From: an uncultured Eubacteriales bacterium
GTDB lineage: Bacteria > Bacillota > Clostridia > Christensenellales > Aristaeellaceae
DNA: 56,623 nt
Assembly (NCBI GenBank): GCA_902765305.1
Contig: CACWZI010000050.1
Span: forward strand, 1 to 56,623
Reading direction: 5' to 3'
The translations under genes were made by a program, and so were the position numbers. The notes below the pieces were generated by a model. That model was not told where the DNA came from and did no database searches. It saw only the letters and a list, made by a program, of their open reading frames with translations. This document shows, one piece after another, positions 1 to 56,623 of the stretch (the stretch's first letter is position 1; each line of letters starts with the position of its first letter).

Positions 1-101
1 CCACCTTCCGCCCAAGGGCATGGCTACGCACACCCTGAACCGGCAGCTTCGCTGCCTGGGGAAGGCTTTGGGAGGCCGCATCAGCTCGATAAATCAGAAG
101 T
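1..101. repeat. Right end of a dispersed repeat element (R1, partial)
   Basis: The left edge of the window is the end of a repeat element that starts outside it. It carries the GC-rich hairpin GGCAGCTTCGCTGCC with flanking CCTTCC/GGAAGG blocks and ends in CGATAAATCAGAA at 87-99. The order of blocks matches the reverse complement of the left end of the element at 22570-22842. The stop codon of the minus-strand MtnA-like gene lies only a few bases beyond it. Confidence 0.75.
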
Positions 102-107
102 TGCACG

Positions 108-1178
108 CTACAGGTTCAGGCCGGCCTGGCTGAATTCGCCGTCGCCGTCCTTAAAGTAGCGGGGCAGGTCGTAGGGGCTGTAGATGCCGTTGTCGGTGAC
201 GACGCCGGAGACCAGGTGGGGCGGGGTGATGTCGAAGCTGGGATAATAGCCCTTCACGCCATGGGTGGCGGTGCGCGTGCCCATGGCCTGGAGCACGAAT
301 TCCGGGTCGCGCATCTCGATGGTAACGGTGTCGACGGTGGGGTGGCCGGGGTCCGGCGCGCCGGTGACGAAGTAGGGTATGCCCATATACTTGGCGACGA
401 TGGCGATCTGGAAGGTGCCCACCTTGTTGACCACGTGGCCGTCCAGGCAGATGGCGTCCGCGGCGGAGGTGAATACGTTCACGCCCTCGTTCTGCATCAC
501 CGTGGCGGGCATGTTGTCGGTGATCACGGTCACGTCGAAGCCCATGTCCCGGCAGACGGTGGCGGTCAGCCGCGCGCCCTGGAAGTAGGGGCGGGTCTCG
601 GGGCAGAACAGGCGAATGGTCTTGCCCCGGTCCCGGCATTCCTTCAGCATCATGCCCACGACGGTCTCGCCGAAGCACTGGGTCATGACCGTGCCGTTGT
701 CGGGGATCAGGTCCACCAGGTAACCCGCAGTGCGGCGGACCTTGCTGTAGCGCAGGTCGTTGGCCTCGACGGTGTGCGCCATGATCGCCCGGGCCGCGTC
801 CTCGCCGGCTTCGATGGCCCGCCGGGCCGCCGCGAGGCAGCCGTCTGTGATGATCTTCATCCGGGAGACGGTGGTGGGGCGGGCGTGGCTGATGTTCTCG
901 GCGGCGTCCTCCAGCCACGCCAGCTGCCCGGCGGCGTTTCGGCCCCGGCATTCGTGGGCGGCGAGGGCCATGCCCATGGCCGCGGCAGTGTAGGGGCCGG
1001 CGCTCTGGGTGACCATGTCGGCGATGGCCTGGGTGACTTCCTGGTGCGTCTTGCAGGTTACAAATTCCACCTTTCCGGGATAGACCCGGCGGTCCAGTAT
1101 GCGCACCGCGCCGCCGTCGAACCATGCGATGTTTTCATATTGCAGCATGAAGGCGAGGTCCCTGTCCTGTCGCTCCAT
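108..1178 (-). CDS. MtnA-like sugar-phosphate isomerase (eIF-2B alpha/beta/delta family)
   Basis: A 356-residue protein of the MtnA / eIF-2B-like isomerase family. MtnA converts 5-methylthioribose-1-phosphate to the ribulose form in methionine salvage. The C-terminal half shows a family-like nucleotide/sugar-phosphate fold: TQCFGETVVG around 165-175 sits where MtnA has its catalytic cysteine, and ADAICLDGHVVNKVGT around 236-252 sits where MtnA has its catalytic aspartate and NKIGT motif. The cysteine and aspartate are kept but the surroundings differ from textbook MtnA, so another sugar phosphate (ribose- or deoxyribose-derived) is possible. The ATG lies one base after the stop of the upstream deaminase gene, with GGAGG just before it, so the two are translationally coupled. 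It is the last gene of the PNP-deaminase-isomerase operon. Confidence 0.75.
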   Translation of the reverse strand: MERQDRDLAFMLQYENIAWFDGGAVRILDRRVYPGKVEFVTCKTHQEVTQAIADMVTQSAGPYTAAAMGMALAAHECRGRNAAGQLAWLEDAAENISHARPTTVSRMKIITDGCLAAARRAIEAGEDAARAIMAHTVEANDLRYSKVRRTAGYLVDLIPDNGTVMTQCFGETVVGMMLKECRDRGKTIRLFCPETRPYFQGARLTATVCRDMGFDVTVITDNMPATVMQNEGVNVFTSAADAICLDGHVVNKVGTFQIAIVAKYMGIPYFVTGAPDPGHPTVDTVTIEMRDPEFVLQAMGTRTATHGVKGYYPSFDITPPHLVSGVVTDNGIYSPYDLPRYFKDGDGEFSQAGLNL

Positions 1179-1179
1179 G

Positions 1180-2496
1180 TCATCGCCCTCCGTACAGCCG
1201 CTTCACGGCCTGCTTCGCGTCGTACATCACCTTTTCCCGGTCGAGGGTCAGGTATTCGCCGTTCTCATACAGTATTTTGCCGTCCACCATGGTCATCACC
1301 ACGTCGCTGGCCTGGGCGGCGTACACCAGCATCGGCAGCGGCTCGAAGGCCGGGTAGAGGTGGGGCCGGTCCATGTCGACGGCCACGATGTCGGCCTTCT
1401 TGCCCACGGCCAGGCAGCCGGTGTCGTCCCGGCCCTGGAGCATGGCCCCGTTCACCGTCGCCATGCGCAGCACCGTGTCGGGCGGCATCAGCTCCGGGTC
1501 CAGCATGTGCCCGTTCGTGACGATGGCGGCCAGGTGCATCTCCTCGAACAGGTTCAGGTTGTTGTTGCTGGCCGCGCCGTCGGTGCCCAGCGCCACCGTC
1601 AGGCCCCTGTCCAGCATCTGGGGCAGGGGCGCGAAGCCGCTGCCCAGCTTCAGGTTGCTGGTGGGGTTGTGGATCGGATACACGCCGTGGGCCTTCAGTA
1701 TGTCCAGGTCCTCCGGGGTGCACCACACGCAGTGGGCTGCGGCGGCGGGCAGGTCGAATATGCCCATGGCCTCGAACCAGGCGGCGGGGGTCATGCCGTG
1801 GCGCTGGACGCACTCCTGCTGCTCCTTGCGGGTCTCGGACAGGTGCAGCTGCACCCGCGCGCCCTTTTCCCGGTAGGGGCGGATTCTGTCGGCGTAGTAG
1901 CGGGTGACGGCGTCGTTGGTGGTGTACTCGGCGTGCACGCTGAAGTCCACCCGGATGCGCCCGTCCTGGCAGCCGTGGCATTCGTCGAACAGAGCCAATG
2001 ATTCGCGGACGCGGAAGTTCTTCTCCGGGGGCTCGGCGGGGTCGAAGGCCTGCACCACCCGCGTCAGGTTGATCTTCATGCCCACCTGTTCGTTCAGCCG
2101 GATCAGGGCGTTCCGGGGCTCCATGTACATGTCGCTGAAGGCGGTGACCCCGCTGGCCAGCAGCTCCAGCATCGCCAGCTGGTTGCCGGCGATGAAGTCC
2201 TCGGTCTTCATGCGGTCCTCCACGGGGAACACCGCCTCGAACAGCCAGCGGCTCAGCGGCAGGTCGCTGCCGATGCCCCGCAGCAGCGTCATCGCCGCGT
2301 GGCAGTGGCAGTTGATGAGCCCGGGGATCAGCAGCTTGCCCCGCATGTCCTTCTCCCGGTCGTAGTCCGCCGCCGGACGCTGGGCGCCGATGTAGTCGAT
2401 TTTGTCCCCGTCGATGCCCAGGAAGCCCTCGGGGATATAGTCGAAGCGTTCGTCCTTCCAGGCCAGTATGCCCGCGTTCTTGATCAGCAGCCTCAC
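1180..2496 (-). CDS. mtaD: 5-methylthioadenosine/S-adenosylhomocysteine deaminase (amidohydrolase)
   Basis: A 438-residue cytosolic metal-dependent amidohydrolase of the SsnA/TrzA/MtaD group, which deaminates MTA or SAH to the inosine forms. Visible motifs are HCHAAMTLLRG (metal HxH), HLSETRKE, AAHCVW (third metal histidine) and LGTDGAASNN (metal aspartate), in the expected order. The start chosen is GTG at 2496, overlapping the upstream PNP stop as GTGA; longer upstream frames run through PNP coding sequence and are not credible. PNP upstream and an MtnA-like isomerase downstream support a deaminate-then-phosphorolyse route for adenosine-type thioethers. Chlorohydrolase or guanine deaminase activity is less likely given this context. 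Confidence 0.85.
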   Translation of the reverse strand: MRLLIKNAGILAWKDERFDYIPEGFLGIDGDKIDYIGAQRPAADYDREKDMRGKLLIPGLINCHCHAAMTLLRGIGSDLPLSRWLFEAVFPVEDRMKTEDFIAGNQLAMLELLASGVTAFSDMYMEPRNALIRLNEQVGMKINLTRVVQAFDPAEPPEKNFRVRESLALFDECHGCQDGRIRVDFSVHAEYTTNDAVTRYYADRIRPYREKGARVQLHLSETRKEQQECVQRHGMTPAAWFEAMGIFDLPAAAAHCVWCTPEDLDILKAHGVYPIHNPTSNLKLGSGFAPLPQMLDRGLTVALGTDGAASNNNLNLFEEMHLAAIVTNGHMLDPELMPPDTVLRMATVNGAMLQGRDDTGCLAVGKKADIVAVDMDRPHLYPAFEPLPMLVYAAQASDVVMTMVDGKILYENGEYLTLDREKVMYDAKQAVKRLYGGR

Positions 2497-3332
2497 AGCG
2501 CCACCACCTCCCCGATGCGTTCGATGATCTTCTTCAGGCAGACGCTCAGGCGCGCGGCGACGGTCGTCGCGGTCTCGAGCACCTCCTCCTGGGTCAGCGG
2601 CTGGTCCAGCACGCCCGCGGCCATGTTGGTCATCACGCTCAGGCACAGCACCGGCATGCCGCAGTGGGCCGCCGTCAGCGCCTCGGTGACGGTGGACATG
2701 CCCACGGCGTCCGCGCCCAGTATGCGGGCGACGCGGATCTCAGCCGGGGTTTCGAACTGGGGCCCGGTGAAGAACATGTACACGCCCTCCCGCAGCGTAA
2801 GTCCGGTGCCCTCGGCGCATTCCCGGGCCAGGGCGCGCAGCTCGGGGGTGTACATGTGGCTCACGTCGAAGAAGCGCGGGCCGAAGGCGTCTATGTTCCT
2901 TCCCCGCAGGGGGCTGTTTCCGGTCAGCTTGATGTGGTCCGAGACGAGCATGATGTCGCCGGGGCGGTATTCGGTGTTCACCGCGCCGGCGGCGTTGGTC
3001 AGGATCAGCGCCTTCGCGCCCAGCAGCCTGAACAGGCGCACCGGGATCACCAGCTGTTCGAAGTCGTAGCCCTCGTAGGAGTGGAAGCGCCCGGACATGC
3101 ACACCACGCGCCGCCCCGCCACGGTGCCGAAGATCAGCTTGCCGGCGTGGCCCTGCACGGTGGAGACCAGGAAGTTCGGGATGTCCCCGTATTCGATGAC
3201 GATGGGATCTTCGATGGCGTCCGCAAACGGGCCCAGGAACGACCCCAGCACGACGGCGACCTCAGGACGCCAGGGCACGATGGCGCGTATGTAGTCCGCC
3301 GATTTTTGGAAGTATTCGAGGGTATAATCCAT
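2493..3332 (-). CDS. punA: Purine nucleoside phosphorylase, trimeric PunA type
   Basis: A 279-residue trimeric-type purine nucleoside phosphorylase that splits inosine, guanosine or methylthioinosine with phosphate into base and sugar-1-phosphate. Family motifs are present in order: VVLGSFLGPF near the start, GRFHSYEGY, LTNAAGAVN, GPQFETPAEIR, GMSTVTEA and SVMTNMAAG. The asparagine in the last motif is the residue that selects 6-oxopurines in this family. First gene of the minus-strand operon; its stop overlaps the deaminase start. A good promoter lies upstream at 3378-3406. In this setting it probably acts on the deaminase product, so it may work as a methylthioinosine phosphorylase as well as a general PNP. 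Confidence 0.9.
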   Translation of the reverse strand: MDYTLEYFQKSADYIRAIVPWRPEVAVVLGSFLGPFADAIEDPIVIEYGDIPNFLVSTVQGHAGKLIFGTVAGRRVVCMSGRFHSYEGYDFEQLVIPVRLFRLLGAKALILTNAAGAVNTEYRPGDIMLVSDHIKLTGNSPLRGRNIDAFGPRFFDVSHMYTPELRALARECAEGTGLTLREGVYMFFTGPQFETPAEIRVARILGADAVGMSTVTEALTAAHCGMPVLCLSVMTNMAAGVLDQPLTQEEVLETATTVAARLSVCLKKIIERIGEVVAL

Positions 3333-3377
3333 GAATGCTTGCCTCCCGTAGCTATGGTTATATATCTGAATATACCA

Positions 3378-3406
3378 ATTTTATCATGTTCGGGAAAGCA
3401 AGTCAA
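3378..3406 (-). promoter_or_regulatory. Sigma-70-type promoter of the punA operon
   Basis: On the minus strand TTGACT, a 17-base spacer and TAAAAT lie about 45 bases before the punA start codon. Both boxes are close to consensus and spacing is ideal. Confidence 0.75.
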
Positions 3407-3632
3407 TGCAATGCCGAAACGCAAAATATAACTGAAAAAGAGAGGGGACAGCGCTCGACAGGGCGGGAGGGAAGTGCTATCATGAAGATGGATGGTATAA
3501 TGATTAGGCAACCAGCGCGAAGCGCGGTTGGCCGGGTCGGCGGCTCCCGAAGGGAGAGACGCCGACAATCATGGTATAATGACGGATATATCGGAATGAT
3601 CGGGCAATGACAATACATTGGAGGTAACGACT
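3407..3632 (+). promoter_or_regulatory. ahcY upstream region with two extended -10 boxes and two hairpins
   Basis: TGGTATAAT (extended -10) occurs twice, ending at 3501 and 3580, each without a clear -35 box. Between them lie two GC-rich hairpins: CCAGCGCGAAGCGCGGTTGG at 3512-3531 and a stem of GTCGGCG with CGCCGAC enclosing CTCCC/GGGAG at about 3536-3565. Transcription from the first box would include both hairpins in the ahcY leader; from the second it would not. I do not recognise a known riboswitch here. Confidence 0.45.
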
Positions 3633-4877
3633 GTGAGCATCATCAGAGACATCAGCCTGGCGCCCTCCGGCGAGAACAAGATCGAATGGGTGCGGCGCAA
3701 CTGCCCCCTGTTGCGCAGCCTGGAGGCGGACTTCACAAAGAACAGGCCCTTTGAGGGCAAGCGGATCGCGCTGTCCATCCACCTCGAGGCCAAGACCGCC
3801 TACCTGTGCAAGGTCCTTGCCGCAGGCGGGGCCGAGATGTACGTGACCGGCTCGAATCCGCTGTCCACCCAGGACGACGTGGCGGCGGCGCTGGTCAAGG
3901 CGGGCCTGAACGTGTTCGCCTGGCACGGGGCCACCGAGGAGGAGTACTTCGCCCACATTCGCGAGACCCTGTCCCACCACGCCAACGTCATCATCGACGA
4001 CGGCGGCGACCTGGTGCACATGCTGCACACCGAGATGCAGGACGAGCTGCAATACGTGATCGGCGGCTGCGAGGAGACCACCACGGGCATCGTCCGACTG
4101 ATCGCCATGAACAAAGAGGGCAAGCTGCAATTCCCCATGGTGAAGGTGAACAACGCAGACTGCAAGCACCTGTTCGACAACCGCTACGGCACCGGCCAGT
4201 CCGTGTGGGACGGCATCAACCGCACCACCAACCTGATCGTCGCCGGAAAGTACGTGGTGGTGGCGGGCTACGGCTGGTGCGGCAAGGGCGTGGCCATGCG
4301 GGCGAAGGGGCTGGGCGCGAAGGTCATCGTGACCGAGGTGAACCCCATCCGCGCCATCGAGGCGGTCATGGACGGCTTCGAGGTCCTGCCGATGCACGAG
4401 GCGGCGGTGCTGGGCGACCTGTTCGTGACGGTGACCGGCTGCGCCGGCGTCATCACCCAGCCCGACTTCATGGTGATGAAGGAGGGCGCGGTGCTCTGCA
4501 ACGCGGGCCATTTCGACGTGGAAGTGGATATGAAGTGGCTGAGGGAGTATTCCACGGAGATCCGCGAGATGCGCGCCAACATCATGGGCTACACCCTGCC
4601 CAACGGCAAGCACGTGTACGTGCTGGCGGAGGGCCGGCTGGTGAACCTGGCGGCGGGCGACGGACATCCGGCGGAGATCATGGACATGAGCTTTGCCATC
4701 CAGGCGCTCTCCGCGAAGTACCTGGTGGAGCACGCGGGCGAGCTGAAGGAGAAGCTGATCGACGTTCCCGCCGAGGTGGACCTGGAGGTGGCCAACCGCA
4801 AGCTGGCCTTCCTGGGGGTCACCATCGACCGGCTGACGCCCGAGCAGGAGGCCTATCTGAACAGCTCCGCGGTCTGA
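3633..4877 (+). CDS. ahcY: Adenosylhomocysteinase (S-adenosyl-L-homocysteine hydrolase)
   Basis: A 414-residue NAD-dependent enzyme that hydrolyses S-adenosylhomocysteine to adenosine and homocysteine, relieving product inhibition of methyltransferases. Diagnostic features are IDDGGDLVHMLH, CEETTTGI, NRYGTGQSVWDGINRTTN, the Rossmann motif GYGWCGKG and the C-terminal HPAEIMDMSF. The length matches the short bacterial/archaeal form. GTG at 3633 is preferred over TTG at 3618 because GGAGG sits 8 bases before it. It diverges from the punA operon, whose deaminase can also consume SAH, so the locus holds two routes for SAH removal. Confidence 0.95.
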   Translation: MSIIRDISLAPSGENKIEWVRRNCPLLRSLEADFTKNRPFEGKRIALSIHLEAKTAYLCKVLAAGGAEMYVTGSNPLSTQDDVAAALVKAGLNVFAWHGATEEEYFAHIRETLSHHANVIIDDGGDLVHMLHTEMQDELQYVIGGCEETTTGIVRLIAMNKEGKLQFPMVKVNNADCKHLFDNRYGTGQSVWDGINRTTNLIVAGKYVVVAGYGWCGKGVAMRAKGLGAKVIVTEVNPIRAIEAVMDGFEVLPMHEAAVLGDLFVTVTGCAGVITQPDFMVMKEGAVLCNAGHFDVEVDMKWLREYSTEIREMRANIMGYTLPNGKHVYVLAEGRLVNLAAGDGHPAEIMDMSFAIQALSAKYLVEHAGELKEKLIDVPAEVDLEVANRKLAFLGVTIDRLTPEQEAYLNSSAV

Positions 4878-4898
4878 CGGGGCGGGGGAATGGCAAAC

Positions 4899-4933
4899 AA
4901 ACAGGGAAGCGCGTGACAGGCGCTTCCCTGTTT
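4899..4933 (+). terminator. Terminator after ahcY
   Basis: A 14-bp perfect stem pairs AAACAGGGAAGCGC with GCGCTTCCCTGTTT across a 7-base loop, followed by a T-rich stretch, 22 bases after the ahcY stop. Confidence 0.85.
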
Positions 4934-4950
4934 ATTTGGCATTGTATCGT

Positions 4951-5197
4951 AAATTCTGATTTGTCGGGCTGACAGAAGGGGGAGCCCTATCGGCCCTTCG
5001 GGCCACTTCTCCACGGGCCTATCGGCCCCATCTCGCTGAAAACAGTCCACTGGACTGTTTTCCGGGCGCTCGATGCCACTGCGGCGGGGAAGCTAAAAAG
5101 CAGCTTGGTGCCCCCAAAAGCTTCCCCACCGAAGTGGGGAAGTACCCGCGAAGCGGGGGATAGGGCTCCCCTTTCATAGCCCGACAAATCAGAATTT
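4951..5197. repeat. Dispersed repeat element R2 (end-to-end inverted repeat)
   Basis: A 247-bp element whose two ends are perfect inverted copies: AAATTCTGATTTGTCGGGCT at 4951 and its complement ending at 5197. A second inverted pair, GGGAGCCCTATC / GATAGGGCTCCC, lies inside, and the middle holds further hairpins (ACAGTCCACTGGACTGT; AGCTTCCCCACC near GGTGGGGAAG variants). It lies after the ahcY terminator. The ends match the other elements but the interior is unlike them. Confidence 0.8.
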
Positions 5198-5202
5198 ACC
5201 AA

Positions 5203-5242
5203 AGCAAACCGCATGCAGGCGCGTGCCCGCATGCGGTTTGCT
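5203..5242 (-). terminator. Strong hairpin, probable terminator
   Basis: AGCAAACCGCATGC pairs perfectly with GCATGCGGTTTGCT over a 12-base loop. It lies just past the stop of the decayed minus-strand gene at 5256-5449. There is little T-tract, so factor-independent termination is uncertain. Confidence 0.5.
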
Positions 5243-5255
5243 ACGTCGCGCCTTG

Positions 5256-5449
5256 TCAGTCGTCCACCCTCAGGGTGTCGACGATGGCGCTGATCGCGTC
5301 GTCGCGCGCCATGGCGGCGTCCTCGTCTGCCAGGCTGGTGACGCCGATGGTGACGGTCACCATCTCTTCGGCCTCGCCGTCGTCGTCGATCACCGGGGCG
5401 ATAAACGTGGTCTCGGTCACATCAGCAGCATGACGATCATTTTCTTCAT
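5256..5449 (-). pseudogene. Broken small gene of unknown function
   Basis: On the minus strand a good ribosome-binding site (AAGGAGGA) precedes an ATG that starts MKKMIVMLLM and then hits TGA. The next frame continues without a stop for about 53 codons of acidic sequence (VIDDDGEAEEMVTVTIGV ... AIVDTLRVDD) ending at 5256. The simplest reading is a frameshift or small deletion that destroyed a short gene that once began with a signal-peptide-like stretch. No family is recognised. Confidence 0.4.
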
Positions 5450-5893
5450 TTTGGGTTCCTCCTTTTCATCGGCCGGTGGGCTGTTCTCGATGGGTGCGTT
5501 ATAGCGCGGCATGCGTCACAGTTGCGTCACACCGTACCCGATCAGATTTCCGTCCTGGCTACGGCCCCGACCGTCTGCGTGGCCGGCCGGTCGGCCAGGC
5601 TCTCGCGGCAAATATTTGTACTGTATATTTTGTTACTTATATTGAAAAAATTGACCATCAAAACCAAATTATTTGCCACTGTATTTCTGTTGCCATATAC
5701 AGTAAAATGTAGACGGAGTATCCTGAATATTTTCAGGACTTGTATGCCGCCTCCAAGGCATATATTAATGAAAACAGGCTGAAAACGCAACAAACAACAC
5801 AAAAAAGAGTGCGTTGGGCACTCGGATCATACAGGCTGATAGGATGGCGGACGGACGCAGACCGACCGATACAGGCAGGAAGAAGGTTAAAAT
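5450..5893 (+). promoter_or_regulatory. AT-rich leader region of the giant adhesin gene
   Basis: The 440 bases before the adhesin contain no credible gene and are far more A+T-rich than the rest of the window from about 5605 on. TTGCCA (5673-5678), a 17-base spacer and TATACA (5696-5701) form a plausible promoter, leaving a leader of about 185 bases. The palindrome CTGAATATTTTCAG at about 5722-5735 falls just after the transcription start and could be an operator. The start codon follows an AGAAGG ribosome-binding site. Confidence 0.5.
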
Positions 5894-8800
5894 ATGAATA
5901 ACAATCCGCTGAATAGCATCGTAAGGAGTGCCAGGAAGAAGAGGATCTTGAAAAGAACCCTCTCCATGCTTTGCGTGGTGGTGCTGTTGTTCACCATGCA
6001 CACGCTCAGGCGGGATGCGAACACGCTCGAACGCATCCCCATGTGCGGTTACCCGGAAGAACACTTCCACACCCCGGATTGCTATGACGGGGATGCGCTG
6101 GTCTGCGGCAGGCATGAGCACATTCATACGGATGCCTGCTACCAGGAAAGCCCGGAGATCGAGCTGGGCGCCGCCGATCTGGATATCCAGGGCGATGCCA
6201 TCGTCGATCCGGGGCTTGCGGACCAGGGGTTGGAGCTGTCCCTCAGCGATATGGATAACGCGCTGGAAATTGAGGACGTGACCCCGGGCCTGGCGTCGAA
6301 CGAAAGCGAAGAAAGAGCGTTCAGCTTCACGCTGGGCCAGGAGGCCATGCTCAGCGGGATCATTCGTGCGCTGTCGCTTGAAATCGATTTCGCGGACATC
6401 GTCGATGTGGGCATCGTGGACGATGAAGAAACGGAAAATGACCTGATCGGCATCGAGAAGACCGGCGACGATTACAGGATCTGGGCCAGGAAGGATTTCG
6501 ACAGGATGCAGCTTGCGCTGATCCTCGCCGACGATATCCTGGTCATTGAGCTGCTGGACGGTGTGGCCGCGCCTGTTGTGGACATCGCGCCTGAAGGGGA
6601 CATCGCCATTACCGGAGACGACACGCCGGTGGCGGAGGCCGCGCCTGTTGTGGAAGACACCCCCGCGGTGGAAGAGACGCACGAAGTGGAACAGACGCCC
6701 GAGGTGGACGACGTGCCCGAAGTGGACGACGTGCCTGCGGTGGACGACGTGCCTGCGCTGGACGATGTGTCCGTCGAGGACCTTGAGCCTGCCGAGGCGG
6801 TCGCGCCCGTCACCGAGGAACCGACCGAAGTCGTCGATGAGGTCGGCGAAGACGCAGCGCCCGCCGGGGACGAGCAGCCCACCGAACAGGAACAGACCGA
6901 AGTCGATGCAGAGCAGGAAGGCGAAACCGCCCCAATGGAGGACGAGCAGGGCGAAGAAGCGGCCATTCCCGCAGGGGATGACCAGACGGAGGAAGAAAGC
7001 GCCTCCATAGAAGCGATTGTCGTCGAAGCCCAGCCCGCCGAGGAGGGCGAGGAGGTCGCCGAGCAGACTGAAGCGCAGAGCGAGGCGCAGCCCACCGAGG
7101 AAGGCGAGATCGCCGTCGAGCAGGGCGAGGAAGAAGTCATCGAGGCGCAACCTGAAGAGGAAGGCGAGATCGCCGAGCAGGGCGAGGAAGGAGTTATCGA
7201 GGCGCAGCCCGCCGAGGAAGGCGAGGTAGTCGTCGAGCAGGGCGAGGAAGAAGTCATCGAGGCGCAACCCGAGGAGGAGCAGCCCGAAGAGGAGCAGCCC
7301 GTCGAAGAGGGCGAGGCAGCCGTCGAGCAGGGCGAAGAAGCGGTCGTCGAGGAGCAGCCCGCCGAAGAGGAGCAGCCCGCCGAAGAGGAGCAGCCCGCCG
7401 AGGAGGAGCAGTCCGCCGAGGAGGAGCAGCCCGCCGAGGAGGAGCAGCCTATCGAAGAGGAGCAGCCCGCCGAAGAAGAACAGCCCGAGGAAGAGCAGCC
7501 TGCAGAGGAGCAGTCCGAAGAAGAACAGCCCGAGGAGGAACAGCCCACCGAAGAGGAGCAGCCCGCAGAGGAGGAGCAGCCTGCTGAGGAGCAGTCCGAA
7601 GAAGAACAGGCCGAGGAGGAGCAGCCCGCCGAGGAGGAGCAGCTCGCAGAGGAAGAGCAGCCTGCTGAGGAGCAGCCCGAAGAAGAATTGCCTGAGGAAG
7701 AACAGCCCGACGAAGCGGAGCCCACCGCGGGTGAAGAAGAAGCTGCCGGAATCGGCGAGGAAACGGACGATGGGGAAGCCGAAGCCCAGGAGGAAGCGGG
7801 GGACGCCGGTGACGGCGAATCCACTGAGGGCGAGGGCGCTGCTGAGCAGCCCGTCATCACCGCCACCGTGGATCTGTCCGGGGTCACCGAATACCCGCTG
7901 TCCCTGAACGCGCTGCTGGCCGAGGCCGCGCCGGAAGTGGAAGCGCCGGCTGAGGACGCGCTGGCCGAGAACGCCGGGGAGCCTGCCGAAGACGCGGCGG
8001 AGGAAACCGAAGCAGCCGCGGCGGACGCCGAGCCCGCCGAAGCGGCAGTATGGCACATTGAATACGATGAAGCGGTTTTGAGCATCGAGGAAGCGGAGGG
8101 CGACTACCTGGTCACCCCGCTGCAGCGCTTCGAAGCCACCGAAATCACCGTGGACAACGGCAGCCGCTACGCGCTGACGCTGGTGAACTGCGCGCTGCCC
8201 GAGGAAGAGGAAGCCGCCGAAGCGCCGGTGATCGCCTATCCGGCCCAGGATTTCGAGGGCCGCACCGAGTATGTGGCGGTGGCCGTATCGGCCCCCGAGG
8301 GCGCGTTCCCCGAGGGCACGACCATGGCCGTCGCGGACGTCGAGGACGAAAAGACGCTGACCGACATCGAGGACACCGTGTCCGAGGAGTTCGTCGAGGT
8401 CAAGCGGGTCCACGCCGTGGACATCACCTTCACCGACGCCGAGGGCAACGAGATCGAGCCCCTGCTGCCCATCAGCGTGGTGATGCGCGTGGAAGAGAAG
8501 GAGCAGCAGCAGGAGGCCGTGGTGGTCCACGTGGACGACGCGGGCGAGACCGAGGTCGTCGAGAGCCAGAGCGAGGCCCCTGCGGGCGAGACCGAAGTGA
8601 AGGTCGAGATGCCCGCCACCGAGGCCCCGGCGGAGGAAGCCGCCGAGGGCGAGGCGCAGGAAGGTGAAGCGACGGAGTCGGAGGAATCCAGCGTGGGCTT
8701 TGAGGCCGACACCTTCTCCGTGTACGCCGTCGTCATCACCGAGACCATCGAGACGAAATACATCGACGCCGAGGGCGCGACCTGGAACATCTCCGTGGGC

Positions 8801-11800
8801 TACGGCCCCGAGGCCGGCATCCCCGCCGGCGCGACCCTGGCGGTTGAGGAGGTCGAGGGCGACTACCTCGAGCAGACCGCCGAGCTGTTGAAGGGTAAGG
8901 AAACCATCACGCTGGCCCGGTTCTTCGACATCACGATCCTGGATGCCGAGGGCAACGCGGTGCAGCCCGCCCAGCCGGTGGAGGTCAAGGCCACCCTGGC
9001 CGAGCAGAGCGCGGACGCCGTGAAGGCCGTCCACTTCGCCGAGGCGGGCCCCGAGATCATCGAGGCCAGCCAGGCGGACGAGACCGTCAGCTTCGACGCC
9101 GCCAGCTTCTCGGTGTACGGCATCGTTTACACCGTGGATTTCCACTACGGCGTGGACGGCCAGACCTACACCTTTACCCTGCCGGGCGGCGGGGCCGTCG
9201 GCATGCGCGAGCTCGCCCCGGCGCTGGGCCTGGTGGCGGACGCCGAGGAAGACGTCGACCTGTTCGTGGAGAACATCGAGCGCGTCGCCTTCTCCGACGA
9301 GAGCCTGGTGAAGGTCGTGCCGGTGGAGATGAACATGACCGTCGGCGCGCTGAAGAAGAAATTCGAGCTGGAATCCGAGGTTTCCGCCGAGCTGACCGAG
9401 GCGCAGCTCGCCGGGCTGAACGACAAGGTGCTCCAGGCCCCCGACTGGGCGCTGGTGTCCCTGAAGCCCTTCAATACCGACGAGACCCTGACCGTCACCA
9501 TGAAGAGCGGCGAGGTGATCACCGTCGCCGTGACCGACGCCCAGCTGACCCGGACCGTCATCACCGCCGGCGGAGAGACCTACAATATCACCGTCACCTA
9601 CGGCGAGGACGCGGAGATTCCCGTGGACGCGGAGTTGAAGGTGCGGGAGATCCTGCCCGGGGACGAGGAGTATGCCAACTACCTGGAGGAGGCCAGAAGG
9701 GCTGCCTCCGGCGAAGCGAGCGCCGAGGCTGACGCAGAGGAAAACGAGCAGCCCGAGGCTGATTACGCCCGCTTCTTCGACATCGAGATCTGGGCCGACG
9801 CGCAGAAGGTCGAGCCCGCCGCCGCCGTGACCGTGGACATCGCCCTGGCCGACGCGCCCCAGACCGGGGAAGAACTGAAGGTCGTTCACTTCGATGAGAA
9901 GGACGGCCCTGTTGTGATGCAGACGGAAGCCGGGGAGGATGAGGAAGCTGAAGCTGAGACCGCGAAGGTGCGGTTCGAGACGGATTCGTTCTCGGTGTAT
10001 GCAGTGATCACCGATCCCAGCAGGCCGGGCGGCATTGTGACGGGAAGAGACGTTACATTCAGCTTTGGGTCTTATTACATGACTGCCAATGCCACCGGTG
10101 GCAGTCCGAACCATCTTGCTTCAACTACAGATGCCAGCCAGGCGGCAAACTGGAGATTTGAATCTGCTTCGGATGGTAAGTATTACATCTATACGATGGT
10201 TAATAACCAGAAGCAGTATTTGTATTTCTCGAAAAACAGTCTGAATACACAAAATGCTCATGTCACACTGAGCAATACGCCAATGGCTTTTGCGGTTGAA
10301 GCGCATAACAGCCAATACACAATAACTGCAAATTCTGACGGCACGGACTATTCTCTGAACGCCTGGGGCGGCGGTGGCTCCGGCTTTGCGGGCTGGTATT
10401 ATAAGAACACGGACAACTGCTATATCAACGTGAATTATGTTAACCCGCTCGCCCAGAATGGCGGCAAGTATATTGTACTGGTCAACTATCCCGACAATTC
10501 GAACGATTACTACATGGTCAACAACGACGCGACGTTGACCAAGGTGGATTATGATCCTTCCACCCACAAGATTTTTGCGGATAACCCCGTTGCCTGGACC
10601 GTTGAGGATAATCACATATTCTTCGACACAGAAGCTACGGGCTATTGGGATAACATGCTGGCGTCCGACTTCTATCGCAGGTATCTGAATCCCGCTTCGG
10701 GCAACGCGCTTACAGAGGAGACCTATGCGGACGTCCAGGCTGGCAGGATGAGCCTGAATAACCCTACCCCCTGGATCGATGACAATGGGGATCGCGTCTA
10801 TCCGTACCAGGTCAACAATCGCGACGGCATGCTGAACCTGACAAAGTATTCGGAATGGAACTACCATATCTGGGCCGGCAACGGTGACGCCTGGCGGAAC
10901 GGCAAGTACTTTGGCGTCATGAAGGATGAGAACGGCGTTCCGATCCGTCTGCTCGGCGCGCAGAGTGGCGACGATGCTGTCAACATACTATTTGCAGACA
11001 CTACCGCCATACCCAAGGAAGAGAATGACAAAATCAGGAACCACCAGGTGGACCACATCGATATTTCCATCTCCGGCGATTCTCAGGTTGAGGTCCCGTT
11101 GGCTTACGGTACCTATTATTACAAGGATGATGAAGGCAATTGGCAGGAATACCATGTACTTTCGGACGTCACACTGACGCTGAAAAATGATGACGTGCGG
11201 ATTACGCCGGAGGATATGAAGCGCGCTACCATCAGGGCGTTTGACAAGGATGGCAATGAGCTGGACGATGCATTTGTCGTTACCGGCTATTCCGCGAACG
11301 CGCATACCCAGTACAGTACGGTCCAGGTTCGTATCGAGGGCCGGTTCAAGGTCGCCAATCTTCCGCCGGTTCCCCAAAGCGAGTGGAACGTCAATAACGA
11401 TACCGTTCGGGCACAGCGCTTGCAGAACAGAATCACCTATATGGTGTCGGCCACCAAGCCCCTGACCTTTGACATGGCGGACCTGGAGCACGGCCAGCTG
11501 TACCAAAAGAACGCGGACGGCACCTATGAAAAGCTGTCGGTCAGTCTGGATATCGAAATGGCGGCGAGCTTCGATTATTGGGATTTGAGAAACGAGTGCC
11601 CGCCGATCAGGGAGATATTCAACGGAAACGTCAACACGGAGCACCGCAACCTCTGGAAGGCCGGCTGCATCGATTCTCTTAACAACAGCGGCATGGACTT
11701 CGTCCTCGGCGGCGACGCGGAAAAGGACAGCGCTGACATCGTTGCCATTGAGATCAACAAGATGATCGTCGATGAGAGCGGCAAGCTGATCAAGCTCAAC

Positions 11801-14800
11801 ACCTCTCAGAAGATCGTCAACAGGATGGAGATCTGGCAGAATGCCGGCGCGAATACCGATTCCGGCAAGGCCAACAGCGTAAAGGACCTGAACGTCGAAC
11901 AGTATAACGACACTTCTCCCGATTACAGCGGCTATACCAAGCTGCGCGAAAAGGACATCGCCGTGAGCCAGGACGGCATGGGCCAGGTCTACGACTACGC
12001 GGTGAAGCCCGGCATGTACTTCATCACCGAGCACAACGACGAAGATAGTCTGCCCCGGACCATCACCGACGCGGACGGCGACGCGTGGCAGTACAAGGAG
12101 ACCTACATCAAAACCGAATATGTGCGCCGCGGCTATGGCGATTACGACAACAAGACGGCGCATCCCAACCCGATGCACTACAGCAAGACCTACACCCTGA
12201 GCGATGCCGCGGATGGCAGCAAGACTTACGCCAGCGCGCCGGAGGTATTGGGCTGGTTCACGCCGGTATCCGGCGAGGACAAGAAGAACGGCTTCCTGGA
12301 ATTCTACGTCTACAATGTCTATGCCAACGGCACCAAGCTGGAGGTTGAAAAGGTCTGGGACACCCAGAACAACCTGCCCGCCGATGGCGCCGAGGTGACG
12401 ATGGAGCTGCGCTATGCCAAGCGCCCGCAGGGCAGCGGCGAGGCGTGGCCGGCATATGACGAATACCTGCCTGTCCGCGGGGAGGATGGCGCAATGGCCG
12501 AGGGCTTTGCCAGCGACCTGACCACCGCGATCTCCCTCACGGCCAGCTCGTCCGACAAGACCAACTGGAAGGGCGCGTTCACCGGCCTGCCCAAGACGAT
12601 CCAGGTTGGCGGGCAGACCTATGAGGTGGACTACTACGCCGTGGAGACCGCCGTGAAGGTCAATGGCGTGGACGTAACCGACCAGTATAAGGCGACCATC
12701 GCCAAGGTCGACGCCGCGGGCGACGATTTCAGCGACGGCAAGGTCACCGTCACCAACGCGATGAGCCCCATGAAGGTGACCAAGAAGTGGTACACCCAGG
12801 ATGGCACGGAGTATACCCCCGTCAGCGCCGCGGACAAGAAGGTCGTGGTCACAGCCCAGGTCTGGAAGCGCGGCACGACCGAGGCGCACAAGGCCAGCTA
12901 TAAAGTCACCGTCAACGCCAAAAAGCAGGGCGATGGCAGCTTTACAGAGCTTTGGAGCGGCTGGGTGAAGCAGGATTCCGCGCTGGTGTTCTCCGTTGGC
13001 GCGAACAAGACCAGCAGCCTGAACAGCAGCAACTGCTCGGTGTCCACCAACGCGCCCATGACGCGAACGGGCAAGCAGGCCATCACCTACGCGGCGGACA
13101 ATACCACCACGAACAAAGCGTTCTACAAGAAGGACGCGAACGTCTACAGGGTCAGGATTACCAATAATACGGACATCAGCGTGACCTTCGAGGACGGCAA
13201 GGTGACGGATTCCGGCATCGGCTGCAGCGTGCTGTCCATGGACGCCGCCGATCAGAGCGGCTACATGGGCGTGACCGACGATGAGAGCAAATTTGCAGAC
13301 GTCACGCTGACCAGCGGAAACGACTGGACCGAGACCTGGGCGGCCAGCGAGCTGGATCCCCGCTACAGCTACTATGTGAAGGTGGACACCATCCGCGAGA
13401 GCAACACCGGCGACCGCTTCGTGCTCACCGGTCCCGTCGTCACCAAGGCGGAGGATGGCACCAACGTCATCTCCCTGGCGAACACCCTGCACAAGGAATA
13501 CGTCCGCCTGGATGTGGAAAAGGACTGGGGCGCGGACAATACCGCCCCGGCTAACACCGAGGTCACGCTGGACCTGTATTATTACGCCCGTAAGATTCGC
13601 ACCGCCAGCGACGCGTTGCCCGCAGAGCAGATTCTCGACTGGCCGGTTGTCGTCGAATTTGGCGATGAGGCCTATAAGCCCGTGGCGGGGGATCCCCTGT
13701 TTGCGGACGAGACGCTGGACGCCACCCAGCTCATCCTCAAGGGCGACGAGGCCCAGGCCTGGGAGGGCGCCTTCGAGCAGCTGCCCAAGACCGTCGTGGA
13801 TGCCGAGGGCAATGTCTACGAGGTGGACTATGCCGTTCGAGAGACCTCTGTCGTGGAGCTGGTGGAAGACGCGAACGCGCCCGGCGGGATCAGAAGGGTG
13901 GATGTGACGGGCAAGTTCTCGAAGGTCCACACCAAGACCCGGGCCACCGAGGAAGAGGCCGACGAGGGCCAGAACGGCACGGCGAAGGTGACCAACACCC
14001 GCGAAAAGGTGCAGGTCACTGTCAAGAAGCAGTGGCAGCCCGTGCCCACGGAGCCGGAGGCCAGCGTCACCGTCGAGCTGCACCGCTACGCGAAGAAGAC
14101 CAGGGGCTCCGTGGTGCTGACCCTGACCACGCCGGATGATCAGCCCCTCGAGCATGTGCTGATATACCTTTGGAAGGACGGAGAGCCCACCACCATAACC
14201 GCGTATACCGACGCCAATGGCCAGGTGTCCTTCACCGGGCTGGAGCCGGGTGAATACAAGCTGCGTGAGATCGTACCGGACGGCTATCAAGCACAAAATG
14301 AATTCTCTGAAGAATGGACTGTGACGGAGTCGACGGACCAGCAGGAGAAGCACATCCACATGGTCAATACCGCGACCAAGCCGGTCGGCGCATTCACCCT
14401 CTACCTGAGGGACCAGGTCACCGGCGAGCCGATCAAGGGCGCGACCTTCGACCTGTACAAGGACGAAAGAGTATTCAAGAGCGGCCTCACCACCGACATC
14501 GAGGGCCGGATCTTCGAGAATAACCTGGACTCCGGCACCTATCAGTTCAAGCAGCGGAACGTCGCCTCCGACGCGTACATGATTGCAACGATGGCCGACA
14601 GCGACACCTTCACCGTGGGCACCGAATCGGGCAAGTACACCGGAACGGTTGAGGTGACCAACAGGAAGCAATCCAGGGGTTCGGTGACGCTGAAGCTGAC
14701 CGATCCTTCCGGCAACCCGCTGCAGGGCGGCAGATTCGCGCTGTACCTGAATGGCAACTGTACTTTTGACAATTATTTCACCGACGCAAACGGCGAGATA

Positions 14801-17800
14801 AAGATCGACGGTGATCTGGTCGCCGGCAGCTACCGCTTTGAGCAGGTTTCCGCGCCCTCCGGCTACGACAGGACGACGGACGAGTTTACCTTTGTCATGC
14901 CCGACAACGGCAGGACGGACAATGTGTTTGCCCTGACTGCCGTCAACAGGGTGCACGAGGAGACCGGCAACGTCTCCATCAAGCTGTGGACGAAGGACGG
15001 CCTGACAAACGCCTATAGCTGGAAGGGATTCCGCGAGACCGAGGGCCTGATGGCCAACACGACGTATACCTTCTCTGCGGAGATCACGAACGGCCTGTAT
15101 CCCGATCGCCTGTGGCTCTACGTGATGGAGGGCGACATCGATCCCAATGGCACCAAGCTCAGCGGGACGGGTACGGCTGCGGACCAGCTGCCCGGTCATT
15201 CCTGGACGCCCAAGGCCACCACGGAGGCGAATTCCTCCGGCACGCTCAGGTTCTCATTCACGCCGTCCCATGACGGACACTACAACCTGGTGCTGGTCAC
15301 CGACAGCGGCAACCAGTTCATCGAATCGTTTGTCAAGGTGGAAACGCTCAGCAGCAACTCCGGGCTCATGGCTGCGCGTCCCCGCATGGCGGTGAACATG
15401 ACCCCTGCGGCGCGTGCGCCACGGATGGCCGCCAACGGCGATAGCATGACGCTCGCGAGCAATGAAAGCGCATCCAACGTGACCACCGCTTCCCCGGCGT
15501 CCGCGCCCGAGGGCTACATGGAGGATTCCACGTTCCAGGTCAAGAGCTACACGCTCACCAATAAGGACGCCAATTGGCAGCACACCTTCGACGCCGAGGA
15601 CAAGTACGACGGCCAGGGCAATCCCTACTACTACTATGTGGTTGAGACAGCCTGCAGCCTGGATTACTACGATCTCACGTCCTACAGCGGCGATCCGATA
15701 TCCGAACAGGATGGCGTCGTCACGATCACCAACGAGGCCAAACGCGGCAGCCTGACGCTGACCAAGACCCTGGCCGGCACCACGCCCACCGGCGAGACGG
15801 ACAAGTCCTTCACCTTCACCATCGCGTTCACCGGGGACAAGGCCGCTGATATGGCGGGCAAGACCTACAGCGCCACCGGCGCGGTGAGCAGTGTATCCGT
15901 GGATGGCGACAGAAAGGCCACCGTCACGCTGAAGGGCGGCGAGTCCGTCACACTGGAGAACCTGCCCTACGGGGTGGACTATTCCGTCACCGAGGCGGAG
16001 GACCCCGCCTACGAACAGACAGGCAGCACCAACACCAACGGCACCGTGGTGAAAACCACCAACGCCAGCATCGAAAATACCCGCGTGGTCGGCCAGATCG
16101 ACGTCACCAAGACCGTAAAGACGAACGGTGGAGTCGATTCCACGGCCAACGGAAAGAGGTTCTGGGTCGGAATATTCAGCGACGCGGCGGGAACCACCCG
16201 CGTGGCCGGGCAGGATGACAAGTCGATCACCATCGAGGAAAACGGCACCGGCAGCACCAGCTTTACCAATCTGCCCGTGGGCACCTACTACGTGTATGAG
16301 CTGACGGCGGAAAATGGAAGCGCGGTCACCGGTTCAAGCGCGACCATCGGCGGCGTGGAATACAGCGTCACCACCGACAACAGCGGCGCGGTGATTACCA
16401 AGGCCAATCGCACAGGCAACACCAGCATCACGAACAACCAGACGCAAAAAGGCTCTCTGACCGTCAATAAGGTGACCCTGTACAACGAACAACCTGACGA
16501 CCTGGTTGAGGGCAAGAAGATCAAGATCGGCCTGTACAAGGTGGACGACGGGAATGAGGCACATGTCGGGACGCAGGAGATCACCCTGGGCGCCAACGGT
16601 ACCGGCGAGACAGCCTTCCAGGAGCTGGTTTACGGCACCTACAAGGTCTACGAGCTGGATGACAGCGGCAATAAGGTGACCGGCGACAACGCGACGATCA
16701 ACCAGGTTGTGTACACCGTGACCGGCAGCGGGACAAGCAGAACCATTGATCACGAAACGAGGAATGAATCGGTCACCATCACCAACAAGACCGAGGAGAA
16801 GGGCAGCCTGGAGGTCACCAAGGAAATCCGGGTGGACGGCGCGAAAGCCAACCTCAGCGGCAGCTTCAAGGTGGCGCTGTACCAGGTGACCAGCACCGAA
16901 CCCAACGAAGAAGAGACCTTGGTTGACGAACCGAAGGAAATCACCGTTACTGACGGCACGTCCACCACGGCGAAATTTGAAAACCTGGAAATCGGCGGCA
17001 CCTACAGGGTCTACGAGGTCAGGGAGAACGGCGCCGGAGTGGAGAAGGTTGGCGAACGGCTCGGCCAGTACGCGGTCAGCTATGTGAGCCAGACCGTGAC
17101 CATTCCCCGCGGCGTCGGCAAGGATGTGACCGGCACGAAGGTGGCCAACAACATCGAGACCAAGAGCGTAGAGGTCGATAAGAAGTGGTTCCGGCCGGAC
17201 GGCACTGAGATCGAGAATATCCAGAACGCCAGCATCGTTGTCCAGTTGAAGAAGGGCAATGATGTCGTTGCGCAGGATGCGGAAGGCCATGTGTTTGGCA
17301 CAGAGGGCGCGGTGACCCTGCCCGTCGAAGGCAGCTGGAGCTACACATGGGCGAAGCTGCCGAAGTACGATGAGAACGGAAAAGAGATCGTGTATACGGT
17401 GGTAGAGACCTCCGCGAAGCTGGACAACAACGAGCTGTTGACCGAAGGAGCTGAGGCCACCCAGGATACGGATCCGAACCGGGCGAACGTGTTCCACCTG
17501 AGAAACACCCTGCCCACCACGGACATCTCCGTCACCAAGCTGTGGAAGCAAAGCACAGGCAGCAACGAAGACCGGGTATTCTCCCAGTCGAAGGAGATCA
17601 ATTTCACGCTCTATCAGAAGCTCGGAACAGCCAATGGAGAGATCTACAAGGAGAATAACGCGGCGATTGTGGGCAAGGTGACCTACACACCTGCCGCCAA
17701 CGGGAATCCCGCTTCTTGGTCTGTATGGAAGCGCGACAAGCTGCCCAGGTTTGTCTACGACGAGACCAGCCAAACCTGGAGCGCGGCTTCCTACTACGTG

Positions 17801-18454
17801 GTGGAAGCCACCCTCACTGGCGTGAATACCACCTATCAAAAGGGCGACGGAGAGGCTGTGAATACGGCGGAAGGCGCGGTGGTGGCGGATGACGATACCG
17901 GCGAGAACCGGACGGTCACGATCATCAACGAGGATATCCCGGTCAATCTGAATATAATCAAGGTGGATTCGAACGGCATGACCAAGGCGCTGTCCGGGGC
18001 CGGGTTCGAGCTGTGCCGCGTGAATGAAACGAACGCGAGCATCATATCGGAAACCACGGTCAAAGCTTCGACGAATGGCGCGAATGGCCTGACTGGCGAC
18101 GACGGCAAAGCCTGGTTCAAGGGTCTCGTCTCCGGCTACTACAAGGTCACGGAGACCCAGGTGCCGGCGGGATACATACTGACCAGCAGCCGCGAGTTCT
18201 ACATCAGGGTCGACATCGGCGCGGACCAGCCCGTTTCGCTGGTGAACTGGACCGGTCAGGGATGGACGCAAAAGGGTTACGATGCCAAGCTCACCTTTGA
18301 CGCAACGACCAAAACGGCGACCGTCGGCAACGACGCCGGCGCGAAGCTGCCCTCCACCGGCGGCAGCGGTACGACGCTGTACCACATGCTCGGCACCCTG
18401 CTGATGCTGGGCGCGGCGGTACTGCTGGTCGTGAAGAAGCGCATGCAGGCCTGA
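5894..18454 (+). CDS. Giant LPXTG-anchored adhesin with Cna-B repeats
   Basis: A 4186-residue cell-wall surface protein. A basic N-terminus with one hydrophobic segment (about 23-38) is followed by two Cys/His clusters, CGYPEEHFHTPDC (51-63) and CGRHEHIHTDAC (71-82), a motif I recall from other large clostridial surface proteins. Residues about 250-650 are a Glu/Pro/Gln-rich stalk of EEQPAE-type repeats. About 755-1375 holds three or more related modules with FDI...GN and SVYAV signatures. About 1376-2140 is a large domain with Tyr/Asn/Trp-rich sequence and less G+C-rich DNA. About 2146-4140 is a long array of Cna-B/SpaA-type modules (VEKVWD, VTKKW, GYDA-like edges) that usually form Lys-Asn isopeptide bonds. 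The C-terminus is LPSTGG at 4152, a hydrophobic helix and KKRMQA: a sortase signal. No sortase gene lies in the window. Confidence 0.9.
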   Translation: MNNNPLNSIVRSARKKRILKRTLSMLCVVVLLFTMHTLRRDANTLERIPMCGYPEEHFHTPDCYDGDALVCGRHEHIHTDACYQESPEIELGAADLDIQGDAIVDPGLADQGLELSLSDMDNALEIEDVTPGLASNESEERAFSFTLGQEAMLSGIIRALSLEIDFADIVDVGIVDDEETENDLIGIEKTGDDYRIWARKDFDRMQLALILADDILVIELLDGVAAPVVDIAPEGDIAITGDDTPVAEAAPVVEDTPAVEETHEVEQTPEVDDVPEVDDVPAVDDVPALDDVSVEDLEPAEAVAPVTEEPTEVVDEVGEDAAPAGDEQPTEQEQTEVDAEQEGETAPMEDEQGEEAAIPAGDDQTEEESASIEAIVVEAQPAEEGEEVAEQTEAQSEAQPTEEGEIAVEQGEEEVIEAQPEEEGEIAEQGEEGVIEAQPAEEGEVVVEQGEEEVIEAQPEEEQPEEEQPVEEGEAAVEQGEEAVVEEQPAEEEQPAEEEQPAEEEQSAEEEQPAEEEQPIEEEQPAEEEQPEEEQPAEEQSEEEQPEEEQPTEEEQPAEEEQPAEEQSEEEQAEEEQPAEEEQLAEEEQPAEEQPEEELPEEEQPDEAEPTAGEEEAAGIGEETDDGEAEAQEEAGDAGDGESTEGEGAAEQPVITATVDLSGVTEYPLSLNALLAEAAPEVEAPAEDALAENAGEPAEDAAEETEAAAADAEPAEAAVWHIEYDEAVLSIEEAEGDYLVTPLQRFEATEITVDNGSRYALTLVNCALPEEEEAAEAPVIAYPAQDFEGRTEYVAVAVSAPEGAFPEGTTMAVADVEDEKTLTDIEDTVSEEFVEVKRVHAVDITFTDAEGNEIEPLLPISVVMRVEEKEQQQEAVVVHVDDAGETEVVESQSEAPAGETEVKVEMPATEAPAEEAAEGEAQEGEATESEESSVGFEADTFSVYAVVITETIETKYIDAEGATWNISVGYGPEAGIPAGATLAVEEVEGDYLEQTAELLKGKETITLARFFDITILDAEGNAVQPAQPVEVKATLAEQSADAVKAVHFAEAGPEIIEASQADETVSFDAASFSVYGIVYTVDFHYGVDGQTYTFTLPGGGAVGMRELAPALGLVADAEEDVDLFVENIERVAFSDESLVKVVPVEMNMTVGALKKKFELESEVSAELTEAQLAGLNDKVLQAPDWALVSLKPFNTDETLTVTMKSGEVITVAVTDAQLTRTVITAGGETYNITVTYGEDAEIPVDAELKVREILPGDEEYANYLEEARRAASGEASAEADAEENEQPEADYARFFDIEIWADAQKVEPAAAVTVDIALADAPQTGEELKVVHFDEKDGPVVMQTEAGEDEEAEAETAKVRFETDSFSVYAVITDPSRPGGIVTGRDVTFSFGSYYMTANATGGSPNHLASTTDASQAANWRFESASDGKYYIYTMVNNQKQYLYFSKNSLNTQNAHVTLSNTPMAFAVEAHNSQYTITANSDGTDYSLNAWGGGGSGFAGWYYKNTDNCYINVNYVNPLAQNGGKYIVLVNYPDNSNDYYMVNNDATLTKVDYDPSTHKIFADNPVAWTVEDNHIFFDTEATGYWDNMLASDFYRRYLNPASGNALTEETYADVQAGRMSLNNPTPWIDDNGDRVYPYQVNNRDGMLNLTKYSEWNYHIWAGNGDAWRNGKYFGVMKDENGVPIRLLGAQSGDDAVNILFADTTAIPKEENDKIRNHQVDHIDISISGDSQVEVPLAYGTYYYKDDEGNWQEYHVLSDVTLTLKNDDVRITPEDMKRATIRAFDKDGNELDDAFVVTGYSANAHTQYSTVQVRIEGRFKVANLPPVPQSEWNVNNDTVRAQRLQNRITYMVSATKPLTFDMADLEHGQLYQKNADGTYEKLSVSLDIEMAASFDYWDLRNECPPIREIFNGNVNTEHRNLWKAGCIDSLNNSGMDFVLGGDAEKDSADIVAIEINKMIVDESGKLIKLNTSQKIVNRMEIWQNAGANTDSGKANSVKDLNVEQYNDTSPDYSGYTKLREKDIAVSQDGMGQVYDYAVKPGMYFITEHNDEDSLPRTITDADGDAWQYKETYIKTEYVRRGYGDYDNKTAHPNPMHYSKTYTLSDAADGSKTYASAPEVLGWFTPVSGEDKKNGFLEFYVYNVYANGTKLEVEKVWDTQNNLPADGAEVTMELRYAKRPQGSGEAWPAYDEYLPVRGEDGAMAEGFASDLTTAISLTASSSDKTNWKGAFTGLPKTIQVGGQTYEVDYYAVETAVKVNGVDVTDQYKATIAKVDAAGDDFSDGKVTVTNAMSPMKVTKKWYTQDGTEYTPVSAADKKVVVTAQVWKRGTTEAHKASYKVTVNAKKQGDGSFTELWSGWVKQDSALVFSVGANKTSSLNSSNCSVSTNAPMTRTGKQAITYAADNTTTNKAFYKKDANVYRVRITNNTDISVTFEDGKVTDSGIGCSVLSMDAADQSGYMGVTDDESKFADVTLTSGNDWTETWAASELDPRYSYYVKVDTIRESNTGDRFVLTGPVVTKAEDGTNVISLANTLHKEYVRLDVEKDWGADNTAPANTEVTLDLYYYARKIRTASDALPAEQILDWPVVVEFGDEAYKPVAGDPLFADETLDATQLILKGDEAQAWEGAFEQLPKTVVDAEGNVYEVDYAVRETSVVELVEDANAPGGIRRVDVTGKFSKVHTKTRATEEEADEGQNGTAKVTNTREKVQVTVKKQWQPVPTEPEASVTVELHRYAKKTRGSVVLTLTTPDDQPLEHVLIYLWKDGEPTTITAYTDANGQVSFTGLEPGEYKLREIVPDGYQAQNEFSEEWTVTESTDQQEKHIHMVNTATKPVGAFTLYLRDQVTGEPIKGATFDLYKDERVFKSGLTTDIEGRIFENNLDSGTYQFKQRNVASDAYMIATMADSDTFTVGTESGKYTGTVEVTNRKQSRGSVTLKLTDPSGNPLQGGRFALYLNGNCTFDNYFTDANGEIKIDGDLVAGSYRFEQVSAPSGYDRTTDEFTFVMPDNGRTDNVFALTAVNRVHEETGNVSIKLWTKDGLTNAYSWKGFRETEGLMANTTYTFSAEITNGLYPDRLWLYVMEGDIDPNGTKLSGTGTAADQLPGHSWTPKATTEANSSGTLRFSFTPSHDGHYNLVLVTDSGNQFIESFVKVETLSSNSGLMAARPRMAVNMTPAARAPRMAANGDSMTLASNESASNVTTASPASAPEGYMEDSTFQVKSYTLTNKDANWQHTFDAEDKYDGQGNPYYYYVVETACSLDYYDLTSYSGDPISEQDGVVTITNEAKRGSLTLTKTLAGTTPTGETDKSFTFTIAFTGDKAADMAGKTYSATGAVSSVSVDGDRKATVTLKGGESVTLENLPYGVDYSVTEAEDPAYEQTGSTNTNGTVVKTTNASIENTRVVGQIDVTKTVKTNGGVDSTANGKRFWVGIFSDAAGTTRVAGQDDKSITIEENGTGSTSFTNLPVGTYYVYELTAENGSAVTGSSATIGGVEYSVTTDNSGAVITKANRTGNTSITNNQTQKGSLTVNKVTLYNEQPDDLVEGKKIKIGLYKVDDGNEAHVGTQEITLGANGTGETAFQELVYGTYKVYELDDSGNKVTGDNATINQVVYTVTGSGTSRTIDHETRNESVTITNKTEEKGSLEVTKEIRVDGAKANLSGSFKVALYQVTSTEPNEEETLVDEPKEITVTDGTSTTAKFENLEIGGTYRVYEVRENGAGVEKVGERLGQYAVSYVSQTVTIPRGVGKDVTGTKVANNIETKSVEVDKKWFRPDGTEIENIQNASIVVQLKKGNDVVAQDAEGHVFGTEGAVTLPVEGSWSYTWAKLPKYDENGKEIVYTVVETSAKLDNNELLTEGAEATQDTDPNRANVFHLRNTLPTTDISVTKLWKQSTGSNEDRVFSQSKEINFTLYQKLGTANGEIYKENNAAIVGKVTYTPAANGNPASWSVWKRDKLPRFVYDETSQTWSAASYYVVEATLTGVNTTYQKGDGEAVNTAEGAVVADDDTGENRTVTIINEDIPVNLNIIKVDSNGMTKALSGAGFELCRVNETNASIISETTVKASTNGANGLTGDDGKAWFKGLVSGYYKVTETQVPAGYILTSSREFYIRVDIGADQPVSLVNWTGQGWTQKGYDAKLTFDATTKTATVGNDAGAKLPSTGGSGTTLYHMLGTLLMLGAAVLLVVKKRMQA
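7340..7690 (+). repeat. Degenerate 18-bp tandem repeats encoding the adhesin stalk
   Basis: Inside the adhesin gene, units close to CCCGCCGAGGAGGAGCAG repeat about twenty times with point changes, encoding PAEEEQ hexapeptides. Such arrays can change length by slippage in steps of 18 bases without losing frame. Confidence 0.85.
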
Positions 18455-18468
18455 AGCGGGGGGTTACC

Positions 18469-19521
18469 ATGGTTAAGGATCTGTCGAACCAGCGGTTTGG
18501 GCGGCTGACGGCGCTCTGGCCGCTGGAGGAGAAGCGCAGCGGGCGCACGGTGTGGCGCTGTCGGTGCGACTGCGGAAACGAGGCGGACGTCACCGTCAGC
18601 AACCTGTTGCGGGGCACGACCAAGAGCTGCGGCTGCCTGTCGCCTCGGAGGGACCTGACGGGCCAGCGGTTCGGGAGCCTCACGGTGCTCGGGCCCACCG
18701 AGAAGCGCCAGGGGGGACGCATACTCTGGCACTGCGCCTGCGACTGCGGAAACGTGCGGGACGTGGTCACCTCCTACCTGGTGAGGACGCCGGACATCTC
18801 CTGCGGATGCCAGAACCGGAATGCCGCCGCCGACCTGACGGGCCGGCGCTTCGGGGAACTGACGGTGGAGGGGCCCGCCCAGCGCAGACAGTACTGGCGC
18901 GTGCGCTGCGCCTGCGGGGCGCAGAAGGAGATCCGCGGCGACAGCCTCCTCCAGGGCCGGGCCAGGACCTGCGGCGCGCGCTGCCACCAGTATCAGGACG
19001 TCACCGGCCAGCGCCGGGGCCACCTGACGGCGGTGAAACCGACGGGCCGGCTGGAGGGCGGCAGCCCCGTCTGGCTGTGGCGCTGCGACTGCGGCGCCGA
19101 GATGGAGGCCACGCTGCAGAGCGTGCCGAGCCGTCACAACCGGATGTGCCCGGCGTGCCTGAAGAAGCGCAACCAGGGGATCATCGTCCTGGCCTTTCAA
19201 AGGAAGCAGGCCCTCGCCATCAACGGCCTCGCGCCGACCGCCATCCGGCACATCCTGGAGGGCAAGCTGACCGCGTCGAACACCAGCGGCATCCGGGGCG
19301 TCTGCCTCGATCAGAGGACGGGCAAGTGGATCGCCTCGGGCCGGGAGAACGGCAAGAACGTGAGCCTGGGCCATTTCGATACCGCCGCCGAGGCGGAGTG
19401 CGTTCGCAGGCAGTTTGTCGAGGAAAAGTACGCCCGGCCCGTGCTGCAGTGCGTCGCCGCCGGCCACGCGGCCGCGGAGGCGTTCGGCGATTTTTTCCAG
19501 CTGGTTGAGAAAACGGAATGA
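18469..19521 (+). CDS. Zinc-ribbon repeat / AP2 domain DNA-binding protein
   Basis: A 350-residue predicted DNA-binding protein. It has four tandem modules of about 65-70 residues, each starting with a GQRFGxLT-like strand and holding paired cysteines: WRCRCDCGN...SCGC, WHCACDCGN...SCGC, WRVRCACGA...CGARC and WLWRCDCGA...MCPAC. These look like small zinc-binding fingers. Residues about 270-335 (SNTSGIRGVCLD ... GHFDTAAEAE) form an AP2-type domain, common in phage and mobile-element proteins. It starts 14 bases after the adhesin stop, behind GGGGGG, so it is probably co-transcribed. It could regulate the adhesin or be a relic of a homing nuclease that lost its HNH part; no HNH motif is visible. 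Confidence 0.7.
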   Translation: MVKDLSNQRFGRLTALWPLEEKRSGRTVWRCRCDCGNEADVTVSNLLRGTTKSCGCLSPRRDLTGQRFGSLTVLGPTEKRQGGRILWHCACDCGNVRDVVTSYLVRTPDISCGCQNRNAAADLTGRRFGELTVEGPAQRRQYWRVRCACGAQKEIRGDSLLQGRARTCGARCHQYQDVTGQRRGHLTAVKPTGRLEGGSPVWLWRCDCGAEMEATLQSVPSRHNRMCPACLKKRNQGIIVLAFQRKQALAINGLAPTAIRHILEGKLTASNTSGIRGVCLDQRTGKWIASGRENGKNVSLGHFDTAAEAECVRRQFVEEKYARPVLQCVAAGHAAAEAFGDFFQLVEKTE

Positions 19522-19548
19522 CAATGGATCAGAATGGGGGTCAGAAGC

Positions 19549-19722
19549 ATGCAGTACTCGAATCTCGCGCATAGATACATGGGGGAAAGGGAATCCGTGG
19601 ACCACTGCCTCGATCGCCTGTTGGAGACGATCCGCGGAGAGCTGGAAAAGGGCTCCCCGGACGATTATAAAAGGTTGATCACCAAGAGAAGGCGGAGGGA
19701 GAGGCGAAGGGCCAAGGCGTGA
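19549..19722 (+). CDS. Small basic protein of unknown function
   Basis: A 57-residue frame if translation starts at ATG 19549, which has GGGGG 8 bases upstream; ATG 19534 would add five residues. It has a predicted helical middle (DHCLDRLLETIRGELEKG) and a strongly basic tail (KRRRRERRRAKA). It follows the AP2 gene by 27 bases. No family is recognised; a small nucleic-acid-binding partner of the AP2 protein is conceivable. Confidence 0.45.
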   Translation: MQYSNLAHRYMGERESVDHCLDRLLETIRGELEKGSPDDYKRLITKRRRRERRRAKA

Positions 19723-19734
19723 GGGAGCGCCGGT

Positions 19735-19850
19735 TTGGCCCGAAAAGCAGGGGCGGCGTTGCGCCAAAGCGGACGTGACCGCTTCGCTCTAAAGGACATG
19801 CTGCGCTTTGCCCTAAAGGACTTGCTACGCGGCGCCACAACGCCGCTGCG
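19735..19850. repeat. Short tandem repeat module shared with R6 and R8
   Basis: Two tandem 24-bp units, CTAAAGGACATGCTGCGC and CTAAAGGACTTGCTACGC (19789-19830), match a block CCCTAAAGGACTAGCTCCGC or close variant found inside elements R6 (32629) and R8 (36715). It is therefore a separate repeat module that occurs both alone and nested inside other elements. Confidence 0.6.
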
Positions 19851-19865
19851 GGTTTATTGGGATGT

Positions 19866-19896
19866 AAAAAAGCTGCTCGAGGAGAGCAGCTTTTTT
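19866..19896 (+). terminator. Terminator after the adhesin-AP2 gene group
   Basis: AAAAAGCTGCTC pairs with GAGCAGCTTTTTT over a short loop, giving a stem with a T-run on the plus strand and an A-run before it, so it can act in both directions. Confidence 0.85.
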
Positions 19897-19910
19897 GTGG
19901 ACAAGAGGGA

Positions 19911-20160
19911 AATTCTGATTTATCGAGCTGTTGGTGGAAAAGCAGAGGGTAGTACAAAGGGAACAGGGAACAGTCAACAGGGAACAGGAAAAGCCGCGCA
20001 CGGAATGCCACGGCATTCTTATTGGCTGGGAACGGTAGCGGCAGGTTGCCGCGACACGAAGTTAGTCCTTTAAGGCCGCTACAACTCGTACAATATCGAA
20101 ATGTTCGCGGCAGCCGCCATTCCTGTTCCCTGTTCCCTCGTCTCCCCGATAAATCAGAAT
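19911..20160. repeat. Dispersed repeat element R3, truncating hsdS
   Basis: About 250 bp, bounded by AATTCTGATTTATCGAGCTG on the left and CCGATAAATCAGAAT on the right. An inner inverted pair is built of repeated ACAGGGAACAG blocks and CTGTTCCCTGT blocks. Its right end cuts the minus-strand hsdS reading frame: the coding sequence passes straight into the repeat with no stop. Confidence 0.8.
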
Positions 20161-20653
20161 ATTGCTCCTGCAAACGGAACATTTGCCACAGAAGGTCCGA
20201 TAATTCCTTCTGCAATGCAATCGGAGGTAGTTCAAACTCATAATCGGCCAAATCAGAGAACAGAACATAGGGATTGGTTGAACCTTTCGACTTGCCAACG
20301 GACCATGCAGTAAAACCTTCTGAAAGCATGATGAAGGGCAACAGTTCCTGCATGAGAACGCCTTGGTCCTTTGTCTCAAGGACAAATGTTGTATTGGCTG
20401 TCACACCGTCAAAGTCCGCTACTGCAACCTTTTTCAGGTAGGTACGACGGGAGCCATAGAGAACCTGGCCTCGCTTGAATTCACGAATAAAAGCCGGGCC
20501 AACATCATCCGTCGCAAAGCACCCATGCCTGTGGATGGTCAAATCCTCAGAATCAATGTGATCGCCAGCCACATAGAATTCATAAGGATTGTTGTTGCGG
20601 TCGACCTTTCCCTTTGTTTCTCGGACGACATCTCCGAACTTAACCTTCGCCAT
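20161..20653 (-). pseudogene. hsdS: Truncated type I restriction specificity subunit (hsdS 5' fragment)
   Basis: The ATG at 20653 follows AGGAGG and begins MAKVKFGDVV, typical of a target-recognition half-domain of HsdS. About 164 residues are intact, including GQVLYGSRRTYLKKVAVADFDG, a common HsdS core region, a strand rich in polar residues, and the start of the conserved long helix (PPIALQKELSDLLWQMF). The homology stops where element R3 begins; the frame then runs on through repeat DNA to 19679 and that tail is not real protein. Full HsdS has two such halves (about 400 residues). No hsdM or hsdR is in the window. It lies directly downstream of a tyrosine recombinase, as in invertible hsdS loci. 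Confidence 0.7.
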
Positions 20654-20763
20654 TATGCGCACCTCCTTACGCCGAAAACAGAGGTCGCATGGCATACCAC
20701 TTCCCCGAGAAATTGCGAAATGAATTACCATGCCATTATGTTATTATAGCATTAACTTAAAGG

Positions 20764-21612
20764 CTAACAGATGAACCGCCTATGGGATTCTTTCACATTA
20801 TTTTGGTTCACCATGGCATAATGCATGGTGGTATCGATCTTGGAATGTCCCAAAAGCTGCTGCACCTGCTCCACGGGCATGCCCTTGTCGATGGCGAAGG
20901 TGGCGAGGGTACGGCGGAATTTGTGGGGATGGACGCGGGGGATTTCCAATCGGCGGCCCAGCTGACGCAGGCGGATCTCCACGCCGCTGATCTTGAGCCG
21001 GGCATGGGGCTGCTGGAGGGTGACGAACAGCGCTGGGTTGTCATCGTCGCGCTCGTCCAGGTAGCGGCGCAGGTGAATCTTGGTGCGGGCGTCGAAATAG
21101 GCCTTGCGTTCCTTGCCGCCCTTGCCGAACACGATGCACTCCCGGTTGTCGAAGTCGATGTCAGCCCGGTTCAGGTGCACCAGTTCCCCCACGCGCATGC
21201 CGGTGGAGGCCAGCAGATCGACGATGGCCAGGTCGCGCAGGGTCTCGCAGCCGTCGCGCATCATCTCCAGCGCTTCATCGGAATAGGTGGTCTTCACCGT
21301 CTTGACGGTCTTGACCTTGTGGATGCGGCGCATGGGGCTCTTGACGATGTAATCCTCGTCCTCCAGCCAGGCGAAGAAAGACGAAAAGATGCGCCGCATA
21401 TTGTCGATGGTGGACTTGCCTGCGCGGCCGCTGTGCTGATAGTTGTCCAGATAGCGCCGCATATCGTCGGTGGTGGTGGCCTGCACGGGCTTGGCCAGGG
21501 CTGTGATCATCTTTTCCAGGGTGATCTTGTAATAGTGAATGGTCTTGTCCGAGCAGCCCTCCACCCGCTTTGCAGAAAGAAAAGCGGTCAGAAAGTCCTT
21601 TTGCTCTTCCAC
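20764..21612 (-). CDS. Tyrosine recombinase / integrase (XerC/D-like)
   Basis: A 282-residue site-specific recombinase. An N-terminal SAM-like DNA-binding domain (about 1-95) is followed by a catalytic domain with the complete set of residues: Arg140 (STGMRVGEL), Lys164/167, His230 and Arg233 (HPHKFRRTLAT), His256 (LLGHSKID) and nucleophile Tyr265 (MHYAMV). The length matches stand-alone Xer-like enzymes, including those that shuffle hsdS genes. It overlaps a 52-residue upstream frame and lies 110 bases before the hsdS fragment, so inversion or shuffling of hsdS alleles is a more likely role than prophage integration; no phage structural genes are nearby. Confidence 0.9.
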   Translation of the reverse strand: MEEQKDFLTAFLSAKRVEGCSDKTIHYYKITLEKMITALAKPVQATTTDDMRRYLDNYQHSGRAGKSTIDNMRRIFSSFFAWLEDEDYIVKSPMRRIHKVKTVKTVKTTYSDEALEMMRDGCETLRDLAIVDLLASTGMRVGELVHLNRADIDFDNRECIVFGKGGKERKAYFDARTKIHLRRYLDERDDDNPALFVTLQQPHARLKISGVEIRLRQLGRRLEIPRVHPHKFRRTLATFAIDKGMPVEQVQQLLGHSKIDTTMHYAMVNQNNVKESHRRFIC

Positions 21613-21746
21613 TTCCCCTGTAAAGCGGCTCCGATTTCCAAACCGGCGGTCTCGATGACCAAAACGCGATGCAAGGCGGCGAGCTGTTCCGTAGACAGCA
21701 CCACCGCCATGGCCGTTTCAATGCGCGCAATCAGTTCATTTCGCAT
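21588..21746 (-). CDS. Small protein overlapping the recombinase gene
   Basis: A 52-residue frame starting MRNELIARIETAMAVV behind TTGGAGG, ending inside the recombinase gene with a 25-base overlap in another frame. The overlap implies translational coupling. The central sequence LSTEQLAALHRVLVIE looks like a short helical partner. I recall similar small frames before recombinases in Clostridia, but cannot name a family. A TTGAAT-17-TATCCT promoter lies just upstream. Confidence 0.55.
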   Translation of the reverse strand: MRNELIARIETAMAVVLSTEQLAALHRVLVIETAGLEIGAALQGKWKSKRTF

Positions 21747-21775
21747 GAGAATCCCTCCAAAAAAATGATGTCTAA

Positions 21776-21804
21776 AGGATAGTTCACTATTTTGGAGGAT
21801 TCAA
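21776..21804 (-). promoter_or_regulatory. Promoter of the recombinase operon
   Basis: On the minus strand TTGAAT, 17 bases, TATCCT, about 30 bases before the ATG of the 52-residue frame. Confidence 0.55.
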
Positions 21805-21873
21805 GGAAATATTGGTAATATAATGCCCGGAACCGGCCCTTAAGCTGGTCCCGGGCGATAATTTCTCTTCTGC

Positions 21874-22158
21874 TTAGCAATAGAAGCGAACTTCTCCAAA
21901 GGTTTCAAGCCATTTTGATACAACGTCCTCCCTGCGCGCCTCTATGATCGCGATGAGAATGCGCAATGCCCGCTCCGGAATGTGGGAATTGTTGTTGGCT
22001 AGGAGGCATTTCCCCGCGCGGGTGATCCACAGCTTTGTCCCGTTGGGGGATGGACGAACCTCTGCGATGTGCACATGGACGGGCTCCAACGGATGGCTTT
22101 CATTGATCCAAAAATAGACCACATAGCTGCCGACTCTAAATAGCTGTGGCATGCTCAA
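21874..22158 (-). CDS. DUF4160 family protein
   Basis: A 94-residue protein with the DUF4160 pattern: MPQLFRVGSYVVYFWINE, then HPLEPVHVHIAE (the PxHVHV-like core) and a C-terminal helix. DUF4160 proteins are small accessory proteins usually paired with a second small gene and are suspected toxin-antitoxin or defence-related components; biochemical function is unknown. The start overlaps the end of the upstream gene, as in coupled pairs. ATG 22152 is an alternative start two codons in. Confidence 0.75.
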   Translation of the reverse strand: MSMPQLFRVGSYVVYFWINESHPLEPVHVHIAEVRPSPNGTKLWITRAGKCLLANNNSHIPERALRILIAIIEARREDVVSKWLETFGEVRFYC

Positions 22159-22414
22159 ATCCTCCGTCCCGAGCCAATTCGATGATCACATGCGCCAAGC
22201 TTTGAACCAACGCTTGCAAATCGTCGATTTCTTCCGGCGTAAAGCCCTCCACCTTCTCCCACTGATAATCCGGCAGCCAGCAGGTCGCGGACTTGAAACC
22301 CCAGTCCACCGGCTTTTCGATGCACACCTTCACCTTTTCGCGCCCGCTGTCCTGCATACTTTCGGAATGAACGATTTCCGTTCCGTCTTCGAGCGTCATA
22401 AACGGATACAGCAT
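22136..22414 (-). CDS. Uncharacterised partner of the DUF4160 gene
   Basis: A 92-residue acidic protein starting at ATG 22414 (MLYPFMTLEDGTEIVHSE), with GGAGG 8 bases upstream; a longer upstream start lacks a binding site. The middle has VKVCIEKPVDWGFKSATCWL and the end is a long helix (IDDLQALVQSLAHVIIEL). It overlaps the DUF4160 gene by 23 bases. I recall it as a common neighbour of DUF4160 in Clostridia; in other bacteria DUF2442 occupies this role. Antitoxin-like function is a guess. Confidence 0.6.
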   Translation of the reverse strand: MLYPFMTLEDGTEIVHSESMQDSGREKVKVCIEKPVDWGFKSATCWLPDYQWEKVEGFTPEEIDDLQALVQSLAHVIIELARDGGFEHATAI

Positions 22415-22497
22415 GGTGATCGCCTCCTTCACATCGGATTTCATGAGCCTAGCTTGTCTCCATTATACCACAGGATTCCACGCTTTACAACGAATGA

Positions 22498-22568
22498 TCA
22501 ACCAAGGTACTTCCGAATCAACGCTTTCTGCGTGGCCTGCAGGTCTTCCAGGGCTTTTTGTGCCGAAT
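22498..22568 (-). pseudogene. Possible 3' end of hsdS, cut by element R4
   Basis: Just outside element R4 a minus-strand frame reads SKHSAQKALEDLQATQKAL and ends IRKYLG followed by TGA. A charged helix followed by a short tail is how many HsdS proteins end, and it would continue naturally from the helix at which the 20161-20653 fragment stops. It has no start codon and its 5' side is repeat DNA. Assignment to hsdS is an inference from sequence character and position. Confidence 0.35.
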
Positions 22569-22569
22569 G

Positions 22570-22842
22570 TTTTGATTTGTCGAGCTGACGCGGTCTCCAA
22601 AAGCCTTCCCCAGGCAGCGAAGCTGCCGGTTCAGGGGAAGGTGGCGCGGCGCAAAGCGCCGTGACGGATGAGGTCGTTCTCTTGGAAGGAAGCATGCAAA
22701 CCATCGTTACCGCGGGGAGAACGACCTCATCCGACCCGCCTGCGGCGGCCCACCTTCCCCTGAAGGGGAAGGCTTTTGGTTGACCACTACATTCCCTAAC
22801 CCCTCAAATACTGATTTGTCGCAGCGCGATAAATCAGAATTT
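22570..22842. repeat. Dispersed repeat element R4 (CCTTCCCC class)
   Basis: Left end TTTTGATTTGTCGAGCTG, right end a short palindrome ACTGATTTGTCGCAGCGCGATAAATCAGAAT. Inside, AAAAGCCTTCCCC...GGGGAAGGTGG pairs with CCACCTTCCCC...GGGGAAGGCTTTT, and CGGATGAGGTCGTTCTC pairs with GAGAACGACCTCATCCG. The same interior occurs in R7 (33718) and at the window's left edge. I recall CCTCATCCG/CACCTTCCCC repeats in many gut Clostridia genomes. Confidence 0.85.
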
Positions 22843-22874
22843 ATCTTTCTCCCATGCCCTGCCGTGCCTTCCCG

Positions 22875-23798
22875 CTATGCCCCGAACAATCCCTCCAGCG
22901 CCGCGCTGTTCAAACGCTGGCCGATGACGACCAGCACGCCGCGCTTGACGTTGGGCGCGGGTTCCACCGACAGCTCGCGGCGGGTGCAGTTGACCTCGTA
23001 CCAGCGCTTCTCCCCGTCGCGAAGGTGGCCCTTCGCCCGAAGGATGTCGCCGTATTGCCCGTCCGCCATCAGCGCGGCGAGCCTTTTGCGCAGGTCCGCC
23101 TCGTCCCGGCAGATGCCCGCCAGGATGCAGGAATCGTAGATTTCGCCGTGATCCATGGCCAGGTGGCTGTGGGGGTCGCGGCGGTGGCCGCAGGCCATGA
23201 AGCGGTCGAAGTCCGCCTCGGTCAGGCCGGACCAGTCCTTCGCGCAGACCTCGCCCGCCAGCACGCGCGTGCCGCCATAGGCGCGAATGAGGTCGTTCAG
23301 CCACGCCACGGTCTGCACCGGGGTCTCCGGCTCCGCCAGCTGGGCCTTGCTCAGGATCACCGCGCCGGCGGCCAGCAGCTGGGTGACCATCAGGTAGCCG
23401 GTTTCCATGGAGACGTCCCGGGGGGCGTCGGCGTCCACGATGGCCAGCACGTTGCCGATTGCGCAGCCCGCCTTCACGGCGGGCTCGTTCATCACGCCGA
23501 AGAACTCGTCCACGTCGTAGATGCCGGAGGGCTCGACGATGACGCGGTCGTAGCCCCGGGCGGCGGCGTCAGCCAGCATGGCGATGAACTTGCCCCGGCC
23601 CCGGCAGCACATGCACATGACGGAGAGGTCCTCGATCGGGCAGCCGTCTTCCCGAAGGAATTTGGCGTCCACGCCGATGCTGCCGAACTCGTTTTCGATG
23701 ACCAGCACCTTCTGGCCGCGCAGGTGGCGCAGCAGCAGGTGGATGAAGGTGGTCTTCCCCGCGCCGAGGAAGCCGGTGATCAAGTCGACTTTTGTCAT
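22875..23798 (-). CDS. CobW/COG0523 family GTPase (metallochaperone)
   Basis: A 307-residue P-loop GTPase of the CobW/YeiR/Nha3 group. Walker A is GFLGAGKTT (9-17), the metal-binding CxCC motif is C62-M-C64-C65 and a Walker B-like VIVEPSGI follows. The C-terminal domain (about 200-307) is typical of the family. The guanine-specificity motif, usually NKxD, appears to read SKAQ (150-153), which is unusual. Such proteins deliver zinc, cobalt, nickel or iron to target enzymes. It is the last gene of a long minus-strand run, 49 bases after an Fe-S aldo/keto reductase; the partner is not known. Confidence 0.85.
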   Translation of the reverse strand: MTKVDLITGFLGAGKTTFIHLLLRHLRGQKVLVIENEFGSIGVDAKFLREDGCPIEDLSVMCMCCRGRGKFIAMLADAAARGYDRVIVEPSGIYDVDEFFGVMNEPAVKAGCAIGNVLAIVDADAPRDVSMETGYLMVTQLLAAGAVILSKAQLAEPETPVQTVAWLNDLIRAYGGTRVLAGEVCAKDWSGLTEADFDRFMACGHRRDPHSHLAMDHGEIYDSCILAGICRDEADLRKRLAALMADGQYGDILRAKGHLRDGEKRWYEVNCTRRELSVEPAPNVKRGVLVVIGQRLNSAALEGLFGA

Positions 23799-23847
23799 GT
23801 CGCGATAGGCTCCTGTTCAGTGTGGTATTTGCCTATGGAAACACACC

Positions 23848-24969
23848 TCAGCGCTCATAATGCGCCGCCACGTCCTTCAGCCGCGCGATGATCGGCAGGT
23901 GCTGGGGACAGACGCCCTCGCACTGGCCGCAGGCCACGCAGTCCGACGCCTTGCCAAACCGCGCCGTCAGGTTTTCGTAGTTGGAGAAGTTGACCGTCCA
24001 GCCCTTCTGCGCCAGGTCCTCGCGCATGTCCTCGTTGTACAGCGAGAAGTACTTCGGAATGGGGATCTGCATCGGGCAGCCCTCGGTGCAGTAGGAACAG
24101 CCCGTGCAGGGGACGGCGATCCGGCCGTTGACGATGCCGGCCACCTTCTCCACCAGGGCGATCTCTTCCCCGGTCAGCGGCACAAAATCCGCCATGTAGC
24201 TCAGGTTGTCTTCCATCTGCGCCACATTGCTCATGCCGGAGAGGACCACCATCACGTTTTCCAGGCTGGCGGCGAAGCGAATCGCCCAGGACGGCAGGGA
24301 TGCCTCCGGGTTTGCACGCTTCAGCAGCGCCTCGGCCTCCGGGGGCAGCTTTGCCAGGGTGCCGCCCTTGACCGGCTCCATGACCACCACCGGCTTGCCG
24401 TGTTTGACCGCCGTCTCATAGCAGGCGCGGGACTGTATCCATTCGCTCTCCCAGTCCAGGTAGTTGATCTGGAGCTGCACGAATTCCATCTCCGGGTGCT
24501 TCGTGAGGATCTCGTCCAGCAGCTGGGGGGCGCCGTGGAAGGAGAAGCCGGCGTGCTTCACCAATCCCTGGGCCTTCTTGTCCAGCAGCCAGCTGAAGCA
24601 GTCGAACTGCTCATATTTGGGATAGCTGCCGGCTTCGATGCCGTGGAGCAGGTAGTAGTCGAAGTAGCCCGCCCCGGTCTGCTCCAGCTGGTCGTTGAAG
24701 ACCCTGTCCCGGTCCTCCAGGGAATTGAAGAAGCCGCTGTGCAGCTTCGTGGCCAGCGTGAAGCGGTCCCTGGGGTAGCGGTCCACCAGCGCCGCCTTTG
24801 CGACCCTCTGGCTGGCGAAGCCGTTGTACATGATGGCGGTGTCGAAGTAGGTGAAGCCCTCTTCGATGAACCGGTCGACCATCTGCCTGACCTGCTCGAT
24901 GTCCACGGCGGCGTCGTTGTTCGGGTCGGTCAGCGGCATGCGCATCAGGCCGAATCCAAGCTTTTTCAT
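23848..24969 (-). CDS. Aldo/keto reductase with C-terminal 4Fe-4S domain
   Basis: A 373-residue oxidoreductase. The N-terminal TIM barrel has the catalytic Asp/Tyr (FDTAIMYNG), Lys (TLATKL) and His (YYLLHG) of aldo/keto reductases. The C-terminal part has CTGCSYCTEGCPMQIPIP and CVACGQCEGVCPQHL, ligands for iron-sulphur clusters. This class is common in anaerobes; substrates are mostly unknown. The start overlaps the stop of the upstream HD gene by 4 bases, so the two are coupled. Confidence 0.9.
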   Translation of the reverse strand: MKKLGFGLMRMPLTDPNNDAAVDIEQVRQMVDRFIEEGFTYFDTAIMYNGFASQRVAKAALVDRYPRDRFTLATKLHSGFFNSLEDRDRVFNDQLEQTGAGYFDYYLLHGIEAGSYPKYEQFDCFSWLLDKKAQGLVKHAGFSFHGAPQLLDEILTKHPEMEFVQLQINYLDWESEWIQSRACYETAVKHGKPVVVMEPVKGGTLAKLPPEAEALLKRANPEASLPSWAIRFAASLENVMVVLSGMSNVAQMEDNLSYMADFVPLTGEEIALVEKVAGIVNGRIAVPCTGCSYCTEGCPMQIPIPKYFSLYNEDMREDLAQKGWTVNFSNYENLTARFGKASDCVACGQCEGVCPQHLPIIARLKDVAAHYER

Positions 24970-25442
24970 GGGTTGTCCTCCTGGTGTTCAGTGTCTTTAT
25001 TCGGCGCGTTCCTGGACAGCGTCTCCTTCAGCGCGCAGGCCTTGTCCGCGGCGGTGACGATCCAGCCCTCCGCCGTCCTGGGCGGTATGGGCACTACCGG
25101 GAACATGTGGCGGCGGATGATGTCCTCCTCCGTCGGGCCCAGGTTATAGTCCCGGCGGGCGTTCTCCCAGGCCATCCGGGCGTGGTGGAAGGCGTGGTTC
25201 GGCCGGTTAGGGTCGGGCTCGTGCCAGTCGTACAGGAAGTAATCGTGCAACAGCGCCCCGCGCACCAGGGCCTCCCGGTCCAGCTTGCCACCGACCCGGT
25301 CGGCGATGCGCAGGGCTTCCCTGGCCACGTTCAGGCAGTGATCGTAGACGGTGTGGCACCCGTGCTGCCTGAAGCGCTTCAGCTCTGAAAAGCGGCCCGT
25401 GCGCTCCAGCTCGGCTGCCGTTCGGGAAATGATGTCGTCCAT
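24966..25442 (-). CDS. HD-domain phosphohydrolase-like protein
   Basis: A 158-residue protein with the HD signature: HTVYDHCLNVAREAL, GALLHDYFLYDW (the HD pair), then HHARMAWENA and a downstream TAADKACAL aspartate. HD proteins of this size hydrolyse phosphate esters or nucleotides; the substrate is unknown. It is coupled to the aldo/keto reductase downstream and lies 36 bases after the FMN dehydrogenase gene. Confidence 0.85.
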   Translation of the reverse strand: MDDIISRTAAELERTGRFSELKRFRQHGCHTVYDHCLNVAREALRIADRVGGKLDREALVRGALLHDYFLYDWHEPDPNRPNHAFHHARMAWENARRDYNLGPTEEDIIRRHMFPVVPIPPRTAEGWIVTAADKACALKETLSRNAPNKDTEHQEDNP

Positions 25443-25478
25443 GATTGTCCTCGTCTGTGAAGTCTGCTGATCCGTGCT

Positions 25479-26360
25479 TTATACCCGCCGGATGACGGTG
25501 GAGCTCATGTGGTCCAGGTCCGCGCAGCCGGTGTAGGCCATGGCCTTGGCCAGGCCGTCCCGCGCCCGGTTCAGGTAGTCCCTCACGGCGTCCGCGCCGC
25601 CCTGTTTGATGGCGGTCATCAGCGGACGGCCGATGCAAACGCCCTTCGCCCCCAGGCACAGCGCCTTGAAGGCGTCCATGCCGGTCTTGATCTCGCAGTC
25701 CACGAACAGGGGCACGTCACCGGCGACGGCGGCGATCTCCGGCAGTATCGCCAGCGGGGGAACGGCGTATTCGATGCGGTTGTTGTGGTGGGAGAGCACC
25801 AGGCCCTTCGCCCCGGCGGCGAGGCACCGCCCGGCGTCATGGCGGCTGAGCACGCCCTTGACGATCACGGGCAGCTTCGTCGCCGCGCAGATCCCGGCCA
25901 GCTCCACGGTGCGGATGGGCGTCATCTCCTCGCCGTCCACGACGTCGAGGCTGCCGTCCTCGGCGAAGGGGTGGTCGATGTCCACGCCCACGGCCAGCAG
26001 GCCCAGCTGCTCGGCGTGGCGGATCTTCGAAAGGATCTTGTCCCGGTCGGTGTAGGGCTTGATGATCTCGATCATCCGCGCGCCGGTGGCGGCCAGGGCG
26101 TCGATCTCGGCGTCGTCGGCCATGCCGTACCACAGCACCGCGTTCGCGGCCTTCGCGCCCTGGGCCAGCGCCATGGCCGCACCGGGGAACATGAAGTGGT
26201 CCAGGTGGGACAGGGCGGCGGTCATGATGGGGGAAGGGAAGCGCTCACCGTAGAGGGTGAAGGCGGTGTCCGGGGTAGTCGAATCCATGTAGCGGGTCTC
26301 GATGCGCAGGGAATCGATGTATTCCCGGCTGATGCGGTTGGAATTGCCGATGTCCGACAT
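25479..26360 (-). CDS. FMN-dependent alpha-hydroxy-acid dehydrogenase-like protein
   Basis: A 293-residue TIM-barrel flavoprotein, shorter than lactate or glycolate oxidases (about 360). It has the IVKGV strand with the conserved Lys, GAKGLVLSHHNNR (188-195) at the catalytic His/Arg site, and ALCLGAKGVCIGRP for FMN phosphate. The family motif SxHGGR is here SHHNNR: His and Arg are kept but both glycines are replaced, and the DGGIR motif reads DCEIK. It is thus a divergent branch, possibly with another substrate. It belongs to the minus-strand run and is followed by the HD gene. Confidence 0.8.
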   Translation of the reverse strand: MSDIGNSNRISREYIDSLRIETRYMDSTTPDTAFTLYGERFPSPIMTAALSHLDHFMFPGAAMALAQGAKAANAVLWYGMADDAEIDALAATGARMIEIIKPYTDRDKILSKIRHAEQLGLLAVGVDIDHPFAEDGSLDVVDGEEMTPIRTVELAGICAATKLPVIVKGVLSRHDAGRCLAAGAKGLVLSHHNNRIEYAVPPLAILPEIAAVAGDVPLFVDCEIKTGMDAFKALCLGAKGVCIGRPLMTAIKQGGADAVRDYLNRARDGLAKAMAYTGCADLDHMSSTVIRRV

Positions 26361-26381
26361 GGGGGAGGCCTCCTTTGTATT

Positions 26382-27881
26382 TTATAGCCGGTACAGCGTG
26401 CCGTACTTGTCCTTCAAATAGTTGACGTAGCGGTGGGGGTCGAAGGGGCCGCCGCAGGCGCCCTCCACCAGCTGGGCGGGGGTCAGCAGCTGGCCGTGGC
26501 GGTGGATCCTTTCGCCCAGCCAGGCGGTGACGGGCTTCAGGCTGCCTGAGCGCACCGCGCCCCAGACGTCGATGTCCGCCTCCATGCGCTCCAGCATCTG
26601 CACGCCGTAGGCGCTGCCCAGGGCGTAGCTGGGGAAGTAGCCGATGGCCCCGAAGGACCAGTGGCTGTCCTGCAGGCAGCCCCGTCGGTCGTCCGGCACC
26701 TCGACGCCCAGGTATTCCTTATACATGCGGTTCCACTCGCCGGGGATGTCGTTCACGTTCAGGTCGCCCTCGATCATGGCCTTTTCCAGCGCGTAGCGGA
26801 TCATCACGTGGATGGAATAGGTCAGCTCGTCGGCCTCGGTGCGCACCAGCGAGGGCTCGGACAGGTTCGCGGCGCGGTACAGCTTCTCGGCGTCCACGCC
26901 GCGAAGCTGTTCGGGGAACAGCGCCTTCAACTCGGGCAGCAGCACCTCGCAGAAGGGAAGGCTGCGGCCGATCAGGTTCTCGTAGAAGCGGCTCTGGCTC
27001 TCGTGGATCGACATGCTGCTGCCGCCGGAGAGCAGCGTACCCTGGTATTCGTCGGCGATGCCCAGCTCGTACAGCGCGTGCCCGCCCTCGTGGACCACGC
27101 TGTACAGGTTGGACAGCACGTTTTCCTCGTGGTAGTGGGTGGCGATGCGCACGTCGTGCTTGTTGAAGCCCTCGGTGAAGGGGTGCTCCGTCTCGCCCAC
27201 GGCGCAGTCGTCCCGGCTGATGCCCATGATCGCCAGCACCCGGTCGGTGAAATGCCGCTGCAGGTGGATGGGGTAGGGCTGGTTCAGGAAGGTGGTGTCC
27301 GGGCGGGGCTTCTTTGCCACCTCCAGGATCACCGGGGTCAACTCCTGGCGCAGCAGGGCGAAGAAGGGGTCCAGCGTTTCGTGGGTCAGGCCCTCCTCGT
27401 AGCCGTCCAGCAGCACGTCGTAGGCCGGCTTCGCGGCGTCCTTGCGACGGGCCAGCAGGCGGTTGAAGGCTATGATCTTCTCAAGGTACGGGGCCCAGGC
27501 GGCGTAGTCGCTGGAGAGCTTGGCGTCGTGCCAGACCTGCATGGACTCGGCCAGCAGCTGCTGGTAGGCCATGTATTCTTCGGCGGGAATCACGGTCAGC
27601 TCGTCCCGCTGCTTCTTCAGCAGCTCCGCGCGGCGGCGGTCCGCCGGGGACAGGCTTTCCTTCTGCGAAAGTAGCGTGTCGACGATCTCGCCGGTCTGTT
27701 CGGCAGTGACGCGCTCGTGCACGATGCCGCTCAAAAAGGCCATGGTCTCGCCCCGGGCCGGGGCGGAGTTGCGGGGCGCGACGGTCTCGGCGTCGTAGTT
27801 CAGAACGCCGAGGGCGTGGGTATAGGCGCGCAGGGTGGCTTCAAGGTCGGAAAGGGCGGTAAGGGCTTCGTTGATGGTCAT
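26382..27881 (-). CDS. Metallocarboxypeptidase, M32 family
   Basis: A 499-residue cytosolic zinc or cobalt carboxypeptidase (thermostable carboxypeptidase Taq type) releasing C-terminal amino acids from peptides. The catalytic HEGGH is in SVVHEGGHALYELG, and HESQSRFYENLIGR, a diagnostic M32 motif, follows. The length is typical. ATG 27881 is preferred because GGAGGA lies just upstream; 12 codons of upstream frame are untranslated. It sits 22 bases after the AlgX-like gene. With PepT two genes upstream it suggests peptide use as a nutrient. Confidence 0.93.
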   Translation of the reverse strand: MTINEALTALSDLEATLRAYTHALGVLNYDAETVAPRNSAPARGETMAFLSGIVHERVTAEQTGEIVDTLLSQKESLSPADRRRAELLKKQRDELTVIPAEEYMAYQQLLAESMQVWHDAKLSSDYAAWAPYLEKIIAFNRLLARRKDAAKPAYDVLLDGYEEGLTHETLDPFFALLRQELTPVILEVAKKPRPDTTFLNQPYPIHLQRHFTDRVLAIMGISRDDCAVGETEHPFTEGFNKHDVRIATHYHEENVLSNLYSVVHEGGHALYELGIADEYQGTLLSGGSSMSIHESQSRFYENLIGRSLPFCEVLLPELKALFPEQLRGVDAEKLYRAANLSEPSLVRTEADELTYSIHVMIRYALEKAMIEGDLNVNDIPGEWNRMYKEYLGVEVPDDRRGCLQDSHWSFGAIGYFPSYALGSAYGVQMLERMEADIDVWGAVRSGSLKPVTAWLGERIHRHGQLLTPAQLVEGACGGPFDPHRYVNYLKDKYGTLYRL

Positions 27882-27903
27882 GGGTGGTTCCTCCGTTTGT
27901 GTT

Positions 27904-29136
27904 CTATTCAAAGGCATAGGCGTCGTCCCGCAGCATTTGCAGGCTGTAGGCCATCACCACGGCGTCGGGGTGGTACTGTTCCACCCAGGTTTCCAGCGGG
28001 TCCACGTCCTGGCGCAGGTCCACGCAGATCACATTTCGGGCCAGCAGCGACAGGAAGCGGCCGATGGGGGCGCTGTAGGAATCCTTCAGCAGCAGCACGG
28101 TATAGTCCGGGGCGGCCTCGTTGGTCATGATGTCGTAGCGCTCCACCTGGCCGTAGTAGGTGTAGGCGGTCTTGTTCCAGGTCTTCCCCGGGTCCGGCTC
28201 CAGCCGGTCGAAGCGGGTCATGACCGTCCGCCAGTCCCCTTGCTCGTCCTCGACGGTCTTGCTCCGCCGGGTGTTGCGGGTGACGTGGGTGTCGTATTTG
28301 GGCCAGTATTCGACGATGTCGTCGGGGTCGACGATGCCGGGTCCCACCCGTTGGCCGTACTTGCCCATGAACAGCTTTTCGTGGACCAGCGTGTTCAGGT
28401 TTTCCATATCCAGCAGCGACGGGTCCAGCGCCGCGCCGGTCATTTCGTTCAGCCGGGCGGCGATGGCCTGGGCCATGGTGATGGCCGCCAGGGTGGACCA
28501 GTGCTGGTCGGTGACCATCAGAAGGTCGTTCATGTCCCGGCCGCAGTGGGGCAGCACGTCCCGGCTGTCCAACACGTCGACGCCCTCCGCCTTCAGCGTG
28601 GCGATGGCCTCGTCGGCCATTTGGGCGGAGTGGTCCAGGGCCTCGTAGCCCGCGGGCATCAGGCTGGCGTCGTAGAGCGTGGGGTGCTCGTAGGTGAACA
28701 GGAAGGGGATGTCCCCAAGCGTGGTGCGGCGCAGTGCGGCGATCTCCCGGGCGTTCTGCGACAGGTCCCTGTAGTCCGCCAGGTCGTACAGGTGGCCGTC
28801 GGCGAGGGTGATCATGTTCTGGCTGCCGGTGTTGATGACCCGCTTGCCCAGGCCGTACTGGAAGGCAGAGTTGACATAGCCCATCTCTTCCTTGTGCCAC
28901 ATGATCTCCGAAATCGTGGAGGTAAAGCCGCCGATGCGGGCGGAGAGCCGGTCCAGCGGCCCCGCGTTCTTGGGCAGGGCCTTCTTCATGGCCGGCGTCA
29001 TCTGGATCGAGTGGACCAACTCGTCCCGGCTGCCGGCGACCATCGCAAAGAACGCGGCGAATACAAAGCCCAGGAAGGCCACCGTCAGTATGGCGGCGGT
29101 GGCGCGGGTGACTTTTTTGGAGGGGATGTTGTTCAT
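27904..29136 (-). CDS. AlgX/AlgJ-like SGNH-fold membrane-anchored protein
   Basis: A 410-residue protein with one N-terminal membrane segment (about 11-33) and an extracellular SGNH-like domain. TDQHWS around 208 matches the Asp-x-His-Trp box and LLLKDSYSAP around 348 the GDSYS-like serine box of AlgX/AlgJ and DHHW proteins. These relatives O-acetylate or de-acetylate polysaccharides, usually with an MBOAT partner; no MBOAT gene is in the window. It starts 12 bases after pepT. Confidence 0.75.
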   Translation of the reverse strand: MNNIPSKKVTRATAAILTVAFLGFVFAAFFAMVAGSRDELVHSIQMTPAMKKALPKNAGPLDRLSARIGGFTSTISEIMWHKEEMGYVNSAFQYGLGKRVINTGSQNMITLADGHLYDLADYRDLSQNAREIAALRRTTLGDIPFLFTYEHPTLYDASLMPAGYEALDHSAQMADEAIATLKAEGVDVLDSRDVLPHCGRDMNDLLMVTDQHWSTLAAITMAQAIAARLNEMTGAALDPSLLDMENLNTLVHEKLFMGKYGQRVGPGIVDPDDIVEYWPKYDTHVTRNTRRSKTVEDEQGDWRTVMTRFDRLEPDPGKTWNKTAYTYYGQVERYDIMTNEAAPDYTVLLLKDSYSAPIGRFLSLLARNVICVDLRQDVDPLETWVEQYHPDAVVMAYSLQMLRDDAYAFE

Positions 29137-29148
29137 TATAATTCCTCG

Positions 29149-30351
29149 TTATTCAGTGACCAGCCTGACCAGCATGTCGGTCATCTTGTCCAGGTCCTCC
29201 ACGGCGACACACTCAAAGCGGCCGTGGAAGTTCATGCCGCCGGTGGCGATGTTGGGGCAAGGCAGGCCCTTGTAGGTCAGCGTCGCGCCGTCGGTGCCGC
29301 CGCGGATCGGGGCGATACAGGGCTCCACGCCCACGGCGCGGTAGGCGTCCAGGGCCCGCTGCACGATGTCCATGCGGCCGTCGATGATCTCGCGCATGTT
29401 GAAATAAGAATCCTTGATCTTGACCTCCACCGTGCCGGGGCCGTACACGCCGTTCAGGTAGTCGGCGATGGCGGCGAAGCGGGCCTTGCGCGCCTCGAAC
29501 TGCGCCCTGTCGTGGTCGCGAATGATGTAATCCAGCTCGGCCAGGTCCACCTGGCCGTTCATCTTGCGCAGGTGATAGAAGCCCTCGCGGCCCTCTGTGT
29601 GCTCCGGGCGCTCCTGGGGCGGCAGCATCGCGTTGAACTCCATGGCCACCAGCAGGGCGTTGACCATGATGTTCTTGGCGCTGCCGGTGTGGACGCTGCG
29701 GCCGTGGACGGTGACCGCGCCGGAGGCGGCGTTGAAGTTTTCATAGTTGATGTCGCCCACCGCGCCGCCGTCCACGGTGTAGGCGAAGTTCGCGCCGAAG
29801 CCCTCCACGTCGAACCGGTCCGCGCCCCGGCCGATTTCCTCGTCGGGGGTGAAGCCGACGCAGATCTTGCCGTGCTTCAGCGCGGGGTCTGAAAGCAGCC
29901 GTTCACAGGCGGTCATGATCTCGGCCACGCCGGCCTTGTCGTCCGCGCCGAGGGAGGTGTTGCCGTCGGTGACGATCAGGCGCTTGCCCTTCGCCCCGGC
30001 CACCGCGGGAAACACCGCGGGGTCCAGCACCAGGCCGTTTTTGAGGGTCAGGGGCCCGCCGTCGTAGTCTTCGACGATCGAGGCGTCCATCGGGGCGCTG
30101 GGCACGCAGTCCACCACGTCCATGTGGGCGATCAGCCCGATGGCGGGCAGGCCCTCGGCGTTGGCGGGGATGCTGCCGTAGACGTAGCCGTGCTTATCCA
30201 ACCGGGCGTCGGCGATGCCCATGGCCTTCATCTCGTCGGCCAGCGCCCGCCCCAGGGCCAGCTGCTTCTCGGTGCTGGGGCAGGTGGGGCTCTTGGCGTC
30301 GGAGGCGGTGTCGTATTTTATGTAGTTCAGAAAGCGTTCGTAGGTGCGCAT
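29149..30351 (-). CDS. pepT: Peptidase T (tripeptide aminopeptidase)
   Basis: A 400-residue M20 metallopeptidase that removes the N-terminal residue from tripeptides. Zinc and catalytic motifs are GLIAHMDVVD (His and Asp), SLGADDKAGVAEIM (bridging Asp), TPDEEIGRGAD (catalytic Glu pair), VDGGAVGDINYENFNA (PepT-specific) and IRGGTDGATLTYKGLPCPN near the end. The length is typical. Element R5 fills the gap between the ROK gene and this gene, leaving about 26 bases for the ribosome-binding site. Confidence 0.97.
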   Translation of the reverse strand: MRTYERFLNYIKYDTASDAKSPTCPSTEKQLALGRALADEMKAMGIADARLDKHGYVYGSIPANAEGLPAIGLIAHMDVVDCVPSAPMDASIVEDYDGGPLTLKNGLVLDPAVFPAVAGAKGKRLIVTDGNTSLGADDKAGVAEIMTACERLLSDPALKHGKICVGFTPDEEIGRGADRFDVEGFGANFAYTVDGGAVGDINYENFNAASGAVTVHGRSVHTGSAKNIMVNALLVAMEFNAMLPPQERPEHTEGREGFYHLRKMNGQVDLAELDYIIRDHDRAQFEARKARFAAIADYLNGVYGPGTVEVKIKDSYFNMREIIDGRMDIVQRALDAYRAVGVEPCIAPIRGGTDGATLTYKGLPCPNIATGGMNFHGRFECVAVEDLDKMTDMLVRLVTE

Positions 30352-30376
30352 GTTGGAACCTCCGTTGATGTTGTAT

Positions 30377-30625
30377 AACTTCTGGTTTGTCGCGGGGCGA
30401 CAAATCAGAATTTGAGGTTTTAGGTGTTAGGTTTTAGGTGTTAGGGAAGGAGGAAATCCTTACGGATTTCTTTTGATTTAAAGGGTTGGGAAGCGTTAAA
30501 ACCTCTGCCATTGCCTTTGAATCAAACAAATCCCGAAGGGATTTGAACCTCCACCTAAAACCTAACCCCTAAAACCTAAAACCTGACTTCTGATTTATCG
30601 AGCACAGCTCGATAAATCAGAAGTT
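30377..30625. repeat. Dispersed nested-hairpin element R5
   Basis: A 249-bp copy of the two-hairpin class. End A hairpin (TTTGTCGC...GCGACAAA type) at 30377-30413, end B hairpin (TTTATCGAGC...GCTCGATAAA) at about 30587-30624. Between them, arms of GGTTTTAGGTGTTAGG and its near complement, small palindromes GAAATCC..GGATTTC and CAAATCCC..GGGATTTG, and TTTGATTTAAAGG / CCTTTGAATCAAA. It reaches the ROK stop codon on one side and the pepT ribosome-binding site on the other. R6 is nearly identical. Confidence 0.92.
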
Positions 30626-31568
30626 ATCGTCCCAGCATCGCCGCGCCGATGATGCCGGCGTCGTTGGTGAGCCTGGCCAGCTCCACACGGGCGTAGGGCA
30701 TGCTCTTGAAGAACACGTATTTCGGCAGCAGGGAGCGCACGGCGTTGAGCAGGAAGTCGCCGCAGTGGGAGACGCCGCCGCCCAGCACGATGACCTCGGG
30801 GTCGTAGACGTTGATCAGGTTCGTCAGCCCCACCACCAGGTGGTAGATGTAGTCGTCGAAGATCTTCACGCAGTCCGCGTCGCCGGCCATGGCCAGGTCG
30901 ATCACGTCCTTGGCGGTGATGGTACGGATGTCGCCGTCCACATGCTTCATCAGCGTACAGCTCGGCTTTTCGGCGCACAGCACCCGCCCGGCGCGGATCA
31001 GCGCGGTGGCGCTGGCGTAGCGCTCCCAGCAGCCCCGCTTGCCGCAGGTGCAGGGCAGGCCGCCCGCCACGGTGACCATGTGGCCGATCTCGGTGGCCAC
31101 GCCGTGGGCGCCGGAGAACACCTTGCCGTTGAGCACCACGCCACCGCCCACGCCGGTGCCCAGCGTGATGAACACGCTGTTCTGCGTGCCGGCGGAGACG
31201 CCCTTGACCGATTCGGCCAGGCCCGCCACGGTGGCGTCGTTGTCCACGTACACGGGCAGGTCGGTGTACTGCTTCATCTCCTCGATGATGGGCACGTCGT
31301 GCCAGGCCAGGTTGGTGCAGAAGGGAATGATGCCGGTGCGCTGGTCCATGATGCCCGGTATGCCGATGCCGATGGCCTTGACCTCGTCCATGCGGCGGCC
31401 GGCCTTTTCCACGGTGGCCAGGCCCAGTTGGGCGATGTCGCGGATCACCGCGACGTAGCCGCGCTCCACCCCGGTGGGGCAGCTGTGCTTGAACAGTATG
31501 TTGCCTTCCTCGTCCACGAGCCCGGCCTTGATGGACATGCCGCCGACGTCGATGCCGATGTATAGCAT
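30624..31568 (-). CDS. ROK family sugar kinase (glucokinase-like)
   Basis: A 314-residue cytosolic ROK kinase. The ATP-binding start is GIDVGGMSIKAGLVDE, followed by GIGIPGIMD, YVDNDATVAGLAE, the metal-site GHMVTVAGG...CTCGKRGCWERYAS and LGGGVSHCGD. The length and zinc motif fit glucokinases. ATG 31568 has GGAGG upstream; the longer open frame lacks one. The stop codon touches element R5. It follows hprK by 32 bases, linking a sugar kinase to the carbon-catabolite regulator. Confidence 0.9.
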   Translation of the reverse strand: MLYIGIDVGGMSIKAGLVDEEGNILFKHSCPTGVERGYVAVIRDIAQLGLATVEKAGRRMDEVKAIGIGIPGIMDQRTGIIPFCTNLAWHDVPIIEEMKQYTDLPVYVDNDATVAGLAESVKGVSAGTQNSVFITLGTGVGGGVVLNGKVFSGAHGVATEIGHMVTVAGGLPCTCGKRGCWERYASATALIRAGRVLCAEKPSCTLMKHVDGDIRTITAKDVIDLAMAGDADCVKIFDDYIYHLVVGLTNLINVYDPEVIVLGGGVSHCGDFLLNAVRSLLPKYVFFKSMPYARVELARLTNDAGIIGAAMLGR

Positions 31569-31600
31569 AGTGATTACCTCCGTTATATATGAGTCAAAAT

Positions 31601-32524
31601 TTACTCCTCCAGATTGTTCTGGAACCGGGCCATGTGGCGGCGGGTCAGCTCGTTGGCAGCGTTGTAGCCCATCTGCTTGAGGCGCAGGTTGCGGGCGGCC
31701 ACCTCCAGCACCACGGCCAGGTTGCGGCCCGGATGGATGGGCAGCAGCAGGCTGGGCACCTTCACGCCCAGTATGTCGATGTAGTTGTCCGTCAGGCCCA
31801 GGCGGTCGTATTCCTTGTCCGACTGCCACAGCTCCAGGTGGATGACCATGTCGATGTGCTTGCTGCGCATGATGGCGCCGGCGCCGTACATCGTGGAAAC
31901 GTCGATGATGCCCACCCCGCGGATCTCCATGAAGTGGCGCACCAGCTCCGGCGCCTCGCCGATCAGCCGGTTGTCCTCCACGCGGCGGATGTCCACCACG
32001 TCGTCCGCCACCAGCTGGTGGCCGCGCTTGACCAGCTCCAGCGCCGCCTCGCTCTTGCCCACGCCGCTGTTGCCGGTGATCAGCAGGCCCGCGCCGAACA
32101 CGTTCACCAGCACGCCGTGGCGGGTCTCCCGGGGGGCCAGCCGGTCGCGCAGGAAGGCGATCAGGTCCAGCTCGAACTGGGTGGTCTCCTTGTTGGTGGA
32201 ATAGATGGGGATCTTGCGGGCCATGCCCATCACCAGCATCTCGTCAAAGCAGGGATAGCCCCGGCAGATGATGATGCAGGGCAGGGGATAGTTGAAGTAC
32301 TTCTGCAGCCGCTCCCGCCGGGTCAGCTCGTCCAGCTGGGACAGGTAGGTCATCTCCACCTTCCCCAGCAGCTGGGGCCGCTCGTAGGGAAAGAAATCCC
32401 AGTAGTTGGCAAACTGCATGCCGGGACGGTTGGTGTTGCTGACCTCGATGTTCAGCGTCTTGGCATCGGTGGCCATCACCCGGGTCAGGCCGAGGGTATT
32501 GACAAAATCAGCTTCGGAAACCAT
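31601..32524 (-). CDS. hprK: HPr kinase/phosphorylase
   Basis: A 307-residue bifunctional enzyme that phosphorylates and dephosphorylates Ser46 of HPr to control carbon catabolite repression in Firmicutes. The P-loop is GNSGVGKSE, followed by ALELVKRGHQLVADDVVDI with the catalytic His/Asp region, IRGVGIIDVSTMYGAGAI (the family signature) and a C-terminal helix. Full length. Element R6 lies between the HAD gene and hprK, leaving 28 bases upstream of the ATG. Confidence 0.97.
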   Translation of the reverse strand: MVSEADFVNTLGLTRVMATDAKTLNIEVSNTNRPGMQFANYWDFFPYERPQLLGKVEMTYLSQLDELTRRERLQKYFNYPLPCIIICRGYPCFDEMLVMGMARKIPIYSTNKETTQFELDLIAFLRDRLAPRETRHGVLVNVFGAGLLITGNSGVGKSEAALELVKRGHQLVADDVVDIRRVEDNRLIGEAPELVRHFMEIRGVGIIDVSTMYGAGAIMRSKHIDMVIHLELWQSDKEYDRLGLTDNYIDILGVKVPSLLLPIHPGRNLAVVLEVAARNLRLKQMGYNAANELTRRHMARFQNNLEE

Positions 32525-32552
32525 GCTTGTTCCTCCTGTGGATGAGTTGGGA

Positions 32553-32823
32553 AACTTCTGATTTGTCGCGCTGCGACAAATCAGAATTTGAGGTTTTAGG
32601 TGTTAGGTTTTAGGTGTTAGGGAAGGAGCCCTAAAGGACTAGCTCCGCGTCGGAAATCCTTACGGATTTCTTTTGATTTAAAGGATTGGGAAGCGTTGAA
32701 ACCTCTGCCATTGTCTTTGAATCAAACAAATCCCGAAGGGATTTGAACCTCCACCTAAAACCTAACCCCTAAAACCTAAAACCTGACTTCTGATTTATCG
32801 AGCACAGCTCGATTAATCAGAAG
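32553..32823. repeat. Dispersed nested-hairpin element R6
   Basis: A 271-bp near-copy of R5, same orientation: end A hairpin at 32553-32589, end B hairpin at about 32785-32823. It carries an extra 25-bp block starting CCCTAAAGGACTAGCTCCGC (32629) inside the left arm. It runs from the HAD stop codon to just before the hprK ribosome-binding site. Confidence 0.92.
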
Positions 32824-33648
32824 CTACATTGCCCCGATCAGATTGGCTGCGATGTACTGCTCGATCACCTGCGCCACGCCGTCCTCGGTGTTGGGCGGGG
32901 CGACGAGGGGGGTGCAGGCCAGGGCCTGGGGGCAGGCGTTGGCCATGGCGTAGCCCGCGCCGGCGTACTTCAGCATGGGCACGTCGTTCTGGCCGTCGCC
33001 GAAGGCCATCACCTCGTCGGGGGAAAGGCTCAGGTGTTGGGCCAGGGTGGCCAGCGAGCGGCCCTTGTCCACGCCCTCCGGGGCGATCTCCAGGAAGTGG
33101 GGCTTTGATTTCAGGTAGCACGCGCCGTGGGGAAAGGCCTTACGCAGCGCGGCCTGTATGCGGTCCGCGCCCTCGGGGGTGTCGATGACCAGCATCTTTT
33201 GCATGTCCGACGGGTTCTGCTCGAGCCACCGGGCCATGGGCATGCCCACCGGCGTGGCGGGCACGTTGATCTGGCGGGCGTAGGCCCGGGTGCAGTCGCG
33301 TATTTCGCTGCAATAGTAGCCCTTGCCGGGGTAGAGCTGGATGTAATAGCCCATGGCCTCCGCAAGCTTTACGATGCCCAGCGCCGTCTCAAAGGGGATG
33401 CGGGGGGCAAACAGCGTCTCGTCGGTGCGGTGGTCGTAGATCATCGCGCCGTTGTACAGCAGCATCGGCGCGTTCACGCCGATCATTTCGGCGAAGGGCA
33501 GCATGGCCTCCAGCATCCGCCCGCTGGACAGCGCAATGCCGCAGCCCCGGGCCATGGCGGCGTCCAGCGCCCGCTTCGTGCGCGGCGACAGCCCCGCCGA
33601 GGCATCCAGCAGCGTATCGTCCAGGTCGGTGGCGATCAATCGTATCAT
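32824..33648 (-). CDS. Cof-type HAD-IIB phosphatase
   Basis: A 274-residue HAD hydrolase of the Cof/YidA type, dephosphorylating sugar or cofactor phosphates. Motif I is DLDDTLLDA, motif II SSGRM, then a cap domain with YNGAMIYD, and motifs III/IV at KGRSLATLAQHL...MAFGDGQNDVPMLKYAG. First gene of the ten-gene minus-strand run, with its own promoter at 33683-33711. Its TAG stop directly touches element R6. Substrate cannot be told from sequence. Confidence 0.93.
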   Translation of the reverse strand: MIRLIATDLDDTLLDASAGLSPRTKRALDAAMARGCGIALSSGRMLEAMLPFAEMIGVNAPMLLYNGAMIYDHRTDETLFAPRIPFETALGIVKLAEAMGYYIQLYPGKGYYCSEIRDCTRAYARQINVPATPVGMPMARWLEQNPSDMQKMLVIDTPEGADRIQAALRKAFPHGACYLKSKPHFLEIAPEGVDKGRSLATLAQHLSLSPDEVMAFGDGQNDVPMLKYAGAGYAMANACPQALACTPLVAPPNTEDGVAQVIEQYIAANLIGAM

Positions 33649-33682
33649 GGCGGTTCTTACCTTTCATATATATCCATTCTCT

Positions 33683-33711
33683 ATTGTAACGCATTTTGGA
33701 GGCGGATGCAA
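33683..33711 (-). promoter_or_regulatory. Promoter of the HAD-hprK-ROK-pepT run
   Basis: On the minus strand TTGCAT, 17 bases, TACAAT, about 35 bases before the HAD ATG. Element R7 ends six bases upstream of the -35 box. Confidence 0.65.
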
Positions 33712-33717
33712 CGGGGA

Positions 33718-33998
33718 AATTCTGATTTGTCGCGCTGATGCGCACCCAAAAGCCTTCCCCAGGCAGCGGAGCTGCCGGTTCAGGGGAAGGTGGATTGCCG
33801 CGAAGCGGCAAGACGGATGAGGTCGTCCTCCTGGAACGAAGCTTGTAAATCATAGTTGCCGCAGGGAGACCGACCTCATCCGACCCGCTACGCGGGCCAC
33901 CTTCCCCTGAACCGCTCCCTTTGGTCGCTGGGGAAGGCTTTTGGTTACGCTACCAACCATTCCCTATTGGTTTGTTATCTCCCCGCCAAATCAGAATA
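33718..33998. repeat. Dispersed repeat element R7 (CCTTCCCC class)
   Basis: Left end AAATTCTGATTTGTCGCGCTG, right end CCGCCAAATCAGAATA. The interior resembles R4: AAAAGCCTTCCCCAGGCAGC arm and its complement, plus GACGGATGAGGTCG / CGACCTCATCCG. Its right end cuts the reading frame of a PBECR-type gene remnant. Confidence 0.85.
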
Positions 33999-34197
33999 TG
34001 GTGAATTGAATACAAGCGAAGTCATTATAACAGATGAACGAGTGCAGCATATTCAAGAGCATCATCCGACGGATTATGGCTTGTACGGATAGTCCTGAAC
34101 ACAGAAATTCGGTCATGACTTTCTATCGTATTCGGACCAAAAATCTTGAAAAGCTCATGGCTAGACATAAAGTGCTTTACAAAAGGCAAGAAGAGTG
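33991..34197 (+). pseudogene. Decayed PBECR-type (phage-associated RNase-like) gene remnant
   Basis: Starting at the edge of element R7, one frame reads SEVIITDERVQHIQEHHPTD, then stops at 34092; another frame later reads NSVMTFYRIRTKNLEKLMAR and ends HKVLYKRQEE. These resemble the start and end of small PBECR-domain proteins (BECR-fold RNases tied to phages). The middle is missing and the frames differ, and there is no start codon, so the gene is dead. Family assignment is from memory of the ITDER...H...HP and LYKR motifs. Confidence 0.5.
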
Positions 34198-34204
34198 ATA
34201 TAAT
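34176..34204 (+). promoter_or_regulatory. Near-consensus promoter of a small RNA
   Basis: TTTACA (34176-34181), a 17-base spacer and a perfect TATAAT (34199-34204). Predicted transcription start is about 34211. It overlaps the end of the PBECR remnant. Confidence 0.75.
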
Positions 34205-34210
34205 TCAGAC

Positions 34211-34365
34211 GGAGGGGAGTTCGAAGTAGAGATTGTGCTGCTACGCACCCTTGTGGTTAAAAGAAATGCGGGAGGGGGCACACCCGCCGAGTAACCTCCA
34301 ACGGTTACAAAAGCAGGCCATCGTTTTCGGTGGCCTATTATTATATCGCCTTTGGGCGTTTTTTT
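34211..34365 (+). ncRNA. Candidate structured small RNA, about 155 nt
   Basis: No open frame, but a strong promoter in front and a terminator at the end. Visible helices: GGAGG (34211) with CCTCC (34295) closing the body; GCGGG (34268) with CCCGC (34283); and GTAACC (34291) with GGTTAC (34303), which is mutually exclusive with the closing helix because they share CC. A nine-bp hairpin AGGCCATCG-TTTT-CGGTGGCCT (34315-34336) follows, then a second small hairpin CGCC-TTT-GGGCG and seven T. It ends about 38 bases before the rluA-type gene's own promoter, so it is probably a free-standing RNA. Class not recognised. Confidence 0.55.
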
Positions 34366-34402
34366 AATGATAACGCCTCGCCTCCCTCTGCCAATTCACC
34401 AT

Positions 34403-34431
34403 TTGCTTTCTGAACTTAAAAATGGTAGAAT
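34403..34431 (+). promoter_or_regulatory. Promoter of the pseudouridine synthase gene
   Basis: TTGCTT, 17 bases, TAGAAT, then GGAGG and the ATG at 34453. Confidence 0.6.
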
Positions 34432-34452
34432 CATACTGGAGGATGAGGCCAT

Positions 34453-35178
34453 ATGATCGAACGTGTTCACGCAGGGCGGTTTGACATCGGCGTGCTGTAC
34501 GGGGACAACCACCTGCTGGTGGTGGTGAAGCCGCCGAACCTGCCGGTTCAGGCGGACCGCTCGGGGGACGACGATCTGCTGAGCATAATGAAGGGTTATA
34601 TTGGAAATAAATATCAAAAGCCGGGGAACGTCTACCTGGGGCTGGTGCACCGGCTGGACCGGCCCGTGGGCGGGGTGATGGTGCTGGCCCGCACGTCCAA
34701 GGCGGCGGCGCGGCTGTCGGCGGCCTTCGCGGCCCACGAGCAGGACAAGCGCTATCTGGCGGTTCTGCAGGGGACAATGACCGGGGAGCGGACGCTGGAG
34801 GACGCGCTGCTCAAGGACGGGCGCACGGGCACGGTGCGGGTGGTTTCCCCGGAGGCGCCGGGGGCCAAAAACGCCCGGTTGCGCACGCGGCCCCTGGGCT
34901 CCCGGGAGGGGCTGACCCTTTCCGAGGTGACGCTGTACACCGGCCGGGCCCATCAGATCCGGGTGCAGCACGCCCACGCCGGCTTCCCGCTCTGGGGCGA
35001 CGCCCGCTACGGCGGGGGAAGGCCGGGCCAGCAGATCGCGCTGTGGGCGGCGTCGCTGGCGCTGGAGCACCCCACGCGGCACGAAACCATGCGCTTTTCG
35101 GCCCCGCCGCCAAAGGACGGGGCGTGGCGGGCATTCGACGGAGAAATCCACAGGTGGTTTGAGGAGATCGAAGCATGA
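34453..35178 (+). CDS. RluA-family pseudouridine synthase
   Basis: A 241-residue enzyme that converts uridines in rRNA or tRNA to pseudouridine. The catalytic motif is GLVHRLDRPVGGVMVLAR with the essential Asp, preceded by NHLLVVVKPPNLPVQ and followed by LYTGRAHQIRVQHAHAGFPL and WGDARYG. It lacks an N-terminal S4 domain, like the short RluA types. The target site cannot be told from sequence. The stop overlaps the next gene start as ATGA. Confidence 0.92.
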   Translation: MIERVHAGRFDIGVLYGDNHLLVVVKPPNLPVQADRSGDDDLLSIMKGYIGNKYQKPGNVYLGLVHRLDRPVGGVMVLARTSKAAARLSAAFAAHEQDKRYLAVLQGTMTGERTLEDALLKDGRTGTVRVVSPEAPGAKNARLRTRPLGSREGLTLSEVTLYTGRAHQIRVQHAHAGFPLWGDARYGGGRPGQQIALWAASLALEHPTRHETMRFSAPPPKDGAWRAFDGEIHRWFEEIEA

Positions 35179-35540
35179 AGAAGGAACGGGGTTGGCGCTG
35201 GGCGGTCATATTCGCGACCTGCACGCTGGCGGTGCCCATGGTGGCGGCGCTGATGGGCTATTACGGCGGGGCGATACCCACGCTGGCGCAGGCGAAGCCC
35301 GGCCTGTTGACCGGCGCGCTGCTGGGCGTGGCCCATCTGCTGCTGCGGCCCGTGCTGCGGTTCGTGTCCGCGCCCCTGGGCTGCCTGACCCTGGGGCTGT
35401 TCGGCCTGGTCATCGACGTGGGGCTGCTGTACGGCTGCGATTACCTCGTGGACGGCTTCGAGGTGCCGGGGCTGCTGTACGCGGTGGTGACGGCGATCGT
35501 GATCAACGCGATCTGCGCCGTGGCGGCAGGGCGAAAGTAA
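35175..35540 (+). CDS. Phage holin family 4 / PF04020-type membrane protein
   Basis: A 121-residue integral membrane protein with about four hydrophobic segments: residues 10-28, 40-60 (LLTGALLGVAHLLLRPVLRF), 66-88 and 98-118. The LRPVLRFVSAPLGCLTLGLF stretch is typical of PF04020 proteins, named phage holin family 4 but mostly chromosomal with unknown function. It overlaps the pseudouridine synthase gene by 4 bases. No other phage genes lie near. Confidence 0.75.
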   Translation: MKKERGWRWAVIFATCTLAVPMVAALMGYYGGAIPTLAQAKPGLLTGALLGVAHLLLRPVLRFVSAPLGCLTLGLFGLVIDVGLLYGCDYLVDGFEVPGLLYAVVTAIVINAICAVAAGRK

Positions 35541-35597
35541 AAGTTAGAATAAACTAATTTGTTCATGTTCAGTCAACAATCCTTGCCTATAATTCAT

Positions 35598-35625
35598 TTG
35601 ACATCCGATGAAAGCGGTGTATAAT
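35598..35625 (+). promoter_or_regulatory. Promoter of the DUF1385 gene
   Basis: Perfect TTGACA and TATAAT boxes with 16 bases between them, about 54 bases before the ATG. Confidence 0.8.
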
Positions 35626-35678
35626 ATAGTAGGATTGGTGTGACGGGCGCTGGGCCCGTTGCGGAAAGGAACATACAA

Positions 35679-36608
35679 ATGGCGACAAAGAAGACGAGCA
35701 TCGGCGGCCAGGCGCTGATCGAGGGCATCATGATGCGGGGCCCGAAAGTCACGGCCATGGCGGTGCGCAATGTCAATACCAAGCAGATCACGCTGGAGGA
35801 ATATCCCACCAAGGGGCAGGACCGGGCGGCGTTCTTCAAGCTGCCCTTCATCCGGGGCATATTCAACATGATCGATTCGCTGTCCTTCGGCTACAAGTGC
35901 CTGATGCGCTCGGCGGAGCTGTCCGGCATCGAGGACGAGGAGGGCGAGGCGAAGAAGGAGCCCTCGACCTGGGACAAGATCTTCGAGAAGCTGATGATGC
36001 CCATCGCCACGGTGTTGGCCGTGGTGCTGGCGCTGGGGCTGTTCGTGTGGCTGCCGGAGCAGCTGTGGAAGTGGCTGACCAACGCTGCGCCCGCGGTGGC
36101 CCAGAACTACTACCTGCGGGCCTGCTTTGCGGGCGTGATGCGCATCGTGCTGTTTGTGGGCTACGTGTGGGCGACCTCGCTGATGAAGGACATCCGCCGC
36201 ACCTACATGTACCACGGGGCCGAGCACAAGACCATATTCTGCTACGAAAAGGGCCTGCCGCTGACGGTGGAGAACGTGCGGCCCCAATGCCGCTTCCATC
36301 CCCGCTGTGGCACGTCGTTCATGGTGCTGATGCTGATCGTGGGCATCGTCGTGTCCATGTTCATCCGCATCGACAACGTGCTTCTGAGGACGGCGGTGAA
36401 GCTGCTGACCTTCCCCATCGTGGTGGGCGTGGGCTACGAGCTGATCAAGCTGGCGGGCCGGGCCGACAACCTGTTCACCCGCATCATCTCCGCCCCGGGC
36501 AAGTGGCTGCAGCACATCACCACCCGCGAGCCCGACGACAGCATGATCGAATGCGCCATCGCCGCGATGAACAAGGTCATTCCGGACGACGGGAGCGATA
36601 CGTGGTGA
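35679..36608 (+). CDS. DUF1385 membrane protein (YqhQ-like)
   Basis: A 309-residue membrane protein of the DUF1385 family, widespread in Firmicutes. The N-terminus GGQALIEGIMMRGPKVTAMA is diagnostic. Membrane segments lie near 105-125, 145-165, 210-235 and 250-265; a conserved cytoplasmic stretch YMYHGAEHKTIFCYE and RFHPRCGTSF holds His and Cys residues that could bind metal. Function is not established. ATG 35679 is preferred to upstream TTG because of GGAAAGGA before it. Its stop codon directly touches element R8. Confidence 0.85.
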   Translation: MATKKTSIGGQALIEGIMMRGPKVTAMAVRNVNTKQITLEEYPTKGQDRAAFFKLPFIRGIFNMIDSLSFGYKCLMRSAELSGIEDEEGEAKKEPSTWDKIFEKLMMPIATVLAVVLALGLFVWLPEQLWKWLTNAAPAVAQNYYLRACFAGVMRIVLFVGYVWATSLMKDIRRTYMYHGAEHKTIFCYEKGLPLTVENVRPQCRFHPRCGTSFMVLMLIVGIVVSMFIRIDNVLLRTAVKLLTFPIVVGVGYELIKLAGRADNLFTRIISAPGKWLQHITTREPDDSMIECAIAAMNKVIPDDGSDTW

Positions 36609-36944
36609 AAATCTGATTCATCGAGCTTTGCTCGATGAATCAGATTTGAGTGATTAGTGGTTAGTGATTAGTGGTTAGTGATTAGCGGTTAGTGGCTAGT
36701 GACTAGTGATGGTGCCCTAAAGGACTAGCTTCGCGTCGCAAATCCTTTCAGGATTTGTTTGATTCAAGGGGAACGATAGGAGTTTCAACGTTTCTAGGTC
36801 TTTTAAGTCAAAAGAAATCCGTGAGGATTTCATCCTTCACTAAGTCAAAAGAAATCCGTGAGGATTTCATCCTTCACTAGCCACTAATCACTAGCCACTA
36901 GCCACTCAAATTCTGATTTGTCGTGGAGCGACAAATCAGAATTT
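36609..36944. repeat. Dispersed nested-hairpin element R8
   Basis: A 336-bp copy in the opposite orientation to R5. End B hairpin (ATCTGATTCATCGAGC with its complement) at 36609-36647, end A hairpin at 36908-36944. The arms are here GTGATTAGTGGTTAG repeats and CTAGCCACTAATCAC, different from R5 yet complementary to each other. It includes the CCCTAAAGGACTAGCTTCGC block (36715) and an internal tandem duplication of about 38 bp (36800-36880). It lies between the DUF1385 stop and the next gene's ribosome-binding site. Confidence 0.92.
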
Positions 36945-36966
36945 CACCGACCAACAGAGGTATATC

Positions 36967-39000
36967 ATGTTCAAGCTCTTCAAGCGTCCCTCCGGGGCGC
37001 GGGAAATCACGACGGATACCGGCAGCGTGAGATCCAGGCTGATCTTCCTGCCGGTGCTTGCTTTGGCGCTGACGCTGGTGCTGGAGCTGTGCAACCGGGG
37101 GCTCTCCGTGGCGCGGCTGTTCCAGTTCATCGTGCAGCGGCCCGGCTACTTCCTGTACAACGCGCTGATCGTGCTGACCACGCTGGTGTTCTCCGATCTG
37201 TTCAAGCGGCGGCGGGCGGTGCTGGCCACCACGGCCATACTGTGGGTGGTGCTGGGCATCGTGCAGTACATCGTCATCAAGGACCGCACCCAGCCCTTCT
37301 GCTCGGTGGACATACTGATGCTCAAGGACGCCTTTTCGCTGATCACCATCTACTACACCTGGCCCCAGATCATACTGATGTTCGCCACCGGCTTCGGGGC
37401 GGTGCTGCTGGTGATCGCGCTGTTCAGCCGCATGAAGCGCCGGGAGCGCGTCAACCTGCCCAGGGCGCTGGCGGTGTTCGTGGGCTTTGTGCTGCTGACG
37501 GCCATGGTGGCGGCGCTGGGCGTCCGGGCGGGGGCCTTCCCGCGCCACTTCGACAGCCTGGTGGACGCCTACAACGACTATGGCTTCGCCACCTGCTTCG
37601 TGTTCACCTTCGGCCAGCAGGGCATATCCCGCCCCGAGGCCTATTCCCCGGATACCGTCACCGACATACTGGACGAGATCGCCGGGGAGGAGACCACCGA
37701 GCTGGTGTACCCCGTGTTCGACGAGGACGACAACCTGGCCCACCCGAATATCGTGTTCGTGCAGCTGGAGTCCTTCTTCGACGTGGGCACCATCAAAGGC
37801 GGCGAGTATTCCGCCGACCCCACGCCCTGGTTCAACCGGCTGTGCAGCCGCTTCCCCAGCGCCCTGCTGTACGTGCCCACCATCGGCGGCGGCACGGCCA
37901 ACACCGAGTTCGAGGTCATCACCGGCCTGGACCTGGACTTCTTCGGGGCGGGGGAATACCCCTACAACACGATCCTGCAGAACACCACCTGCGAGACGAT
38001 GTGCTACAACCTGAAGGAATACGGGTATGAGGCCACCGCCATGCACAACAACCGGGCCACCTTCTACAGCCGCAACGAGGTCTATCCGAACCTGGGCTTC
38101 GACCGCTTCGTGTCGCTGGAATACATGAAGGACGTGAAGTATACCCCGGTGGGCTGGGCCCGGGACGCCTGCCTGACCGAGGAAATCCTGACCGCGCTGG
38201 ACACCACCGACGCGCGCGACCTGGTGTTCTGCATCGCGGTGGAGACCCACGGCAAGTACGCGGACACCTACGAACCGAAGGACGGGGACATCGAGGTGAA
38301 GGCCCTGCCGGAGCAGATTCCGCTGGCGCCCTTCCAGAATTTCGTCAATGCACTGCCGGGCACGGACCGCTTCCTGCGGGAGCTGACCCTGGCGCTGCTG
38401 CGCTTCGACGAGCCCACCATCGTGGTGGCCTACGGCGACCACCTGCCCGCGCTGGAGCTGGAGAACGACATGCTGTCCACCGGCAGCGTCTACGCCAGCC
38501 GCTATGTGATCTGGAACAACTTCGGCGGACAGTTCGAGGCCCCGGACCTGGAGGCCTACCGCCTGAACGCCAACCTGCTCAGGCAGCTGGGCTTCTCCGG
38601 CGGCGTGGTGACCAAGCTGCACCAGTCCGCCGACCCCGGCGACACCGGGGAGGAATACCTGGGCAAGCTGGAGCTGCTGGAGTACGACATGCTCTACGGC
38701 GACCGGCAGGCCTTCGAGGGGGAATTTCCCTACCGGCGCACCGACATGCGCATGGGCAGCCGGAACGTGACCGTCACCGGCGCCGTCCGGGAGTACCACC
38801 GCCTGCTGGTGACCGGCGAGAACTTCACCGAGTTCAGCAAGATCGTCGCCGGCGACCAGGCGCTGGACACCCTGTTCATCGATTCCGAACACATCGCCGC
38901 CCGGGTGGAGGACAACCTGGCGTTTGATTCGTTCTGCGTGGCCCAGGTGGACCGGGACAATGTGGAATTGAGCCGGACCGGGGCGTACAGGGACTTCTGA
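36967..39000 (+). CDS. LtaS-type membrane sulfatase-fold transferase
   Basis: A 677-residue membrane protein: about five transmembrane segments in residues 20-190, then an extracellular alkaline-phosphatase/sulfatase domain. Motifs are NIVFVQLESFFD (metal Glu), IGGGTANTEFEVITG with the catalytic Thr, AVETHGKY and VVAYGDHLPALE (metal Asp/His). This matches lipoteichoic acid synthase and related phosphoglycerol transferases, which use phosphatidylglycerol outside the cell. Which polymer it builds cannot be told. The last codons fall in TTCTGATTT, a possible trace of a repeat-element end. Confidence 0.88.
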   Translation: MFKLFKRPSGAREITTDTGSVRSRLIFLPVLALALTLVLELCNRGLSVARLFQFIVQRPGYFLYNALIVLTTLVFSDLFKRRRAVLATTAILWVVLGIVQYIVIKDRTQPFCSVDILMLKDAFSLITIYYTWPQIILMFATGFGAVLLVIALFSRMKRRERVNLPRALAVFVGFVLLTAMVAALGVRAGAFPRHFDSLVDAYNDYGFATCFVFTFGQQGISRPEAYSPDTVTDILDEIAGEETTELVYPVFDEDDNLAHPNIVFVQLESFFDVGTIKGGEYSADPTPWFNRLCSRFPSALLYVPTIGGGTANTEFEVITGLDLDFFGAGEYPYNTILQNTTCETMCYNLKEYGYEATAMHNNRATFYSRNEVYPNLGFDRFVSLEYMKDVKYTPVGWARDACLTEEILTALDTTDARDLVFCIAVETHGKYADTYEPKDGDIEVKALPEQIPLAPFQNFVNALPGTDRFLRELTLALLRFDEPTIVVAYGDHLPALELENDMLSTGSVYASRYVIWNNFGGQFEAPDLEAYRLNANLLRQLGFSGGVVTKLHQSADPGDTGEEYLGKLELLEYDMLYGDRQAFEGEFPYRRTDMRMGSRNVTVTGAVREYHRLLVTGENFTEFSKIVAGDQALDTLFIDSEHIAARVEDNLAFDSFCVAQVDRDNVELSRTGAYRDF

Positions 39001-39010
39001 TTTCTGAATC
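38992..39010. repeat. Possible relic of a repeat-element end at the stop codon
   Basis: ACTTCTGATTT at 38992-39002 matches the outermost part of the element ends and supplies the TGA stop. The inner part (TTTGTCG or TTTATCG) is absent. It is short enough to be chance. Confidence 0.25.
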
Positions 39011-39022
39011 GAAAAATAATTG

Positions 39023-39051
39023 TTGAAAATGGATGAATATTGCGGTATAAT
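39023..39051 (+). promoter_or_regulatory. Promoter of the DUF1508 gene
   Basis: TTGAAA, 17 bases, perfect TATAAT, then AGGAGG and ATG 39085. Confidence 0.8.
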
Positions 39052-39084
39052 GTCATCAATACCAAATACAAGGAGGAAAAGAGT

Positions 39085-39453
39085 ATGGGTAAGTTTCAGG
39101 TAAAGAAGACCGATGCAGGTTTCTCGTTCAATCTGGTGGCGGACAACAACGAGATCATCGCCACTTCTCAGGTCTACACCACGAAGGCCGCCTGCCTGAA
39201 GGGCATTTCCAGCGTGGAGAGCAACGCGCCGTTTGCCCCCATCGAGGATCAGACGGTGAAGGACTACGCCGCAGAGAATAATCCGAAGTTTGAAATCTTC
39301 AAGGACAAGGCTGGCGAATTCCGCTTCCACCTGAAGGCTGAAAACGGCGAGATCATCGCTGCCAGCGAGGGCTACAAGGCCAAGGACGGCTGCCTGAAGG
39401 GCATCGACTCCGTCAAGTACAATACCGTCTGGTCTGACATCCAGGAGATCTGA
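39085..39453 (+). CDS. YegP family protein with two DUF1508 modules
   Basis: A 122-residue soluble protein made of two DUF1508 repeats: GKFQVKKTDAGFSFNLVADN...YTTKAACLKGISSVESNA (about 1-57) and PKFEIFKDKAGEFRFHLKAE...YKAKDGCLKGIDSVKYNT (about 66-118). The family function is unknown. It has its own strong promoter and terminator, so it is monocistronic and probably well expressed. Confidence 0.88.
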   Translation: MGKFQVKKTDAGFSFNLVADNNEIIATSQVYTTKAACLKGISSVESNAPFAPIEDQTVKDYAAENNPKFEIFKDKAGEFRFHLKAENGEIIAASEGYKAKDGCLKGIDSVKYNTVWSDIQEI

Positions 39454-39465
39454 CATCCCCTTCGA

Positions 39466-39505
39466 GAAAAAGTCCCGGTATGCGATTGCAAACCGGGACT
39501 TTTTC
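39466..39505 (+). terminator. Terminator after the DUF1508 gene
   Basis: GAAAAAGTCCCGGT pairs with ACCGGGACTTTTTC over 12 bases. The A-run and T-run allow it to serve the convergent minus-strand gene too. Confidence 0.88.
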
Positions 39506-39516
39506 GATACAGCTTA

Positions 39517-39924
39517 TCAACAGTCGTAGAACCTGAACCCTTCCACCTCAGCCACGGGCCTGTCCTCCCTGGGCTGGGTCGCGGTGGGGATCTGGTAATA
39601 CAGCGCTTCGGCGCTCAGCGTGCGGCGGCCGGAGAGCACCTCGTGGGCGGCGGAAAGGCTTTCGGCGTCATAGCGGCTGCCGATGGGGAACTGGTGCTGT
39701 TCGTTCAGCACACCCTCCAGCGTGTCGTCGAACCAGACGCTGTCCATCCGGTTCATGGCCAGGCTGCCGATGGCCAGCTTCGCGTCGTAGGAGGCGTCAC
39801 GGGCCAGGGCGTAGATCGCCCGGGCCAGCAGGACCGTGCTCCGGTCCTCCGTGAAGCTGACGCCGGGAACCAGCGCGCAGCCCAGCAGCGCCATGACGGC
39901 GAGTATCGCAATCCACTTTCGCAT
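39517..39924 (-). CDS. SleB-type cell-wall hydrolase (Hydrolase_2 family)
   Basis: A 135-residue exported protein: signal peptide or anchor (MRKWIAILAVMALLGCALVP) then a compact domain with LLARAIYALARDASYDAKLAIGSLAMNRMDS, the catalytic-domain start of SleB/CwlJ hydrolases, and ALYYQIPTATQP...GFRFYDC at the end. SleB enzymes cut cortex peptidoglycan in spore germination, but short relatives also occur in non-spore-formers. ATG 39924 is chosen because it starts a signal peptide; the longer frame adds a non-coding leader. The usual loop YSF/EFSC is not seen, so it is a divergent member. Confidence 0.7.
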   Translation of the reverse strand: MRKWIAILAVMALLGCALVPGVSFTEDRSTVLLARAIYALARDASYDAKLAIGSLAMNRMDSVWFDDTLEGVLNEQHQFPIGSRYDAESLSAAHEVLSGRRTLSAEALYYQIPTATQPREDRPVAEVEGFRFYDC

Positions 39925-40075
39925 TGATCTGCCTCTTATCCGATGCCCTGCGGGCACAAATATTTCTCGTTCAGCAGAGATTATATAGCAGCCTGTAATA
40001 TAATTCAATAGATCTGTAATAAATGTGAAACAAAAGCCTAGATTGACGGTTTTGGTCATATTTTACCCCTTGCGC

Positions 40076-40104
40076 TTGAATGATACACAATAATATGATA
40101 GAAT
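40076..40104 (+). promoter_or_regulatory. Promoter of scpB
   Basis: TTGAAT, 17 bases, TAGAAT, about 35 bases before the ATG. Confidence 0.65.
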
Positions 40105-40138
40105 AATTCGACACGACAACGGGAAGGGATGCTGCGGC

Positions 40139-40669
40139 ATGGAAAACTTGACGGCGATCATCGAGGCGATACTGTTCGTTTCGGGCGATCCGGTGCGCGT
40201 CGACGCGCTGGCCCACGCCATGAACCTGACGGTGTCCGAGCTGGAGGCGGCGCTGGCGGCGCTGGGGGATCACCTGGCGTTGGAAAACCGGGGCATACAG
40301 CTCAATCGCAGCGGCGAGACGGTGTTCCTGTCCATCTGTCCCAAATACGCCAGGCAGGTGGAGGATTTTTTGCAACCGCTGCAAAAGCAGCCCCTGTCCC
40401 AGGCGGTGCTGGAGACGCTGTCCATCATCGCCTACCGCCAGCCCGTCACCAAGGGCGATATCGAGGCGGTGCGCGGCGTAAAGTGCGACTATTCGGTGCA
40501 GAGCCTGCTGAACAAGGGCTTTATCGAGGAGCAGGGCCGGCGGGAGACCCTGGGCCGCCCGATCCTCTACGGCACCACCGACAAGTTCCTGCAGCATTTC
40601 GGCATGGAAACCCTGGCCGACCTGCCCTCGGTCGAGGCCCTGTCGCCCGAGGGAGAGATTGGGATATAG
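40139..40669 (+). CDS. scpB: Segregation and condensation protein B
   Basis: A 176-residue winged-helix protein that joins ScpA and SMC in the bacterial condensin complex. The N-terminus ENLTAIIEAILFVSGDPV, the centre LSQAVLETLSIIAYRQPVTK and SVQSLLNKGFIEEQGRRE followed by GRPILYGTTDKFLQHFG are typical. The partner scpA, usually directly upstream, is not adjacent here; upstream on this strand is only the promoter. Confidence 0.95.
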   Translation: MENLTAIIEAILFVSGDPVRVDALAHAMNLTVSELEAALAALGDHLALENRGIQLNRSGETVFLSICPKYARQVEDFLQPLQKQPLSQAVLETLSIIAYRQPVTKGDIEAVRGVKCDYSVQSLLNKGFIEEQGRRETLGRPILYGTTDKFLQHFGMETLADLPSVEALSPEGEIGI

Positions 40670-40745
40670 TGGATTTTTAACCATATGTTTCCATTCGAGT
40701 CATGATTTCATCAAAAGTTTTTCGCGGTTGAGGCGCTGTTGCCGC

Positions 40746-40774
40746 TTGCGGGCACCCGGCGCAGAGATTATAAT
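40746..40774 (+). promoter_or_regulatory. Promoter of the peptidoglycan-binding protein gene
   Basis: TTGCGG, 17 bases, perfect TATAAT, about 43 bases before ATG 40817. Confidence 0.65.
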
Positions 40775-40816
40775 GATAGTACTTATCACTGTCACCATCG
40801 GGAGGTACTGACGGAT

Positions 40817-42877
40817 ATGAGGCAAGATGATTATTCCCCGAAGCAGACCGCAGCCATGAAGGCCCGCGTGCGACGCATGCGCGAACAGTATCGCAGGCGT
40901 CTGATCGCCGCGATGGTCATATTTTTCATACTCGGGGCCGTGGCGGGCGTGTTTGCCCACCGCTGGTATGTGGACAGGACGCCGACGGACACGCTCACGG
41001 TGACGACGCCTGAGCCCACCGCTGCCGCCCAGGTGACCCTCGCGCCCCAGGTGACGCCCGAGGCTTGGGACATGTCCGACAATGGCCAGCCCTTCGACGA
41101 GGGAGACGACATCTTCCCCGAATCCGGAGACGACGGCGCGGACAGTGGCGCGGAGCTGGACGCCTTTCCCGAGGTGGATTCCCAGCAGCTGACCGAGGAC
41201 GGCGACGCCCCGGACGAGGCGCAGGAAGCCGGGGGGGCCGGGCTGCTGATCGCGCCGGGTGAAAAGCTGGAGCCCCAGCCGGACGCCACCGTAAAGGCCA
41301 CTGCGACCCAGGCGCCCGCTGAAGCGGCGGAGGACGCCGAGACACAGGGAGCAGCCGACGCTTCGGATGCGGAGGCTGAAACGGCCGGTTTGGAGGCGAA
41401 CGGCGCGGAAGCGGAGGGCGCCGGGACCGAGGAAGCCGAGGAAGCCGAGAAATCCGGGGAAGCGGAGGAAGCCGGGACCGAGGAAGCCGGGGAAGCGGAG
41501 GAAGCCGGGACCGAGGAAGCCGGGGAAGCGGAGGAAGCCGGGGCGCCTGCGGAGCAGGAGGAAGCCGTCGAAGCCGCCGCGACCCAGGATCTGGGCTATG
41601 GCCCCCAGGTGGTGGCGATCGTGCCCTACGGCGAGAGCTTCACCTATACCACCGAGATCAACGCCGACGGCAACGCCCGGGTCGAGGCCACGAACGAGCC
41701 CTATGAGACCGTCTGCTTCACTCAGACCATGAAGAAGTACATGCGCCCCACGGACTATGCCGAAAAGTACGCCACGCAGTACAAGATGCAGGGCAACGAG
41801 GCGGGGGCGAGCTTCGAGCTGACCCTGAACGACTACATCGGCAACACCACCATCGTTCCCCAGAACGTGGTGGACGTCAGCCTTCGCAGCGAATCGGGCA
41901 ACACCGTGGAGCACGGCTACCAGCTGATGGATGCCGAGATCGACGGCAAGTACGGCATTGCGCTGCCCACCAACACCCCCACCACGTTCTACAAGCGCTT
42001 CGCCTATCCCGCCGACGGCGAGGATATGAAGTACCTGGTGATCACCACCTACAAGAACGGCCAGACCCAGATGATCCTGTTCGAACTGGAGAGCGAAAAG
42101 CCGCCCGAGCCCGAGGTGATCTATCCCACGCTGCAGCGCGGCCTCGTCAACGACGACGTGCTCAACCTGCAAAACCGGCTGGCGGAGCTGGGCTACCTGA
42201 ACGTCACCCCCGACGGCACCTTTGGCCCGAAGACCGAGGAGGCCATCAAGGCGGCCCAGGCGGCCTTCGGCATGGAGGCAAACGGCATCGCGGACAACGC
42301 CTTCCAGCAGAAGCTGTTCGAGGGCGCCGCGCCCAACGTGGGCGAAGCTACGGGCTATATGACCCTCAGCGACGGCAGCACCGGCGAGGCCGTGGTTCGG
42401 CTGCAGAAGCGGCTGGCGGAGCTGGGCTACTACAGCGGCAAGGCGGACGGCGGCTACGGCCCGAAGATGGTGGCCGCGGTGAAGAAGGCCCAGGCGGATT
42501 TCGGCATGGAGCAGACCGGCACCGCCACCAGCGAATTCCAGAGGCGGGCGTTTGCCAACGCCGTCGACGCCATCGACGCCGGAGACGACAATGCCGGCCT
42601 CGACACCGGCTATACCGTGCTGCAAAAGGGCTCCAAGGGCGACGCCGTGGTCAAGCTGCAGCTGGCCCTGAGGGAACAGGGCTACTACAGCGGCAAGGCG
42701 GACGGCGGCTACGGCCCGATGATGGTGACTGCGGTGAAGGCGGCCCAGGCGGCCTTCGGCCTGGAGCAGACCGGCATCGCCGACGTCGCCTTCCAGCAGC
42801 ACCTGTACGGCAGCGTCACCGCCCCGACCGAGGCCCCGACCGAGGCGCCGGAGGCAGCGGCGGACGAAGAGGGATAA
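40817..42877 (+). CDS. Membrane-anchored protein with three peptidoglycan-binding domains
   Basis: A 686-residue protein with a basic cytoplasmic start, one membrane segment (about 34-54) and an extracellular part. About 60-255 is an acidic low-complexity linker with EEAGTEEAGEAEEAG repeats. About 260-425 is an unrecognised domain (VVAIVPYGESFTYTTEINAD onward). The C-terminus has three PG_binding_1 modules with the LQxxLxxLGY and DGxxGPxTxxAIKxxQ patterns (about 435-500, 520-590, 605-670). It probably tethers the membrane to peptidoglycan. ATG 40817 with GGAGGT upstream is chosen over earlier starts. Confidence 0.85.
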   Translation: MRQDDYSPKQTAAMKARVRRMREQYRRRLIAAMVIFFILGAVAGVFAHRWYVDRTPTDTLTVTTPEPTAAAQVTLAPQVTPEAWDMSDNGQPFDEGDDIFPESGDDGADSGAELDAFPEVDSQQLTEDGDAPDEAQEAGGAGLLIAPGEKLEPQPDATVKATATQAPAEAAEDAETQGAADASDAEAETAGLEANGAEAEGAGTEEAEEAEKSGEAEEAGTEEAGEAEEAGTEEAGEAEEAGAPAEQEEAVEAAATQDLGYGPQVVAIVPYGESFTYTTEINADGNARVEATNEPYETVCFTQTMKKYMRPTDYAEKYATQYKMQGNEAGASFELTLNDYIGNTTIVPQNVVDVSLRSESGNTVEHGYQLMDAEIDGKYGIALPTNTPTTFYKRFAYPADGEDMKYLVITTYKNGQTQMILFELESEKPPEPEVIYPTLQRGLVNDDVLNLQNRLAELGYLNVTPDGTFGPKTEEAIKAAQAAFGMEANGIADNAFQQKLFEGAAPNVGEATGYMTLSDGSTGEAVVRLQKRLAELGYYSGKADGGYGPKMVAAVKKAQADFGMEQTGTATSEFQRRAFANAVDAIDAGDDNAGLDTGYTVLQKGSKGDAVVKLQLALREQGYYSGKADGGYGPMMVTAVKAAQAAFGLEQTGIADVAFQQHLYGSVTAPTEAPTEAPEAAADEEG

Positions 42878-42906
42878 TCAAACCCAACCTGAAAGGGAGT
42901 ATTATA

Positions 42907-44304
42907 ATGAAAAAACTGATGCTGGGCAACCAGGCGGTGGCCCGCGGGCTGTACGAGGCGGGGTGCCGGTTCGTGTCCTCCTATCCGGGCACGCCGTCCA
43001 CCGAGATCACCGAGCAGGCGGCCCTGTACGACGAGATCTATGCCGAGTGGGCCCCCAACGAAAAGGTGGCCGCCGAGTCGGCCGTGGGCGCGAGCCTGGC
43101 CGGGGCACGCAGCTTCTGCGCCATGAAGCACGTGGGCTTCAACGTGGCCGCCGACCCGCTGTTCACGGCCTCGTATACCGGCGTGAACGGCGGTTTGGTG
43201 GTGTGCGTGGCCGACGACCCGGGCATGCACTCCAGCCAGAACGAGCAGGACAGCCGCCACTACGCCATCGCCGCGAAGCTGCCCATGGTGGAGCCCTCGG
43301 ATTCCCGGGAGTGCCGGGACTTCGTGAAGGCGGCCTATGAGATTTCCGAGCGGTTCGATACCCCCGCGGTGCTGCGCACCTGTACCCGCGTGGCCCACAG
43401 CCAGTGCCTGGTGGAGCTGCACGCGCGCGACGAGCAGGCACTGAAGCCCTACGAGCGCAACCCCCAGAAGTACGTGGCGGCCCCGGCCAACGCCGTCAAG
43501 CGCCACGTCGAGGTGGAAAAGCGCATGGAGGCCCTGCGCACGTTCGCCGAGACCACCGAACTGAACCGGGTGGAGATGGGCGACACCGCCATCGGTTTCG
43601 TGACCTCCGGCACCTGCTACCTGTACGTGAAGGAGGCCTTCCCCGAGGCCAGCGTGCTGAAGCTGGGCCTGGTGAACCCGCTGCCGGTGAAGCGGATCGC
43701 GGACTTCGCCGCGAAGGTGGAGCGCCTGATCGTGGTGGAGGAGCTGGACGGCGTCATCGAGGAGCACCTGCGCCGCAACGGCATCCGCGTGGACGGCGGC
43801 AAGGACCTGTTCGGCTACCTGGGCGAGCTTTCCCAGAACAAGATCCGCGTGGCCCTGGGCGCGGCGCTGCCCGCCTACAAGGCCTATGACGAGACCGTGC
43901 CCGGCCGCCCGCCGGTGATGTGCCCCGGCTGTCCCCATCGCGGGCTGTTCACGGTGCTGAGCAAGCTGAAGCTGACGGTGCTGGGCGACATCGGCTGCTA
44001 CACCCTGGGCAGCGGCGCGCCGCTGAACGCGGTGGATTCGGTGCTGTGCATGGGCGCGTCCATCGGCATGGCCCACGGCTACACGAAGATGCTGGGCGAA
44101 GAAGCCGCGCAGCATACCGTTGCCGTCATCGGCGACAGCACCTTCATGCATTCCGGCATCACCGGCGTGGTGAACCTGGCCTACAACAAGTCCATCGCCA
44201 CGGTGCTGGTGCTGGACAACAGCATCACCGGCATGACCGGCCACCAGCAGGCAGAACCCCACCACGGGCCTGACGCTGCAGAACGAGCCCACCTATCCTA
44301 TTAA
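42907..44304 (+). pseudogene. iorA: Indolepyruvate:ferredoxin oxidoreductase alpha subunit, frameshifted (5' part)
   Basis: The first 449 residues match IorA, which oxidises aryl pyruvates to aryl-acetyl-CoA with thiamine diphosphate in anaerobes: YPGTPSTEITEQ, GMHSSQNEQDSRHYA, CPGCPHRGLF, GDIGCYTLG and NSITGMTGHQQ. A four-base insertion (GCAG at about 44251-44254, after CAGCAG) shifts the frame, which ends 16 codons later at 44304. Removing four bases restores one 579-residue frame to 44650, the normal length. This is either a recent mutation or a sequencing error; the rest of the gene shows no decay. Confidence 0.9.
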
Positions 44305-44650
44305 GATCGAGGACGTCTGTCGCGCCGCCGGCATCCAGCGGGTGCGGGTGGTGGACCCCCAGGACATGGCCGCCACCGAAGAAGCCATCAAGGAGGAGAT
44401 CGCCGCCGCCGACGCCAGCGTGATCATCGTGCGCAGGCCCTGCCAGCTGCTCAAGTACGTGAAGGCGAAGCCGGCGCTGTCCATCGATCCTGACAAGTGC
44501 AAGGGCTGCCGCAGCTGCATGAAGATCGGCTGTCCGGCGATCCGCTTCATCGACAAGAAGGCCAGCATCGACCCCACCCTGTGCGTGGGCTGCGGCCTGT
44601 GCGAGCAGATGTGCAAGTTTGGAGCCTTTGAAGGAGGTGCCGCGAAATGA
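44255..44650 (+). pseudogene. iorA: IorA 3' part with two 4Fe-4S clusters, out of frame with the 5' part
   Basis: From 44255 the normal IorA frame resumes: NPTTGLTLQNEPTYPIKIED, a VIIVRRPCQLL strand, then CKGCRSCMKIGCPAIRF and CVGCGLCEQMCKFGAF, ligands for two 4Fe-4S clusters that pass electrons to ferredoxin. It has no start of its own except possible internal GTG/ATG codons near 44342. Its TGA overlaps the iorB ATG. Confidence 0.88.
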
Positions 44651-45213
44651 CTACTTCCATCATGATCGTCGGCGTGGGCGGCCAGGGCACGCTGCTGGCC
44701 TCGAAGCTGCTGGGCAACGTGCTGATCGCCCAGGGCTACGACGTGAAGCTCAGCGAGGTCCACGGCATGTCCCAGCGGGGCGGCAGCGTGGTGACCTACG
44801 TGAAGTACGGCGACAAGGTCTATTCGCCCATCGTGGACCAGGGCGAGGCGGACTACATCCTGTCCTTCGAGATCCTGGAGTCCGCGAGATGGATTTCTTA
44901 TCTTAAAGAGGGTGGCGTGCTGCTGACCAACACCCAGAAGACCTGGCCGATGCCGGTGATCACCGGGGCGATGGAATACCCCGAGGGCATCGTCGAGAAG
45001 CTGTCCGCAATGGCGGACGTGCAGGCGGTGGACGCGCTGAAGCTGGCCGAGCAGGCCGGCAGCCCCAAGGCCGTGAACGTGGTGCTGATCGGCGTGCTGT
45101 CCAGGCGCATGGACATCCCCGAGGAAGCCTGGCTGAAGGCCATCGAGGAAACCGTGCCCGCGAAGTTCCTGGAGCTGAACAAGAAGGCGTTCAGGCTGGG
45201 CAGGGAAGCGTGA
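44647..45213 (+). CDS. iorB: Indolepyruvate:ferredoxin oxidoreductase beta subunit
   Basis: A 188-residue gamma-type subunit of the 2-oxoacid oxidoreductase family that pairs with IorA. Motifs are IVGVGGQGTLLASKLLGNVL, EVHGMSQRGGSVVTYVKYG and NVVLIGVLSRRMDIP. It overlaps iorA by four bases (ATGA), the usual arrangement. It appears intact, so if the iorA frameshift is real the complex is lost despite a good beta subunit. Confidence 0.95.
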   Translation: MTTSIMIVGVGGQGTLLASKLLGNVLIAQGYDVKLSEVHGMSQRGGSVVTYVKYGDKVYSPIVDQGEADYILSFEILESARWISYLKEGGVLLTNTQKTWPMPVITGAMEYPEGIVEKLSAMADVQAVDALKLAEQAGSPKAVNVVLIGVLSRRMDIPEEAWLKAIEETVPAKFLELNKKAFRLGREA

Positions 45214-45218
45214 AAACG

Positions 45219-45626
45219 ATGAACAGCCAGCGCGATGTCTATTTTTCGCTCGGCGGAATGAAATTTGAGTACGATGAGGATAAGAATCAGGTCAACATCA
45301 AAAAGCACGGTATATCCTTTCGCAACGCAGCCAAGGTATTCTTTGACTATGACCGAATCGAATTGTTCGATGAGGAAAACAGTATCGACGAGGACAGATA
45401 TGATACAATAGGCGATATATCATTGGGCTTAGCGTCTGCCGGCAGGGGCAATGTCATAGGCAATGTGATGGGAAAAACCGGCAGACAAAGCGATATACTG
45501 TTTGTTGTTTATACGGAAAGGGTTGAGATGTCAGAGGATGGTCGGCCTATGGATGTAACCCGGCTGATTTCTGCAAGGATGGCGACAGGTTTTGAAAGGG
45601 GGTTGTACTATGGCAAATATGAATGA
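45219..45626 (+). CDS. brnT: BrnT family toxin
   Basis: A BrnT-like RNase toxin of a type II system. The core MKFEYDEDKNQVNIKKHGIS, then FRNAAKVFFDYDRIELFDEE, DEDRYDTIG, ILFVVYTER and RLISARMATGFERGLYYGKYE, is characteristic. The start is uncertain: GTG 45210 overlaps the iorB stop, ATG 45219 is chosen, and ATG 45258 begins the family core. The stop overlaps the antitoxin start. A middle loop (SLGLASAGRGNVIGNVMGKT) is longer than in short BrnT proteins. Confidence 0.8.
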   Translation: MNSQRDVYFSLGGMKFEYDEDKNQVNIKKHGISFRNAAKVFFDYDRIELFDEENSIDEDRYDTIGDISLGLASAGRGNVIGNVMGKTGRQSDILFVVYTERVEMSEDGRPMDVTRLISARMATGFERGLYYGKYE

Positions 45627-45810
45627 TCCCAAAGAGAGTAAGCGGGATGAGCTGGTCTTTACTGAAGCGGAATTACAAGAGCTGGAGCGGGCCAGAATGT
45701 TGCCCATCACCTTTGATGAGGACAGCCCTGAAACGACGCCTGAAAGGGCCATACGATTTCGGCGTGTGAATCCGCCGAGGCGGTCGACGCCGAACACGCC
45801 TGCCATTTGA
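45610..45810 (+). CDS. BrnA-like antitoxin
   Basis: A 66-residue acidic protein that overlaps the toxin gene by 17 bases: ANMNDPKESKRDELVF, a helix TEAELQELERARMLPITF and a C-terminal RRVNPPRRSTPNTPA. The gene order toxin-antitoxin and the overlap match brnT-brnA. ATG 45610 follows AAAGGGGG. A ribbon-helix-helix C-terminus as in classical BrnA is not obvious. Confidence 0.65.
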   Translation: MANMNDPKESKRDELVFTEAELQELERARMLPITFDEDSPETTPERAIRFRRVNPPRRSTPNTPAI

Positions 45811-45823
45811 TACAGATATCGTG

Positions 45824-45851
45824 CGCCGCCGGATCGTTCGATCCGGCGGCG
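45824..45851. terminator. Bidirectional hairpin between brnTA and the SDR gene
   Basis: CGCCGCCGGATCG pairs perfectly with CGATCCGGCGGCG over two bases; AT-rich on the plus side (TATAATTTA). It lies between convergent genes. Confidence 0.7.
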
Positions 45852-45870
45852 TATAATTTATGCCCTTCGA

Positions 45871-46614
45871 TCAGATGTCCACGCCGCCGTCCACGCGGAT
45901 CAGCTGGCCGTCGATGAAGGAGGAGTCCTTCGTGGCCAGGAACAGGGCCACGGTGGCGATTTCGCTGCCCTGGGCCACGCGGTGCAGGGGGGAGCGGTCC
46001 TTCATGAAGCCCATGGCCGCCTCGCCGCCGGCCTCGTCCAGCATGGCGGTGAGGATCGCGCCGGGCTGTATGCCGTTGACGTGGATCTCCGGCCCCAGCT
46101 CGAGCGCCATGGACTTGGTCAGGCCGTTCATGGCGTGCTTGCTGGTGCAGTAGGCCACCGGGCCCCAATGGGCCGCGCAGCCCGCCACCGATGAAGTGTT
46201 GATGATGTGGCCCTCGCCCTTGGCCTTCATGACCGGGGCGCACAGCTTGGTCAGCAGGAACGCCGAGGTGACGTTGACCGTCATCACCCGCTGGAACTCC
46301 TCCAGGGAGCAGTCCAGTATCGGCTTCAGGCTCAGCATGCCGGCGTTGTTGAACAGCACGTCCACGGTGCCGTAGGCCGCCATGGTGGCGTCGAAGATCT
46401 TCTGGGGCGCCTCCAGGTCGCTGGTGTCGGCGATCACGTACATCGCCTCGCCGCCCTCGGCCTTGATCTTGTCCACGACCGCCTTGGCCCGTTCCTCGTT
46501 GCGCCCGGTCACGACCACCTTCGCACCCTCCTGCGCGAACAGGTACGCGGTGTCCCGGCCCATGCCGGAGGTGGAGCCGGTGATGATTGCCACTTTTCCG
46601 TCGAGTTTGCCCAT
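45871..46614 (-). CDS. Short-chain dehydrogenase/reductase
   Basis: A 247-residue classical SDR of the FabG/3-oxoacyl or glucose-dehydrogenase type. The NAD(P) motif reads TGSTSGMGRD (TGxxxGxG), then NNAGML, the catalytic Ser in TSSVAG, and YCTSK (YxxxK). The C-terminus VALFLATKDSSFIDGQLIRVDGG is typical. The substrate is unknown. It has a strong promoter at 46647-46675 and faces the toxin-antitoxin pair. Confidence 0.92.
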   Translation of the reverse strand: MGKLDGKVAIITGSTSGMGRDTAYLFAQEGAKVVVTGRNEERAKAVVDKIKAEGGEAMYVIADTSDLEAPQKIFDATMAAYGTVDVLFNNAGMLSLKPILDCSLEEFQRVMTVNVTSAFLLTKLCAPVMKAKGEGHIINTSSVAGCAAHWGPVAYCTSKHAMNGLTKSMALELGPEIHVNGIQPGAILTAMLDEAGGEAAMGFMKDRSPLHRVAQGSEIATVALFLATKDSSFIDGQLIRVDGGVDI

Positions 46615-46646
46615 TAATATAACCCCCTTATTTTTTTCATAAGAAT

Positions 46647-46675
46647 ATTATGCCGTACTAACCTTAAAATGTCAA
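46647..46675 (-). promoter_or_regulatory. Promoter of the SDR gene
   Basis: On the minus strand perfect TTGACA, 17 bases, CATAAT, about 32 bases before the ATG. Confidence 0.8.
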
Positions 46676-46715
46676 TACTATTCCGATTTTATACGTGGAT
46701 TGGGCGGGGAAGGAG

Positions 46716-46752
46716 AAATTCTGATTTGTCGCGTTGCGCCAAATCAGAATTT
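46716..46752. repeat. Solo end-A hairpin (R9)
   Basis: AAATTCTGATTTGTCG and CGCCAAATCAGAATTT form one hairpin with a single mismatch, without arms, core or end-B hairpin. It lies between divergent genes, upstream of both promoters. It is the same unit that forms end A of R5, R6, R8, R10 and R11. Confidence 0.85.
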
Positions 46753-46789
46753 TATCATACAATTATCACGCCTCCGCACGTGAACGATT

Positions 46790-46817
46790 CCCGCACATGG
46801 TATAATTAATGTGCGGG
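46790..46817 (+). promoter_or_regulatory. Extended -10 box inside a hairpin, upstream of the ABC transporter
   Basis: CCCGCACAT (46790-46798) pairs with ATGTGCGGG (46809-46817); the loop holds TATAAT as part of the extended -10 TGGTATAAT. A T-run follows. It may be an operator-promoter overlap, or a terminator whose loop resembles a promoter. The transporter start is 53 bases downstream. Confidence 0.5.
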
Positions 46818-46870
46818 TTTTTCCTTTGCAAAGGTTGCATGGATTTGAATACAAATGGGGGGATTGCCGG

Positions 46871-48403
46871 GTGAAGGCTGAAAACGCCATTGAGCTTCGG
46901 AACATATCCAAACGGTTCGGCAAGGTCGTCGCCAACGACCACATCAACCTCTCCGTGCGCAGCGGGGAGATATTGGCCATACTGGGGGAGAACGGCAGCG
47001 GCAAGACCACGCTGATGAACATGATCTCCGGCATCTATTACCCGGACGAGGGCCAGATCTTCGTCCACGGGGAGGAGGTCACCATCCGCTCGCCCAAGGA
47101 CGCCTTCCCGCTGGGCATCGGCATGATCCACCAGCACTTCAAGCTGGTGGACGTGCTCACCGCGGCGGAGAACATCGTGCTGGGGTTGTCGGGGCCCACC
47201 CGGCTGGACATCACCGCCGTGGCCACCCGCATCAGCAAGCTGGCGGCGAAGTATGGCTTTGACATCGACCCCTTCAAGAAGATCTACGAGATGTCCGTGT
47301 CGGAAAAGCAGACGGTGGAGATCGTGAAGATGCTCTACCGGGGCGCGAACATACTGATACTGGACGAGCCCACCGCCGTGCTGACGCCCCAGGAGACCGA
47401 CGCCCTGTTCGCGGTGCTGCGCAACATGCGCGACGCCGGCAAAGCCATCATCATCATCACCCACAAGCTGAACGAGGTGCTGGCGCTGTCCGACCGGGTG
47501 GCCGTGCTGCGCAGGGGCAAATACGTGGGCGCCGTCCAGACCGCCGACGCCACCGTGGAGAGCCTCACCGAGATGATGGTGGGCAGCAAGGTGACGCTGG
47601 ACATCGACCGGCCCGACCCGGTGGACCCCCAGGTGCGCCTGGTGATGAAGGACGTCACCTGCGTGGACCCGGAGGGCGTCATCACGCTGAACCACGCCTC
47701 CTTCACCGCCTACGGCGGCGAGATCCTGGGCATCGCCGGCGTGGCGGGCAGCGGACAAAAGGAGCTGCTGGAGTCCATCGCGGGATTGACCCCCAAGGAG
47801 TCCGGCGAGATCGAATACTACCCGCCGAACAGCGAGACGATGGATATCACCGGGCTCTCCGCCGTGGAGATCAGCCGCCTGGGCATCAAGCTGTCCTTCG
47901 TGCCCGAGGACCGACTGGGCATGGGCCTGGTCGGCGCGATGGACATGACCGACAACATGATGATCCGCAGCTACCGAAAGGGCGGCTTCTTCTGGGCGGA
48001 CCGGCGCGCGCCCAAGACCCTTGCGGAGCACATCATCGGTACGCTGGAGATCGTCACCCCCGGCGTCTCGACGCCCGTGGGCAAGCTCTCCGGCGGCAAC
48101 GTGCAGAAGGTGCTGGTGGGCCGCGAGATCGCTTCCGCGCCCACGGTGCTGATGGTGGCCTATCCGGTGCGCGGGCTGGACATCAACTCGGCCTACACCA
48201 TCTATTCGCTGCTGAACGTGCAGAAGATGCGCGGCGTGGCGGTGCTGTGCGTGGGCGAGGACCTGGACGTGCTGCTGGCCCTGTGCGACAGGATACTGGT
48301 GCTCTGCGGCGGCAGGGTGACGGGCGTCGTGGACGCCCGCACCGCCACCAAGGAGCAGATCGGCCTGATGATGACCCAATCCGGGAAGGGGGGCGAGCGC
48401 TGA
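46871..48403 (+). CDS. Nucleoside-type ABC transporter ATPase
   Basis: A 510-residue double ATP-binding protein of the sugar/nucleoside uptake type (YufO/NupO-like, COG3845). The first half has Walker A LGENGSGKTT, KLVDVLTAAENIVLG, signature MSVSEKQTVEI and Walker B ILILDEPTAVL. The second half is degenerate: GVAGSGQKEL for Walker A, LSGGNVQK for the signature and VAYPVRGLDINS in place of Walker B, as in this family. GTG 46871 is chosen. The stop overlaps the next gene by one base. No BmpA-type binding lipoprotein, the usual partner, is in the window. Confidence 0.9.
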   Translation: MKAENAIELRNISKRFGKVVANDHINLSVRSGEILAILGENGSGKTTLMNMISGIYYPDEGQIFVHGEEVTIRSPKDAFPLGIGMIHQHFKLVDVLTAAENIVLGLSGPTRLDITAVATRISKLAAKYGFDIDPFKKIYEMSVSEKQTVEIVKMLYRGANILILDEPTAVLTPQETDALFAVLRNMRDAGKAIIIITHKLNEVLALSDRVAVLRRGKYVGAVQTADATVESLTEMMVGSKVTLDIDRPDPVDPQVRLVMKDVTCVDPEGVITLNHASFTAYGGEILGIAGVAGSGQKELLESIAGLTPKESGEIEYYPPNSETMDITGLSAVEISRLGIKLSFVPEDRLGMGLVGAMDMTDNMMIRSYRKGGFFWADRRAPKTLAEHIIGTLEIVTPGVSTPVGKLSGGNVQKVLVGREIASAPTVLMVAYPVRGLDINSAYTIYSLLNVQKMRGVAVLCVGEDLDVLLALCDRILVLCGGRVTGVVDARTATKEQIGLMMTQSGKGGER

Positions 48404-49509
48404 TGGCGAGGAACATCCATGGCGTCCATGAGCCGCTGTTTCACATCTCCAAGCGCCAGGAATCCAGCCTGCTGCTGGCCATAGGGGTGCGCCTGGTGGC
48501 GATACTGCTGGCGCTGGTGGTCTGCGGCGTGGTGATCGTGGGGCTGACCGGGCTGAACCCGGTGGAGGTCTACGCCGGCATCATCGACGGCGCGGTGGGC
48601 TCCAGCCGAAGGCTGTGGGTGACCATCCGCGACGCGCTGGCGCTGCTGCTGGTGGCCGTGGCCATCACCCCTGCGTTCAAGATGCGCTTCTGGAACGTGG
48701 GCGGCGAGGGCCAGGTGCTGATCGGGGCCACCGCCACCGCCGCGGTGATGATCAACCTGGGCGACAAGGTGCCCGCGCCGGTGCTGTTTGCGCTGATGAT
48801 CGGCGCGTCGCTGCTGGCGGGCATGGTCTGGGGCCTGATCCCGGCGCTGTTCAAGGCCGGCTGGAACACCAACGAGACGCTGTTTACGCTGATGATGAAC
48901 TACGTGGCCACCCAGCTCGTGTCCTTCTGCATCGTGTTCTGGGAAAACCCCGCGGGCTCCAACAGCGTGGGCATCATCAATTCATCCAGCAAGGCCGGGT
49001 GGCTTCCGCCGCTGTTTGGCCTGACCTACGGCTGGAACCTGGTGATCGTGGTGGCCATCACCGCGTTCATCTACGTCTACCTGCGCTATTCCAAGCAGGG
49101 CTATGAGATCGCCTACGTGGGCCAGAGCGTGAACACCGCCCGCTACGCCGGCATCAACGTGAAGACCGTCATCATCCGCACGATGGCCATCTCTGGCGCG
49201 CTGTGCGGCCTGGCCGGGTTCATACTGGTCTCGGGCGCGGGCCACACCATCTCCACCACCCTGGCCGGGGGCCGGGGCTTTACGGCCATCGTGGTGGCCT
49301 GGCTGAGCAAGCTGAACACCTTCACGATGATGATCGTGTCGTTCCTGCTGACCTTCATGGCCAAGGGCGCGATACAGATCGCCAGCCAGTTCAGCCTGAA
49401 CGAGAACGCCAGCGAGATCATCACCGGCATCATACTGTTCTTCGTGCTGGGCTGCGAGTTCTTTATCAACTACAAGGTGGAATTCCGCCACCGCCACAGG
49501 GAGGGCTGA
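48403..49509 (+). CDS. Nucleoside-type ABC transporter permease 1
   Basis: A 368-residue inner-membrane permease of the COG4603 type, about eight to ten membrane segments. MRFWNVGGEGQVLIGA near 90 and TGLNPVEVYAGIIDGAVGS are family features; LFTLMMNYVATQLV follows. ATG 48403 overlaps the ATPase stop (TGATG). Confidence 0.9.
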   Translation: MARNIHGVHEPLFHISKRQESSLLLAIGVRLVAILLALVVCGVVIVGLTGLNPVEVYAGIIDGAVGSSRRLWVTIRDALALLLVAVAITPAFKMRFWNVGGEGQVLIGATATAAVMINLGDKVPAPVLFALMIGASLLAGMVWGLIPALFKAGWNTNETLFTLMMNYVATQLVSFCIVFWENPAGSNSVGIINSSSKAGWLPPLFGLTYGWNLVIVVAITAFIYVYLRYSKQGYEIAYVGQSVNTARYAGINVKTVIIRTMAISGALCGLAGFILVSGAGHTISTTLAGGRGFTAIVVAWLSKLNTFTMMIVSFLLTFMAKGAIQIASQFSLNENASEIITGIILFFVLGCEFFINYKVEFRHRHREG

Positions 49510-49512
49510 GCC

Positions 49513-50493
49513 ATGCCGGCGATCATTACATTCCTGCAGAACGCCATTCGCCAGGGCATCTGCATACTCTTCGGCGCCAACGGCGAGATACTGACCGAGA
49601 AATCCGGCAACCTGAACCTGGGCGTGCCCGGCATGATGTACATGGGCGGCATCGCCGGCCTGGCGGCGGCCTTCATGTACGAGCGGGGGACCCAGACGCC
49701 CAACCCCTCGGTGGGCTTCCTGCTGGCGCTCATCGCGGCGCTGGTCGCCGGCGGCCTGGGCGGGCTGGTCTACAGCGTGCTGACCATCTCCCTGCGGGCC
49801 AACCAGAACGTCTCCGGCCTGGCGCTGACCACTTTCGGCGTGGGCCTGGGCAACTTCTTCGGCGGCTCCCTTTCCAAGCTGGCGGGCGGCGTGGGCCAGA
49901 TCTCCACCGCGGCCACGGCCAGCGCCTTCCGGCTGACGCTGCCCGTGCTGCGGGACATCCCGGTGGTGGGCGACGTGCTGTTCAGCTACGGCCTGTTGAC
50001 CTATATCGCCATCGCGGTGTCCGTCGTGATGTCCTGGTACCTGAACCGCACCCGCCAGGGCCTGTGCCTGCGGGCGGTGGGCGAGAACCCCGCCACCGCC
50101 GACGCCGCCGGCATCAACGTGTCGCTGTACAAGTACCTGGCCACCGTCATCGGCGGGGCCATCTGCGGGCTGGGCGGCCTGTACTTCGTGATGGAGTACT
50201 CCGGCGGCACCTGGACCAACAACGGCTTCGGCGACCGGGGCTGGCTGGCCGTGGCGCTGGTGATCTTCGCCCGCTGGCGTCCGCTGAACGCCGTGTGGGG
50301 CTCGCTGCTGTTCGGCGCGCTGTACATCCTCTACCTGTACATTCCCGGCCTGGGTCGCAGCACCCAGGAGATCTTCAAGATGCTGCCCTACGTGGTCACG
50401 ATCATCGTGCTGATCCTGACCAGCCTGCGCAAGAAGAAGGAGGACCAGCCGCCGGAGAGCCTGGGGCAGCACTACTTCCGCGAGGAGCGGTAG
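49513..50493 (+). CDS. Nucleoside-type ABC transporter permease 2
   Basis: A 326-residue permease of the COG1079 type, with about eight to nine membrane segments. The N-terminus [20 protein letters not shown] and [14 protein letters not shown] are the usual start; [18 protein letters not shown] is the conserved coupling loop. It begins 3 bases after permease 1. Substrate is likely purine or pyrimidine nucleosides, which would fit the salvage enzymes at the left of the window, though they are far apart. Confidence 0.9.
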
Positions 50494-50496
50494 AGC

Positions 50497-50525
50497 GTTG
50501 GTGGAGTCGACAGTTCGACTCCAAC
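50497..50525 (+). terminator. Terminator after the ABC transporter operon
   Basis: GGAGTCGA pairs with TCGACTCC over a CAGT loop, extended by GTTG/CAAC with one mismatch, followed by AAAATTTTCC. Confidence 0.65.
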
Positions 50526-50544
50526 AAAATTTTCCCCGGGGTCT

Positions 50545-50573
50545 TCCCATTCCCTGTAAAATAGTGTATAATA
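50545..50573 (+). promoter_or_regulatory. Promoter of the rubredoxin gene
   Basis: TTCCCA, 17 bases, perfect TATAAT, about 36 bases before the ATG with GGAGG. Confidence 0.6.
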
Positions 50574-50608
50574 TCTTTACATCCCATCAGAATAACGGAG
50601 GTAACACC

Positions 50609-50767
50609 ATGGCAAAGTATGTTTGCGACGCTTGCGGCTGGGAATATGACGAGGAACTGGGCAGCCCCGAGAACGGCATCGCCCCCGGCACCAAGTTTGC
50701 CGACCTGCCCGACGACTTTGAGTGTCCCCTGTGCGGCGTGGGCAAGGACATGTTCTCTGAAGCCTGA
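50609..50767 (+). CDS. Rubredoxin
   Basis: A 52-residue one-iron electron carrier. Two CxxC(G) iron-binding motifs, [11 protein letters not shown] and [14 protein letters not shown], with the aromatic core (Tyr4, Trp, Phe) and [12 protein letters not shown]. It carries electrons in anaerobic metabolism or to peroxide/oxygen-detoxifying reductases. ATG 50609 follows GGAGG; longer frames are not needed. Confidence 0.97.
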
Positions 50768-50789
50768 TCGAAGAAACGACCGAGGCAAT

Positions 50790-50816
50790 GCAGGGGCGCC
50801 GATTCGGCGCCCCTGC
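50790..50816 (+). terminator. Hairpin after rubredoxin
   Basis: GCAGGGGCGCCGA pairs with TCGGCGCCCCTGC, 13 bp with a one-base loop, so the tip opens in practice. No T-run follows; it may still block or slow transcription into the next gene. Confidence 0.6.
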
Positions 50817-50852
50817 GGCATATGACCCTGGACCATCCAAGGAGGTTATCCG

Positions 50853-52229
50853 ATGAACCATGAATTTGACGTTGCGGTGCTCGGCGGCGGGCCGGGCGGC
50901 TACGAGTGCGCGATTCGCTGCGCCCAGCTGGGCCTGAAGACGGCCCTGGTGGAGGCGCGGGAGCTGGGCGGCACCTGCCTGAACCGGGGGTGCATTCCCA
51001 CCAAGGCGCTGCTGCACGGCGCGGAGCTGTACGCCTACGCGAAGTCCGGCGGCGATTTCGGACTGATCACCGACGGGCTGACGCTGAAATACCCCCAGCT
51101 GGCGGCCTATAAGGACGACAAGGTCAAAAAGCTGGTCGCGGGCATCGAGGCGCTGGAGAAGGCCCACGGCGTCGAGGTCATCCGCGGCTTCGGCAGGCTG
51201 ACCGGGCCCAATGCCATGGACGTCGAGGGCCGCAAAATCACCTATGACAAGCTGATCCTGGCCATGGGCAGCGCCCCGGCGAAGCCCCCGGTGCCGGGCA
51301 TGGAGAAGGCCCATACCAGCGACGACGTGCTGTCGGCCACCGACCTGCCCAGCGGGGCCATCATCATCGGCGGCGGCGTGATCGGCATCGAGTTCGCCAC
51401 GCTGTTTTCGTCCCTGGGCAAGAAGGTGACCGTCATCGAGATGATGCCGGACATCCTGCCGGGCTGCATCCCGGAGATCACCGCCAAGCTGAAGGCCCTG
51501 CTGAAGAAAAAGGGCGTGGAGTTCATACTGGGGGCGAAGGTGGTCGAGGTGGTGAAGGGCCGCACCGTGCGCTTCGAGAAGGACGGCGTGACCGACGAGC
51601 GGCAGTCCGCCACGGTGATCGTCTGCGCGGGCCGCAAGCCGATGACCCGGGACTGCGGCCTGGAGACCATCGGCCTTCAGACGGACCGGCGGGGCTTCAT
51701 CGAGGTGGACGAGGGCCTGCGCACCGCCGTGAAGGACGTCTATGCCATCGGCGACATCACCGGCAAGATCCAGCTGGCCCACGTGGCCTCGGCCCAGGGC
51801 ATGGTGGCCGCGGCGAACTGCGCCGGCCAGGACAAGGCCATGCGCTACGACCGGGTGCCCGCCTGCATCTACACCCTGCCGGAGATCGCCTGGGTGGGCA
51901 TGACCGAGGAGGCCGCGAAGGCCGCGGGCCACGAGGTGACCGTGGGCAGCTTCAACGTGGCCGCCAACGGCCGCAGCATGGTGATCAACGAGCCCGTCGG
52001 CCTGATCCGCCTGATCGTCGACAAGGCCGACGGCAAGGTGCTGGGCTGCCAGATGATGGCGGCGCGGGCCACGGACATGATCGCCGAGATCGCCGCCGTG
52101 CTGGAGCTGGGCGGCACCGTCGAGCAGCTGGCGAACGTCATCCATCCCCATCCCACGGTCTCCGAGATCATCAAGGAGGCCGCCCACGACGCCGAGGGGC
52201 TGTGCGTGAACGCGATGCCGAGGAGGTAA
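50853..52229 (+). CDS. lpdA: Dihydrolipoyl dehydrogenase-like flavoprotein
   Basis: A 458-residue pyridine-nucleotide disulphide oxidoreductase. FAD motif LGGGPGGYECAIRCAQLG, redox disulphide GGTCLNRGCIPTKALLH, NAD motif GGGVIGIEFATLFSSLG, FAD site AIGDITG and the C-terminal catalytic HPHPTVSE. These indicate dihydrolipoamide dehydrogenase, the E3 of 2-oxoacid dehydrogenase or glycine cleavage systems. No E1, E2 or glycine cleavage genes are nearby, so its partner complex is not shown. The DUF89 gene follows by two bases. Confidence 0.9.
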   Translation: MNHEFDVAVLGGGPGGYECAIRCAQLGLKTALVEARELGGTCLNRGCIPTKALLHGAELYAYAKSGGDFGLITDGLTLKYPQLAAYKDDKVKKLVAGIEALEKAHGVEVIRGFGRLTGPNAMDVEGRKITYDKLILAMGSAPAKPPVPGMEKAHTSDDVLSATDLPSGAIIIGGGVIGIEFATLFSSLGKKVTVIEMMPDILPGCIPEITAKLKALLKKKGVEFILGAKVVEVVKGRTVRFEKDGVTDERQSATVIVCAGRKPMTRDCGLETIGLQTDRRGFIEVDEGLRTAVKDVYAIGDITGKIQLAHVASAQGMVAAANCAGQDKAMRYDRVPACIYTLPEIAWVGMTEEAAKAAGHEVTVGSFNVAANGRSMVINEPVGLIRLIVDKADGKVLGCQMMAARATDMIAEIAAVLELGGTVEQLANVIHPHPTVSEIIKEAAHDAEGLCVNAMPRR

Positions 52230-52231
52230 TC

Positions 52232-53101
52232 ATGCTTCTGAACGAGGGTTGCGTGGCCTGCCTGCTGCGCAGGAAGCTGGACAATTATCCGGCGGGGGCC
52301 GACCCTGAGGCCGTTTCGGAATACCGGCGGCGGGTGCGCTCGGTCATCGAGAACGGGCGGGGGTACAGCTCGCCGGAGGTGAATGCCGACATCAGCGCCA
52401 TCTACCGGGAGCTGTTCAGCCCGGAGCGGGACTATACGGGCGTCAAGCGCCGCTTCAACGCCCTGATGCTGGCGCTGGAGCCGTCGATCCAGGCGGACGT
52501 GGACGCCGCGCCGGACCCGCTCATGCGGGCGGTGCAGTACGCCATGGTGGGCAATTACATCGACTTTGCGGCCCTGGGGGAGATCGACGAGGGCGAGCTG
52601 CGCAGGCGGCTTTGTGCGGTGGACGCCATGGCGGTGGACCCGGCGGCGCTGGAGGCCCTGAGGGGCCAGGCGCGCGCCGCCCGCCGGGTTGCGCTGTTTA
52701 CCGACAACTGCGGGGAGATCGTCACCGACAAGGTGCTGCTGAGGACCCTGCGGCAGATGAACCCAGCGCTGGAGGTCGCCGTGATCGTGCGGGGCGCGCC
52801 GGTGGTGAACGACGCCACCGTGGAGGACGCCGAACAGGTGGGCATGGGCGCGGTGGCCCAGCGGGTGCTGGGCAACGGCTGCGACCTGCCCGGCGCGGTG
52901 CTGACCCGCATCTCCGCCGAGGCCCTGGCCGAGGTGGACGCCGCGGACCTGATCATCTCCAAGGGCCAGGCCAATTACGAGGGCCTTTCCGGCTGCGGGC
53001 GGAACATCTTCTATATATTTATGTGCAAGTGCGAGCTGTTCATCAATCGATTCAAGGTGCCCCGATTCAGCGGGGTGCTTACGAGGGAGGGCAAATTCTG
53101 A
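52232..53101 (+). CDS. DUF89/ARMT1-like metal-dependent phosphatase
   Basis: A 289-residue protein of the DUF89 (ARMT1-like) family, metal-dependent phosphatases proposed to remove damaged sugar-phosphate or cofactor metabolites. CVACLLRRK (Cys7, Cys10) at the start marks the CxxC subgroup; FTDNCGEIVTDKVLLR holds metal ligands and LIISKGQANYEGLSG the C-terminal motif. It is coupled to the dihydrolipoyl dehydrogenase gene. The last three codons (GKF and TGA) come from the terminal repeat of element R10, so the natural C-terminus may have been altered. Confidence 0.85.
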   Translation: MLLNEGCVACLLRRKLDNYPAGADPEAVSEYRRRVRSVIENGRGYSSPEVNADISAIYRELFSPERDYTGVKRRFNALMLALEPSIQADVDAAPDPLMRAVQYAMVGNYIDFAALGEIDEGELRRRLCAVDAMAVDPAALEALRGQARAARRVALFTDNCGEIVTDKVLLRTLRQMNPALEVAVIVRGAPVVNDATVEDAEQVGMGAVAQRVLGNGCDLPGAVLTRISAEALAEVDAADLIISKGQANYEGLSGCGRNIFYIFMCKCELFINRFKVPRFSGVLTREGKF

Positions 53102-53340
53102 TTTGTCGCGGAGCGACAAATCAGAATTTGAGGGGTTAGGGGTTAGGTTTTAGGGGTTAGGGGAGGAGGAAATCCTGCGGATTTCTTTTTATTCAAAGGA
53201 TTTGCGAAAGCCCAGAACCCCCGTAGTGTCAATAAAATCAAACAAATCCCGTAGGGATTTGCACCTCCCCTAACCCCTATCCCCTAAAACCTAATCCCTT
53301 AATTCTGATTTATCGAGCAAAGCTCGATAAATCAGAATTT
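53093..53340. repeat. Dispersed nested-hairpin element R10
   Basis: A 248-bp copy. End A hairpin at 53093-53129 (17-bp perfect stem), end B hairpin at 53301-53340. Arms are GGGGTTAGGTTTTAGGGG and complement, small palindromes GAAATCCTGCGGATTTC and CAAATCCCGTAGGGATTTG. It supplies the DUF89 stop codon and ends 28 bases before the NUDIX ATG. Confidence 0.93.
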
Positions 53341-53368
53341 GCCATCCAACACAAAAGGAGAGAGCCAC

Positions 53369-53884
53369 ATGACCGAACTCAGAGACAAGCGCGGCATGAC
53401 CGAGGCGGAGGCCATCGCGGCCTACCGCAAAAAGAACTATCCCAAGCCGGCGCTGACGGCGGATATCTGCATATTTGCCCGGGCGGGGGCGGGATGGAAG
53501 CTGCTGCTGATCCGCCGGGGCGGGCACCCGTACCTGGGGTGCTGGGCGCTGCCGGGGGGCTTTGCGGACGAGGGGGAGAGGATCGAATCCACCGCGGCCC
53601 GGGAGCTTCAGGAGGAGACCGGGCTTTCCGGCCTGGCGCTCAGGCTGGTGGGCATCTACAGCGCGCCGGGGCGCGACCCCCGGGGCTGGACCGTGTCCGC
53701 CGCCTATGGGACCCGGGTGGAGGCCCGGCTGGATGCCGTGGCCGACGACGACGCGGCGGAGGCCGGCTGGTTCGACGTGCGCCTGACGGCGGGCGGACCC
53801 TCCACGGTGGCGCTGCCCGAGGGCGGAAGATTGGCATTCGATCACGCCCAAATCATCGCCGACGCGGCGGCGATGCTGCTGTAA
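53369..53884 (+). CDS. NUDIX hydrolase
   Basis: A 171-residue pyrophosphohydrolase. The Nudix box GGFADEGERIESTAARELQE then ETGL fits GX5EX7REUXEEXGU exactly. Upstream LTADICIFARAGAGWKLLLI and CWALPGG are typical of ADP-ribose pyrophosphatase-like members. ATG 53369 has AAAGGAG upstream. It is followed after 35 bases by an aldo/keto reductase gene. Confidence 0.92.
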   Translation: MTELRDKRGMTEAEAIAAYRKKNYPKPALTADICIFARAGAGWKLLLIRRGGHPYLGCWALPGGFADEGERIESTAARELQEETGLSGLALRLVGIYSAPGRDPRGWTVSAAYGTRVEARLDAVADDDAAEAGWFDVRLTAGGPSTVALPEGGRLAFDHAQIIADAAAMLL

Positions 53885-53919
53885 AACGCAAAGGAATCAT
53901 CACAGGGAGGGCAATACCC

Positions 53920-54933
53920 ATGGCGGATATCGCAAATGTGTACCGGGCCGACGAAGGGCGCTACGAAACCATGCAGTATAACCGAGTGGGCCAAAGCGGC
54001 CTGAAGTTCCCGGCGGTCTCGCTGGGCTTCTGGCACAACTTCGGCTCGAACGGCGACTATGACAACATGAAGGCCATGTGCCGCACGGCCTTCGACCACG
54101 GCATCACCCAGTTCGACCTGGCCAACAACTACGGCCCCCTCCCCGGCAGCGCCGAGATCAACGCGGGCCGCATCCTCCGGGAGGACTTCAGGCCCTACCG
54201 GGACGAGCTGGTGATCGCCACGAAGGCGGGCTACGACATGTGGGACGGCCCCTACGGCAACTGGGGCAGCCGGAAGTACCTGGTGGCCAGCTGTGACCAG
54301 AGCCTGAAGCGGCTGGGGCTGGACTATGTGGACGTGTTCTACCACCATCGCATGGACCCGGAGACCCCGCTGGAGGAGACCATGGAGGCGCTGGATTTCA
54401 TCGTCAAGAGCGGTCGGGCGCTGTACGCGGCCATTTCCAACTACGACCGGGAACAGACTGCCCGGGCGGTGGAGATCATGCGCGGGCTGCACTGCCCGCT
54501 GATCGTGAACCAGCGGCGCTATTCCATATTCGACCGCACCATCGAGCAGGACGGCGTGAAGGCCTGGTGCCGGGAGAACGGCATGGGCATCATCGCCTTC
54601 AGCCCGCTGGCCCAGGGCCTGCTGACGGACCGCTACCTGAACGGCATCCCCGCGGACAGCCGCATCGGCCGGGACGGGCGCTTCCTGAAGGCCGACAGCC
54701 TGACCGAGGCGCGCCTTTCCCAGATCCGCGCCCTGAACGCCATCGCAGGCGAGCGGGGCCAGACCCTGGCCGAGATGGCCCTGGCCTGGATACTGAAGGA
54801 CGGCGACGTCTGCTCGGTGCTGATCGGCGCGTCCAGGCCGTCGCAGCTCCTGGACAACGTGAAGGCGGCGCAGAATTGCGCATTTACCGAGGAGGAGCTT
54901 CGGAAGATCGACGAAATCTGCGGAGTGGAATAA
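53920..54933 (+). CDS. Aldo/keto reductase, YghZ/Kv-beta type
   Basis: A 337-residue NADPH-dependent aldo/keto reductase. Catalytic Asp and Tyr in FDLANNYGPLPGSAE, Lys in VIATKAGYDMW, His in VFYHHRMD; the NADPH site at the end is VLIGASRPSQLLDNVKA. YDMWDGPYGNWGSRKYL is a hallmark of the L-glyceraldehyde-3-phosphate reductase (YghZ) group. ATG 53920 follows GGGAGGG. Unlike the reductase at 23848 it has no iron-sulphur domain. Confidence 0.92.
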   Translation: MADIANVYRADEGRYETMQYNRVGQSGLKFPAVSLGFWHNFGSNGDYDNMKAMCRTAFDHGITQFDLANNYGPLPGSAEINAGRILREDFRPYRDELVIATKAGYDMWDGPYGNWGSRKYLVASCDQSLKRLGLDYVDVFYHHRMDPETPLEETMEALDFIVKSGRALYAAISNYDREQTARAVEIMRGLHCPLIVNQRRYSIFDRTIEQDGVKAWCRENGMGIIAFSPLAQGLLTDRYLNGIPADSRIGRDGRFLKADSLTEARLSQIRALNAIAGERGQTLAEMALAWILKDGDVCSVLIGASRPSQLLDNVKAAQNCAFTEEELRKIDEICGVE

Positions 54934-54939
54934 AGTAAG

Positions 54940-54975
54940 ACGGCCGGCGCAAAAATGCATTTTTGCGCCGGCCGT
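54940..54975. terminator. Bidirectional terminator
   Basis: ACGGCCGGCGCAAAAA pairs with TTTTTGCGCCGGCCGT, a 16-bp stem with a four-base loop, between convergent genes. Confidence 0.85.
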
Positions 54976-54985
54976 TCTTATGGGA

Positions 54986-55480
54986 TCACTTCCCCGTCGC
55001 CTTGCGTATGGCGCCCAGCAGGTGCGCCCGCATGGCGTCGTCGGGCTGGATCACGGCGATGTTGAGGGCGTCGCTGTCCCGGTAGACCAGGGCCAGCGGC
55101 TCGAATTCGCATTGGGAGCGCGTGGCGTTCAACACCTTCGCCTGGGGGTAGCGCTGCTTCATGGCCTCGGGCGTGCCCCAGGCCTCCACCCGATTCAGCC
55201 AGATGTCGGCGGCGAAGCGCTCCCGCTTGCCGTAGGCGCGGCAGATGCGCAGCACGTCGTCGGTGGCGGTGTAGACGAAGCTCAGGGCGTACCAGTTCAG
55301 CAGGAACCAGGCGATGGCGCAGCCGTAGGCGATGAACAGCGCCGAGGACAGCACGCCGATGCGCTTCTGCATCAGTGTGAAGAACGCCGAGCCGGCGAAC
55401 ACGGCCAGCGCGATCAGCAGGATCAGCCCCACCCCCTGCAGGGCGGTGGGCTGTCGGTTACGCACGCTCTGCTTAAGCAT
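54986..55480 (-). CDS. Membrane protein of unknown function
   Basis: A 164-residue protein with two membrane segments near the start (about 18-36, LILLIALAVFAGSAFFTL, and 43-66, with LFIAYGCAIAWFLLNW) and a soluble C-terminal half (about 70-164) rich in charged residues. No family is recognised. It overlaps the upstream gene by 8 bases and shares its architecture of membrane anchor plus small soluble domain, suggesting the two products work together. Confidence 0.65.
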   Translation of the reverse strand: MLKQSVRNRQPTALQGVGLILLIALAVFAGSAFFTLMQKRIGVLSSALFIAYGCAIAWFLLNWYALSFVYTATDDVLRICRAYGKRERFAADIWLNRVEAWGTPEAMKQRYPQAKVLNATRSQCEFEPLALVYRDSDALNIAVIQPDDAMRAHLLGAIRKATGK

Positions 55481-56135
55481 GGCTTGCCTCCGTCAGGTCG
55501 CCGACCAGATACTCCAGGGCCTTCATGGCGGCCGCCTCGTTGCTGCCGCTGCCGGTGACGCACAGGAACGCCCCTCGGTTGTCAAAGGCGCCCATCTGCG
55601 CCAGCGCGTCCAGGCCGTCCAGCCGCAGCCCCGCGGTCCAGGTGCGTCTTTCGCCGCCCTCCTCGTCCTCGGTGGTGACCACGTAGGGCTCCAGGCCGAA
55701 TTGGCCCATCCAGCCCGACGCCAGGGCGTCGTCCAGCGGCGTCAGGGCGTCGGAGGTGACCAGCGCCTCCATGGCCTCCGCGCTGGCCAGGAAGGCGTCG
55801 CATTCGCCCACGGCCAGGCGGGTGACCAGCAGCATGCTGCTGGTATACACCTGGTCGTTGTACAGCATGCTCTCAAAGGCCACCTGTTGGATGGTCGGGT
55901 CGTCGGCCTGCACCCGAGAGAGTATGTCCGGGGCGAGGGCTTCCAGGGGCTCGGGGTTGGAATACCCCGCCGCCAGGTAGATATTCACGCTGGCCGTGTT
56001 GGGGATCCGGGGCCGCGTCATGGTCCAAAGCAGCTCTGCCCCCAGCAGGCCCAGCGCGATGCCCAGCAGGTAGAGCCACAGGTATTTTCGCAAATGCTCG
56101 CGCAGCGCGCGCCAGCTGAATCTTGTGTCCGGCAT
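55473..56135 (-). CDS. Membrane-anchored protein of unknown function
   Basis: A 220-residue protein with one N-terminal membrane segment (about 20-39, YLWLYLLGIALGLLGAELLW) and an extracellular domain. The residues after the helix (RPRIPNTASVNIYLAAGYSN) and the remaining acidic domain give no clear family. ATG 56135 is used because GGAGGC precedes it. Promoter at 56165-56193. First gene of a two-gene operon. Confidence 0.65.
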   Translation of the reverse strand: MPDTRFSWRALREHLRKYLWLYLLGIALGLLGAELLWTMTRPRIPNTASVNIYLAAGYSNPEPLEALAPDILSRVQADDPTIQQVAFESMLYNDQVYTSSMLLVTRLAVGECDAFLASAEAMEALVTSDALTPLDDALASGWMGQFGLEPYVVTTEDEEGGERRTWTAGLRLDGLDALAQMGAFDNRGAFLCVTGSGSNEAAAMKALEYLVGDLTEASHA

Positions 56136-56164
56136 GCCTGCCTCCGTCAATCTTGATATACCCT

Positions 56165-56193
56165 ATTATAAATCAGATTGGCCGGGGACGCAA
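56165..56193 (-). promoter_or_regulatory. Promoter of the two-gene membrane protein operon
   Basis: On the minus strand TTGCGT, 17 bases, perfect TATAAT, about 30 bases before the ATG. Confidence 0.65.
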
Positions 56194-56254
56194 GGGAAAA
56201 CTGGGGAAGACCCACGGCGAACGCATGAATTGCCAGACGGATCAGTCACATTCA

Positions 56255-56527
56255 ACTTCTGATTTATCGAGCTTTGCTCGATGAATCAGAATTTAGGGGT
56301 TAGGTTTTAGGGGTTAGGTTTTAGGGGTTAGGTTTTAGGGGTTAGGGGTTAGGGATGGTTCAAATCCCTCCGGGATTTGTTTTGAATTAAGGAAACAGCA
56401 GTGATTCTAACATTTCTCAGTTCTTTGATAAAAAGAAATCCGCAAGGATTTCCTCCTTCCCTAACCCCTAAAACCTAACCCCTAACCCCTCAAATTCTGA
56501 TTTGTCGCTTCGCGACAAATCAGAATT
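56255..56527. repeat. Dispersed nested-hairpin element R11
   Basis: A 273-bp copy in the R8 orientation. End B hairpin at 56255-56294, end A hairpin at 56492-56527. Arms AGGGGTTAGGTTTTAGGGG and complement; small palindromes CAAATCCCTCCGGGATTTG near end B and GAAATCCGCAAGGATTTC near end A, keeping the polarity seen in the other copies. Confidence 0.92.
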
Positions 56528-56623
56528 CAAACTTCCCACACTCCAAAGCGGTGAAAACCGCGATAGAGTAAGGGATAACGAAAGAAAAATAGCATGAGAC
56601 CCAAAAACCTGGTATAATGGAAG
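56528..56623 (+). promoter_or_regulatory. Extended -10 box at the right edge
   Basis: TGGTATAAT at 56610-56618 is an extended -10 box pointing right, out of the window. No gene is visible in the last 95 bases. Confidence 0.35.

Follow-up and report, generated by a model that had tools for sequence, protein, structure and literature searches.

Five intergenic repeats in an uncultured Eubacteriales bacterium are built as nested hairpins whose arms differ from copy to copy and still pair within each copy. This raises the question of what such elements are, and by what process both sides of a hairpin come to change together. When the two sides of a hairpin covary, this is commonly taken to prove that the fold is under selection. 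The natural hairpin set available here is large (213 A hairpins, 117 B hairpins and 153 elements with both arms classed) and drawn from sister species, so that selection, template switching and founder effects could become separable; it also offers orthologous sites that are empty, that carry a solo hairpin or a full element, or at which an inverted state is seen. In what follows, the window is the whole stretch of DNA analysed, 56,623 nucleotides.

Plan of the Elements in the Window

The five features, R5, R6, R8, R10 and R11, are members of a dispersed intergenic repeat family. All five sequences were inspected directly, and the shared plan proposed in the first-pass annotation was confirmed. 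Each element runs from an end-A hairpin (TTCTGATTTGTCGC..GCGACAAATCAGAA type in all five copies) through an arm, the palindrome GAAATCC..GGATTTC (G-palindrome) and a TTTGATT-type stem to the core. The second half continues with an AATCAAA-type stem, the palindrome CAAATCC..GGATTTG (C-palindrome), the complementary arm and an end-B hairpin, of the TTCTGATTTATCGAGC..GCTCGATAAATCAGAA type in all five copies. The features, with three partial ones in the same window, are as follows.

30377..30625, + strand: R5, whole element, by sequence inspection and BLAST span; centre model match 30445-30553 (+)
~30380-30411, to ~30450, and 30453-30470, + strand: R5 left half, comprising A hairpin, left arm (to ~30450) and G-palindrome, then the core
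30527-30545 to ~30588-30622, + strand: R5 right half, comprising C-palindrome (30527-30545), right arm and B hairpin (~30588-30622)
32553..32824, + strand: R6, whole element, a near copy of R5; centre model match 32645-32753 (+)
32556-32586 and ~32788-32822, + strand: R6 A hairpin and B hairpin; an insert of ~24 nt precedes the G-palindrome
36609..36945, - strand: R8, whole element, TTAGTGG-type arms; centre model match 36731-36839 (-)
Within R8, - strand: the B hairpin has the lower coordinates and the A hairpin the higher ones; ~24-nt insert on the C-palindrome side
53092..53342, + strand: R10, whole element with arms of the TTAGGGG type; hairpins A at 53096-53126 and B at ~53303-53337
56253..56527, - strand: R11, whole element, TTAGGGG-type arms; centre model match 56353-56460 (-)
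Within R11, - strand: A hairpin at 56495-56525, with the B hairpin at the lower-numbered end
33719..33997, no strand assigned: probable remnant, end-hairpin halves parted by a GC-rich repeat (sequence and inverted arms I17)
46719..46749, no strand assigned: A-type hairpin standing alone, with neither arms nor centre
22790..22841, no strand assigned: right-arm piece TTCCCTAACCCCTCAAAT, then an A-type hairpin; a GC-rich repeat adjoins

The arms consist of TTAGGTG/TTAGGTT units in R5 and R6, of TTAGGGG with TTAGGTT in R10 and R11, and of TTAGTGG and variants in R8. The additional insert of about 24 nt in R6 and R8 lies at the junction, and in R8 the G-palindrome side is duplicated. With up to two mismatches allowed, the word CCTTTGAATCAAA was matched 7 times in the window against 0.52 expected, a count reached by none of 100 shuffles; in R8, R10 and R11, this word and TTTGATTYAAAGG are kept only loosely. 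The predicted fold of R10 was very stable, both as RNA (-129.9 kcal/mol against -63.4 for shuffles, z -13.9) and as DNA (-77.5 against -27.1 kcal/mol, z -14.7); both times, all 200 shuffles folded less well.

Spread of the Family

A BLAST search with R10 against the window's genome gave 136 matches, whole and partial, with both strands counted. A covariance model of the centre identified at least 56 distinct copies in this genome. Within the genus, the model matched 26 of the 28 genomes searched, G001 being among the richest (at least 95 matches, both strands counted). Copies are numerous in G000 and G008 as well, and G005 gave no match. The 77 genomes searched from the family's other genera gave none either. 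Across the class, the only match among 148 genomes was the window's own. G015 carries a recent burst of near-identical copies. Copies are present across sister species, over a nearly genus-wide range, and the repeat family is a real one. No bacterial element with the same plan was found in searches of the open-licence literature, literal heptamer words included.

In nine contigs of the window's genome, a matching word lies at most 90 bases from the contig start; the elements therefore probably also break assemblies.

Conserved Centre and Variable Exterior

Extraction of elements yielded 255 rows; flanks were available for 232 of them, and 223 of the rows were distinct. In 45 of the 223 rows an end hairpin was misread as the C-palindrome; none of these has both arms classed, and the class agreement count, the 126-row tree and the between-genome identities given below are free of them. 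Arm averages on the 223 rows include the misreads, and own-pair figures were taken from the 153 both-arm-classed rows. Counts of pairs from A2, an alignment built automatically, were discarded, because both strands of many elements are included in it and inflate GC/CG exchanges.

Between genomes, the centre was conserved, and the arms and core were at or near the shuffled floor of identity; extraction required central palindromes with at most two mismatches, which biases their measured conservation upward. The ends differ between species and also among the near-identical G015 copies, and an extra hairpin at each end is present in some species only. Relative to a miniature inverted-repeat element (MITE), the family is thus inside-out: central palindromes are conserved, and arms, core and ends vary. 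A high-copy element in which the centre, not the ends, is conserved points to an unknown mode of spread. The constant polarity seen in the initial reading of the window holds for its five copies and breaks down in relatives, where the GGAATTA class has end A adjoining CAAATCC.

Orthologous Sites

Sites orthologous to occupied ones but lacking the element were found in relatives, indicating gain or loss, so that not every copy is vertically inherited. L070, L180 and L181, for example, lack R10 at the corresponding site. Among 167 gapped pairs from the sampled loci, 94 were occupied on one side only, 50 on neither and 23 on both, the last being scored by loose criteria and including some that are just solo hairpins or other repeats. 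An orthologous site was available for 35 of 144 elements from the sampled loci. Six of these aligned straight through; for one of them, L303/L250, realignment gave nothing across the element. In the copy shared by L315 and L319, conservation of the element was at least equal to that of the flanks.

Intermediate states were also observed. A solo hairpin and a full element were seen at one orthologous site, a half-hairpin footprint was recorded among the comparisons, and A/B hybrid hairpins occur. Solo, half and hybrid hairpins would most simply be deletion remnants formed between similar end hairpins. In several pairs of sister species, the same site carries different arms and a centre in the opposite orientation. 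Same-site pairs with differing arms or opposite centres could reflect independent insertions. No target duplication was evident by eye at R10 or at the G015 copies, where the site-flanking pairs also differ.

Compensated Changes in the Outer Hairpins

Among 213 scored A hairpins (251 candidates; loop of 3-4, at most 6 mismatches per arm), 52 compensated double changes were counted against 8 non-complementary ones, and among 117 scored B hairpins (128 candidates; B signature) 41 against 1, with about 3 compensated changes expected for each type; loci L031-L139 were among the exact A-hairpin matches listed, and perfect hairpins are therefore over-represented in these counts. The two halves of the outer hairpins thus change together beyond chance, as the first-pass annotation had proposed. 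Without the commonest position, 16 (A) and 19 (B) compensated changes remained, against 0.8 and 1.5 expected. Changes near the hairpin tips were one-sided and not compensated.

Frequent loop inversion was considered as a mark of template switching and rejected, since inverted loops are a minority once read relative to the element: GGA was found 14 times and TCC 5 times, GCT 15 times and AGC once, GTT 9 times and AAC never in A-hairpin loops. An earlier tally looked balanced solely because the hairpins had not been oriented.

Heptamer Arms

Both arms are heptamer arrays with a period of 7, which were sorted by us into eight classes. Left and right arm class agreed in 142 of 153 elements, the remaining 11 carrying arms of two classes, and when every possible pair of these 153 elements was ranked, an element's own arm pair stood at the 10th percentile. 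The claim that arms vary yet stay complementary therefore holds between lineages. The finer claim, that each arm fits its own partner copy by copy, was not borne out: within class and genome, own pairs ranked at 0.485 (116 elements; 0.5 expected), from 0.30 at best (17 G001 elements) to 0.70 at worst (8 G004 elements). Since own pairs have no excess within class, the arms co-change between lineages and not demonstrably copy by copy; together with the 11 two-class elements, this means that ongoing templating of one arm from the other is not demonstrated.

On a tree of the centres, 35 changes of arm class were counted against 81 in shuffled data, indicating that classes cluster; a minimum of 7 changes is needed. 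A single well-supported clade of 35 centres contains three arm classes.

These results bear directly on an account in which a few founders with matched arms were amplified by some transposase into subfamilies whose copies then drifted independently, so that present arms would match solely by descent from founders with matched arms. The missing own-pair advantage within class and genome, the clustering of classes on the tree and the recent burst in G015 all agree with it. However, it leaves unexplained how new arms, matched on both sides, arose around the same centre at least 7 times and 35 times on the tree. Nor does it account for the rare compensated changes in single hairpins past the commonest variant, and a conserved centre with variable ends is unlike the product of a transposase that cuts at termini. 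We regard this account as possible, if on the doubtful side.

Gene Context and Candidate Mobilisers

Nearly all copies are intergenic, with 3 of 139 centres inside genes as called by a simple caller of our own. In the both-arm-classed rows, centres lay on the same strand as tandem genes in 43 cases and on the opposite strand in 51. Elements were found between tandem, convergent and divergent genes in 94, 25 and 15 cases, respectively, similar to a background of 342, 77 and 73. The background comes from a first gene-context tally, which included misread rows and was used for this purpose alone. A directional terminator or other 3'-end role was rejected, as neither strand nor convergence bias was seen, and a strand-directed RNA function is likewise unsupported by these strand counts. 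A search of the window against Rfam 15 gave no family at the elements at the gathering threshold. The sole match in the window, a skipping-rope RNA at 34216-34295, lies outside them.

A structure selected at gene ends, acting in termination, mRNA stability or as nucleoid or repair sites, with selection restoring the pairing, would fit the very stable fold of R10, the compensated hairpin changes, the almost exclusively intergenic position and the L315/L319 copy. We consider it improbable, given the lack of strand preference, a gene-pair context like the background, the many orthologous sites without an element, the uncompensated hairpin tips and the Rfam result.

A search for mobilisers, covering Y1 transposases only, identified none. 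Y1 domains were present in four of the five genomes searched, with no match in G001; at the seven Y1 loci of the five genomes (2.1-3.3 kb each) end-hairpin patterns were absent, palindrome matches were degenerate and probably due to chance, and Y1 transposase was rejected as a partner. A REP-like element moved by a Y1 transposase (IS200/IS605 or TnpA-REP type) acting on folded single strands is thus highly improbable, despite the hairpins at the ends, the scatter between genes, the lack of an evident target duplication and the Y1 domains themselves, since the hairpin patterns gave nothing at those loci, G001 is rich in centre matches without a Y1 match, and the ends differ between species.

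Proposed Mode of Spread

The reading we favour, with about as much confidence as doubt, takes these repeats, each about 200-300 bp long, for intergenic foldback elements that are non-autonomous; template switching and heptamer slippage would keep their arms matched. The elements would spread through their folded form, a trans-acting enzyme or copying process presumably recognising the conserved central four-way junction and not the variable ends. Folding of one arm on the other may be what preserves their match. By slippage, one heptamer variant would multiply inside an arm; a template switch across the hairpin, made while the DNA is replicated, would then copy it to the opposite arm and sometimes flip the sequence in between.

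The conserved centre, the co-changing arms and hairpins and the missing sites argue for this template-switching foldback reading. So do the restriction to one genus, the three arm classes within one clade of centres, the solo, half and hybrid hairpins, the same-site pairs with other arms and opposite centre, and the intergenic position without strand bias. One-sided tip changes, the minority of loop flips and possible independent insertions argue against it, as do the missing mobiliser and the lack of a reliable target duplication. A bolder form, which we find doubtful, would make the family a new bacterial foldback class in which the conserved central four-way junction is recognised. Copying of one arm from the other would renew heptamer arms and terminal hairpins in place, on both sides together, so that the whole exterior changes and the fold is kept.

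Comparison with Known Systems

In MITEs the termini are conserved, and a target duplication is usual. The family resembles them in being short, non-coding, dispersed, intergenic and built of inverted repeats, and in its presence or absence at orthologous sites. It differs from MITEs in that the centre is conserved and the ends vary, so that conserved terminal inverted repeats are lacking; nor was a reliable target duplication observed. A review of MITEs is available (PMC10969869).

With REP/REPIN sequences the family shares palindromic intergenic repeats, high copy number and solo and composite forms. In contrast to them, it has tandem-heptamer arms around a conserved junction and no linked Y1 transposase; at none of the seven Y1 loci did the repeats flank the Y1 gene.

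Imperfect inverted repeats can undergo template switching, a mutation process that makes the arms alike and inverts the spacer (PMC8604942, PMC8794818). It is a process and not an element family, and its action on the present family would be putative. Both arms changing together was found in the outer hairpins, and in the heptamer arms at class level only. Inversion of the spacer in place may be reflected in the several pairs of sister species whose centres face opposite ways at a shared site, independent insertion being possible there, and loop flips are a minority.

TAACTGA heptamers of Beggiatoaceae and Cyanobacteria are intergenic tandem 7-nt units, mostly direct: the genome described in PMC4679880 has 169 direct sets and a single inverted one. 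Unlike these, the 7-nt units of the present family are arranged as inverted arms that match each other on either side of a fixed centre.

Eukaryotic FB-type foldback transposons have long inverted repeats built of short tandem repeats. The family can be likened to them by structure; it differs in being bacterial, about 250 bp long, with a conserved four-way centre and, in some species, end hairpins.

Element Plan in the Window

Direct reading of each of the five foldback elements (R5, R6, R8, R10, R11) bore out the plan proposed in the first-pass annotation: A hairpin, arm, G-palindrome (GAAATCC..GGATTTC), core, C-palindrome (CAAATCC..GGATTTG), complementary arm and B hairpin.

Elements and nearby features of the window
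R5, + strand: foldback element
R6, + strand: foldback element; ~24-nt insert CCCTAAAGGACTAGCTYCGCGTCG on the G-palindrome side (about 32630-32653)
R8, - strand: foldback element; the same insert on the C-palindrome side (about 36714-36737), where it is reverse-complemented as read along the centre; G-palindrome side of the element duplicated in tandem (about 36800-36875)
R10, 53092..53342, + strand: foldback element
R11, - strand: foldback element
22760-22841: arm piece and hairpin adjoining a GC-rich repeat similar to that at 33719-33997
33719-33997: halves of an A-type hairpin flanking a GC-rich composite repeat (AAAAGCCTTCCCC...GGGGAAGGCTTTTGG)
34216-34295, + strand: skipping-rope RNA (RF02924, 43.2 bits)

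The insert was found in the R8 arrangement in three fetched loci as well (L015, L024, L265). The predicted single-strand fold of R10 comprised an end hairpin, a long stem leading to a junction from which two short hairpins emerge, and the second end hairpin, with z about -14 against shuffles in both RNA and DNA folding; the DNA fold added a third, central stem, giving a four-way junction. Proteins of neighbouring genes matched ordinary families in seven of eight cases (M20 peptidase, HPr kinase, HAD hydrolase, sulfatase, DUF1385, ARMT1-like, aldo/keto reductase), and one had no family match.

Distribution

R10 yielded 136 whole or partial matches in its own genome, both strands counted. A 40-sequence covariance model of the centre (108 positions; palindromes and core) matched 26 of the 28 genomes of the genus, the exceptions being G005 and G012. 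Under stricter filters, which lose weak matches, the family's other genera gave no match in 77 genomes (of the 80 scanned, the three that did all belong to the genus), and among 148 genomes of the class the window's genome alone did.

Of 297 genomes of the order, just two of which are genus members, the window's was the sole carrier of one exact form of the C-palindrome. The exact A hairpin was present in 4 of 41 genomes, counting that of the window. A separate search for it had among the matches listed named MAGs that bear the labels Clostridia, Clostridiales or Ruminococcaceae; the gut of goat, sheep or roe deer was the source of several. In the other species examined, the centre was mostly flanked by arms without A/B hairpins.

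Constant and Variable Parts

Between genomes, identity was 0.85 and 0.81 in the two central modules (biased upward, as the palindromes served to find copies), 0.49 in the core, and 0.53 and 0.55 in the arms versus 0.51 for shuffled right arms. The arms kept a strict 7-nt period, with lag-7 matches of 0.65 and 0.68 versus about 0.25 at other lags. From 223 rows examined, 45 of them misreads, arms were sorted into eight classes by units picked after data inspection.

Arm classes
Classes 1-4: TTAGGGG/TTAGGTT; TTAGTGG; TTTAGTA; GGAATTA/GGAATGA
Classes 5-8: GGGAATG/GGAATTG; GAGAATT; GAGTGCA; GAGTTGG/GAGAGTT

Ten copies in G015, a relative, had a near-identical centre and right arm and differed in how many heptamers the left arm has and in the dozen outermost bases. 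At L304 (G000:C29:500-1600), one A hairpin was common to two back-to-back family elements.

The constant polarity claimed for the window's copies held in their lineages and failed in the family as a whole. In TTAG-type classes, A stood beside the G-palindrome as a rule (44 elements with both hairpins called), whereas in the GGAATTA class it stood beside the C-palindrome in all four such elements (three in G008, one in G018). The latter arrangement was also seen in L078, L084 and L096 and in two G000 copies bearing just an A hairpin.

Co-Change of Arms and Hairpins

In the 153 elements with a class for each arm, own-arm pairs scored 24.6 versus 7.8 when shuffled. Ranked against all pairs they stood at the 10th percentile, and against pairs with other classes from their own genome at the 5th. 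Left and right arms agreed in class in 142 elements and disagreed in 11. Within the same class and genome the rank advantage of own pairs disappeared (rank 0.485, 116 elements), with ranks of 0.30 in 17 G001 elements and 0.66-0.70 in 16 GAGTGCA-class elements of G004 and G006. The arms thus co-change as lineages form, while copy-level co-change is not demonstrated; the proposed complementarity of each arm to its own partner is supported between classes and lineages, and not demonstrably at the level of single copies. In a tree built on 126 centres, with few columns and most forks open, arm classes needed 35 changes versus 81 with shuffled labels (minimum 7), and three classes fell inside one supported 35-row set.

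The outer hairpins gave clearer evidence of co-change than the arms. A hairpins (n = 213) carried 52 compensated, 8 non-complementary double and 84 single changes, and B hairpins (n = 117) 41, 1 and 87, respectively. The commonest changed position may be one inherited variant; without it, compensated changes numbered 16 (A) and 19 (B) versus 0.8 and 1.5 expected. At this position the two hairpins of one element were alike in 27 and 10 cases and unlike in 7 (44 clear cases among 48 elements), a shared state that is due to lineage or cross-copying. Compensation in the A stem was concentrated near the base; near hairpin tips, changes were one-sided.

The Same Sites in Relatives

The search for element-free sites succeeded for R5, R6 and R10. 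R10 was absent from L070 (G320), L180 (G008) and L181 (G009), the last having 103 bp unmatched to the element in its place. R5 was absent in G017, and also in G008, G009 and G005, where spacers differ; R6 was absent in G005 and G004, and at its site G009 carried a degenerate element whose arms differ. By eye, 10 of 11 distinct relatives' sites lacked an element at a first G015 site (G001 having other arms), and 5 of 7 at a second (G001 and G016 having different ones).

Some relatives held a solo hairpin where others carry a full element, one held a half hairpin, and A/B hybrids occurred; such forms are what a deletion from one end hairpin to the other would produce.

Where both species were occupied and flanks aligned only up to the element, the arms usually differed. 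A 2.7-kb stretch containing the element was 93.8% identical between G016 and G010; the arms there differed, the centres were opposite and G016's own arms were of two classes. At one G006/G004 site, GAGAATT faced GGAATTA arms, again with opposite centres; these genomes held the same element at two further sites (L315/L319 and L164/L185), with another repeat inserted in G006 at the latter. This pattern is compatible with rewriting in place and likewise with successive insertions in short intergenic gaps.

Three further loci were recorded. Comparison of L187 (about 552-654) with L162 showed that a family element's arm contains a separate element, which has long inverted ends (GAGTGTGTTTCTAAATGCC...) and CTA repeated on both sides. 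In L334 (about 1400-1720, the first G015 site), the insertion lay between genes with an ATGA overlap in relatives, and the upstream frame gained a new end running into it. L215 (G019) and L296 (G000), from two species of the genus, were 99.5% identical over 1.1 kb that includes an element, which is recent transfer or a misplaced contig.

Gene Context and Origin

Three of the 139 distinct elements whose arms were both classed lay inside called genes, and two lay at edges. Of the remainder, 94 stood between tandem genes, 25 between convergent and 15 between divergent ones, versus 342, 77 and 73 adjacent pairs in the background. Centres ran with tandem genes in 43 cases and against them in 51. 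Y1 transposase domains occurred in four of five genomes searched (G001 being the exception), and no family end hairpins lay beside these loci within the fetched stretches. No reliable target duplication was found.

Taken together, these elements very probably form a mobile or recently mobile foldback family, confined in these searches to one genus, with a conserved centre and variable, matched arms. Our preferred mechanism, for and against which we consider the chances evenly balanced, is that the matching of the arms is maintained by template switching together with slippage; template switching is the process treated in PMC8604942 and PMC8794818.
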